From Tetradesmus obliquus (lineage: Eukaryota > Chlorophyta > Chlorophyceae > Sphaeropleales > Scenedesmaceae): 64,000 nucleotides of DNA. The stretch is taken from contig CP126201.1 of NCBI GenBank assembly GCA_030272155.1, positions 3,260,501 to 3,324,500 of the forward strand. The letters are read 5' to 3'. Made by a program: the position numbers and the translations under genes. Positions 1-64,000 of this stretch are shown piece by piece. The notes beneath the pieces are model-generated. The model saw nothing but the letters and a program-made list of their open reading frames with translations. It was not told where the DNA came from and did not search any database. Numbering within the stretch: the first letter of the stretch is position 1; each line of letters starts with the position of its first letter.

Positions 1-395
1 AGGAAGCTGCAGCATGCAGCATGCCGCCCTCTTGGCTGCTGCATGTGCAGAGCTCCAGCCATGCTCAGAACACGCTGGCAGCACACTGCCTGCTGCTGTT
101 AACGTTGCTGAGCGGTCCCAAGGCGCCACTGTGATCCATCTCAAGCGTTCACATGGATATACGGGTCTGGTTGACGCACTGAGCTGTAAGCAAAGCCTTG
201 GTGCCTGGTGGTGCCTGCTGCTGCAAGTGCTGCTGCTGCTCGACTACACTGCGAGCGCCGGCATAGCCGAACATGGTAGAAAGCTCAAACATTAACTAAT
301 CACAATAGCTGTATACACAGCAGCTGCATGCTGCAGCCGCCGAGTTTCCTGCCGAAGAAGGGGTGACTGCGCCATGCCCAGGCCACAGCACTCAC
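1..395 (-). other. RPL14 first intron (partial)
   Basis: This stretch follows the RPL14 donor and has no reading frame resembling the remainder of eL14. The plus-strand frame at 14-295 has no recognisable domain and is treated as chance. Confidence 0.55.
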
Positions 396-500
396 CCTGT
401 TCTGATCCACGACGTCTGTGATGACAACAAGCTTGCCATAGTCCTCGCCAAAGTTCACCAGGGCCACACGGCCGATCTCGACGTAGCGCTTGAACGGCAT
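396..500 (-). CDS. RPL14: 60S ribosomal protein L14 (eL14), first coding exon, partial
   Basis: This exon encodes the first 35 residues of eukaryotic ribosomal protein eL14, a component of the large cytosolic subunit. It starts [20 protein letters not shown] and ends VVDQNR, the conserved KOW-like start of the family. The ATG is at 500-498. A consensus GTGAGT donor follows at 395, exactly in phase 0. The rest of the protein (about 100 residues in the family) is not found between 395 and 1 on this strand, so the first intron runs off the window. Identity is confident from the N-terminus alone; gene length cannot be judged. The upstream neighbour, HSP33, is transcribed in the same direction and ends about 400 bp away. 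Confidence 0.9.
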
Positions 501-894
501 CCTGCTACCGCTGCTTAGCGCTTGCAAAGTATGCTTACCAAAAAGAGGGAGGCTTCTGCGGTTGCTGGTGCTTTTGTCGTTCAGACAGTAAGCGGTTTGA
601 GGCTGGTGTTTAGAACCTGCTGCGCTCTCGTTCACGATCAAGTAGTTTATTTCGTTTTTATTGTATTCGAACGCCTAAACATGAGTTGTGTAGCGTTTGT
701 GCTGCTGTAGACATTCGGTCCGCAGAGTTACGTCAAGTGCAGCCGGTGAAAGGGCTGCTTGCACTATAGCAAACGTCCTGAAGATGTATTAAGTTCAGTT
801 GTTACATTTGGGATTGGCACTGAGCCAACCACGCCACACCATCGCAGCTTGTGCCCCACCCCTGCTGGCAGCAGCAGCCTGAGGCTAGCCTGGC
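501..894. other. RPL14 upstream region / HSP33 3' flank
   Basis: No gene is visible here. It must hold the RPL14 promoter and 5' UTR and the HSP33 3' UTR, since both genes are on the minus strand. No TATA-like or other motif could be singled out with confidence. Confidence 0.4.
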
Positions 895-3800
895 TCACAC
901 ATACTGCATCACCTCTGCCTCAGAGAACTGGAACTGCTCATTGCACAGTTCGCAGGTCACCTGCATAACATTGAACAACAAGCAGGCAGGTTTGAGTAAG
1001 CAGGTGTCACCTGTTCTGGTTCCTACCGAGTTTCATGTGAGCACATGGCATGTGCTAGTTCAAAGCTCTCTAGAGGCAGCCGGAGCACTTTACCAGCTGA
1101 TGACCAGCTGATGCAGGCACCCAGCTGCAATCGTTTGCTTATGAAATGCAACAACAGTCCCTATTATGGTACCACCCAGGGCAGACAGGTGCGCACATCG
1201 CCCTGCCCCTGCATCACGCTTATCAGTGCCGCACCTCGACCTGCCCCTGCTCCTCCAGGATCGACTTCACCTCAGCAGCGCCTAAGGAGGCCACCGCCCG
1301 CAGCATGCGGCCCTTCAGTGCCTCAGCCTCGCAGGGGCCATACCTGCCAAGCAGCAAGAAGCAGCAACAGCAGCAGCCACCAGAATGTCAGCTACAATTC
1401 ACGAAGCAGCCTGTATGCTGGCATGATAAATGAGCCACGTCCCAGAACATGGAGGGTCTGTAGTCCGTTACCGCTACTGTAAGAAGCGTCAGCGATCCAA
1501 CCACTCACAGGTGCACGCAAACACAGGCGCAGAGGTGGAGGACCCTTGCCTCCCACACATACTGGATAGCACTGCAGGCCTCTAGTCAGCTGCCGCAGCG
1601 CTGGCCTCAAGATTCGCACCTGGGGATGATGGTGTCACCGCTGCTGCCGCCGCTGCCCAGCCCTGCCAGGATCTTGTCTGTGATCTCCTGCGGCGACAGG
1701 CCCTGGTTGAGCAGCTGCGTCATGCTGGGCATGCCTGTCAGGTTCTGCTCCAGCTGGTCCAGCGTCTCATCGGAGCAGAAGGGCAGCACCTGCAGCAGCA
1801 TGACAGCATGCACCCGTTGTCTAAGCGTTGAAGCAGGCATGAGGACATAAGGCTCTTGGGGCAAGGTCCCAAGCCATTGAAGGTGTCCACGGAAGGGTAG
1901 CGAGCGCAGCATGGACAGCTGTTTTGTTGACGCTTCAGTCAAGTCTCCGAGAGTGGTCACAACTGCGGCAAGCGAATTGCACCTGCACACACTGCCCACA
2001 AGCTGTGCACCCCCAGCGCTACTATCTTCATCTGACATCCATTGTGGGCACTGTAAAGCCGGCAACATTGCTCAAGAGACTTGAAAGCGGCTGCTGCACC
2101 AGAGCAAGTCCCCACCTGCACCAGGTAGCCTCCTGCTGACTTGACGCGCAGGTCCCTGCCGATGCACACGCCCAGCGCCAGGGCAGAGTTGGTCTGCTCA
2201 CTCTCAGCCTGCATGCGGCAGCCAATGAACCAGCGGCTGAATAACATCAACAGTGAAGTAGATTGGAGGTATGACAGCTGCTAGTGATGCATGCAGGTGA
2301 CGGGGTGACGCATCACAAAGTGCCTGGTCAGCGAAAACGCCACAAACTCAGCTGCTTTGCGGCCAATTGTGTGAACTTTATAGCAGCTGCAAAGCCACCA
2401 GTGCATGGAACTGCTGCAAGGCGATTTCCTGCTCACCAGGTATGTAGCCAGGTCTTCTGCAACCTCCCCTGACACGATGTTTACTATGCCTGTGTACGGC
2501 CGCGGCTGCCCTGGGTGTGTGCGCGTGACACACAGCTGGCCTGCAGAGGCATGAGCAAGCGGGGTTATGTTGAGGAGGGTAGTCACATACTCGACAACCC
2601 CTGCGCGATGAGCTTACCATAGATTAAGAACCGCTGGAACACGCATTGCACATGCTGCAGTCGCTGCCACATCTGCTGTTGTCAGAACGGCAGCAGTGTA
2701 ACAGGATTACAACAACAGCCGCAGTGAGCCTGACCACCTTCTGTGCCATGAGCGCATCTTCACATAGACAGCTGCAACCGCTGCTGTCACTGCTGCTGCC
2801 TCAAGTTGCTGCTGCTTGCTGCTGCCTCACCTTGCCCGACTGCTGCGCCCACGTTCAGCTTGCCATCTGGCCGCAGCGGCGGGTCTGCTGCTGGGTTGCC
2901 CACCCTGCCCTTAACCTGGCCCTTGGTGTCTGCAACTGCTAGGATGCTGCCCAGTGGCCCATCACCCTTGAACTGGATCTAAAGCAGAAAAAGGCAACAA
3001 TGCATTAGGCACATGTTCCCCTGTGGCGGCCAGTGGCCAATGCCAGGCGGATGTACAGCTTTGGCTCTCAAGCTTGCAACAGCACAGAAGCGCAGGCAAC
3101 AGCAGGTGTCGACAGGCATTTGCTTGCATCTGACACAGCTCATCCACCTTCAGCAGAACGCATATGGCCGTCAAGCTTTACACATACAGTTGACAACAGG
3201 GCTGGTGTTTAGCCTGCGTGCACACTGTACCTGTATCTGCTCCTCCTCTTTTCTGTACGCGCCCAGCAGCGCAGCGCCCAGCAGTGTGCGGCCCAGCGCT
3301 GCTGTTGCTGTGGGTGCTGTCTTGTGCCTGTCCATAGCCTGCAATGCCACAAAACACATGTTGGTGCGTCAGTGATACTGCTGCTGCCAGCTGCTTCAGA
3401 GGCTGATGCATGCTGGTACCGGTCAGACTTGCAGACCCTTTGCAGTGCCTCCCAAGCTAGGCTGGCATGCTCATATGCAGACAAATACGAAGCAGCTGTT
3501 CACTAGCCAAGTTCCAGCTGCAGCTGCCAGCACAACACCAAGAAGCACTACCACAAAACTTTCAGCTGGTGGTCACGCACTTAACTGCGCATGTGGTGCT
3601 CGCAGTGACAAATAAAGCCAGCACCAGGCTCACCTCCTGCACTAGGTGCGTGCCTTGCAGGACTAGGACTGCGACTTCACCCAAATCAGACAGGCTGCAG
3701 TGCAAAACACCATTCTGCTTCAGCGCCTGCCACTGAGTCATCACGGTGGCCACTTATAGCAGCTGCAGCTTCAGGGTAATTGCAACAGTATTTGACAGAG

Positions 3801-4055
3801 TGGCAGTAGGCAGCACTCTGCTATAGACAACTGCATGTGCAGCTAGCCCCGCTGAAGTTGCCTGTGTGCAGGCTGCTGCTGCTGAATGTGAGGCCACCAA
3901 ACACACCTTCGCAGAAGCACATCCTCTTGTTGCTGTGCTTGGCATGTTACTGCTCTGAAGGATCGTGGTCGTATTGTTTGCACAGGAGCCAGGCTCTGCA
4001 GTTTCCGCATTGCTAGCCCACGAGCCATGCTGGGTGCAATTTGCCGGGCAGCCAT
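895..4055 (-). CDS. HSP33: HSP33 redox-regulated chaperone, organelle-targeted, nine exons
   Basis: This is an HslO/Hsp33-family holdase, activated by oxidation through a C-terminal zinc site. Exons (minus): 4055-3921, 3726-3634, 3338-3231, 2978-2831, 2540-2437, 2208-2116, 1789-1620, 1343-1235, 960-895. All phases agree and give 341 residues. The first exon ([18 protein letters not shown]...) looks like an organellar transit peptide. The core shows [64 protein letters not shown] and [11 protein letters not shown], all Hsp33 hallmarks. The C-terminus has [13 protein letters not shown] and then VTCELC. Only three of the four classical zinc cysteines are visible: the bacterial CxC is a single Cys, as I recall for eukaryotic Hsp33s. 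The exon 1 donor (GAT|GTGCTT) is weak but is the only one keeping frame. Plastid versus mitochondrion is not decidable here. Confidence 0.9.
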
Positions 4056-4360
4056 GGTGCGATTTGCAGCTGCGATGCGGGGCACTGAAAAACTGTGACA
4101 CCAAGAACAGTTTTCGTCCATAACCCAGCACAAAACAGCCTTATGGTTGCAGGTGTCCAGTCTGTTCGTCACATGGCTGTTGTTTGTGGTCTGGGAGTGC
4201 GGGTGTGTAGAGTGCACTGCACGTCTTCACGCGCAGCTCGTACACGGCAGCGTAAAACTATGGTTTTATGCGTGTGACTGTTGAACTATGTGCGAGTGTT
4301 CAGTGACTTGCGTGCTTGACCGTTTGACCTTGTTGCAGCAGCTGCAATTTTTCACACAGG

Positions 4361-6458
4361 ATGCCGAGCAGCTTGCAGCACAGCAACCAGCACCTGGAAA
4401 GCGTCAGCCCCTCAAAGCAGGCACAAGGTATGAGCTGTTTTGTGCCAAGGGGCCCTTCATGGCGGCCGGGCCCGAGCAATTGCTGTCCAACATGAAGGCA
4501 CTCAGGTCACAGATGCGTGCCTGTCCAAAACACTTGCAGGTGTAAATCGCCAAATGTATGACCAGCTTAAGCAGCAGGTACAGCACATGAAGCTGGACCA
4601 GCAGGAGTTCTACGCCGTCAAAGCAAAGCAAAAGGAGGTATGCATCATACCAACGCACTGATTGCCAGCTTGCTCAAGCAAAGCACATCTCCCAATTCAA
4701 AACTACAACGCTCAACTATCTGCCTCTGTGATGCAGCTGGAGACCGTGGCACTGCTGCAGCAGAAGCTGCAATATGAGCAGCAACTAGACAGTCAGCAGC
4801 AGGAGACCCTGGCACTGCAGACCCGCTTGAAGCACAGTGTCGAACGTGCCAGCAAGCTGCGGCAGCATTTTGAAAAGTAAGATTGCTGGTCACAACAGTG
4901 TCAAATGCTTCAGGTACTCAGCTCGTTGCATTGCTGACAGCTGTTCAACACGAGCAACAGCTGGCCGCGCTGCATGCTTCACACATGCTGTGCACGCAAA
5001 AGACAGTACACTACGGTACTGCTGATCGCTGCACACATGCTTGCAGGGATAAGAAGGTGCTCACTCAGCAGGCAGAGAGGTTGCAGGATGCACTGGCACA
5101 GATTGAGCAGCTGCACATGGAGCAGCTGGCTGCCAAGGACTCAGCCCATCTGCAGCAGCTACATGACATCCGGTCAGAGCTTGAGCAGCGCCAGCAAGAA
5201 TGGGTGGGTGCTGCCTGCAGGGTCAGCACATGCCCACGGCTGTGGTATCCTTTACACAGGGCTCTCATGGGTGGCTTGTGATTGACCGTCTATTGCTGCA
5301 CAGAGCATAGTCGCTGAATCTGGCAGTAGCATCTGCATGACCATGGTGCCTTGCTGTGTTGCCGATCTCCTGCAGGCTGAGGAGAAGCAGGCCCTGCAGC
5401 GCAAGCAGGAGGCAGTCATGACTGAGGTTGAGGAGTGGTCGCAGGGAGAAGTGGAGGCGGTCAAAGCTGCAGCGGCTGCACGTGTGCAACAAGCAGAGCA
5501 GTCAGCAGCGCAATTGTGAGCAGACGCAGGCTGGCACGCTGCTCATGCAGTCATGTGAGCAGCTGGCTGCTGTCATGCGACATCACATCGTTTCAACACG
5601 GTAAATAGTGCCACCTGCTTTGGCGTGTTTTCTTAATACTCTGACACAACTGCTTGGCCGACTGCAACCGTGCATCGTGATGCACTTTGCTGAATAGCTG
5701 GCATGCTTGTTTGGTGCTGGCGCAGGAAGGAGGGCCACCAGGAATCGGCGGCAGACCTTGAGGTAGTAATGCAGCAGCTATCCAGGGCGCAGCAGCAGTT
5801 GCAGGCAGCTCACGGCGACCTGCAAGCTCAAAGCCAGCAAGCAGAAGTTGCAGCCCAGCAGGCAGCAGCAACCACAAGTCAACTGCAGCAGCAGCTAGAG
5901 GCAGCTGAGCAGAAGCTGCAACACAAACAGCGCTTCTGGGCACAGGAGATGCAGCGTGTGAAGCAACAAATGCAGCAGCAGCTGCATGTGACAGCGCGTG
6001 AGCAGGATGCCAAGGTAAGGATGTTGAGACTGGCACGCGTTCGAATTCAGCCGCACTGTACTGCCAGCAGCAATCCCGTGCACTGACATTGCGTGGGTCA
6101 GGCGATAAATAGAACCGTGTTACGACATGCTGCGCAGCCCAGTCTGTGCGTTCTGTATGATAGCGGCGCCGACAGTCTTCATCAGCTGATGGCACCTGCG
6201 GCTTCCCTCGCCTGATTGCTGAGGGGCTATCATAAGCGTTTTTCTGCCTCGTGACACAATGTGTTGCGCTGATGCTTCACTCACTTGCACCAGGTGTGCC
6301 AGATTCAGGCGCAGCACGCACTGCAGCTGGACGCAGTGCATGTGAAGCTGCAGGGGGTGCTCGCCAAGAAAGATGCGACCATTGCCGCTCTGCGAGCTGA
6401 GCTGGACGCGACAATGATGCAGCTGCAGCACGTAGGCAACGCACTCCTTGACGGGTAA
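4361..6458 (+). CDS. Coiled-coil protein of unknown function, seven exons
   Basis: Exons 4361-4427, 4540-4637, 4737-4876, 5047-5203, 5376-5515, 5726-6014 and 6294-6458 join in perfect phase to a 351-residue protein. It is almost entirely heptad-like and rich in Gln, Ala, Leu and Glu (for example QLKQQVQHMKLDQQEF, LLQQKLQYEQQLDSQQQET, LQQLHDIRSELEQRQQEW). The C-terminus reads HVKLQGVLAKKDATIAALRA, a style seen in centriolar and ciliary coiled-coil proteins, but I cannot assign a family. The start was chosen because ATG at 4361 gives the phase-1 donor needed by exon 2; a longer upstream frame from 4288 does not splice in phase. Exon 1 is the least certain. The stop is TAA. Confidence 0.7.
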
Positions 6459-6819
6459 CTGCAGCTGTGGTCAGCAGCTGTAGCTTCAGGCTGTGTAGCA
6501 GGCATTCTTGGACCAGCAGATGACGTGCTGGCAGCAGCGGTACAGTTTGTATTGCTTCTGCCGATCTACGCTCCTGTTAATCTAGATCATGTCATCGTTG
6601 AACCGGGAATATGGCATAGACAGTGTGCTTGCCATGTAGACCACGGCATTCCTCCGCTTCTTGCAAAATGCGTTCCATGTCAGCCCAAGGGTGCAGGGGT
6701 TCGGGGTGGGTGTGTTCAAGCTGATGATGGGCATACAAGCAGGCAACTGCACTGCCAGGTACCAGTTGATGAGTTGTTCACTGTGTATTGAGTAGTAAGT
6801 TGCTGTTTGAAGAGTCAGG

Positions 6820-9565
6820 ATGACCGCGACAGTGCAGCAATCGCAGCTTGAGTGCCCTGAGCAGCTCGTTCGCAACATAGCGCAGCTGGTGGTCAAAGAT
6901 GACCCTCCTGGCAATCGCTTGCTACATTTGGTAGCTCTGTGCGGCGTGTGTAAGCGCTGGCGACAGGAGCTGTGCCGGGAGGTGCTGCTGCCTGTAGCCT
7001 TCGATGGTGCAGACAATGCGGGTGTTCCAAGCAGACAGGCAACAGTGACACGCTTTAGAAAGACGGACGTGGCCCATAAGCGCGCAACTTTCCTTGGCGC
7101 GAGCAAGCTGCTGACAGGTGGGCTGCCTGACTTCTGCTGATGCTTTATGGAATGCCTGGTTTGCTTTTCAGCTGTAATTTTTCAATCCGTGTCTATCAGC
7201 TGAGCCATGGCTGTGTACGGCCCAGTTCTCGGCGAGGTCGGCATGAAGCGCCGCGAGCACCCCAAACGAGGCTTTCACGGTGCACTTTTTGTACTTAATC
7301 AGAATTCAAATATTTTATACGCGCGGCCTCTGCGCCGCAGGGCGTGTAGTGCATGGTAATCCGCCCTGTGCTGGCACTTGGGTAGCACTTTCTGATGATT
7401 CACCCTCTGCGTTGGCTGCCCACCCGCTGCCCTCCCTTGATTCCAGGCTACTCGGACCTCACTCTATCAGGGGAGGCTGTCACTGATGAGGTCCTGCTGA
7501 ATATCTCCCGCACAAATGGAGCAAACCTGATCAGTGTGAAGCTGCTCGGCACAACTGCAGTCACGGATGAAGGCATTACAGCGTTGGTGAGCAGCGCTCC
7601 ACTGCTCAAAGTGTTCATGATGGAAGATGCTGGGCGGGGCGTTGCAGGCACATTTGTGCCTGCCATCCTGCAGTCCTGCAAGCAGCTGGAGTCCCTGCAC
7701 ATCGAAGGTGCAGAAGGCTTCGCCTGGCAACAGCTGCAGCAAACTGGCGCATGGTGGCAGCCGCTGCGTGCCCCTGCAGCCGCAGTGGACAGCCAGACCG
7801 CAGCAGCTGCAGCCACCAGCGGCCATGCTGGCGCAAGCAGCAGCCGCCAGGCGCCGTCGCAGCAGCAGCAGCAGCAGCTGGCTACTGTGGGCTCCGGACC
7901 CAGCAGCAGCGCAGACGGCGCTAGCGTGCAGCAGCATGCGCTGCGGCAGCGGTGCCACCTGCGCATCAGCAGCGATGCTTCAGACAGTCTGAGTGATGAG
8001 GACGAGGGCTGCTTCAGTGACGATGGCAGTCTTGGCGCAGCAAGCGACTCCACAAGCATCAGCGTGCCAGCAGCAGCTACAGCAGCGCTGGCGGAGCAGC
8101 TGCAGCACAGCTCCCTGCAAGAGGAGGCAGGCGGCAGCCGGCAAGCAGGCCTGCTGCTGCAGCAGGTCCAGCAGCCGCCACATCAGCAGCAGCAGGAGGC
8201 AGCAGCTGAGCCGCAGCAACTCGTGGTGCCGCAGCAGCGGCGCAGCTTGTTATGCCACACTGCGCTGCGCCGGCTGCACGTGCGCTTTGCTGCTGTAGAC
8301 AGCCTCGTGCCGCTGCTGGAGCGCTGCCCCGGGCTGACTGAGCTGCAGCTGGATGGCCCGGCGCTCAACATCCAGGCTGCTGCTGCTGCCTGCCCGAACG
8401 TCAAGCGGCTGGCCTTCCTGGTGGGCAGCCCAGTGGAGCTCGATGCAGCGCTGTTCTATTTGAATGGCATGAGCTGCCTGAGAGGGCTGGAGCTGGAGGT
8501 GAAGGGCATGATGCTCAGCACTGAGCAGCTGCGGGTGAGTGTGTGTCTTGAAGCAGGGATGGGGTGTTGCTGCGCATGTATGATTTTACTACATACTGCG
8601 AGGTGCTGAAGGGTTTTGAGCTGCTAGCGCCGTTTTGATCCCTTCAGCCCCTCATACCATGCTGTCAGATTGTTAGTGCCGATAGTATCAGTAGTGATGT
8701 CCACAGGTGCAGGCTGAGCACTAGCAGTCGCCGCAGCGGAGCATGCAGCTACCATATGCAGCTCTTGCCAGCAGAGCAAGCCAACCCGTGCACCTGCAAT
8801 CACTTTTAAACGTCTGTATCATCTGCCTCACGTGCACCTCATGTGCCTCTGCAGGTGATCGGCATGCTGCCACTGCGCGAGCTGTCGCTGGACAGCCACG
8901 CGTACCGGCAGCAGCCCAGCATGCCGCGCCCGCAGTTCAGCCACCTGGACAACGAGGGCGTGAAGGGCCTGGTGGACAGCATCTGCAGTCGCATGCGCAG
9001 CGGTGAGCCATGCTTGCGCGCAGCAGACATATAGCGCTGCACAGCCTCGGCTTGCTTACATCGTGGCACTGTGTTGCTGCGTGCTACTGTGCTGACAGGG
9101 TGCCGTGGCACGGCTGTTGATGTGCGCTGCACCTGCGGTATTGGTTGCAGCGCAGCAGTGTAGTGCTGACCCTGCTGGTGCGGCAGTAGCATGTGGCAGC
9201 TGGGCCTGCTGCTCTGCGTCCTGGCTGAGCCCGACGCGACACTCCTGCTTTTGTTTCCTGTCTCTGGTCTCTGTCTTCTGCTGACCGCGGTCCATGCTTG
9301 TTCCTTCTTCATCGCAGACATGATGCCCCTCAAGCTGAGCCTTTGCGGCGCGACCGCGCTCAAGCAGGAGGCCGTATCAGCGCTGCTGCGGCTGCCGATG
9401 CTCACCGCCATCGACACCGGCGGCTGCATCAAGCTCACGCCGATGGACCGCATGCGGCTGGTGGCTAAGGTGAAGGCTGGGCAGGGCATGATGGATAATA
9501 GGGCGGGCGGCGGCGGCTCGAGCGCGCTGGCGTCGCTACGCGTGGCGCACGCGCACGCGCTGTGA
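6820..9565 (+). CDS. F-box-like / leucine-rich repeat protein, four exons
   Basis: Exons 6820-7117, 7447-8534, 8855-9002 and 9318-9565 give 593 residues in consistent phase (1, 0, 1). Residues about 10-60 resemble an F-box: LECPEQLVRNIAQLVVKDDP then ALCGVCKRWRQEL. The rest carries irregular AMN1-type leucine-rich repeats (VTDEVLLNISRTNGANLISV, VTDEGITALVSSAPLL, LPLRELSLD, PLKLSLCGAT). A low-complexity insert of Gln, Ala and Ser with an acidic patch (SDEDEG) lies around residues 200-320. Such proteins usually select substrates for SCF ubiquitin ligases, which is an inference here. It is not a close paralog of the LRR array that follows. The stop is TGA at 9563-9565. Confidence 0.75.
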
Positions 9566-11646
9566 GCGGCGATGTGTGCGGTGCGTGGTTCTGGTGCATC
9601 GTGCGGTGCTGCCAATTTGCAGGGCAGGCAGGGATGGTGGCAGTGGGTGGGTTTGGATGAAAAGGAGGGGAGCAGTGGGTGTTGAGTAGTCGGGCGCAGC
9701 AGCTGCTGGGGTTGGCTGGTGAGGGGTTGTGCTGTATTGAGTTGTCCATCTGACAGCCATGAGCATGCTTGCTAGCATGTCGAGCAGGAGCTGCGCTGTG
9801 GCTGTTCATGCCGGTTAAGCGTCCCCGCGGCTGCTACGTTGTACTAGTGCTTTGCTATGTTGTCGGAGGTGGTTGCGCAGCTATCTGTTTCGTTCGTCTC
9901 CTTTAGTTGCGTGGGTGAGGTTTGCGACAGCCGGCGGCACCTGCTGTCATGCTTTGTTGGCAGGGGTGCATCAAGTCTGTCGCCGCCCGTGTGCAGTTTC
10001 AGCATTGCGTGGCAGCATGTAGTGCTGCTGTCAGCTGTAGCTGTGATCAACCAGAATGTGCTCCGCTGTTTTGAGGTGGTGAAGGCAGTCGAGTGTGTTG
10101 TGTGCAGCGCCTCCTGTGCGTGCAGGCTCTGTTCCCACCTGCAGCAATTTGCTGCCAGCGGTGGTGAAGGAAGGGGCAGTGGTGGCTTACTCATAGACCG
10201 ACATGTGTTGCGCATTGCTGGGGGCGAGGCCAAGTCAAGGTAGCGATGCTATGCGCAAGCCATGTCCGCCTTTGCAGCTCTTGTAGCAGCCAATCCAGCA
10301 ATCACAGTCATTGGTTGTTCAGCGCCGTTGCATATTGTTGTCTTGGCCTCATGTGCAGACTTGCATGTGTGCATGCGGCCCTGCCACTGACAGGGGAGGG
10401 GGGTGCCTGTGTGCGCCTAGCTTCCTATCAGCAACATTGCATGGGTGTGCCTATGATGCAGCTGCACGTGTGTGCTGTTGGCTCGTGTCAGCTGCTGTGC
10501 CAGCGGCTGGCTGTGCCTCCTGCATCTGGTCGGGCTGTCAACCCTTCTTAGCACAGCAGCAACCAGTGATATCAGGAATCTATCATGTCTGATTTCAACT
10601 GGGTTTGGATGCCAGTGTGCACTTGCTGCTGGCACAGCTGCTGGTGTTGTTATTCGCTGCCTGGCAGACGAACGTCGGTGTGCAAGCCATCAGGTGTGCG
10701 TGGTGCTTCGGCAGGGGTGGGGAAGGTCATCTTGCTTCGCGCTACTCAACGGTGATGGCTTACAAGCTTTGCCCTGCTGACTGCTGACGGATGGATGAAG
10801 AAGCAACAGCGTAGTTTTGATGTTCTGATGATGGCCCTATCGGCTCTCAGACCAGTGTTGCGGTCAGCATGCTATGCAGCGGCAGCAAAGAAGCACTGCA
10901 GACAGACTTTGGTCTGCAGGATGGACTCCTTTTTGAAAGTGACTGAACAATGTGTGAGGCCGTGTGGTCTGACATGCAGCTGGCAGATCTGCAGCGAGTG
11001 GGGTATTCAACAGTGTTCTGAGGGGGCCGGATGCTGCAACATGTGTCGACAACCTTGTCAAAAAGGTTGTTGCATTGCTGTGGCAGTAACAACAAGCACC
11101 TGACATGAGCATGGTGCCAGGTGTATAGAAAGAAGTCTGAAGGATCTGGGGTGACAATGTTTTTCGTGACGGAGGGGGTGTGGTGGCGGCTGTATGGCAG
11201 AGGGTCTCGTCTGGTTCCCCGGCAGTGACGCAGCGCAGCTGTGGTCTGTATTTCTTACTGTGTATGTATGTTACAGCTTTGTCGTAAATTGACAGCTTTA
11301 GGCATGGTAAATGCACAACTGCGCACCTTCAAGCAATGCTGGTACAGAAGCCTTTGTTGACCACGTCTTTGGTGTGCATCACATGCGTGTGCTACAGACG
11401 TGTGGCTGCACCAAAATCTTGTTGGGTGTGCGGTGCGGATTTGTAATGCAGGACGTGACGCGCAACTCACATGTTTCCACCACGGCGTTGGCATTCAAAG
11501 GTTAAAGGCTGCCTGTAACCTGCCTAGAACAAGTGGCAACGACTCGTTGCAGCCGGTGCTGATCTCAATGCCTGAAAGTTATTTAGATTATACATTGAAT
11601 CCGGCGGTCAAAGGCTCTGTGTGTTGCCAGCGCGCCGACTCAGCAT
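9566..11646. other. 2-kb stretch without a recognisable gene
   Basis: Several open frames of 60-130 codons exist (for example 9857-10243 plus), but none has a domain, a matching splice partner or a composition unlike random frames in this GC- and CAG-rich DNA. Part is probably the 3' UTR of the F-box/LRR gene. The right end abuts a transposon insertion. Confidence 0.5.
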
Positions 11647-11654
11647 GGCAGGTC
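11647..11654. repeat. Left target-site duplication of the hAT-like element
   Basis: GGCAGGTC lies immediately outside the left inverted repeat and is identical to 12193-12200. Confidence 0.85.
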
Positions 11655-12192
11655 CAGGGGTGTGCCTTTTCAGTGTTTTGGGGGTCCGTGAAAGCAATTT
11701 CACTGAAAAAATTGACATTTTCAGTAATTTCACCTTGAAAGTGAAAAATTGAAAAGGCAGGCAGGCGGGAGTTTTGTTGCACTGCTATATGGCTGCTCGT
11801 CGCTCTTACTTCGCACATACAAGCATTCGTACTAGTACGAAGACATAGATATCGATGGTTGCTCGTTACTTGGAGAGAGCAGGCAGTGCTGGCTGTTGCA
11901 AGAGCTGTTGACAGTAGCAGCAGTGCTGGCAGCAGGGAGGGTGTGAGCTACATGGCACAACGTACTCTGTAACAAATGATCGACACCTTTCAAGCGTCGA
12001 ATGTACTATTAGGCTCTATTAGAGGTGCCTGCAGCTGCTGTAGCTGCTGCAGCAAGGGTGCAGCAGTGGTAAAACACCCTTTTCATTTTTACAGTCATGC
12101 GCAGTGGAGGGTCACGTCGATGAAATTTTCAGTGTAATCTCAGTGAAATTTTCATGGGTTGCAATTTGGAAAAGTGAAACGGCACACCCCTG
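11655..12192. mobile_element. Non-autonomous hAT-type element (MITE-like), 538 bp
   Basis: The two ends are perfect 12-bp inverted repeats: CAGGGGTGTGCC at 11655-11666 and its complement at 12181-12192. Inside them the complementarity continues imperfectly for about 45 more bases (TTTCA... and AATTTCACTGA motifs). The element is flanked by an exact 8-bp direct repeat, GGCAGGTC. Eight-bp target duplications and CAGGG... termini are hallmarks of the hAT superfamily. No transposase frame is present, so it must have been mobilised in trans. It sits about 280 bp upstream of the first LRR gene and may contribute to its promoter. The A/T-rich ends contrast with the GC-rich surroundings. Confidence 0.85.
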
Positions 12193-12200
12193 GGCAGGTC
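12193..12200. repeat. Right target-site duplication of the hAT-like element
   Basis: GGCAGGTC lies immediately outside the right inverted repeat and is identical to 11647-11654. Confidence 0.85.
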
Positions 12201-12219
12201 TTGCTGTACCCTGCACCCT
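12201..12219 (+). promoter_or_regulatory. 19-bp motif shared upstream of LRR genes A and C
   Basis: TTGCTGTACCCTGCACCCT occurs here and identically at 19376-19394, about 260 bp before the inferred start of each gene. A degenerate version (GTACCCTATACCCTTGG) lies at 16028 upstream of gene B. It is either a conserved promoter element or simply part of the duplicated unit; the sequence cannot separate these. Confidence 0.45.
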
Positions 12220-12473
12220 CGTGTTGCAAGGTGCTGCAGGGTGTCTGCTCGTGCAAACACTCTGCATAGGTAGCCTTTCCGTCGAACGCTCCAAAGATCT
12301 TATTCTTATTTCTATGTTGTCTACGGTGGTTGTAAGCTGTCGCGCGCGCAGAAAAGTATTGAGTGTGTGACTTCCATCTGAATCGGCAGCACGGGGCACT
12401 TCACGCCGGAACGCCGCCATTGAGGGCTCTTTGAACAACTATCAACGCTGTGTTTTAATACAGCAGGTTCAGC

Positions 12474-13139
12474 ATGCCCCAAATGGTCTCACAGGTGAGG
12501 ATCTGTTCGTGTGACAGCAGCAGAGGGAGCAGCTTCACTGGGTACCTCAATCAGCTGTAGCGCTGATGGCGGGTACAACCTTTTCAGAAGTACTCTCTCT
12601 ATGCACAGTGTGTGGCAGTGGTCTATTGCAATGTACGTGCTGGTGTCCTGCTTGCAGCTGTTGCTGTGCCATGGTGCACTTGGCAGTGCTCCATTCCTCT
12701 CCAGCATTCCTGCAAATCTTGCGAAACAGATGACACAATCTTGTACTGCCGTGTATGTCTGTTTGCTATGCAGGCCAAGGACGATTCCAGGCAGCTGCTG
12801 GCGCTGTCCATCGCCTTGCAGCACCCAGCAGCCAGCGCAGACCCACAGGTGCTGTGCGCTGCTGCACAGACCTGCAAGGGGCTGCAGCAGGCAGTACGCC
12901 AGCGCAGCGCCTGCAACACAGCGGTTGTGTTTGACCCCGAAGCACCAGCAGTGCTTCAGCTGCGCAGCTTTGCCAGCTGGCTCACCAACCATGTGCACCT
13001 GGTCAACAGCATCACCGCCAACAGGCCAAGGCCGGACTCAAGTCTAGTTGACACCGATTTGAAGGCTGCAGTCGAACAGCACGTCCAATTCGAAATGGCA
13101 AAGCAGCTGCTGGTACAAGCACTGCGGCCAGCAGCGCGG

Positions 13140-13192
<53 letters not shown>

Positions 13193-14516
13193 GTCTGCTG
13201 CACGCGATCCCGAGCAGGATACACCCCAGCAGCAGCAGCAGCAGCAGCAGTGGCAGCTGTGCCTGACAAGCTTCAGCAGCAACTTTGCAACCATGCCAGC
13301 GCTCAAGGCCCTGCCAGCCCACAGCCTCACCCACCTTCAGTTTGAGGCAGCAGGCCTCGTGAAAACAGAGCGCTCTGATGTGTCAAACTGGCTGGTGGGG
13401 CTCAGCAACTTGCAGGAGCTGCAGATTGACAGCACAGGCAGCAGCAAGCTGCCAGGCAGCTGCTTTGCAGCCATAGCGCAGCTCAACAAGCTGACGCAGC
13501 TGCACGTGAATGCCTGCTGCTGGGAAGATGTGCATGAGCCGTTGCAGCAGCTGCTGGCGCAGCCGCCGCCTTTGCGGGTGCTGCACTGGCAGATACCCGA
13601 TCACTGGGAAGCCATTGATATGTCAGCACTGACTCAGCTGGAAGAGTTTGTGACAGATCAGCCGCATCCAGAATCAGTGCTGCCGCGCCAGCTGCGCAGC
13701 TTGCAGGTGACTGGAGTGTACTTGGAGGACGGTTTGAGGCCACTGACTACGCTGCAGCAGCTGCAGCGCTTGAGCATCGAGATCTCCGTTGACATCGACG
13801 CTACTACAGCAGTACTGCAGCTAGCCAAGTGGCTGCCGTCGCTGCAGCATGTGGCGTTGGCGTACCGCGAAGCACATGATGCTGTAGTGGCAGCTGCAAG
13901 CTGGAAGCAGCTGCCGCAGCTGCAGGAGCTCTCCTACATCCATGAGGGCACTGGGAGCTACCGCATCCATCGTTTTCAGGTAGACGACATTCTGGCAGGT
14001 GTGGCGGCAGCTACCAGCTTGACAAAGCTCCATCTGGAGGCTGTGTGCACTGCAGTTTGTCACGATGATGAGTCAGATGATGAGGCGCCGTGCGAGTGGG
14101 CTGCTGTGGCTGCATGCAGCCACCTGTCTCGGCTCACGGGTCTAAGGGACTTGCTCATCACAGATGAGTCCATTCTGCCGGCAGGGAATGCCCGGGCGCT
14201 GACGGCACTGACCAACCTCACGCGGCTGGTGCTGTGCAACATGCGCGAGGGAGTAGGTGACCTGGCAGGGGCGCTGATTGCACAGAACCTCACGCAGCTG
14301 CGCCACCTGGACCTGCGCCAGTGCGTGTTGGGCAATGCAGGTTGGGACCTGGAAGACGTTGAGCAGCTGGTGCAGCTGACGGAGCTGCGGCTGGAGGGTA
14401 ACCCGCAATTGAGTATTGAGGCGCTCAGCCGTGTGATGAGGCTGCCTGAGAGCGTGCTTGTTACGTTGGATGCTGAGCAGTGTGCGCGCTTGGATGAGTT
14501 GGGCTTGCTTAAATGA
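12474..14516 (+). CDS. Leucine-rich repeat protein A of a tandem family
   Basis: Exon 1 (12474-12494) encodes only MPQMVSQ and ends at a GTGAGG donor. Exon 2 (12774-14516) opens after a CTATGCAG acceptor in phase 0, giving 587 residues. The N-terminus (VLCAAAQTCKGLQQAVRQRS, FASWLTNHVHLVNSITANR) is shared with copies B and C and may be a degenerate F-box-like cap. A poly-Ala/poly-Gln tract follows (13138-13250), then about fifteen irregular LRRs (LSNLQELQIDSTG, LNKLTQLHVNAC, LTNLTRLVLCNM, LVQLTELRLEGN). It is the only one of the three copies with a complete frame to its normal end (TGA). The function is unknown. Such families often diversify for recognition roles, which is speculation here. 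Confidence 0.75.
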
Positions 14517-15698
14517 TGGTAACCAGGAAAAGGATCGCCCTGCTGTCGCAGAGCAGCCCTGCGTGCGTGCAGCTTGTGGTGATTGTAGCTGTGTTTGCTG
14601 TATGGTCTGCTGTTGCTGCAAGCGGTGGTTGCATTGTGTGTGTGCTGGCTGGCTACTGTGTGGAGCTTGCCTGCTACAACGGCGTTTCGGGGGTCATGCT
14701 TCAAGCATGGCAGTTTGCCGTTCTACATAGCTTGTGTATCGGAGCTGGACTATGGTTGTCAATGCACTGCTGCTGGCAGCTGGCATTGCAACGCTGCAAG
14801 CTAGCTGGCAGCTGTGGCAGTGGTCTGGGTTGCTTTGTTCTCTGCCCAATGAGCCTGTCATTGGCTCCCCAACGGGCAAGGTTACTCTTGTAAATTTCCA
14901 CATTGTGACGATGAGGATGCCTGCAACTGGCAAGGTGACATTGTTGCATCAAGTTATGTATGTCAGCGCAATGCCTTGATTGGTGCTGCAACTGCTGCCA
15001 TGGTGGTGGTGATTGTCTGCTGCTGGCACCCGTATGCTGGCGTCGTTTCCACTGCTGTTTCCCGCCAGAGACACAACGCAGCTGCGGCCTTAGAGTGCCT
15101 TCTGTGCATAGGTTTCCTTGCTTATTTACCTTTAGGTGAGATGGTTGTGTTGTAGCTGCTATGCAAGTGTTGTCAGTTTGTGACATCTCACGGTGTGGGT
15201 AACAGGGATGTGACTCCGCACGGTGCGATGTCCACCATGTTGACCAGCGAAGGTGTGCATGGGCGGCACCAAGTGCATACTGAGGTTTGTCAGTGATTTG
15301 CTGGACCAGATGAGCCTCTTTTGGCTTTGATTGTGAGTGGGCCTGCTGCGCCCCTATGACTCTGCTGTTGGTACAGGATGCCGCTTAGCACAGTGCTGGG
15401 GCTGACGATGGTTGCAGTGGATGCCGCTTAGCACAGTGTGTGCTGTTTTCGCTTGATCTTGATTAGATCTTGCTTGTTTTCAGATGTCATCTCAGTGCTT
15501 TTTGGACCCCATGAGCCTTGTCTGGCTCCTTAGTGGGTGGGCCTGCGGCCCTACTTTGGTAAATGGTAATTGGTAATTGGCATAAGACTGATGTGTTGTG
15601 CTGTTGGCACATGTGCAACGAAGTAAAGTGACGTGGCACCAACGGCCGTAAGCGGCTTTTTAGCCAGTCAAACCGCCATGGCAGGTGCCCTGCTCTTA
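14517..15698. other. LRR-A 3' flank with degenerate short repeats
   Basis: No gene is seen. Three loosely similar segments near 14845, 15305 and 15505 share a core like 'atgagcct..tggct' followed by 'gtgggcctgc.gc.cc', suggesting an old, decayed repeat. Confidence 0.4.
15377..15438. repeat. 20-bp direct repeat
   Basis: GGATGCCGCTTAGCACAGTG occurs at 15377-15396 and again at 15419-15438, 42 bp apart. Confidence 0.7.
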
Positions 15699-16009
15699 GG
15701 GTAGGGATGACTTGTAACTGCCACAGTGAGTTCGTTTGTGACAACTCAAACAATGCCCCACCCCTGGGGCACTGCCTGCAGGGCTGACAACGAGTTATGC
15801 CCCTTGCCCCCCCCCCCCCCCCCCGCCCCCCCTTCCCAGGGCCCCAAACTGCCCTGTGCTCAGTGCGATTTGCAGGCTTTGCAGCAGGTCGCCCGTAGTG
15901 CCCCAATGCCCCACCCCCTGGGGCATGCTCCGGAGCCTCAATGCCCCCTGCCGCCCCCCCCCCCCCTGACAAACGAACTCACTGTGGCAGTTACAAGTAA
16001 TCCCTACCC
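15699..16009. mobile_element. Tourist/PIF-Harbinger-like MITE, 311 bp, with poly-C core
   Basis: The element has 41-bp terminal inverted repeats (15699-15739 and 15969-16009) that match at 40 of 41 positions, beginning GGGTAGGGAT. It is flanked on both sides by TTA (15696-15698 and 16010-16012), matching the three-base TWA target duplication of PIF/Harbinger elements. The interior has no coding capacity. It holds long cytosine runs (about 15809-15833 and 15955-15966), so the minus strand has strong G-quadruplex potential, and two copies of a 'CAATGCCCCACCCC.TGGGGCA' segment. It lies between LRR genes A and B. Confidence 0.8.
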
Positions 16010-16012
16010 TTA

Positions 16013-17127
16013 CCTACAGAGCTCAGTGTACCCTATACCCTTGGATGTCACATGTCACAATGGTGCTATGATTCTGCACAGCACGCTAGGGCGGTCAAAT
16101 TGTTCCCGTTGTTGGCTCTGACGTCGTCACGCCCAGCTTCAGCAAGCTGCTCCATTGGCATGGCATGTGCTGCCCTAGGGTTGTTCAGCGCGGCGCCTAA
16201 CAGCAGCTGCTGCGAGCACTCGGCGTCCACTTGTGGAGCTGCTGAGGCAGCAGACATTTGATGTTATGCACGTGTGATGATGTGTGCAGTTGGAATGCGT
16301 GTGTGACGTCCCTCAATGTTTGTGTCCAGCCTTGTGGTTTACCCGCTGTTGCTCTGCAAGGGCCCAACGGGATGCCCCATGTGCAAACATACATGTGTGA
16401 GTGCTGTTGTTGGCGTTCCTCATTTCATGCGCATGCGACTCTGCCCCAGCATCCTTCGTCCTCTTGGCTTCAAGGGTTGTAAGCTGCAGCTGCAAACGCG
16501 TCCCTTTGTCAACTCAGTTTATGGAGTGCATGTTGCATGATACCTGCTGCCGCGCTCCGCCTTCCAGCAGCATTGCCGCATTGGTGCCGTGTTGCTCGTT
16601 GACATGGGAGCCAAGACACAGTAAAACCGGACTGCGATCAGCTGTTGCTCGCGCACTCACCTGTTGTTGTGCTCGGCGAAATCAATTTGGCGAAATCAAT
16701 TTGGCGAAATCAATTTGAATTTAGCAGCTCCGGCACTCTGCGGAGGCAGGTGATCAACATCGCAAATATTGTAAACTTGCTTCTAGACTTGATATGCCTC
16801 GAATCGTCGCACAGGCGAGGGGTACACGCATACTAGCACTAGCAGGGTGAACAGCTGCCCTCCTGGAGTCCAGGTGGCATCGGTGGTTTAGCAAAGCTGA
16901 TGGAGAGGTTTGACCGCCATTGAATGAGGTTTTACAGTGTTTCCTCTAGAGTGCGCGTGCTGGTGTCCCGATTGTCAAACAGCAGAAGGTTGCTGCTGAT
17001 GTTGCTGTGCTGAGGTGCACCGGCTAGCCAGAAGCGCTTCTGGTCAACCACTGCTCGACACTTCTGCAACTGTCTTGCAAGATCATGTTTGGCTTCTGTA
17101 TGCTGCCGCTGTTGCCGATCCTTGCAG
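16013..17127. other. Region upstream of LRR gene B
   Basis: It contains a degraded copy of the upstream block seen before genes A and C (from about 16028) but no clear first exon equivalent to those of A and C. A triplicated 14-mer lies at 16675. No other gene is visible. Confidence 0.4.
16675..16716. repeat. Three tandem copies of a 14-bp unit
   Basis: GGCGAAATCAATTT is repeated exactly three times (16675, 16689, 16703). It is unrelated to the surrounding CAG-rich sequence. Confidence 0.85.
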
Positions 17128-17508
17128 GACAATGACGATTCACAGCAGATGCTGGCGCTGTCTATCGCTGTGCAGCAATTAGCGTTCAGCAGCAAACCTC
17201 AGGTGCTGTGCGCTGCCGCACGGGCATGCAAGGGGCTGCAGCAGGCAGTGCGCCAGCGCACCATCTGCAACACAGCAGTAGTGCTGCACCCTGACGCACC
17301 ACACCAGCAGCTGCACAGCTTTGCAAGCTGGCTAGCCAACCATGCGCACTTGGTCAGCAGCATCACAGCCAACAGAACATAGCAGCTGGATGCAGCCCTC
17401 AATGTCAGAGTGCCTGCTGACGTGGAGGTTATGTACCAATATTGGGGGCACACCATGTTTGCGCAGCGGCTGCTGGTGAAAGCACTGCAGCCCGCTGTCA
17501 CGCCAGCA

Positions 17509-17539
<31 letters not shown>

Positions 17540-18949
17540 GGTCTCCTGCAGGCGACCCAGAACAGGCAGCACCCCAGCAGCAGCAGCAGCAGCTGCTGCG
17601 CATGACGCGCTTCAGCAGCAACTACGCAAACCCACCAGTGCTGAAGGCGCTGCCAGCGCACAGCCTGACCTGCCTGCAGCTGGATGCCAGCGGCCTTTTA
17701 GAAACAGAGTGCCCGGAAGTACCGCAGCTGCTAGCCGGGCTCAGCAACTTGCAAGAGCTGCAGCAGGAAGACGCAGGCCGCAGCGAGCTTCCAGGCAGCT
17801 GCTTTGCAGCCATAGCGCAGCTCAGCAAGCTTACGCGCCTGCACGTAGAGGCCTCCAGATGGGTGGATGTGCATCATCCGGTGAAGCAGCTGCTGGCGCC
17901 GCCGCCGCCGCTGCGGGTGCTGCACTTGCAGCTGCCGGATCGAGCGGAGCCATTCGACATGTCGGCGCTGACTCAGCTGGAGGAGCTGGTGACAAAGAAG
18001 CTGCTGCCAGCGTCAGTGCTGCCAAGCCAGCTGCGCAGCCTGCGGCTGACCGGAGTGGACTCAAAGCTGCTTGACCTGTCAGCGCTGACTCAGCTGCAGG
18101 AGTTTGTGACATGCCAGCTGCATCCAGAGACAGTGCTGCCACGCCAGCTACGCAGCCTGCAGGTCACTGGACTGCACATGCCCGCGCAGGAGTACCTGAG
18201 GCCGGCGTCTGCGCTGCAGCAGCTGCAGCGCTTGAGCTTGGAAATCGGTTTTGATGACGGCGCGACAGAAACAGTGCTGCAGCTAGCAAAACAGCTGCCG
18301 TCACTGTAGCAGGTGGCGTTGGAGTACACGGAAGCATGCGATGCAGCAGCTGCAGGAGCTGCGCTACATGCACGAAGGTTCAAGTCGCTTCCGCGTCCGT
18401 CGCTGCGAGGTCAATGACATTCTGGAAGGCGTGGCGGCAGCTACCAGCTTGACAAAGCTGGAGCTGGAGGCTGTGTGCATTGCAGAGTGCCATGAAGATG
18501 ACTTACACGACGAGGCGCCGTGCGAATGGGTTGCTGTGGCTGCCTGCCGCCGCTTGTCTGCGCTCACTGGCTTAAAGGACTTGTGCATTCTGGAGGATAC
18601 CATACTACCGCCATGTGATGCGCTAGCGCTGACATCGCTGACCAGCCTCACGCGCTTGGTGCTGAGTAACATGCGTGGCGACGTGGGTGATGTAGCAGCA
18701 GCAGTACTTGCGCACCAGCTGACACAGCTGCAGCACCTGGACCTGCGGCGGTGTGACTTGGGCAAGGGAGGTTGGGACTTGGCAGGCATTGAGCAGCTGG
18801 TGCAGCTGACAGAGCTGCGGCTGGAGGGCAATGAGTTGCTCAGCACAGCGGCACTCAGTCGTATGGCTAGGCTGCCAGGCAAGGTGCATGTTACTTTGGA
18901 CGCTCAGCAGCGCGCCGCAATGAAGTCATCAGCAATGCTTCAGGCTTGA
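17128..18949 (+). pseudogene. LRR copy B, disrupted paralog
   Basis: Homologous throughout to genes A and C (shared text such as DDSQQMLALSIAVQQ, LAGLSNLQELQ, SCFAAIAQLSKLT). It begins after a CTTGCAG acceptor. Three lesions break it relative to its sisters. A TAG at 17380-17382 stands where C has a Glu codon. A TAG at 18307-18309 stands where C has a Gln codon. A deletion of about 30 bp after 18330 shifts the frame, so the C-terminal LRRs resume in another frame from 18341. No ATG-bearing first exon like those of A and C was found. The remaining frames are well conserved, so inactivation looks recent. Confidence 0.75.
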
Positions 18950-19631
18950 AGCGCAGCTTTGAGCAGGCTGCGCTGCTTTCTGTCAACATCGCAGTTGTGG
19001 TGGGTGTCAGGTGTGCATTTGATGCAACACTTCAAGATGATCAAGTTTATTTTTGCAACACAATGCATCGTGCGAGTGACGGCACAGCTGTTGTCTGGGG
19101 TGTCTGGCTGCTTGGTGTCTTTGCTTGCAGCTTTGTTGACAACATGGCCATGAATATGTCTTAGTGGATACCGTGCGCGGCTGCTGGCGTTCTGTCACAC
19201 ATCAGGTCCTGCTGTGTTGGCAAAACTGTATTGCACGCACTTCACGCACATATTATTTACTTGTTCTGGCAGTCAAGGCAGTCTCCACTGGCAATCAGCT
19301 GATTTTTTGCTTTAGAAAAAGTCATACAACGTCGTTAAGCAGTGGAATCCGCCACTCGATCACACCGTGAGGCAGTTGCTGTACCCTGCACCCTTGGTCT
19401 GTCACTGGGGTGTTGCGAATCTGCACCACACGCTATGGCGGTGAACGCCCTTTTGTCGGTGGCTCTAACGGTCTCACGTCAAGCTGTAAAACGCAGTTAA
19501 ACCCAACTGCTCTCACTGGTGCACCCTGTTGCTAGTTGTGCACAACTACGTTCATTTGATTCGAATTCAGCAGCACGGGGAGCTTTGTGGCGGCAGGAAT
19601 TCGCCCTTACAGGATCTTTTGGTGATTTCAA
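18950..19631. other. Spacer between LRR copies B and C
   Basis: No gene is recognised. The right part carries the upstream block shared with gene A (19-bp motif at 19376 and a CAGCACGGGG box at 19569, matching 12388). Confidence 0.4.
19376..19394 (+). promoter_or_regulatory. Second copy of the 19-bp LRR upstream motif
   Basis: Identical to 12201-12219, about 240 bp before the first exon of LRR gene C. Confidence 0.45.
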
Positions 19632-21628
19632 ATGATTGCTACTGGACTCTGCACGCCACGTACCGCCTCACAGGTCAGGGCTGTTCGCATGCTATCACCA
19701 GCAGAGTGTGCAGCTGCCCTGCGTAATTCCAGTTAGTAGCAGCAGCAAATCAATCATGGTGAAATGTTTTCCCATATTTTTCATGCCTTTGCAGTTATCT
19801 CCCCGGGTACATGTGCTGGTGTCCCTGTTGCTGTTGTTGCTGTTGCTGTGCCACTGGCACCTGCACAATTTGTGCCGAACATTCCTGCAGCACTGAGCAG
19901 GTCCACGCCAAATTGCGTGTGCTGCCCTGCCCCTATGGCATGGTCATGCAGGCCAATGACGATTCACAGCAGGTGCTGGCGCTGTCTATCGCTGTGCAGC
20001 ACCCTGCGTTCAGCAGCGAACCTCAAGTGTTGTGTGCTGCAGCACAGGCATGCAAGGGGCTGCAGCAGGCAGTGCGCCAGCGCAACATCTGCAACACAGC
20101 GGTAGTGCTGCACCCTGACGCGCCAGACCAGCAGCTGCGCAGCTTTGCCAGCTGGTTAGCAAACCATGCGCACTTGGTCAGCAGCATCACAGCCAACAGA
20201 ACAGAGCAGCTGGATGCAGCCCTCAACGTCAGAGTGCCCGCTGACGTGGAGGTTATGTGCCAGTATTGGGCGCACACCATGTTTGCGCAGCAGCTGCCGC
20301 TAAAAGCACTGCAGCCAGAAGTCATGCCAGCAGCAGCAGCAGCAGCAGCAGGGTCTCCTGCAGGCAACCCAGAGCAGGCAGCACCTCAGCAGCAGCAGCA
20401 ACAGCAGCTGCGCCTGGCCAGCTTCAGCAGCAACTACGCAGGCATACCAGTGCTGCAGGCGCTGCCAGCGCACAGCCTGACCCGCCTGCAGCTTGATGTG
20501 GAAGCGGTCTTGGAAACAGAGCGCCCAGAGGTACCGCAGCTGCTAGCCGGGCTCAGCAACTTGCAGGAGCTGCAGATTGACAGCACAGGCATCGGCGAGC
20601 TCCCAGGCAGCTGCTTTGCAGCAATAGCGCAGCTCTCCAAGCTTACGCAGCTGCAGCTGGACGCTTTCAGCTGGGGGCGTATGCGCGAGCCGCTGCAGCA
20701 GCTGCTGGCGCAGCCGCCGCCGCTGCGAGTGCTGCACTGGCATGTTGATTATGATTGGCCGCCCCTTTATATGTCAGCGCTCACTCAGCTTGCAGATTTC
20801 AAGACATACCAGTCGCATCCGGAGACAGTACTGCCAAGCCAGCTGCGCAGCCTGCAGCTGACTGGCATTCACTTGCAGGATGGTTTGAAGCCGCTGACTG
20901 CGCTGCAGCAGCTGCAGCGCTTGAGCGTCGAGATTTTCAGTGACATCGACGCGACTGAAGCAGTACTGCGGCTAGCCAAGCGGCTGCCGTCGCTGCAGCA
21001 TGTGGCGTTGGCATATGAGGAAGCAAATGATGCTGCTGTTGCAGCTCCAAGCTGGAAGCAGCTGCCGCAGCTGCAGGAGCTGCGCCATGCGCAGGGAGAC
21101 TGCGGTAGCTATCGCGTCCACCGCTGCCAGATGGATGACATTCTGGCAGGTGTAGCGGCACCTACCGGCCTGACAAAGCTGGAGCTGGAGGCTGTGTGCA
21201 TTGCAGAGTGCCATGAGGATGAGTCAGATGACGAGGCGCCCTGCGAGTGGGCTGCTGTGGCTGCATGCCAGCAATTGACTGGTTCAACTGGCCTTCAAGA
21301 CTTGTGCATTACAGCGTGCTCAATTTTGCCGTCGGGTGATGCGCGGGCACTGACAGCGCTAACAAACCTCACCCGCCTGGTGCTGAGCAACATGCGTGAG
21401 GGAGTAGGTGACCTGGCAGGGGCGCTGATCGCACAGAAGCTGACGCAGCTGCGCCACCTGGACATCAGGAGTTGTGATCTGGACAACGCAGGTTGGGGCT
21501 TAGAGGACCTTCAGCAGCTGCTGCAGCTGACAGAGCTGCGGCTGGAGGGCAATGCGCAACTCAGCAGGCAGGCGCTCAGCCGGGCGATGAGGCTGTGCAG
21601 CAGCGTTGACGTTAAGTTGGACGCTTAG
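19632..21628 (+). CDS. Leucine-rich repeat protein C, C-terminally truncated
   Basis: Exon 1 (19632-19673) encodes MIATGLCTPRTASQ and ends at a GTCAGG donor homologous to that of gene A. Exon 2 starts at 19952 after GTCATGCAG. The product has 572 residues. It shares cap, poly-Ala/Gln tract and LRRs with A (LSNLQELQIDSTGIGELPGS, SVLPSQLRSLQLTG-like units, LTNLTRLVLSNMREGVGDLA). It stops at TAG (21626-21628) exactly where A reads Glu, losing about a dozen residues. Loss of so short a tail may not be fatal, so I keep it as a gene. The ATG of gene A exon 1 is not conserved; an in-frame ATG further upstream is used instead. Confidence 0.65.
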
Positions 21629-21679
21629 CAGCGTGCGCGAGTGGATGGTTAGCAGTAGCTGTTGGACAGATGCGTTGGA

Positions 21680-21950
21680 GAAGGGGCCGCACTGCTCCAG
21701 CAGAGGGCTGATGTGAAGTTGGACGATCAGCAGCGCGCATTCATGAAAACCGCAGCAGCGCCCAGTGACTAGGCCAGCAGCTGGTGCAGCTGACAGAGCT
21801 GCGGCTGGAGGGCAATGCACATGCCTTCTGTGCATGCAGCTCAGCAGTGTAGCGCGGAGCCGTGGAAGGAGACTGCCTGGCAGCGTGCATGTTACACTGG
21901 ATGCTAAGCAGTGTACGCTTGTTGATGACTTGGATTCGCCTCGACAGTGA
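21680..21950 (+). pseudogene. Decayed 3'-end fragments of LRR family members
   Basis: At least two short pieces resemble the last LRR of genes A-C: one around 21711-21760 (like the KLDDQQRA region) and one at 21777-21945 (QLVQLTELRLEGNA, then a LPGSVHVTLDAKQC-like end). They are out of frame with each other and interrupted, so they are remnants of further copies left by unequal exchange. Confidence 0.65.
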
Positions 21951-22457
21951 CTAGCGTGTAGTAGCATCAGGCTGCTGTGGCAGAGCAGCCATGTATGGGT
22001 GTCATGACATGTACGGTGTAAACAGTTGTATTGGCTGGCAGGTTTGTTGTCGCAGCATCCGAAGTGTGTGGCAATTGTATGCCATGGGCTGTGACGTGTC
22101 TGAGCTTACCTATACTCAAGCAGTTGTCTGATATGTGTGGCGGCTGCCTGTTGTAAGCATAAGAATGCTTGTTACAGTTGGTGTCAAGCAAAGGCATGTT
22201 ATTGGCGGCTGTTGTAAGGCGCAGTGGTGGCGACTGTGTTGGGCAAGGCTCAAGAGGTTGGCAGTGACACTCCGCCAACTTGATGATTGTCACGTCAGCT
22301 GCGCCAGGCCCTGAGCCCCTCAAGTTCTCTGATGGTAGACCCGATTTGTAAAGCAATAACCAAAACTTGCAGAATCTGACCGTGGAGAGGAGTACTAGCT
22401 GGACATAGTTACACGCATCACACACGAGTCATCTATAGTGATCAGCATCTCAACCAA
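21951..22457. other. Intergenic stretch without a recognisable gene
   Basis: It lies between the convergent LRR array and MYND gene. No supported feature was seen. Confidence 0.45.
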
Positions 22458-22876
22458 CTACTGAAAGGTTGCTGCCGCTGCCTGCAGCCGCTTGCACACC
22501 AACCTGTGCAGCTGCCACGCTGCCAGCTGGCATTCCCGGCTGCAGTAGTAACAGGCCCTGCAGCGGCTGCACCTGCTGCCTGCACCCGCCACCAGAGCTG
22601 CCTCACTCAGCCCGCCCAGGTTGAGGCAGCCAGGGTTGTTGCAGCAGTGGCGCAGCGGCAGCGCGGCACACACGCCCTCCGCAAGCTCCTGCAGCTGCTG
22701 CAGCAACTGTAGCCCTAGGCTTTGCCCTGCCTGCCGCAGGCTGCCTACTAATGACTCACAGGTTTTAGGATCTGCTGCCCCTTCAGCTGCTGCTGCTGTT
22801 GCCGCTGCATCCAACTCGTGCTGCAGCTGTTTATGCTGAGTCAGCAACTCTGCCAGCACAGGCCGCAGTGCGCCTG

Positions 22877-22907
<31 letters not shown>

Positions 22908-23135
22908 AGATTCTGGCTCCTGCTGCTGCTCATACATGTCCTGCAGCAGCCGCAGCTGCTGACCCAAAGCATTCGCAGCATCAGCGATTACTTTCTGTGC
23001 AGGTCGCTTCTGGCCAAACATCTGCGCATACTGCTTGTCTGCTGCTGCATCTGCTGCGCTGACTTCAGCCATGGCAACCATATCCTGCAGCTGCTGGCAC
23101 GCAAAGTGTGCAGCGCGTGCCAGGACAACCGCAGC

Positions 23136-23170
<35 letters not shown>

Positions 23171-24233
23171 CTGCTGCATTTAAAGTGCCAGCGTTGCCGC
23201 TTGCTGCGCTGTCAGGCTGCGTTGACAGCAGCACCGGCGCTACACGCAGCAGGTTTGCTGCATTGATGAAGCGGATGCACTGCTGTGTCAAGCCCAGGTC
23301 CTTCACAGGGTACTGCCGCACCTTCAGCAAGCTCAGCAGCAACCCCTGCAGCTGCTGCTGCTGCCCCTACTGCTGCTGGTCTTTTACTGCAGCTGCTGTG
23401 CTCGTTAACGTTAGCCAAGCCTGGTTGTTTGCCATGTTTGCAGCCAGTCGGTAGTACAATGCGAAGAGGCTCGCAGGCCTGATCTCAACTGCCCTGACGA
23501 GCCGAACTGCTGCCTGCAGTGAACGGCTCGCGGCTGCTGGCTGCTGCTGGAATGTGGCTGGCAGGGTGCCCAGGGAAAGGTCGATGTCTGCACGCATTGA
23601 GCCAGCGCAAATCCACACAGTGAGTAATGTACAGGAGTGAGGGCAGCAGGACAGCAGCCCGGGACTGCTTGGGGCCCAAAGTGAGCGATATCGTCAACAG
23701 CAGCCAGCAGTGCTTCGCAAGGTCAGCAGCATGAAACAGGCACAGCACACATACCCATTTGCACCTCTGAACCTTTGAGGTGGACAAGCGTGGTGCTAAA
23801 ATCTCACATATCTGTCCTCACGCATGCTGCCAGGCAAGCAGCTCACCATCCAACACCAGGCTCTTCAGCAGCGTGTGGAAGTGGGTGAGCACAGCAGCCT
23901 TGTCTCTGTCATCCTGCTGTCCAACACATCCACACACTTCCACAACAGCAGGCCCCAGCTGGTGCAGCAGCGGGCCCAGCAGCTGCTGCACCAATGCTGC
24001 ATGTACTGCCTTCAGCTGCTGCGATGCTGCTGGCTGCTTTGCTGCCCGTGCGGCTGCTGCTGTGCAGGCTGCACACAGCTGGCAACAGCCCCTGAGCAGT
24101 ACCACACGGCGTTCTGGTGCCACTGCTGCTGCTGCTGCCGTGATGCTGCAGTGCATCAGGGGCAGCAGCAGTGCTGGCCAGTCAGCCTCCATCAAGCCAT
24201 CGCCACTGCTGCTGCTGCCGCCGCTGCTGCCGG

Positions 24234-24275
<42 letters not shown>

Positions 24276-25706
24276 CAGCAATGAAGGCTGGCAATGCAGC
24301 AGAAAGAAGCCTGCATGACGTGGCAAAGTGCTCGGTTGGGTCTTCCCAAGGCCTCCGCGAGTCTGCTGCCAGCGACTGCTGCACTCCCAGCACTTCCCAT
24401 GCCCAAACCTTCCAGCAGCGCGGCGGCATGCTGCTGCTGCTGCTGCCTGCTGTGGTTGTCACTGCTGCAAAGCCGGAGTGCAGCAACTGCAAGCTGGGAA
24501 GCTGCCAGAAGAAACAGAGCTTCGCTGCTCACAAGCACTTCCCATGCATCTGCGGCAGCTGGCTCAGAGCTGGCAGCAGCCTCGCTGGAACCCTGCACGC
24601 TGCCTGCTGTTGCCTGCTGCTGCTGCTGCTGCTGCTCCTGCTGTTGCAGCTGCTGCTCCTGCTGCTGCAGCTGCAGCAGCTGCTGCTGCACTTTTTGTGC
24701 CTCCAGCTTCGACTTCTTTTCCATGTGCTCCAACAGCATCATCCGGCATGCTGACAGCAGGTGTTGGCAATAGGCCACCGCCCCAGCAACAGACTCAGGG
24801 GCACCGACAGGCATGCCACTGCGCAGCACAGCTACAGCCATACGTGCTGCTGCTGGCTGCAGTAGCACAAAAGCTGCCTCACCAGATAGGCGTGTGTGAT
24901 GTGCTGCAGTGGCTGCACTTTGAATCAGCGCCAGCTCTAGCGCCAGAGTGCAGCACTGCTGCTGCCGCTGCTGCTGCTGCTGCTGCAGGGACGCAAGGCG
25001 CAGCTCCAGCCCTTGGCAGGCTTCTGTCATTGCTTGAGACAGCCCTGCATGTGCCAATGTTCAGGCATACGCGGAGGAGCTTGCTGCAGCATGTGTACCG
25101 CACTTCAAACCTCATCATCGATAATGTCAGATGCGATCAGCACCCCGCAAGTAACCTGGCTGTAGCATCACAAGCAAGCCAGCACAGCAGTGGTACCTGC
25201 AATACTTTCTGTCACGCCTGCAACGCTGCCGTAACCTGCGCAGTGAGTGCAACGACCAACTGCATATTTTCAAGTTCTTGATGAACTGTAGGTATGCACA
25301 ATAGCCTGGTAGCATCGGTGTCAGTGTCTTGTTTCATACTTGGCATGCTGGATGGGCTCACCAGTAGCTTGCAGGCGGGCCGCCATTTCCTGCTGCTGGC
25401 CTTGTGACAGGTTGCTTGAGCCTCTGACGATATTGCAGCATGTAGTAAAGGTGCCGATCAAGCTGCCGATGCATACCAGAGCCTGCTTTGGCAGGTCCAG
25501 CAGCAGCAGCGGCTGCAGCAAGCGTAGGCCATGTGCAGCAGCACGTGCCAGCGGCACCAACGCAGCATCAGCAGCGCCCTTGTACAGCTGCTGGGACTGC
25601 TGCATGCGGTCTAATTTCTCCTTAAACACGGAGAGGTCTGGTGCTTCAGACAGCCGCTGCAGCAGCGCCAGACTTTGCTCTACGCTTGCTGTTGCTGGCC
25701 TAGGTG

Positions 25707-25760
<54 letters not shown>

Positions 25761-25800
25761 TGCGAGGCTGCTGCTGGCCCCTTGCTCTGCCAGGTGCCAT
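22458..25800 (-). CDS. MYND zinc-finger protein with frame break and in-frame TAG
   Basis: The start ATG is at 25800 ([11 protein letters not shown]..., then poly-Gln). Exons: 25800-25362, 25044-23847 and 23587-22458; the outer junctions are in phase. The C-terminus is a MYND finger with ordered Cys/His: [21 protein letters not shown] and WQLHRLVC. The middle is a helical, Ala/Gln-rich solenoid-like region. Two problems are visible. Exon 2 is open in two different frames that swap between about 24400 and 24180 (its length is off by one base for the joined phases). Exon 3 has an in-frame TAG at 23367-23369 inside a Gln run. It is either a young pseudogene, a sequence error in CAG tracts, or unrecognised splicing. 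MYND fingers usually bind proline-rich partners; no catalytic SET domain is seen. Confidence 0.6.
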
Positions 25801-26287
25801 TGCTCTGACATAAAAAAACAGTTATATTGTAGGTGGTGCTGGTGTATAAGTTGCGCACTGCCTGTGATGAAGGTTGGTCTGTTCCGAGGTGTTCTCGACG
25901 GAGTTCCCGCTCCGCTCAATCGAGCACGTGCAATGGATGCAGACGAATACTTTATGCAGGCATTATCCCCGTGCCGGAAGCTCAGACATACTTTTGGCAC
26001 GCCGCCAGAACTGACATCGTAGATTACGAGGTCGCTCAGCCGAGGGACCTTGTTGCAGCTGGGCTGCAGCTGGGACGCCGTCTGCCCGTCCGATGCTAAC
26101 AATTTTGTCTTCATTCAATAACAAACAACCCTGAGGAAAGACTTTAGTCGTTGATACATCAAATTACAACTTGACAGAAACAGCGATGTATCTGACAGCC
26201 GCACACAGGGCAGCCCAGCCCACGGGGACATGCATGTACATGCAGAGATCGAACACCCAGCCTGTTGCAAGAAGTTTCAAATCAAAA
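25801..26287. other. Spacer between MYND gene start and HflX 3' end
   Basis: It holds the MYND upstream region and the HflX 3' UTR. No further gene is visible. Confidence 0.45.
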
Positions 26288-29200
26288 TCACAGCGTGCTT
26301 GTGACAGGGCTGCTGGTGCCACTGCCTGCAGCGCTGCCACTCATGATCAAATCCTGCCAGTCAGGCGGCAGCTGGTGCTGCGCCAGGCTGCTGCCATGCT
26401 GCTGCCGCCGCCGCTGCTCCGCTCGCTTGCCTGCCCTACTGCCTGCGCTGCGCGGCACATACGACCTATCACCCGCATCCTGCTGCTGCTGCTGCTGCTG
26501 CTCGCTGCCAGTCCCATCCCAGTATCCATCTTCCGCTACTCCTTCTAGGCTGGCATTGTCCACAATGTAATCTGTAAAGATCTCATCTTCCGAAAGCGTC
26601 TCCAGCTGCCCATTGTCCCCATCATCTGTCACACTGCCAATTGTGCTGCCTGCTGTGCTGCTGCCATCAGCGGTACAGCAGTACGGCTGCAGCTTGCCAA
26701 CAAGGCAGAGAGGTACGCGTGCTGCCAGGCGCGTGCCCTGCTCTGTGTATGCTGTGCTGCTGACTTTGCCCATCTTGTGAAGCTCATCCAGCAGGGCACC
26801 AGCAGAGTACGGCAGCAGCACCTGCGACAGCAGCAATGTGCGGCAACAGACCAATGAGCGGCGTGTTTGTGCAGCTGCTTTGTTGAACCGGCTGTCTAGG
26901 CACGCACAGAAGCACTTAGGGTGCTGCACACAACGCCAGCCAAATAAACAGCAGACGATGCTGGATGCAGCTGACTTGTAGACAGCACAACACCCACCTC
27001 CATCTCCAACGCTGCTGCATAAGCACCGCCACTCCATATGCATGCTGCAAACACCTCGACTGCACCAGCACAGCACCCACCTCCATTTCGACCATGCTCT
27101 CAGCCAGTTTGCCAGCCACAGCAGCCATCAGCGCCTGCAGCCCCTCGCCGGTTGCCCCGCTGATGGCAACAGTGTCTGCGCGGCTGGCTGCAAGTGCGGC
27201 AACTGCTGCCGGGTCAGGGCAGGCGTCGATCTTGTTCCAGGCGGTGACCAGCGGCAAATCCTGCACCCCCAGCTCCTCCAACACCTGCCATCAAACATGA
27301 ATGTGAAAGCAGTAGGAGCAGTACATAGGTGTGAGTTGGTTTTAGTCATGCTTGGTTGACGGAAGTATCAGGCATCGCTCTTGTTCCAGGCAGTGACCAG
27401 CGGCAAATCCTGCACCCACAGCTCCTCGAGTACCTGCAACAGAAAGTGATTGATACTTTGACGTTGTCGGAAACAGCAGAAGCAGGAGGGAATAGGGAAT
27501 GCACTGTAGTCCAAAGATTGTTGTAGCTCCATGCATGACAAGCGCATGTGCATATGGTGACAGATACATGATGCATGCTGCAGGCACAATGCTACAGCTG
27601 CTGCAATTGTTTCTTGTTGTGTTTTGCAGCACCAAGCTAGATCGCACACCAAGCACATTAACACATTCTGCGCACCTGCAGCACAGCCGCACTCTGCGCA
27701 GGCGCATTGCCCGCTGAAACGTCCAGCACGTGCAGCACCACAGATGCCGAAGCGATCTCCTCCAGCGTGTCCACAGACAAAGACCCAGAACACAGCCCCA
27801 ACTTCAGCATGCCCCTGAGCTGTTCATCAACAACGCAGGCGCTACACACACATGCGAGAAACACGCATGCATCCACACAGCAGCCCACCACAAAATCAGC
27901 CGCGCATTGCAGGATAAACCCGACGCACCTGCAGGACCGCTGCACACTGCGCAGGCGCGTTGTCGGCTGAAACGTCCAGCACGTGCAGCACCACCGATGC
28001 TGAGGCGATCTCCTCCAGCGTTGCCCTGAAGGCCGCCACCAGCTGGGTGGGCAGCTTTTGAATGAAGCCCACAGTGTCACTGAACAGCACCTCCAGGTTG
28101 CCACCCGGCAGCCGCACCTGTGGTACAAACAATTTGAAAGAAACCACAGCAGCAAAGAAGCCGAGATGGAGCACAAGAGGTGAGTGGGCAGCTTCTGGAT
28201 GAAGCTTGCAGTGTTACTGAACAGCACCTCCAGATTGCCCCCAGGCAGCCGCACCTGAGGTGCAAACATGAAATCAAGGTGGCAGAGCAGCATATGCGAA
28301 GTAGGCACCTTTGGCATGAAGCCCACAGTGTCAATGAACAGCACCTCCAAGCAGCCGCACCTAATGCAAGGACATATTGCAAGGACACAAGAGGAGTAGC
28401 ACAGGTGAGCATGAGGAAGACAAGCAGCAGACCACTTGACACGGGGTTGCACCCTGGCAGCCGGACCTGAGGCGCAAGCAAACATACATATCAGCAGCAA
28501 CACATGTACAGCTGGAAAAAAGGAAGCGGAAACCACTGGCAGCTGTTGAATGAATGCCACGGTGTCGTTGAACAGCAATTCTGAGTTGCATCTGTGTCAT
28601 GGCACCAGGCCACGTTAAGTATCTCAGCACCCGCGACCACCACTCAGATCATACCAAAACACGGACACAGCCAGGCAGGCAAGCAGCCTCTCACTTTGCG
28701 CGTGGTGGGGTCCAGTGTGGCAAAGAGCTTGTCCTCTGCCAGCACCCCCGCATCTGTCATCGTGTTGAGCAGCGTCGACTTGCCCGCATTGGTGTAGCCC
28801 ACAAGAGCCACCACAGGAATTGGGGCGTCTTGGCGGCGGGTGCGGTGCGCTGCACGGTGTGTGCGAACAGCCTGCAACTCCCTGCAGCAGCAGCACAGAC
28901 ACAGGACATGCATGTTTGCTTGTGCAGCTGCTGGTTGCAGCATTGGCTGCATACACATAATCAGTGAACAGCCAAGTCCCGCGCGCGCGTGCTCACAACA
29001 TCTGCAACCACACACCCGCCAGCGTCACAAGAAGGCACATGCAACAGAACGTAAACCATCCCAGCGTCCCAAACAGCGCTCCATCGCTGTCCACGAGTTG
29101 GCATCATAACCAACAGACGAAAGCGCCACAACCTGCCCACACTGCGCGTTACACAAACTGAGTTGCCGCACCGTCGCAGTGCCGCCGCCTTGTCGCGCAG

Positions 29201-32200
29201 CAGTCGCTTGTCGATCTCAATTGGCTGCTACTCCGCACAGCAGCGAACTACACATGTTTGCAAACAGAGTTGCACAGCCCATCGCACCTGCGCAGTGCTG
29301 CAGCCTTGTCCCTCAGCAGTCGCTTGTCGATCTCGATCTGCTTCTCTCCCGTGCCCTTGACCTGGCCACCACCCGCCACTCTGTCCAGGTGGCTCCACAT
29401 GCGCGTCAGCCGCGGCAGCTGGTACTCCGTCTGAGCCAGCTCCACCTGCAAGTGTGAAAATGTTTGAAGGGATGGAAAATGTTGAATTGTGGTCGTGTTG
29501 TTGAATGTTGGCAGTAGGTATGTGCCTGTGGCGGCAGCTAGTACGCCGTCTGAGCCAGCTCCACCTGCGATCGATTTGTGAGAAGAGCAAGTCAAAAGTC
29601 ACCAATGTTAAGACAGATACAGAAGTGACGTTTGTGCTGCAGCATTACCACATCCAACAGGTGAGCAACAGCAGTCACATGCTGGGCTGCAGCTACAGGT
29701 ACAGCAACAGCAAGCTGCTGCCGTTGTAGCTGCCATTAAGCAGCCGCAGCCCCACCTGCAGCTTGCCCTCGCGTGTGCGTGCGCGCTGGCTGAAGATGTC
29801 CAGGATCAGCGCGGTGCGGTCCGCGACAGCAACCTGCGGCAGCAGCGTGAATAAAGTAATTGTCTTGCGTTATTGCACATGATGTGTGACACATTTTCAC
29901 ATGTACTGACAGCAGTGCGTGCAGGAGATGTGTGGGATGAGCGCGGTGCATGGCACACACATCAACAGCAAACGCCGCATACCTCTGTGAGCATGCACCG
30001 GATAGCACCGCAGTGATTGATGTGACCAGGCAGGACACCAGCTGCGGCTCCAAGCTAGCTGCATGCAGCATCCCTACTGCCAAAACTACGCAGTAGCCCG
30101 TTGCTGGGCTTGAACATATTGACCAAGGGTGCTGCCAGCCTCACCTGGGCTCCCTCCCTGCCGCCTGAGAAGGCCTTCTCCAGGTTCCTCAGCTGCCCCG
30201 GCGACAGCTCATCATCAAAAATGACAGTGTCGGCCTGCGCAGCACACGAATTCAAGTCACGGTGCCAAGGCATCACAGCACAGCAGCAATGCCGTCAGTG
30301 ACAAGCTCGTCGAAGGAAATTGTTGCTAATCAGCATAGTAAATGACAGCACAGGCCTCTGCTCAACAGGCACCAGGCCACCCCTTTCCCCAAGTAAGGTG
30401 CAAAAGCCAAGGACTGTCTGCACAACTCCTGCTGTCACTATCACAGGCATGCATGCTCCTTGTAGCTGTGGTCGTTCCTGCAAACCACAGCAATGCTGCA
30501 ACACCGCCAGCAGCAGGTGCGTCCACCCACCTTGAGAGCAGTGACGGCTCGAGCCACCTCTGCCACCTTGCCGCTGCCGATGTAGGTCGAGTTGTTCGGG
30601 GCTTCCAGCACCTGGTAGTTGCTGCCGACCACCTGTTGAAGGGAGCAGCACGTACGATCAGCAAGCCATAGACATATTGAGCGAGTGCAGCACAGTAAGC
30701 ACGGTGGGAGCAGTTGATGCTCAGCTGCCACAAGGCACAGCAGCAGACCAAAACGTTGTAAAAAACCAAAACGTTGTAAAAAACCAAAACGTTGTAAAAA
30801 ACCGGCACAGCACATAGCAAACGTCCCTAGCAAGTGCCGAGTTTCAAAAGGATAAGGAGAGTATTGTCTCCATGCCTGCCAGCGCCTTACCTGCAGCCCA
30901 GCTGTCTCTGCCAGCCTGCCGAGCTCATCAAGGGACTCATGCACATTGTAGCTAACCTGCGGCTGCCGCTTGCTGCTGCGGCTGCTGCTACTGCCATCCC
31001 CAGCATCTGCTGCTGCAGCAGGAGCAGCCCAAGGGCTGTAGCTGCTTGCTGTCATGCCTAGGCCACCACTGCTACTGCCGAAGAGGCTCTGCTGTTGCTG
31101 CTGCTGCTGGCGGCGCTGCTGCTGTTGCTGCTGCTGCTGGTACTGCTGCTTGTAGGCGACTCCCACGAGGTACACTCGCTCCTTCTCTGTGGACCAGAAG
31201 TCCTGCAAGCAGCGCAGAAAGTAACATAAGTCAGACATTCAAACAGTGTTACATGTCCCCCAAACTCACCCAGCCCAGCCCAGCGCACCGCAGCACATCA
31301 AGCCCATACTGCGCTTGCAGGCATACATGTGCACAGTAGTAGCACTTCTGCTACGCATTTCTCAGCCATGCCTTCCAACTGCTGCGTGCCACACCATACA
31401 AGGATGAAGGTCAGAACAGGCCGACCGTCATGTAACAGTGTCATGTAACGGTGCCCCACCTCTCCTGAGCGCCTCATCTCGTCATCATCATCATCCGCCT
31501 GCTCCCATCCATCCTCCTCCTCACTGCCACTAGAGCCTGACAGCACCTGCAGCACAGCACAGCGAAAATCGGCCAGGGCATCAGCGCAGTAAGCATGAGG
31601 TACTGCTGCTTGGTGCAAAGCAGCCATCCTCCTCCTCACTGCCGCAAGAGCCTGACAGCACCTGCACCACAGCACAGCAAAAAGGCGGCCAGGAGATCGG
31701 TACAATGAGCAATAGGGAGTGCAGCTTGGTGCAAAGCAGCCATCCTCCTCCTCACTGCCGCTCGAGCCTGACAGCACCTGCAATTCAACGCACAGTAGTT
31801 CAACCAGAAGATGGCAAGCCAGACGTTAGCACACGGCTGTAGAATTGGCAAGTCAGCATGCAACAAACGCATGTTGGGTGCCCTGACAGAGAATACACCC
31901 AACGGCCAGATGAGCAAATGCACTGAGTATTGTGACCACGACTGCAGCAGAGACGGCGCGCCTTGGCAAAGGCAGCTGCTACAACCAGGAACCATGCATG
32001 CCTTGCAGCCTGCAACTGTGTGTGCTAGCATGCAGTAGCGAGCCTGCTGCTGCATGGCTCCTGTCTTTGCCAGCCTGGCCGCACCTGCTGCCGTGCTGCT
32101 GCCATCGCTGCACGAAACTCATCTTCTGACATGGCAGATGACACCACCTGGCCTGCTGGACGCTGCACTGCTGCTGCTGCACTGTCATCACTGTCAAAAT

Positions 32201-32507
32201 CGTCATCCTCCTCGTCAGCACTGCCTAACAGGATGATGTTGTCATCTTCTGCCAAGTCAGCATAGTCAGCATCATCTCCATCTGCTGCTGCTTCTCCATG
32301 AGGGTTGCTGCTGCTGCTGTCTCTTGAAGGTGGAACTGCTGCTGCTGTGACACATGCAGGGCGTGTGCGGAGCAGCACTCCAAGGCGCCCTTGCTGTGCA
32401 TATCCGGATGCTGCGTAGGTTCGGCTGCAGGAGCTCGCTGTTGCTGAACCCGCTGATGGCGCTGCTGTTGACTGCACAATGCTGGCCCTGCCTAGAAGTG
32501 TGCACCC
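26288..32507 (-). CDS. HFLX: HflX ribosome-associated GTPase, probably plastidial
   Basis: HflX GTPases bind the large ribosomal subunit and split stalled ribosomes. Exons (minus): 32507-32085, 31546-31460, 31202-30891, 30632-30531, 30234-30145, 29833-29756, 29445-29288, 28881-28695, 28117-27929, 27284-27081, 26821-26288, all in phase (787 residues plus an unseen first exon). The N-domain reads [20 protein letters not shown] and [20 protein letters not shown]. The G1 loop is [19 protein letters not shown]3 is [12 protein letters not shown] and G4 is TAWNKIDA. A long Ser/Thr/Gln tail after LVGKLQPY is not part of the bacterial core. The acidic, Ser-rich N-terminus suggests a targeting peptide, but no initiating ATG exon was located above 32507. 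Its introns carry many partial exon copies, listed separately. Confidence 0.9.
26998..27012 (-). repeat. Echo of HflX exon 10 end plus donor
   Basis: A short copy of the last bases of exon 10 with its GTGGGT donor lies 83 bp downstream of the real donor (boundary at 26998 versus 27081). Confidence 0.55.
27370..27433 (-). repeat. Echo of HflX exon 10 start plus acceptor
   Basis: It reads CAG|GTACTCGAGGAG and encodes [20 protein letters not shown], close to the true exon start [20 protein letters not shown]. It lies 149 bp 5' of the real exon in the preceding intron. Confidence 0.8.
27676..27785 (-). repeat. Open echo of HflX exon 9 second half plus donor
   Basis: It encodes [20 protein letters not shown] and then [11 protein letters not shown], ending at a usable GTGCG donor, in the intron after exon 9. 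It differs from the real exon at only a few residues and has no stop. It lacks the exon's first half and its acceptor. The offset is 253 bp. Confidence 0.8.
28190..28594 (-). repeat. Cluster of echoes of HflX exon 9 first half
   Basis: The intron before exon 9 holds at least four tandem copies of its acceptor and start. Boundaries are at 28254 (open, [20 protein letters not shown]), 28360 (internally deleted) and 28466 (VRLPGCNP only), plus a fourth, boundary-less piece at 28533-28590 ([15 protein letters not shown]). Spacings are 137, 106 and 106 bp. Most of the intron consists of these copies. Confidence 0.8.
29166..29225 (-). repeat. Echo of HflX exon 7 end plus donor
   Basis: It copies [17 protein letters not shown] and a GTGCGG donor, 116 bp downstream of the real donor (29172 versus 29288). 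Confidence 0.75.
29528..29564 (-). repeat. Echo of HflX exon 7 start plus acceptor
   Basis: It reads CGCAG|GTGGAGCTGGCTCAG, then diverges with an in-frame TAG. It is 119 bp 5' of the real exon start (29564 versus 29445). Confidence 0.75.
30748..30801. repeat. Three exact copies of an 18-bp unit
   Basis: CCAAAACGTTGTAAAAAA is repeated three times without change inside an HflX intron. The A-rich composition stands out from the surroundings. Confidence 0.9.
31621..31777 (-). repeat. Two tandem echoes of HflX exon 2 start
   Basis: Boundaries CTGCA|GTGCTGTCAGGCTC lie at 31661 and 31777, against the real exon start at 31546. The units are 115 and 116 bp. Each copies the acceptor and the first half of the exon ([12 protein letters not shown]), then shared intron sequence. 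Confidence 0.85.
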
Positions 32508-34055
32508 CTGCAGACATGACAGGGTGCAGGACGAAAAGCTTACGTACACCCTTATGGCAGCCAGGTTTGGAGTGGTGTGATGATCAGGGCGCATACCATG
32601 CATGCATGCACATGTTCAGGCTCTGGGCACCAGAAATGTTGTCTACATGCCCGCTGGTTGCAGGGCGCATATGCACTGCTGTGGATGATCAGCCCAAACG
32701 CCTTGATGAATCACCTGTGTCGGCTTCCATGAACAGCTGGGCACGGCACGTCGATACACTGCAGCTGCTGCTGTGCTGCGTGGCTGTGCTGCTGCTAAGC
32801 CATGATTGGGATGGTGCCACATGGCTGTGGAAGCCGACAAACCGGCAAGCAGTTGAAGATTCGTTTACAACACCACGTCTTGACTAGTTCATCACGGTGT
32901 TGCACGTGTGAACTGTACGTGTTTCAATGTGTTGTGCCGATGCGCCAGTTCAAGCCACCTATGATGTGTACATGGCAGTCAAACTGTGCCAATAACACGA
33001 GCCACGGATGTAGCTGTTAGTGCTGAGAGTTGGTGAACAACCCTGCTCAACACCCTGCAGCAGGACCCTGCCAGGTCAGCTGAATAACACTGCCTGGAAT
33101 TCAGGGAGTCATCATCTGCAACCACCTCTGCAACGGCTGACGCTAGCCAGAACCCTGTTCAGCGCTACTCACGCATGATCCCCTGCACGATTGTCAATGC
33201 TGTGGCTGTACGCAGCCTGGTGTTCCCCTGCACACTAGGCACATGTTTGTCACGTCTGCATCAGCTGCAAGTGCAAGTATCCCAGTCCTATGCAGCTTGA
33301 ATGAACCAACTTCTTGCAGCTTCTGACCAGTCAGGTATGCAGGTGGTGCCTTGCGAACAATATCTTCTGCCTGGCCATTGGCATTGGTGTGCACACCTCA
33401 TCCAGTGGGGAACCATGTGACATGTCACCAGCTGCAAGTGACCAGCAACCCTGGAAATGTTAACAAGCACAACCGGCAAACAAACTGAACGCAGATAAGC
33501 GATGCGAAAGCTAGCAGGTGTCGCTGTCCTGCTTCTCCCCTTTTTCTGGAGCTGAGAGCCCTGAAGATCCGTAGACATCCGTGCCTCAATCCGTGAACGC
33601 CACAACCGTCACTTGTACATCGCGTTCAACACGTACGTACTGCTTTGGAAGTGCGTGGTCGGGCGATACTCACTATTGAGTACAGCAAGCTGCTCCAGCT
33701 GTCACTGTCTGAAGCCTTGCATGACCACCTGTGCTGCTGCTGGGACCAGGAGCATGGCACACGGTCGGAAATGTAATGATTATTCTCAGTTGCGTTAGCA
33801 ACAGCATTGAGGAGCCCTACGGGTGAGCACCTCGTACTTTCCACAGGCATGGCAGCAGCTCAGCAGCAGCAGCAGCAGCAAATGCAAATGGATGCTCTCA
33901 GGATTCATACATGTCACACCACTCCATAATCAATCTGTAGAGTCAGCCTGCCTCAGTGTGCCCATGACTCTCCTGACAGGTCACGCATCCCCACCATCAT
34001 CTGACACTTGAAAACATGTTGTCGTTGTCCCGGCCCCGTGCCTCATGCAGCAGTT
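32508..34055. other. 1.5-kb divergent spacer between HflX and the M43 protease
   Basis: It must contain the missing HflX first exon and the promoters of both genes. Minus-strand frames at 33288-33605 and 33626-33850 were considered as the HflX first exon but neither joins convincingly. Confidence 0.4.
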
Positions 34056-34542
34056 ATGAAGCCGAGTAGGCTTCAAAAGCTGGTATTCTATAGCTTTACT
34101 GGCATCATTTTCATCGGCATTGGCCTGGGGCCAGGAATCCTCTGGGGCAAGGCCCACAGAGCAGCACATGCCAGAGCAGAGCAGCAGCTGGTGGATGCGT
34201 CAGCTGCAGGCAGCAGGCAGCTGCAGGAGCTGCCGCCTGCAGGAAGTCCTGAAGCAGCACAGCTGCTGGCAGATGAAAACACAGCAGGTAAGAGTTGTGG
34301 CAGCGGCAGGGCTGTTGATGCAAAGCAGCTGCTACAGTCGCGGAGTCAGCAGCAGCAGGGTTGTGGCGACACAGTTGCTTGTAGACTCGCTTGACTGCTT
34401 GACTGCTGGTGCAATGCTATTGAAGCGCCTGCAGCTTAGTTTCTTGGGAGCATCGGTTGCTGCTACACCTACAGCTTGCCAGCTACCGTATGCAAGTGAC
34501 TATAGCAATTGTGCATCATACATCTGCCTGTCTGCCCACCTA

Positions 34543-34594
<52 letters not shown>

Positions 34595-37500
34595 CAGAGT
34601 ACGTGTCGACCATATACACCTACCTGAACGATGCTGCTGTCATCAGCAGGAACAGCACAGCAGCCTTCCTGCAGGAGCTGCAGCGCTGGCAGCAGGCCAG
34701 CCAGCCCAACAGCACGCTGGATGTGGCGCCTTTTGTGGCGGTTGCAAGAGACATGCTGGGCTACTTCAGGCTCAGGTGCGAGCACAGATACAGTTACGTA
34801 ACATAACGATACAGTTTATGCATTTTTCTTGAGGAATTGCTGCAGAAGCGACGTGTTACTCAAGCGGTAGCTTCTTGGTTGTTGTTGACAGTCACTGCAT
34901 GGTCTGCACGGCAACGAGCTGAGGTGCTCCTGCCATGTAGGTAGGGCAGCTGCTCCCCAGGACCAGCAGCCACAGCTTGCAGGAACCTACCATGTTGCAC
35001 ACCAGTGCACAACATGTGCAAGCACAGCCTTGTACAGCCTGTTGCAGCTTCAGCTGTCTGAAGTAAGAAGCATCGCCATGCTGGTGTTGATGCTATGCTG
35101 CTGTGTATGCTGTGCTGCAGGTACAGCGAAGCACTACTGGTGCTGCTGCGGCAGTTCTCAGAAAGCGGCGTGCTTGTGCCGACAGCAGTCAACCCAGACG
35201 TGCTGCAGCAGGAGGTGCAGCAACTGCTCGACACTGCAAACTTGAACAGATACTATGCAGCAGTGTCCAGTGGGTGCGGGCAAGCAACACAGCGGGGCTT
35301 TGTGACGGATGAAGAGACAGTGTCATATGCAGCAGATGCAGCGACGGGTGTAACACAAGTGAAGGTGGGCATTTTGCTGATTACTGCAGCATGTTGGATC
35401 ATTGATTGGCAGCTATTATTGAGATCTGTCAACATTACACTTCTTATGTTGCAAGCCTAGTATCACATTTTGTGCAGTCGACAGGTGCTCCTTATTGTGT
35501 CAGCTCAAGCACCACACTGCAGACAGGGTGACCCGCAGCTGCAGCTGTAGATGCAGCAGTTGGCTGCCCGGCAAGCAGCTTTACCAGTGCGGCCAACGGA
35601 GATAGCCTGGGGGTGCCATCGCAGTGAAAGTCAACGGCTGTTGCGGCCGCTGATGGTGTCCCGCTGTCTCACCGCTGCACAGGTCACTGGCAGGAGGTTG
35701 CTTCAGCAGCAGCTGGCAGAACTTCCAGGAGCACGCCGCAGCCGACGCCACCATCAACACAGCTCGGCTGCTATGGGCACATCAATACGGCCTCCATTCC
35801 TTGGCGCAATCTATGCCTCATCTGCTGCAAACAGCACCGCTTTTGCAGCAACAGCAGCTGGTGCTGTCCACAGGCGGGCAGAGTATTACAGCCGCAGCCG
35901 GCATTTACAGCAGCAGAGCAGCTTATCAGGCACGTTCCAGGACACCATATGCTTGGTGCCAACAGCCAATTGGCCAGTGGATGGGCCTCAAGATATCACC
36001 TTCAGCTGCCCAGACATGCAGCAGCGGCCAAAGCTTGCAGGATTCCAGCCGGCAGAAATGCCTGTGGTGTTTCACTGTGAGTTGCGCGGATCCTGCAAGC
36101 AGTAGTACCCCTACAGCCTGCGAGGCTGTAACAGTTGTTACAGGTTACAGTCGACAGGTGTACAGGGCTCTGGAGTGCCTGCAAGCAGTATGTCCAAGCA
36201 TTGCATGCACCATCAGCAGCAACGCAGCCTGCGTGCAGGCTGTTACAGGCCAAGCATATCTTCAAGTTCCCTCATTGAACTGGCAGCCCCTGCTGCTGTG
36301 TTTGGTCGTGTGCCTGCGCATGCTGCTGTTTGTTCAGGCCTGCGCTACCCCAGTGAAGATGGGAGGCACGTGCTGCCTGCCATTGAGAGGCCCCAGGAGG
36401 CAGCACAGAACCTCATAGATGTAGCCAACAAGCACTTCGAAGGCAGTGGGCTCAGGTGTGTCTGGACAGTCCTGCAAAGTCTGTTAGGCAGTGTATTACA
36501 CTAGCATGTCGCTTCAAGCCTGCCGTCTGCATAGTCTATGGCTGCATGCATGTTGCAGGGGCTGCTTGTGCTACTGGTCAATCAACATTTGCCTCAGCTG
36601 CATGTGCTCAACTTGGTCTGCTTTGTGCTGCAACTTGTTGCTGTGCCTATCTGCAGTTTCAAGATGCAGGAAGTCCGCACAGATGCCGCAAAGTACCCCT
36701 ACCTGCTGCTGCACTCACTCTCAAAATGGCAAGAGTGCAGCATCAACAATAACAACAAGCAGCTAGAGCAAAAGGGCCTGGAATGCCTTAGTAAAGCTGC
36801 AGCCCAGCCAAGTGTTGTCATTCTGGCCAGCCAGCTTGTCATTAACGTTATTATCAGCAGCTCACCCCACAGGCCGTCCTGCTCCGGCGAGCAAGACATC
36901 ACCTGCAACCACACGATCTGGGGCTACGCGCAAGCAGATGGACCCTGGTTCAATGCAGGAACTGCAGATCCAAACTATCAAGAAGGTGATTCAGCAGGGA
37001 ACTGGCTGTGGCTTCGGTTTACGGAGTTGGATGTGGGAGGCCGCAACAACGCTAATGTGTGGGAGGCAGGGGGCAACACTTTCGCCCATGAGGTGCGTGT
37101 GGATTGCGCAGGTGGCCCCGGGACGCAGCAGTACAGCTCTCGGTGCAGAGTGAGCTGGTTGCTTGTATGCTTGCATGATCGCTGTATGTCACAATGTCCG
37201 CTTTACTGTGCCAGCTGCTGTGTCACTTGCTGCACCTGTGTGTATCTGGTGCTTGCAGCTTGCGCACTACCTTGCATTGATGCACACACATCAAGGCGGC
37301 TGTGAAGGAGCACAGCCTGGCAAGGGTGATGGAGTGGCTGACACAGCAGTAAGCGAGCCGCTGCAAGTATTGGATGACGCACACCCTCAAGACCTGCACT
37401 TGCAGCTTACAAACTGGTGCACGGGGTTTAGGGACGGTTCTGGACCGCTGGTGCAGGATTTGAAAGTATTTAACAGCTGCCCCAAGCCCAGGAAGGGGCA

Positions 37501-37666
37501 ACAGCATGCTGCTGATATTGCTGTTGACAATGTGTTCAACTTGATGGCGTATGTTCCAGATGTGTGTTACATTGGGGCGCTGACACCTGGGCAGGTGGAG
37601 CGGCTACAAAGCATGGTAGCGCGCTACAGGCCAAGGATGATGGATGCCTTCAAGACAGGGAATTGA
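34056..37666 (+). CDS. Pappalysin-like (M43) zinc metalloprotease, N-terminally membrane-anchored
   Basis: Exons 34056-34287, 34598-34775, 35121-35364, 35683-36076, 36338-36455, 36657-37092 and 37259-37666 join in phase to 669 residues. Near the N-terminus one hydrophobic segment (KLVFYSFTGIIFIGIGLGPG) follows a short basic stretch, predicting a type II membrane protein or uncleaved signal. The catalytic part has HELAHYLALMHTHQGGC: an HExxHxxxxxH zinc motif created across the last splice junction. It is followed by GDGVADTAVSEP and a Met-turn-like NLMAYVPDVCY with a TPGQVERL ending. These are the arrangement of M43B proteases such as pappalysins, which cleave extracellular proteins. The usual Gly in the zinc helix is Ala. 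Cys-rich pairs suggest disulfides. Exon 4 is the least certain because another frame overlaps it. Confidence 0.8.
34543..34594 (+). repeat. (CCTG)n tetranucleotide tract at a splice acceptor
   Basis: Thirteen perfect CCTG units end directly at the CAG acceptor of protease exon 2, so the tract is the polypyrimidine region of that intron. Length changes could affect splicing. Confidence 0.9.
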
Positions 37667-38266
37667 GCGTCACCAGGAGGACTTGCGAGGATGTGTTAAC
37701 GCTGCAGCTTTGGTGCCGCAGCACTTCAGTTCCGGTTGTTGATGCTGCTGTAGCTGTTGTGAAGAATATGGCGTGTATGTGTAACATGTGCTTCAGTTAC
37801 CACAGCGACCGCCGACTGGGATGGCATACGGCCCGCATGCGCATGTGTTGCTGCACAAGCCAGCCAGCTGGCAGAAGTAAGCAACCGTGTTGAACCACAG
37901 CTGTATCACCAGGGGCGGTCCGGCAGGCCAGAGGATGAAGTTCGTTGATGCTCTGTTGCAGTTCATGCAGCCTGGTTTGAATGTCTGCAAGCAGAACCCT
38001 GGACTGTTGCAACCCCGAACGCTGGTGTCGTCACAGTTGCGAGCCACATGGCGATGGCCTGAGAGGAGGACAGTGTGAAGTGTGTATGTGTGCCCTCGCA
38101 ATAAGCTGACCTGCAGTTCTAACATACAAATTACTGTTGTCCCGCCTGCACACAATCCTGCAAGTGTGTTGCTGCATGCTCGCATCCCCAGCATTGACGG
38201 TTTTCAATCTTAAAGCAGAACTGTCTACGGATTTAAGATTTGACCAGCTCTACCCGCCACAACGGT
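37667..38266. other. Spacer between the protease and TruB genes
   Basis: Both flanking genes point right. No gene or recognisable regulatory motif is seen. Confidence 0.45.
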
Positions 38267-40886
38267 ATGCTGCCCGCACAGCACTCGCACTGTCTGCACA
38301 ACATACAGCAACCAGGGCTTCGTAGCAGGCAGCTTTGCCCGAGCGCAAACTGCGGGCTTATAACAAGTAGCAGACGTTTCTCGTCATTGATAGCGGCTGT
38401 TGCAAGGGAGCGCCAACGACAACAGCAGCAGCAGCAGCAGCAGCAGCATGGTCAGGCCAGTAGCCTTAGGTCGAATAGCATGGGAACGCAGCAACACCAA
38501 AGCAATCCTATGCAGCAACAAGATTGGCCGCAGCAGCCTCCACAGCAGCAGCAGCAGCAGCAGTTGCAGCGAAGGCAGCAACAACAACAGCAGCAGCAGC
38601 AGCAACTGGGCTACTACTTGACAGGTGGTGACAGCGACCAGTGGACGTGGGATGACGACTACAACCCTGCTGTGCGGGTGAGTCACACAGCACCACATGC
38701 ATGCATGCTGCACCTCGTGCTGCATCTTTTTCCACTGCTGGGAAGTAACAGAGGTGGCAGCACTCCAAGTGCTGCCCAGCATAGTTGCTGTCTGCTGACT
38801 TGCGACCAATAGTCAGCACATATCTGCTTGCAGCGCCCAGCAGAGCTCAGCAGCATTGGTGTAACCAGGACAACGTCTGGCCCTGTGCATGCTCATGTGC
38901 CGCGCCACCAACATGTTGCACCTGCATGAATCTGCTGCTGCCGCAGGCCAAGGTGGCAGCAGCAGCGCAGCAGCTGCCGCCCACGCCTCGCCAGCAGATG
39001 CTTGCCCAGCAGGCAGCAGCAGCCTCGCAGCAGCTGCCCACAGTCATCAACCGGCTGCCTGAGCAGTTCAATGCGCAGGTGGGTCCAGCAGGCAGCATGT
39101 TCAGCTAGCTGCAGACATTGACAAGCCAGGTTGCACAGTCTCTACCGCTGCTCCTCGCCACTCCCTGCAATCAACAGCTCATCACGCATCACATCTTGTA
39201 AACTTTACAGCTGCATGATCGCTGGAATGGGCCGGTACCGTTGACGCAAACAGCAACCTGAGGGTGAAGCCCCCTTCTTTTGCAAGTCTATACTGCAGGT
39301 GCTGTCCAACGCAGTACTGCTGATAGACAAGCCGGCGCGCTGGAACAGCACCGACGTGGTGCGGCATATTGTTCACATCAGAGATGCTGGCTGCTTTGTA
39401 CGTGTCCTGCAGGTGCTGTCCAATGCAGTGCTGCTGATAGACAAGCCGGCGCGCTGGAGCAACACCGACGTGGTGCAGCATGGTGTTCACATCAGAGACG
39501 CTTGCTGCTTTGTACTTGTCCTGCAGGTGCTGTCCAACGCAGTGCTGCTGATCGACAAGCCGGCGCGCTGGAGCAGCACCGACGTGGTGCGCGAGCTGCA
39601 GCGCACGCTGAAGCTGCAGAAGGTGTGCCATGGCGGGCCGCTGGACGCGCACGCCACTGGGCTGCTGATCGTGCTCATGGGTAAGTACGGTCGTGTACGT
39701 TGCTCACACAGTCATGTCACTCGTCCCATCCCACATTGCAGGTGCTGCCAGCCGGCTAATTTCAAAGCTTGAGCCCTTAGAAGGGACTTACAGCGGGACC
39801 ATCAGCTCGGGTCAGCCACCTGCCACGTATGATGCCACAGGCCAGGTTACACAAGTGTCAGCCAGCTGGCTTTACACACACACTACTGACACCAGCATGT
39901 CACTGACGCCTGTGTACTGCAGGTGCTGCCAGCCGGCTAACTCCAAAGCTTGAACCCTTAGAGAGGACCTACAGCGGCACCATCAAACTGGGTGCAGCCA
40001 CCACCACGTATGACGCCACAGGCCAGGTTGTTACATTGTCACCCGCCTGGCGCCAGCTCAGCGATGCTGACGTGGCAGCAGCAGCAGCAGCGATGCAGGG
40101 CGAGGTGCTGCAGGTGCCGTGCATGTGGAGCAGCACCAAGTACAAGAACAGGGTGAGCCGCCAGCTCTGCACTCGTGCAGTGGCACACATGCTGATGGAC
40201 GCTTTGATTGTGCATACGTGCTGAAGTGACGGGTAACTCACCCAGAGGCTGGTTTGCACAGGTCTGTCTGTGAGAGGGTGTGCGTTGCAACCAGCAGCGG
40301 CATGCTTGGATGGATGAGCGCTGGGCGCCGGCCGCCATCCAACAGGGCTTGACTAGTGTCAAAGCATCCCCGCCTGTCAGTCGCTCACTGCTGGGTCCAC
40401 GCATGTTGTGGTTTCACCATGCCTAAAACTGTCATTTTGCGCTTAGCTGCTGTTGTTTTGGCATGTCGTGTTCTGCAGCCGCTGCGCTGGTATGCCGAGC
40501 GGGGCGAGGAGGTGCGGCGGGAGCCCAAGGCAGTACAAATAAGTTCCATACAAGTCTGGCGAGACAAGGCGTCGCCTGCAAGCGACAGCAGCAGCAGCAG
40601 CAGCCCCACAGCAGCTAGTGATAAAGCCGACGTAGCAGGGCTGCAGCTTGATGCCGCGGCAGCAGGCTCAGATGAGGTGCATTTCAGGGTGGTGGCTGGC
40701 AAGGGGGCCAGTATGCGCGTGTTAGCACATGACTTGGGTGCTGCGCTGGGCTGCGGGGCACATCTTTTGAGCCTAAGGCGTGAGGCCATAGGGGGCTTTA
40801 AGGTGGACACTGCGTGGAGCTTAGAAGTGCTGCTGCCGCTGGCAAAGAAGTATGGCAAGGGGTTCAAGTTTGCGCCGCAGGCTTAA
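38267..40886 (+). CDS. TruB-family tRNA pseudouridine synthase
   Basis: TruB enzymes convert U55 to pseudouridine in the tRNA T-loop. Exons 38267-38677, 38947-39078, 39527-39680, 39923-40152 and 40479-40886 give 444 residues in phase. The N-terminus (SRRFSSLIAAVARERQRQ) looks like an organellar presequence, followed by poly-Gln. The catalytic part reads AVLLIDKPARWSSTDVVREL, then GGPLDAHATGLLIVLMG with the catalytic Asp, SGTIKLGAATTTYDATGQV and WYAERGEEVRREPK. A C-terminal domain (HFRVVAGKGASMRVLAHDLG, AHLLSLRREAIGGF) completes the fold. Exon 3 has two upstream echoes, exon 4 one, and the 3' end is tandemly repeated past the stop (TAA at 40884). An organellar location is inferred. Confidence 0.85.
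39299..39526 (+). repeat. Two in-frame tandem echoes of TruB exon 3 start
   Basis: Each copy begins at CTGCAG|GTGCTGTCCAA (39299 and 39413), and the true exon begins at 39527: two perfect 114-bp steps. Each encodes VLSNAVLLIDKPARW.. and then STDVV or NTDVV. The frame stays open from 39299 right through exon 3, because 114 is a multiple of three. Confidence 0.9.
39742..39848 (+). repeat. Echo of TruB exon 4 start
   Basis: It reads CAG|GTGCTGCCAGCCGGCTAA and encodes GAASRLISKLEPLEGTYSGT, closely matching the real exon 4, which begins 181 bp further on at 39923. It is open and in the same phase as exon 4 but does not continue into the rest of the exon. Confidence 0.85.
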
Positions 40887-40937
40887 GTTATCGTGTATTG
40901 GGCCTGATTGATGAGGTTGTAAGCGGCATCACGCGCA

Positions 40938-41410
40938 TGCCGGCGCATGATCTGGGTGCTGCACTGGGCTGCGGGGCGCACCTGTTGAGCCTTAGGCGTG
41001 AGGCTATTGGGAGGCTTCAAAGTAGAGACTGCGTGGAGCTTAGAGGTGCTGCTGCCGCTGGCCAAGAAGTATGGCAAAGGCTTCAAGTTTGCGCCGCAGG
41101 CTTGATTATATCATGTGTTGAGCCTGCTTGATGAGGATCATGCGGCATCACGCGCATGCTGGCGCATGTCTTGTTTGCTGCACTGGGCTGCGGGGCGCAC
41201 CTGTTGAGCCTAAGGCGTGAGGCGATTGGGAGGCTTCAAGGTAGAGACTGCGTGGAGCTTAGAGGTGCTGCTGCCGCTGGAAAACATATGGCAAGGGTAA
41301 CTTCGGGTCACAGGCCTGATGAAACAGGATGGGATCAGGCGTGCAGCTTGGATGTGCTGCTGCCGTTGGTGTGGAAGTATGGCAAGGGTGGTGTTTTCGT
41401 GCCGCCAGCT
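40938..41410 (+). repeat. Tandem copies of the TruB 3' end, including the stop
   Basis: The segment encoding GAALGCGAHLLSLRREAIG to the stop is repeated after the gene at offsets of 218-219 bp (about 40938-41105 and 41157-41330), with a shorter fourth piece near 41351. The copies carry frameshifts and are not expected to be translated. Confidence 0.85.
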
Positions 41411-42010
41411 TGCGCAGTTCCAGATGTTGCTGTGTTATTGCTATGAGATGAGCAATGCGCTGGTATTTGGAATAACAGAATCCAGGCCTGATGTCATACA
41501 AAAACTTGATCTGTGGGCGGTGTTTGAGCTGCCAGCTCTGCTTCCTATAGGGTAGTGATCAGGGTCATCAGGGTGATGGATACAGACGGAGTCCTCCGCA
41601 TTTTGCTTGAACAGAACTTTAGAAAACCATTTGCCTCTGTTTTTTTTGCCATCGTCAGGACAAGATCCGCATCGACCTTCCGAGGTTTGGAAGATATCCT
41701 GGGAGTGGCCTAGCTATCGTCCGTTACAGCGAGATAGCAGCAGAGCTGCCAAAGAGACAACTTACTTTTGGTTCATTACCAGCAAACATCGGAGAGTGCC
41801 GTTCAAAGCCATCGTGATGTTGTAGCGCGAGTGTCAGAAGGGGTGCAGCAGCAGACGGTGCGTAGCAGATTGTCTGGGCGCTGAGTTGGGTAAGGAGCGA
41901 TGTACAGACATAGCCGGTGACGTATCTCCTGCTCGTGCTGCTGCAGGCCAAATCACACGCTGAACAGCTGCAGCAGCGGCTCTGACAGCAGCAGCACCAC
42001 CAGCAGCAGG
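41411..42010. other. Spacer before LRR gene D
   Basis: Contains decayed TruB 3'-end copies at the left edge and otherwise no recognisable gene. Confidence 0.4.
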
Positions 42011-42880
42011 ATGGACAATAAGCAGCAAATATCTGTCAGCTTGCACGACCCCCTTATATTTGGGCCCCTGCTGCGTCATCCCAGCATCAGCCAGGACCAG
42101 CAGGCTGTTGCAGCACTGCAGCAAACATCCAAGCAGCTGCAGGCAGCAACAGCAGGACTGCCTGCAGGACAGCTGCCTGTGGTGCTGCATACAAACCAGC
42201 CGCTGCAGGCACAGGCGCTCGTGCAGTGGCTGAAAAAGCATGCAGGACTGCTGATCTCCTTGGAGCTGCAGCTGCCGTTTACGTGTCCCAACAATGGCCG
42301 CAGGCATTGGGCTGCAGGCATAGCAACAGCACTGGGTGATGCGCTGCGCCATGCAGCAGCAGCTTGCCCCATACAGCTGCAGTCCTTCACACTCAGCGGA
42401 AGCACAGCATGGTTGTGTATGCTGCAGCAGCTGCCAGCAGCACACCTGGCGCAGCTGCAAGCAGAGATGAACTTCGAATGTGGCGCCAGCATGCAGGCAG
42501 TTGCAGCGTTGACCAACCTACGGCGCCTGGAGCTCACCAGCACAACATCAGCAGCAGTAAGCTATGTGCCAGATGATGTGCTGGCTCCGCTTGCAGCAGG
42601 ACTGCAGCAGCTTACAGAGCTGCGCATAGGGCAGGTGAGACCCAGACAGCTGCAGTACCTTCCGCCCAAGCTGCAGCAGCTGCATGTCGTGGTAGACCTG
42701 TGCTGGAAGCCGCAGCTGCTGCTGCAGCTGGCCAGCTGGGTTCAGCAGCATGCTGGTATCATGAGGAGCCTGGAGCTGCTCAGGGGCCCAGAGATGGAGA
42801 GGAACCTTCCCAGTTGGAATGCAGCTGCAGCTGCATTGGCCGCTGCCTTTGAAGCAGCAGCCGCCACCGCCGCCGCCGCC

Positions 42881-42914
<34 letters not shown>

Positions 42915-44131
42915 GCGGAGCGCCCTCAACTCCTGCTGCTGTCGGAAGCTTGCAGCTGCAGTCGTTTAGCTGCAGCCTCGCCGGTCCGGCGCTGCAGCAC
43001 CTGCCAGCAGCCAGCCTCACAGCACTGAGCTGTCAGTTGGACTGGAGGGCTGCGGCGCATGTCGCTGCGCTGTGCAACCTCACCAGCCTTCGTAAGCTTG
43101 TGCTCAAGTCAACAGGCGGCCGCAGCAGCTGGATGGCGCCTAACGTGCTGGCACCGTTATCATTGCTGCAGCAGCTTACAAGCCTGCAGCTAGGCGGTGT
43201 GCACAGGCGGCAGCTGCAGCAGCTGCAGCTGCCGCAGCTGCAGGAGCTGCAGCTCCTGATGGAGCCACACATGCAGTGTGCGCTGCCGCAGCTGCGGATC
43301 GGCCACCTGACTGGGCTCACCTCGATGCGACTGTCAGATTCAGCCGCGGGGTTGCAGGCTGGCGACGAGCTGCCGCCAAAATTGCGGGATCTGGAGCTGG
43401 TAGTGGCTGGCCATGGGGAGGGCTGCTGCAGCTTACAGCCGCTGCTGCAGCTGACAGGGATGCGCAAGCTGCGGCTGCTGTTGCGAGCCGTGCCTCACGG
43501 CTCCAGGGACGCTGTAGCGCAGTTGAGCAGGCTGACTTGCTTGCAGGAGCTGGAGCTGGAGTACATGTGGGGGCGGCAGATGCGTGCTGACGAACGCAGG
43601 GCACCGCAGGCGGCAGCAATCTCTCTGCAGTTGCAACGGCACGCATGGCAGCAGGAGGCTGCGGCGGCAGCAAGTGTCTGGCAGCAGCTGCCGCTGAAGG
43701 CGCTGGTGTGGAGCTCTGAGGACGTGCCTGCTGCTGTGCTGCAGCGAGTGGGTGTGCTGACGGGGTTGACACGCCTCGGGCTCCGTGCTGGCAGCACCAA
43801 CTGGAGCCAGACCTGTCGAGGCTTAGAGGCAAGCCCTCAACAGCTGGCAGCTATGCTGCAGCAGCTGAAACTGCTGCACGTGCTGGCTTTGACGGTGCCT
43901 GACAAAACTGATTATGCTAGTCCGTGGCCGTCCAGCGAGGTTGAGGGTGTGGCAGCACTGTTGCAGGCTGTTGGCGAGTTGAGCATGCTTGAAGACGTAA
44001 ATGTGCGGCTGCCTGTTAGGCTTGAAGAAGGCGCAGTGCAGCAGCTGTCTGGCATGCTGCCGCAGCTGCTGCCCCGTCATTTGCAGCCCTACTGCCAGGT
44101 GACCGCCGCTGAAGTCAGCATCCAGCTGTAG
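42011..44131 (+). CDS. Leucine-rich repeat protein D, 706 residues, single exon
   Basis: One open frame from MDNKQQISVS to the TAG at 44129. It has the same style as the A-C array (LQQTSKQLQAATAGLPA cap, poly-Ala at 42862-42910) but a different sequence. About twenty irregular LRRs are visible (LTNLRRLELTSTTS, LQQLTELRIGQV, LTSLQLGGVHRRQL, LTGLTRLGLRAG, LQQLKLLHVLALT). There is no transmembrane segment, kinase or NB-ARC domain. It may have a short upstream exon like A and C, but none was identified. The function is unknown. Confidence 0.75.
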
Positions 44132-44844
44132 CCTTGCATCAAATGGGGCTGATTGCGTGTGCATCTAGAGCGCGTGCTGCATGTAAGCATCAGCTGCAGC
44201 GCGTCCTGACCCAGTCACTGCCTGAAAGTGTTGCCGTGGCTGGCCGTATTAGAATTTTCGAACAGCATGGTAACAGCACAGCTGCTGGCGCCTGCTTTGT
44301 GTACCGCTGTGGCTCAACATCCGCTTTGGTAACAAAACATGAACACAGCACTAGCCTTTATGTACAAACACAGCAACAAGCTCTGACGCTGCGCGATCCA
44401 GGTATGCAGCACTGTTGTTTAACAACTTACAAAGCTGGCAGCGGCAGCTGAAGCCTGTGTAGTACACTGTGCAAATAACAGTCAGGCTGTCCCAGCACGG
44501 CGTACAACGGTGCCAACTGCGGGTGCATACTGTGGACTCCACAGCAGGCGGGTGGTGCCACCAGGCTGAGCCTGCACAGCCGCACAAGATCCTGACTTGA
44601 GATGCACCCTTTTGAAGGATGCAATGCTTCATGTTACTGAACAGCTTTACAGCCGTACGGACAGTGGTCCATGTATGCAAACATCCTGCTGGTGAATGTC
44701 ATCCCCTCACAGTGAGATGGTGCCAGGACCCACATATCAATCCATTCTAGAAAACGCAAAGCACCCATCCTTATCACCTTCACATTTGTAACCATCAGCG
44801 CGTTGCTCCTCCGCTACACTATGGTACACTGCACGCCGCTGCTC
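44132..44844. other. Convergent 3' flanks of LRR gene D and MCM8
   Basis: No gene is seen in this stretch, which must carry both 3' UTRs. Confidence 0.45.
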
Positions 44845-54544
<9,700 letters not shown>

Positions 54545-55096
54545 GGCTTTAACAGCTGGCGTTAGGCTATTTGTCTAGTTGTCAAGAGCCTGTTGCTGGA
54601 GTATAATCAGCCATCTGCACGAGCTGCTGCATCAACTAAAGTGAGCTGTGCTGCTAAGCAGTGCTGCGGCATACCGCCTGGACCAATTACTATCAAGCCA
54701 GCAAGCTGCAATCAGTTGCAATTATGTCAGTGCAATTGGAGCGATCATGGCAGATGAACGCTCGCCGTAGAAAGGATTGTTTGGTTCATTTTGAACCATG
54801 TCATTAGGGCTCTTCACCGTTGTTGTTGTCGATGTCAGTGCGTATGAGTGTTTGCTGCGGTTTTGTCGCTGCATATTGTATCTCCAACGACACAATCAAC
54901 GGTAGCCCTGGTGCAACACGCTCGACTGCCGAGTGCGTCATCCCCTTGGGTGTAGGACTGTTGCTACCATCACTACGTTGCAGTTCAAGTACGCAGGCCG
55001 TTGAAGGCAGCACACTGAACATCAGTTGATACGGTTTTCTACATTATTGCTGTCTGATACAGAGGTCGCTGCAAGGCAGCAGTGACAGGGAGACAG

Positions 55097-55128
<32 letters not shown>

Positions 55129-55197
55129 GCAGCAGCAAACACACTGGCAACAAAAGAAACCACCATAGCTAGCAACAGCAATAGCAGCTGCAGTAGC
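54545..55197. other. Divergent promoter region of MCM8 and the SMIM13-like gene
   Basis: The two genes start on opposite strands about 650 bp apart. No gene or clear motif was found between them. A CAG/CAA-rich tract lies at 55092-55190. Confidence 0.45.
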
Positions 55198-56232
55198 ATG
55201 GAGCAATGGCTGGCAGGTGGCAGCTGCCTGCTGTCTCTGCTTCTGGTACTTTCAACCATTGTAGCAGGCAAGCTCAGGCCTTGGCATGCCTTACCAAGCT
55301 TGGCATTGCATTTGGCACCGTCCTGCTTCGGCCAGCAAGCTGGCAAACAGCAGTGTCCGAGGTGTTCCTCTCCCACATGGTTTGACATGCTTTTATGCTG
55401 CACATGCAGGCTGGCTTGTCCTGTGGCACACAACTCTCAAGGACATTGGTTTCTTCCGGGAGATCATGGGCCTCAACAGGTGCACTGAACAGCAGGAGCA
55501 GTAGCGTCTCATTCGTTCATGCCATGCGTTTGCATCCTTTCACATGCCACACTGCTGCAGAGCTGCGTGACATGGCAATAACACCCACAATAGCTGCACC
55601 TGGCAAGTACACAGCTGCTGTTGTATTTTTTCTGTTTACACCGCACACTCAACATCTGCACTGTTCTGTCTTGTCAAGTGCAGGCCCAAGCCTGAAGTGA
55701 AAGCACAAAGGCAAGCTTCCATGAAGGCTGAGATTGAAAAGATCAAGGTGAGGACGGACGCCAGCAGCAGGTGCAACCAAGGCTTGCCTCAACAGGCAGG
55801 AGGGATAAGGTTTGTTGGCGGCAACAGCAGCAGCAGCAGCAGCAGCAATTGCTGCCAGGACATCACCAGCAGCTGGTCTGCATGCAACTGGGAGGAGCAA
55901 TGATCTGTGGGTGACAGCAACAGCGAGCATGCAACGGACGAAACCTAGTAATCGTTTTGTCCGAGTAGGATACAGTCTTTCAGCGCCAGAGCCAGCTTCA
56001 GTCCTGCTTACATGTTGTAAAATAAAAACTCTCCCTCTGCAACTGGATGCGCATTCCTTGTCGAGCTCATCATGCTAAGATGCGCCTGTAATGATGCTTG
56101 ATCGGTTTGCTGGCTTTTCTTGTGCCACTGCAGAGGCAGCACAGCAGGTCTCGCACTGCCTCTGTGCGGTCAGCCAGCCGACCAGACCAGCAGCAGCAGC
56201 AGCAGCAGCATGCGGTGCCTCAAGGCAGTTGA
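55198..56232 (+). CDS. Small single-pass membrane protein resembling SMIM13
   Basis: Exons 55198-55267, 55410-55479, 55684-55747 and 56134-56232 give 100 residues in phase. It has an N-terminal hydrophobic helix (CLLSLLLVLSTIVAGWLVLW), then HTTLKDIGFFREIMGLNRPK, a basic helix (AQRQASMKAEIEKIK) and a short Arg/Ser tail (RSRTASVRSASR). The order, a transmembrane helix running into 'GW..VWH....(K)F.R E.(M/V)G' with an RSAR-like tail, matches my memory of the animal SMIM13 family of unknown function. The first intron uses a GC donor (CAG|GCAAGC), which alone keeps the helix and WLVLWH joined in frame. The final exon is less certain than the first three. Confidence 0.6.
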
Positions 56233-57699
56233 GAATGGCGTGCTCATTTGGGCTCTGCTGCCTACGCATTCAAGCAGCTTCATCCCTGAGTTAGCACATC
56301 ATTGACGGCAGTGCTGGAACGCCTTCAATGTGCCACACGGCAGCCGCCAAGCTGCATGCAGTAGTGGCATGTTCAATCCCTTTACCCCCACGCCTCCTTG
56401 CAAGCAGCAGCTTGCGCCGCCGCCGCAGCTACCAAGTTATGCCTGCGACGTGGCGTAACAGTGGATGTCCTCCAGCAGGTTTGTCAGAGCCCTCGTGATG
56501 AGTGGCATTTGTATGTCGCGCTAGCTATAGCCTCGCGCAGAGTCTCAGAGCACAGCTGGTTGTGTCGCAGCTGCGCCTCAAGTGCCATCTGCGCTGCTGT
56601 AGAAACCTTATTACCGTGATGCGACATCATCCAGCTTACATCACGGCAGCTGCATGCAATTCTGGCGTGCACGGTAAACAGCCACTGCACTGTTACAGGG
56701 GTTTGCAGCTGCCGCATGTCACAGCTCTTGCACACCTATTGATTGTCATCATCTATTGCTTGATGGCCGTTGCATACCTCGCAAAATTGGTTTTTTGCTG
56801 GTTGGGTTGAAGTCCCTGATACCTCAGCGCGGCTGTTATCTGCTGCCAGCGCTGTGCAGTGTGTGAAGTGTGTCTGGGACCTGCATCTTTCTGCTGACCT
56901 TCTCACAGTGCAAACTTCATGTTATAACAGTGCTGCAGTGACTGTAGAACTCGTACAGCTTGAAGTTGCGCAGCATCAGGCAGTACACAGCAGCTCTTGC
57001 TCTATGGCGCTGTGCAGCATGTGGTGTTATTGCTTCTTTGTTATCACAACAGGTCAAGGCTTGTCAAAACGGTATGGCCTAGCACAGTGTGCCGTGTGCT
57101 TGGCTCAGTTGCAGCATCAATGTGCATTCCATGCAGCATGCAGGATGAAGGCAGCAGGCACAGCAGCAGCACCAGTGCAAGGAAGCATGCACAGCATCAG
57201 CACAGCTTGGCGTTCAAATGTTTATTCACAACAGGCTTTGATGTTTCTGCCCGGTGTGTGCGTGCATCGCTTGTCGAGGCTATGCACCTAATCAGGCACT
57301 GCACGTACCCGTCATGACACCCGGGCTTCTTGTCTCTGCGCTGTGTTGTAATAAGTGCCGCGACACTTGCTGTTTACATGTTCTTCTATGCTTGACCCAT
57401 TGAATGTCGACTTGAGAAGATCTGGCTGAAAACGCAGGCCCGCGTGATCCTACTGCTAATTGACTACAATCACGAATCAGCATTCTACGCTGTTTCAGAC
57501 AGCACCTCGACTTATTCCTTACCCTGAAACACCTACAATCAGACATCAAAGCCTGCGTCTGTCCGTGTGTGCTGCTCTGCTTTCGGCGTATCCTGTTCTT
57601 GTGGCGCGAAACTGAAGAGCGTGTGCATCACACGTCTCTACCAGAACGATTCAGCGTGAATTTTCTATTAGTACGACTAAGTAGCGTTTAAGCAGCGTC
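56233..57699. other. 1.4-kb stretch without a recognisable gene
   Basis: Short open frames exist (56398-56619 and 56770-57291 plus) but show no domain or consistent splice partners. It probably contains the SMIM13-like 3' UTR and the promoter of the hydrolase. Confidence 0.45.
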
Positions 57700-59576
57700 A
57701 TGGCCCGAAGGACTGCCGCTTGCTGCTTGCTGCTGCTGGCAGCCATGGCAGCAGCAAGCCTCTGCAGTGCAGCACGGCTCCCAACTCGGCAGCATCGCGG
57801 GCTGTTGGCAGTAGCAGCATCCACAGGCCCCAGGCAAGCAGCAAAACCGCTGCTGGGGCTTGACCGCGCAAACAAGAAGCTGCGGGTGCTGGCATTTGGG
57901 GACTCTATCACAGAGGGCTGGATCAACAGTGCTTATACCAAGGTGAACAAAGTGGCAAAGCCGCAGCCAATCAACTTGGACTCTCAGTCAGTGGTTCGTG
58001 CACATTCACGTGTGTGTGCTTACCCTGAGTTGTGCTGGTCCACCTTTGATGCGTGGACCCCATCCTTGCAGCTCACTGCAGCGGAGGATGTGGCAGCCAA
58101 CGCGTCTTGGGCGTGCCAATTACGCCGCTTGAATCCCTGAAAAATAGCAGCCAAACAGTGGCCTGCTGTGCTGCGGTGCTGCATCTCACTGCAGCAGGCA
58201 ACCAAAACGCATTGGGCACGCCAACTGCCTCGCACGCATGCCTGGCAACTAGCAGCCAAGTAATTCCTGCTGGCCTGCTGTTCTGCGGTGCTGCAGGTGC
58301 CCTGGAGCCCCCGTGTGCAGCAGAAGCTGCAGCAGAAGCTGGGCGGAGACTGGAACATTGAGGTGGTGAATGGAGGTACGCAGCAGCTCATTACACCCAC
58401 CCCGTACGCTACATTTTCCTTAAACACACAAATTGGTTTTGCTCATCCAGCACTTGCCACAGCTGCATCAGACACACAAGATTGTTGCCACCTGTTGGCA
58501 CGTGTGCCTCAGTACCCGCGGCTGCCTGCGCGCTGCGCAGATGAGCTTCTGCATTACCAACTTTTCAGAAACGTGGTCTCCATGCGTCTGATCAAAGTAC
58601 CGCGGCATGTCCCTGCATGCAGGCGTGGGCAGTGCTGGCGTGCTGGACCGCCTCAACGACGCCTTCCGGCAGCAGCTGTCAAGCGCCAGGTCAGCCGGCC
58701 GCCCCTACCACTTCATAACCTTCGAGGCAGGCATCAACGACCTGCTGCTGCAGAACAGGAACGCACCTGAGATCTTTGAGCGCATGAAGGAGCTATGGGT
58801 GCTCGCAAATGCAGAGGGCTCCACTGTGGCTGTCATCCCAACGCTGCCCACTAATGTTGCGTGAGTGGTGGCTTTACATTTGAGTTGCAGGAGGGCAGCG
58901 ATGTACAGCAGTGCGTGTCGATCACAGTCTCCAGTTTTCTGGCAGCAGCTATCTCTTTGCATCCGCGCCAACCTTGCTCGATGCCAGCATGAGCAGCCAG
59001 TTGGTAGCTGTGGGTGCTGGCCAATGCAGAGGGGTCCACTGTGTCTGTCATCCCCACCCTGCCCACCAACGTTGCGTGAGTGGTGGCTGCAGATTGGACT
59101 TGCAGGAGAGCAGCGGTGTACAGCAATGCACGGCATCTGCCAAACTGCTACCTGACAGCAGCAGCATTTGGCAGCTTGCGCAGTTGACTGAAGGACATGG
59201 AGCGGAGCAAGCACCAGCTGCCACTACATGCATACTGCGTTGGCATTCTGCTGCTACTGATTAACACCCTGCTACTCTGCTGTGCTGCTGCTGTGGATTG
59301 CCTGAACCCAACCACCAATCGCGCCCTTGCAGCGGTGAGCGGGAGCAGCAGCGCCTGGCGCTGACAGCCAAGGTCCGGGAGTACGTCAAGCAGCAGCGCG
59401 CTGCTGGCAACAAGGGGCTGTTCATCATTGATGTGGAGCAAACCTTTGCCTACCTCAGCTTGTCACCGGAGCGCCGCGCGCAGCTGTTTGACGATGGCGT
59501 GCACCTGACGGTGTACGGGTATGAGTTGCTTGGCGACCTGGTGACACAGGGCCTTGCAAATGCCATGGACCTGTAA
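57700..59576 (+). CDS. Secreted SGNH/GDSL-family hydrolase
   Basis: Exons 57700-57942, 58297-58375, 58623-58860 and 59333-59576 give 267 residues in phase. Residues 1-25 (ARRTAACCLLLLAAMAAASL) form a typical signal peptide. Block I is VLAFGDSITEGW with the nucleophilic Ser. EAGINDLLL is the Asn-bearing block III (GxND). FDDGVHLTVYGYELL supplies the catalytic Asp and His (DxxH) of block V. The family hydrolyses ester bonds in lipids, acetylated sugars or thioesters; the substrate cannot be told. The short length and lack of a plant GDSL C-terminus point to the small bacterial-type TAP/arylesterase class. Intron 1 and intron 3 contain duplicated segments. Confidence 0.85.
58078..58296 (+). repeat. 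Tandem ~112-bp duplication at the end of GDSL intron 1
   Basis: The acceptor-proximal segment ending GGCCTGCTGTTCTGCGGTGC is preceded by a diverged copy ending at about 58184. The offset of the shared box is 112 bp (58160 versus 58272). In the first copy the AG of the acceptor is lost. Confidence 0.7.
59017..59075 (+). repeat. Echo of GDSL exon 3 end plus donor
   Basis: It encodes VLANAEGSTVSVIPTLPTNV-like sequence and the same GC|GTGAGTGGTGGCT donor, 215 bp downstream of the real donor (59075 versus 58860). Confidence 0.9.
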
Positions 59577-61361
59577 CATGACAGCATGTTATGGTGCAGT
59601 GCTGCTGCTGCTGCAGGTTATGTTGCCGGGCATCGATACCATACAGCATAGGCATCACGGCATGAGTTGTGCTGGTGTCAGAGGCCTGCAGGCATCACTT
59701 TGAACAGGGTTGACATATGCAGACTAGGGCGTTTCTGTTGTTTAATGCAACACCCTGAACTGAAGGCATTTAGATTGCGTGCACACTTGCCAAAGCGCAC
59801 TGTGCATGGAACATGCAATCTTACTTTCGTCCTATGTTGCGCTGCACTTCCGCATACCCAGGTCTAGGTGTTTCGGCCTTCCAGTGTAGAAGAATTCTTG
59901 TTGTTAGGTTGTTGCCGCTGTGAACCACAGCAGTTGCTTGAGGCGGTGTAGCTTTGTTCAGTGCACGCATGCCGCATTCAATTGTTTATGACTGCTGACA
60001 GCCGCGTCAGCCAAAGCACAGACATACATGCTCTGTACACGCATCAAAGCATTTACATTCAGCCAAAGAGTCACAGAGGTGCCATTGTATGCATGTCAAC
60101 AGTCATGCACATGTTGCCTAGAAATCATATACACATGCTTTGCGGCAAGGGAGCAGACTAGAACGGATCCTAGACTACATCAGGTGCGTGCAGTCAGTCT
60201 GCTTTCAGCAGTGGCTGCGTCTGCATATGCAGCTCAACCACCTGCTTATTTCTGCTGGTCCTCCCATTTGCTCAAACGTTGCTTTGTGAACTGGCAAATC
60301 GTGTGAATTGCCGATTGGGCTTGTCAAGCGTCATTGGCAGCACAAATTCATGTGATGTACATCAAACTTGACTGTGAGTCGCTGGTACCGCATATGATTA
60401 GGCCTAATCACCTGCAATACCAGCCATTCACAGTCAAGTTTGATGTCCATACATGCCTTTGTGCTGCAAGTGACAGCCCAATGTGAAGAAGTTGATTGCA
60501 AGTATGTTGTGCACTGTGCAGCGCAGCTTGCGTGGCTGCACCGACATCAAGATGGGCGGTGTTCCTGTTGTGTAACACCACAGCGTGACACCTGTAACTT
60601 ATCAAATTGTGAGCATCCCCAGCATCCTGTTTCCATCCAAACCATACATCAACATTGGCGCAGCATGCCAGTTTGCGCACTGTGGATAAGCCAAGGTTCA
60701 GCACGTGGCGGCGCGCAGGTTTACAGCATAACACAGCTGTACAGCAACAAAACTGAAATTACCAATCTCTGCACTGCGAGCAGGTTCACTGGCCCTGCAT
60801 CCTGAGGAAGCACGGCCTGGCAGCACTAGCCTGCCAGGCTTCCAGTGAGAAGGTCAGTATCATTGCACCATGGCTTTGCATACAGATTTACTGTTCTGCC
60901 CATTGGCAGTCCTAGGACCATTAATTCCTCTCTATAGCATGGTGAACTGTACATGTTGAGGCTTGACGTTCACTTCATATGTGATGACACCTTGTGCGTA
61001 GCCACCTGGGGCACTTTGGCGGGCAGCACTCAAACTGCTGCCACCCAAGTAGCTTGCATGCACCCTTCTGTTTTGTTTACTAGTTCAAAAGAGCTGAACA
61101 TAAACAAGAAACGTGTTGATGGCGCCAGAACGTCGCGATTTCATATTAACATATTCTGGAACACCCTCCAGAGTCTTCGCCTGCTTCTGACTAGTAAGAA
61201 GGCCGTCGCTGCTCCTGGTTACCTTTGTCTTGACCTTTTGTTGCTGTACAACTGCTCAAGGTCCCTGACCTGTTGCTGCCCTTGATTTTGCTGGTGGCTG
61301 CACTGCCTGGTCGTGCGATCACGCTGCACACACCCTAGGCAGTCGATCAGCTTGCAGAACA
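59577..61361. other. 1.8-kb spacer between the hydrolase and DnaJ genes
   Basis: No coding feature was recognised. It contains the inverted repeat at 60350-60456. Confidence 0.5.
60350..60456. repeat. ~107-bp near-perfect inverted repeat (snap-back hairpin)
   Basis: Two arms of about 50 bp meet at GATTAGGCCTAATC with practically no loop. Shared arm text includes ACATCAAACTTGACTGTGA and its complement. About 7-8 mismatches occur over 48 paired positions. It may be a small foldback transposon relic or a transcribed hairpin. No convincing target duplication was identified. Confidence 0.75.
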
Positions 61362-63978
61362 ATGTTTTTTGGTGGAGGTTTCCCTGGGTTTGATGGCTTC
61401 CCTGGAGGAGGCATGCCTGGAGGAGGCAGGCCAAAGAAGGGGAACAGCACCCGCTACTACGAGCTACTGGGAGTGAAAGCCGATGCCACTCCCGAGGAGC
61501 TGAAGAAAGCTCACCGCAAGCTGGCGCTGCAGCACCACCCAGACAAGGGTGAGCGAGCAGTAGCAGGGTTAAGGCGGGTATGATGGGCCTGAGCGCGCCA
61601 GCCAGGGCGCATCAGCTGACGCATGGCGGCTTCATGCGTGTAGGTGGTGATACTGAGAAATTCAAGGAGATCAACGAGGCGTATGACGTGCTGAAGGACG
61701 CTGAGAAGCGCAGAATCTATGATGAGGTGGGTTGCAGCAGTGGCCTTCTGCATGAATGCACTGGCACATGCCTCTTGGCTTGCCCTCAATCGGTCTGGGT
61801 TACAGCATACTAGCACAGTGCTGCAGATGGTACAAACAGTGACCATGCGTCAGATGGTGGTGCTATTGCAGGTGCATCTACTGCTTCAAGAGTGGCACCA
61901 TTGCATGCATGCAGCTCTGGGCGTATGTTTATTACAGCGTTCATTTGCAGCAACCCACATTCCTGCAAACAACCCTGCTGCTCCCATTGACATGTCTGCA
62001 GTATGGCGAGGAGGCAATCAAAGAAGGCATGGGTGGTGGTGGCGGCGGCGGTGGCGGCATGGCAGACCTGTTTGACATTTTGTCGGGCGGTGGCGGCGGC
62101 AGGCGGGGGCAGCCTCGCGAGCGCAAGAGCGAGGATGTGGTGCACAGGCTGTCTGTGTCGCTGGAGGAGCTGTACAACGGCGTGACAAAGTGAGTTTTGC
62201 GCAGCTGGTTGCTTGCATTGTCTGTGCACAAGCAGTGTGGTTGGCATTGTCTGCATTAATGCGACGCAGCAGGCTGCGTGTGAAGCATAGCTGCTGCAGG
62301 CACAGCTTCACAGCGCCAGAGCAGCATAACAGAGCGCGCCTTGACCATTGCCATGAGTTTGCGGCGTTGCTAACCCGTAACCCTGTTTGTTGAACGGCCT
62401 ACTCACACCTACCGTTGCTGCCTCTTGCTGCTTTGTTATCGCTTGCAGGAAGCTGTCTCTGTCGCGCAAGCTGCCCTGCAGCAAGTGCAACGGCACAGGC
62501 AGCAAGTCCGGCAAGCGCCACACCTGCTCCACGTGCCACGGCTCCGGCGTGCAGGTGCACATACGGCCGCTGGGGCCAGGCATGGTGCAGCAGATCCAGT
62601 CGCGCTGCAGCGACTGCAGCGGCAGCGGCTATTCAAGCGTACCCAGTGAGTGGCGGCGCGCTGGCTTTGTTTGCATGCCTTGCAGCTGAAGCTTGGCTGG
62701 TGTAGAGCAGCAGTGCTGGGATTTTGTTGACTGATGAAGCTGTTGACAGACGCAGGCGCTGGCTTTGCACTTCTCAAGTGACAGCTGAAGTGCAGCAGGT
62801 GCTGTGATCTTGAGCAATGGTAACGGCTCTTGCGCCCGCACTGGCTATGCAGTTGCTGTACACACGAGGATGGGACAACAACAGCCTGGCAAGCTTATCT
62901 AGTACTTCTCTGCTCTACCTTGTTTGCGCATGCTCCACCCGCCTTGAGTCTCACTCTTCTCAACTGTTTGCCGTGTGTTCAATCTCCCGCCGCAGGCGAC
63001 CGCTGCACCAGCTGCAGCGGCAGCTGCCTCGTCAGCGAGAAGAAGACCTTTGAGGTGGGCATCGAGGCCGGTATGAAGCAGAACAGCAAGATCGTGCTGC
63101 GCGGGGAGGCTGGCTGCACCGAGCCCGGCCTGCAGCCCGGCGACGTGGTGCTGGTGCTGCAGCAGAAGGAGCACGAGACCTTCACGCGGCTGCCAAACCC
63201 CGCAGACCTCATCTTTGAGAAGCACATCAGCCTCAAGGAGGCGCTGTGCGGCTGCGCGTTCAATGTAAAGCACTTGGACGGCCGCGTGATCCGCATCAGC
63301 AGCGGCGCTGGGGAGGTCATCAAGCCAGGCAGCTTCAAGGTGGTGCCGGAGGAGGGCATGCCTGTGCACACGCGGCCCTTCATCAAGGGCAACCTGTACA
63401 TCAAGTTTGAGGTGAAAAAGAGAAGAGATATGAGATGAGAGAAAGGGAACAGAAGAATAGTGCTGATAGCGGATGCGACGAACAGCAAGCCTGCAAAGCA
63501 GCTGCTCAGGTTCTTATCCTGCAATGTTGGTGTACACGTCGCGCGCTGTATGCGCAAGGCAGCAAGGAAGCTGTGTGCCGCCACGTCAAGCAGCGGTGTG
63601 TCGCTATGCTGCTGCTACTCCCTTCATCCCTGACTGCTCACACCTGTCTCTTGCGCTGACTTCTTCGCTGCACTGCTGCACCGACTTCTTTTCTGCTGTT
63701 TCTAGGTCGACTTCCCAAGCAGCCTAGACGCAGACCTGGTGACCTCTCTGGCGCCCCTACTGCCCAGCAGCAGCAGCGAGTCAGCAGCCAACGGCAGCGC
63801 AGCGGCAATGGACAGCGATGATGCGGAGCAGTGCCACATGAAGCATGTGGAGGACTTTGAGGAGGAGCTCAAGTCAAGGCACCGCATGGCTCGCCAGGCC
63901 AGCAGCAATGCATATGACAGTGATGACGAGGATGAGATGCCTCGTGGCGGGCAGCGCGTGCAGTGCGCGCAGCAGTAG
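61362..63978 (+). CDS. Type I (DNAJA) Hsp40 co-chaperone with farnesylation motif
   Basis: Exons 61362-61548, 61644-61726, 62002-62189, 62449-62645, 62996-63411 and 63706-63978 give 447 residues in phase. The J-domain ([20 protein letters not shown]) contains HHPDK, needed to stimulate Hsp70 ATPase. Before it is an unusual Gly/Phe/Pro-rich leader; after it come Gly runs. The zinc domain has [24 protein letters not shown] and a diverged fourth CTSCSGSC. The substrate-binding C-domains follow ([20 protein letters not shown]). The protein ends RVQCAQQ, the CaaX box of plant DnaJ proteins that are farnesylated and membrane-tethered. The TAG stop fits this known terminus exactly. Expected location: cytosol and ER surface. 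Confidence 0.93.
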
Positions 63979-64000
63979 TGCGTGTGCGAGGCTGTAGCGT

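Follow-up and report, generated by a model that had tools for sequence, protein, structure and literature searches.

Tandem genomic duplication within genes is a described source of introns (Rogers, 1989; Gao and Lynch, 2009; Hellsten et al., 2011, as cited in excerpts of PMC4974935 and PMC3443670), with the potato RdRp gene as one case of intron gain (excerpt of PMC4974935). In the widely cited model outlined in these excerpts, an exonic segment containing AGGT is duplicated and a new intron results. Small tandem duplications also arise in mouse embryonic stem cells by CST-Pol α-primase fill-in and end joining at complementary 3′ overhangs (excerpt of PMC8355091). In Tetradesmus obliquus (UTEX393), mean intron length is 462 bp, compared with 230, 302, 284 and 270 bp in four other green algae (excerpt of PMC5966456).

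A 64-kb stretch of T. obliquus DNA (the window) was analyzed, in which introns hold partial copies of the edges of neighboring exons, here termed echoes. Like intron gain by tandem duplication, the echoes appear to reflect local, within-gene tandem duplication tolerated via splicing; unlike the model as excerpted, the Tetradesmus unit spans an existing exon-intron border, lengths fall into classes and copies form arrays (PMC4974935, PMC3443670). The AGGT route of Rogers and Hellsten was rejected, as AGGT was not enriched in the copied exon part (present in 5/64 copied segments; 5 per 3532 bp, compared with 98 per 34450 bp in controls).

Self-comparison of the window gave 43 local pairs with a spacing under 3 kb. 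None begins 5′ of 17.1 kb, six starting at 17-24 kb lie within or adjoin two intron-poor paralogues, the remainder fall at 27.2-31.8 kb (HflX, minus strand), 39.3-41.4 kb (TruB, plus), 46.0-52.1 kb (MCM8, minus) and 58.1-59.1 kb (GDSL, plus), and no local pairs were obtained at 31.8-39.3 kb or beyond 59.1 kb. Among 32 hand-picked border positions (all already-known positives of HflX, TruB and GDSL, plus 18 of the 32 borders of MCM8 and another two of GDSL; three of the 32 positions are alternative starts of a single TruB exon), 19 borders had a total of 34 partial copies in the adjoining introns, with one to five copies per positive border (HflX, six borders; TruB, three; MCM8, nine; GDSL, one). 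This agrees with the preliminary description, which gave at least 14 exons or borders in the four genes with one to five copies each. Without hand-picking, copies were present at 18 of the 144 borders predicted for the window. The copies are as follows.

31621-31671 (shift 115) and 31737-31782 (shift 231), minus strand: HflX, two 5′ copies of acceptor and exon start, predicted exon with first base 31546
29531..29568, minus strand: HflX, 5′ copy of the start of exon 29288-29445 (shift 119, 95%)
29167..29234, minus strand: HflX, 3′ copy of exon end and donor, exon 29288-29445 (shift 116, 84%)
28178-28264, 28301-28349 and 28538-28577, minus strand: HflX, three 5′ copies of the start of exon 27929-28117 (shifts 137, 254, 488)
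27671..27768, minus strand: HflX, 3′ copy of end and donor of exon 27929-28117 (shift 253, 90%)
27369..27437, minus strand: HflX, 5′ copy of the start of exon 27077-27284 (shift 149, 90%)
39293..39520, plus strand: TruB, two 5′ copies of acceptor and start of exon 39527-39680 (shifts 228 and 114; unit 114 bp)
39757..39870, plus strand: TruB, 5′ copy of an exon start (predicted at 39923, uncertain; the exon ends at 40152), with shift 181
40986..41388, plus strand: TruB, three 3′ copies of an exon end placed near 40867 or at 40886 (shifts 219, 436, 527)
46182-46288 (shift 252) and 46026-46078 (shift 408), minus strand: MCM8, 3′ copies of the end of exon 46441-46641
46701..46782, minus strand: MCM8, 5′ copy of the start of exon 46441-46641 (shift 133)
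47223..47286, minus strand: MCM8, 5′ copy of the start of exon 46999-47154 (shift 133)
47967..48241, minus strand: MCM8, 3′ copies of the end of exon 48407-48574 (shifts 265, 434)
48606..48829, minus strand: MCM8, 5′ copies of the start of exon 48407-48574 (shifts 116, 245)
49060..49126, minus strand: MCM8, 3′ copy of end and donor of exon 49209-49334 (shift 145, 93%)
49394..49914, minus strand: MCM8, five 5′ copies of the start of exon 49209-49334 (shifts 116, 235, 342, 458, 574)
50481..50794, minus strand: MCM8, three 5′ copies of the start of exon 50298-50438 (shifts 98, 223, 348)
51943..51999, minus strand: MCM8, 5′ copy of the start of exon 51714-51857 (shift 135, 81%)
59006..59085, plus strand: GDSL, 3′ copy of end and donor of exon 58623-58860 (shift 215, 89%)
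58067..58295, no strand: GDSL, tandem duplication confined to the first intron (period 113, 69%), of the same size class as the echoes and without exon

In HflX, the 31621..31782 region is a tandem unit of 116 bp repeated 2.4 times, the copy at 29531..29568 holds an in-frame TAG (by eye), and the copies at 28301-28349 and 28538-28577 end before reaching the border. The exon end at 40.8 kb in TruB is uncertain, 40867 or 40886 in two predictor runs. In two copies of the MCM8 array at 49394..49914 the exon-derived part is interrupted by a 1-bp insertion, border 46999 has an exon-internal copy only (46830-46879), and 8 of the 18 MCM8 borders tested, as well as the two further GDSL borders, had no copy. 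The annotated T. obliquus MCM8 maps to the window and every exon edge is present once in the protein (by eye); echo sequence is absent from this protein and from that of Scenedesmus sp. NREL 46B-D3. Many introns contain copies, but the earlier statement that most introns of some genes do so was somewhat overstated, the figure for MCM8 being 8 of 16. That no copy is a complete exon holds for the copies listed, but not for one stretch of the wider sample (L024), where an 81-bp predicted exon is repeated whole at 248-256 bp. The predictor used in this analysis called in-frame echoes as exons in TruB, MCM8 and other genes.

Frequencies were determined in a sample composed of the window and 22 other 10-kb stretches of the T. 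obliquus assembly (710 predicted borders). The main stretches were spaced 1 Mb apart along contigs 1 and 2 and part of contig 3; five of six added stretches were preset on other contigs, and the sixth, C2:6.0 Mb (L034), was picked once its neighbors were known to be hot, as was L035, which was used for self-comparison and gene prediction only. The window was handled as 10-kb pieces, splitting genes at the cuts, and gene models outside MCM8 were those of the unsupervised predictor of this analysis. Gene-based counts exclude stretches L019 (N) and L013, L023 and L031 (satellite arrays), copies with >40% CAG/CTG words were dropped, the border set excludes exons called echoes and exons <30 bp, and 58 border sides with <50 bp of searchable intron were uncounted.

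A direct copy was present in the own adjoining intron at 72 of the 710 borders (exon-start copies upstream at 39/355, exon-end copies downstream at 33/355). In shuffled introns, the comparison proposed at the outset, 0/710 borders had a copy. Equal matching to unrelated introns or exons, which the preliminary description held would count against it, was not seen: randomly drawn introns held a copy in 5/4110 cases (own intron left in the draw), and same-gene introns at a distance of two or three introns in 2/1051. Echoes were clustered, at 35 of 106 borders in four contig-2 stretches compared with 9 of 438 in 17 others, and the process is gene- and region-specific, which had been overlooked. 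At other places in the genome, echoes also occur in genes predicted to encode SecY, MRS2-like, beta-eliminating lyase and WSD domains; HflX, TruB, MCM8 and GDSL are not special as carriers. Codon bias was rejected as an explanation for hot genes (GC3 was 0.73 in 10 hot and 0.72 in 21 cold genes, p = 0.72). Apart from the density of echoes in some regions, nothing favors an assembly artefact, with uncollapsed haplotypes or repeat errors; most copies differ by several to 20% and have private changes, units are about 120 bp in an assembly of 17 contigs and 104.7 Mb, and identical size classes occur at many unlinked loci, all of which make an artefact extremely improbable. From the spread of identities, about 80-100%, it is plausible that duplication is ongoing.

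Upstream copies consist of acceptor plus exon start and downstream copies of exon end plus donor, as first described: for exons ≥150 bp and 60-bp probes, the right geometry was found in 39/341 cases and the wrong one in 4/337. The shift was uncorrelated with the exon share of the unit (r = 0.02, 41 pairs), and exon share traded off against intron spacer (r = −0.67, 41 pairs). The tandem duplication across an exon-intron border that had been proposed is supported by direct orientation, geometry and a shift independent of exon share. It had been overlooked that 34 of 64 pairs are without the expected intron-side homology, although their exon parts are no more diverged. By the set criterion, homology extends over the whole unit on the intron side in 30/64 pairs; three of the other 34 have a shorter above-limit stretch, and 13 of 41 short-class pairs have intron-side homology at p < 0.05. 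Where the intron side aligns (30/64 pairs), intron mismatch (0.169) equals third-position mismatch (0.167), while exon and intron identity are uncorrelated (Spearman −0.03). Exon-part mismatch was 0.038 at codon positions 1+2 and 0.148 at position 3 in pairs without intron homology, and 0.041 and 0.167 in pairs with it.

Many pairs share only the exon part and 3-12 bp of splice site (for example, L026 4882-4960 / 5013-5091 and L015 1435-1486 / 1562-1613), the pattern expected if break repair copied a short nearby exon-edge piece into the intron, by a polymerase-theta type process or template switching, with no whole unit involved. Polymerase-theta templated insertion should give inverted as well as direct copies, but inverted copies were found at only 2/710 borders. 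A constant shift despite varying exon share would also be unexpected, and 8 of 37 pairs picked for short intron homology exceed the mismatched-pair null (p < 0.05). Templated insertion is considered improbable.

Shifts group into size classes, one near 95-150 bp and one at about double that length, a feature that had been overlooked. Among 100 steps between copies, which are not independent since some arrays were counted from both ends, 71 were in 95-150 bp, 24 in 206-300, 1 in 40-94, 3 in 151-205 and 1 at 348. The smallest period in 85 self-similar arrays, measured without gene models, was 95-150 bp in 62, 206-300 in 10, 151-205 in 7, <95 in 4 and >300 in 2. The long class was commoner on the donor than on the acceptor side (KS p = 0.03). 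Half-distance remnants were set aside as its source, 10/21 scoring ≥30 at half distance and 35/63 controls likewise, a test that is void because the control windows overlap the copies themselves; extents with self-overlap (rows of identity 1.00) were left unused. Two exon-only duplications (102 and 117 bp) and four of five intron-only ones (96, 113, 124 and 125 bp; the fifth 76/109) are similar in length, suggesting that splicing does not set the length. Intron-only duplications are rarer than random placement predicts (5 compared with 71 border-crossing arrays, 2 with 12 among young ones; placement in echo-free genes gives 0.49 : 0.39).

We know of no repair process that yields two such size classes. 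The CST-Pol α-primase duplications are likewise direct and tandem, their length follows the overhang, and they offer a candidate mechanism; the excerpted work, with overhangs of 43 and 49 bp, predicts neither 95-150/206-300 bp nor exon borders (PMC8355091). Mobile intron-like elements with long target-site duplications would match the copy-spacer-copy structure. However, 36 of 37 spacers (one <30 bp was omitted), compared with a 284-kb sample, matched only themselves, further units of their own array and, elsewhere, short words (17-27 bp), and such elements are very improbable. Introners likewise involve large changes in intron content at the lineage level but, unlike introners as excerpted (PMC9860276), the 36 Tetradesmus spacers have no element in common in that sample.

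Third codon positions differed in 190/1201 cases and positions 1+2 in 96/2424 (64 pairs), about four times as often, and positions 1+2 of echoes change at about half the rate expected for free decay; the third-position excess is greater than neutral decay allows. At TruB border 40867, 11/33 third positions and 0/67 others differ. CpG was rejected as the cause: CpG sites are faster at every codon position, yet the excess persists at non-CpG sites. Echoes are not coding now, with 22 frameshift and 2 in-frame indels and 5 stops (64 pairs). Polarization of changes within arrays was dropped because silent exon changes between successive duplications mimic echo changes.

Echoes that function as selected alternative exon edges or splicing-regulatory copies could show such an excess, and AG was kept in 32/34 and GT in 28/30 (alignments were required to reach within 3 bp of the border). 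This retention, however, is about that of decay at 4% per site; the frameshifts and stops, the lower scores of echo acceptors (5.2, compared with 7.8 for real sites, which were chosen by the predictor itself; donors 5.1 and 6.1, not significant) and the absence of echoes from both MCM8 proteins also make function distinctly improbable. Echo inner edges as cryptic splice sites were rejected, no consistent donor or acceptor being found in 37 cases (by eye).

Another alternative is unequal recombination, involving either strongly diverged alleles or homeologous chromosomes, which would join the exon edge of one haplotype to the intron of the other. It fits a third-position excess alongside indels and stops that show no present coding constraint, as well as the equal exon divergence with and without intron homology, and the regional clustering could mirror diverged haplotype blocks. 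It requires, however, that silent sites differ by about 10% on average and by >30% in single cases, as at TruB border 40867, and leaves the size classes unexplained; we consider it rather unlikely.

Given what was directly observed, namely direct copies, their geometry, size classes and arrays, and each edge once in the annotated MCM8 protein, the probable explanation is size-specific small tandem duplication across borders, with stranded exon edges and arrays formed by mispairing. Duplications of preferred length, about 95-150 bp and less often about 206-300 bp, would arise across exon-intron borders, perhaps by fill-in and end joining at staggered breaks whose complementary single-stranded ends are about as long as the unit, and some feature of certain regions or genes may raise their frequency. 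The mRNA would be unchanged because the spliceosome would keep to the splice site joined to the intact exon, the extra exon edge and its own splice site would be stranded in the intron as a presumably neutral echo, and mispairing between copies would add units to give arrays of the form (edge + spacer)n + exon. Some of the duplications may have come from unequal exchange between diverged alleles; this would account both for the many silent differences and for the pairs in which intron homology is missing.

No description of the phenomenon was found among the matches listed in an open-literature search, which does not imply absence from print; new here are the size classes, the clustering and the shortage of intron-only duplications. 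Echo arrays lengthen introns and may be linked to the long introns of T. obliquus, for which the excerpt of PMC5966456 gives no cause. Tentatively, and with considerable doubt, a length-quantized process (unit about 125 bp and its double) that prefers exon-intron borders could operate in parts of the Tetradesmus genome, its length perhaps set by chromatin or the splicing/transcription machinery, and could be a main cause of intron growth there, with dead edges, often joined to diverged-allele sequence, as its record. For gene prediction, the echoes are a warning that in-frame copies can be mistaken for exons. This genome has small tandem duplications frequent enough for study of their length rule, breakpoints and fate, and ties intron length to break repair and exon borders in a way that can be tested.

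In the window and 22 sampled 10-kb stretches elsewhere in the T. obliquus genome, the edge of every predicted exon was aligned with the intron next to it (27 stretches were fetched; one reading N, three of satellite and one added later were left out). Gene models for the border counts came from a purpose-written unsupervised hidden-Markov gene finder. The preliminary description had reported partial copies of exon edges (exon start or end with splice site; "echoes") in adjoining introns, and this was borne out at 72/710 borders (upstream 39/355, downstream 33/355), versus 0/710 with shuffled introns; 64 of the 72 matches extended to within 3 bp of the border. The check for an equal match frequency with unrelated introns was run on randomly drawn introns and yielded only 5/4110. 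Matches were similarly few in more distant introns of the same gene (second or third away; 2/1051), in reverse complement (2/710), in the wrong geometry (exon end against upstream intron, 2/173; exon start against downstream intron, 2/164) and with exon-middle probes (5/219). Echoes are a real, strongly non-random feature. The claim that no copy comprises a whole exon has to be qualified: outside the window, in stretch L024, an 81-bp predicted exon with flanks is present three times (2534-3115, spacing 248-256 bp). CAG/CTG runs were common in exons and introns of the window and sampled stretches and needed filtering; in the five-copy array of MCM8, CTG runs also lie within the spacers.

The window spans 3,260,501-3,324,500 of contig 11 of the 104.7-Mb, 17-contig genome. 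Local self-comparison gave direct intron copies in HflX (minus strand; Pfam PF16360/PF01926/PF19275), TruB (plus; PF01509), MCM8 (minus) and the GDSL hydrolase (plus; PF13472); the first 26 kb held no comparable copies. Thirty-four copies were counted at 19 borders, with a maximum of five per border, from 32 supplied border positions picked from earlier matches plus MCM8 (18 of its 32 borders). The draft MCM8 protein matched an annotated T. obliquus protein, P0001 (hypothetical protein OEZ86_013710), which maps on the minus strand in 17 exact pieces covering all residues except 840-847. Read by eye, each echoed exon edge is present once in this annotated protein and likewise once in MCM8 of Scenedesmus sp. 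NREL 46B-D3. Other window features were as follows:
17123-18915 and 19947-21636, a tandem pair of leucine-rich, intron-poor paralogues (84% and 73% identity)
17956-18177, exon-internal 117-bp duplication (80%) in the first paralogue
44485-44571, minus strand, last piece of P0001, the annotated MCM8 C-terminus
44845-45380, minus strand, our differing MCM8 C-terminus prediction (region 44485-45749)
The predicted C-terminus resembles the NREL 46B-D3 protein, both ending in MPASAFW, and the public annotation of the last MCM8 exon is probably wrong.

Steps between neighbouring copies (n = 100 around 64 borders, not independent, as some arrays were counted from both ends) measured 95-150 bp in 71 cases and 206-300 bp in 24, with one at 40-94, three at 151-205 and one of 348 bp. 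The first step fell within 95-150 bp at 27/34 borders on the acceptor side and 16/30 on the donor side, and the long class was commoner on the donor side (12/30 vs 4/34), so that the two sides differ in distribution (KS p = 0.03). Among 85 self-similar arrays found without gene models, the smallest period was 95-150 bp in 62, 206-300 in 10, 151-205 in seven, <95 in four and >300 in two, so that the gap between the classes is only partial. Both exon-only duplications (102 and 117 bp) and four of five intron-only ones (96, 113, 124 and 125 bp; the fifth 76/109) were of echo size. In 41 short-class pairs, shift did not depend on the amount of exon copied (r = 0.02) and exon share traded off against intron spacer (r = -0.67), as expected if units of fixed length are duplicated. 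A perfect 82-bp tandem duplication outside predicted genes (L018:2869-3037) is a fresh and clean unit; the 5-base word gtgag stands at both joints and provides a short homology there. Perfect nested repeats of ~33 bp in an intron (L026:714-867) are of another kind. Satellite arrays on contigs 1 and 2 (L013 and L023, both at 4.5 Mb) and 7 (L031, 2.5 Mb), with GC 0.48-0.53 and a shortest main period of ~297-312 bp, outside the 120-bp class, are perhaps centromeric.

A real exon border was crossed by 71 of 83 arrays; five were intron-only, two exon-only and five outside predicted genes. For young arrays (identity at least 85% over 80% of the unit) the counts were 12, two, zero and one, respectively. 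When 124-bp units were placed at random in echo-free genes, 34% were intron-only and 28% crossed one border and included 20 bp of exon or more. That the exon part stays recognizable for longer accounts for some of the border excess, though hardly for the young set, in which counts are small; borders are favoured by either formation or retention.

Echoes occur in many sampled parts of the genome, though patchily: at 35/106 borders in four stretches at 5.5-7.5 Mb of contig 2 (one selected after its neighbours), 10/22 in one contig 13 stretch, 18/144 in the window and 9/438 in the other 17 stretches. A further stretch, at 8.3 Mb of contig 2, held two arrays, with periods of 114 and 262. Counts per gene were overdispersed: chi-square over 44 genes was 104.8, against a mean of 43.9 and a maximum of 115.2 in 2000 simulations, and 25 of the genes had no echo. 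Echo-rich genes did not differ from others in GC3. They look to be of ordinary kinds and include, besides the window's four, predicted genes with SecY, MRS2-like, beta-eliminating lyase and WSD domains (four echo-rich genes of the sample were scanned).

The intron side aligned as expected in 30 of 64 pairs, with mismatch 0.169 there, 0.167 at third codon positions and 0.041 at positions 1+2, half the expectation for a freely decaying copy. In the other 34, where the intron side aligned insufficiently by the criterion used, the exon part was equally similar (positions 1+2, 0.038; third, 0.148). Exon and intron identity showed no correlation. Codon changes were 167 synonymous vs 87 non-synonymous, random changes giving 28:72; CpG does not account for this excess. 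Indels were frameshifting in 22 cases and in frame in two, and five stops arose. Echoes are thus non-coding now, yet some of the divergence between echo and exon seems to date from a time when both still encoded protein. Such a pattern would follow from unequal exchange between diverged alleles, or from a period in which the duplicate was still used.

The duplication is local, direct, border-crossing and size-classed, and forms arrays, and every echoed edge stands a single time in the annotated MCM8 protein. It would originate in repair of staggered breaks, arrays would grow by mispairing, and the process may be neutral through continued use of the splice site adjoining the intact exon. We know of no mechanism that accounts for a long class near double length. 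PMC8355091 describes how, in mouse cells, CST-Pol alpha-primase fill-in and end joining produce small tandem duplications at breaks whose 3′ ends are complementary; that the alga uses such repair, with overhangs of ~120 nt, is a guess. Tandem duplication is an established origin of new introns (PMC3443670, PMC4974935); the model described there requires exonic AGGT, whereas AGGT was not enriched in T. obliquus echoes. The openly accessible literature searched yielded no description of arrays of exon edges in introns, nor of the length classes seen here. The phenomenon is a variant form of tandem duplication in which both the length rule and the preference for borders are unexpected. The mean T. 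obliquus intron, 462 bp, is the longest among five green algae in a table of PMC5966456, and echo arrays are a candidate cause of these long introns.
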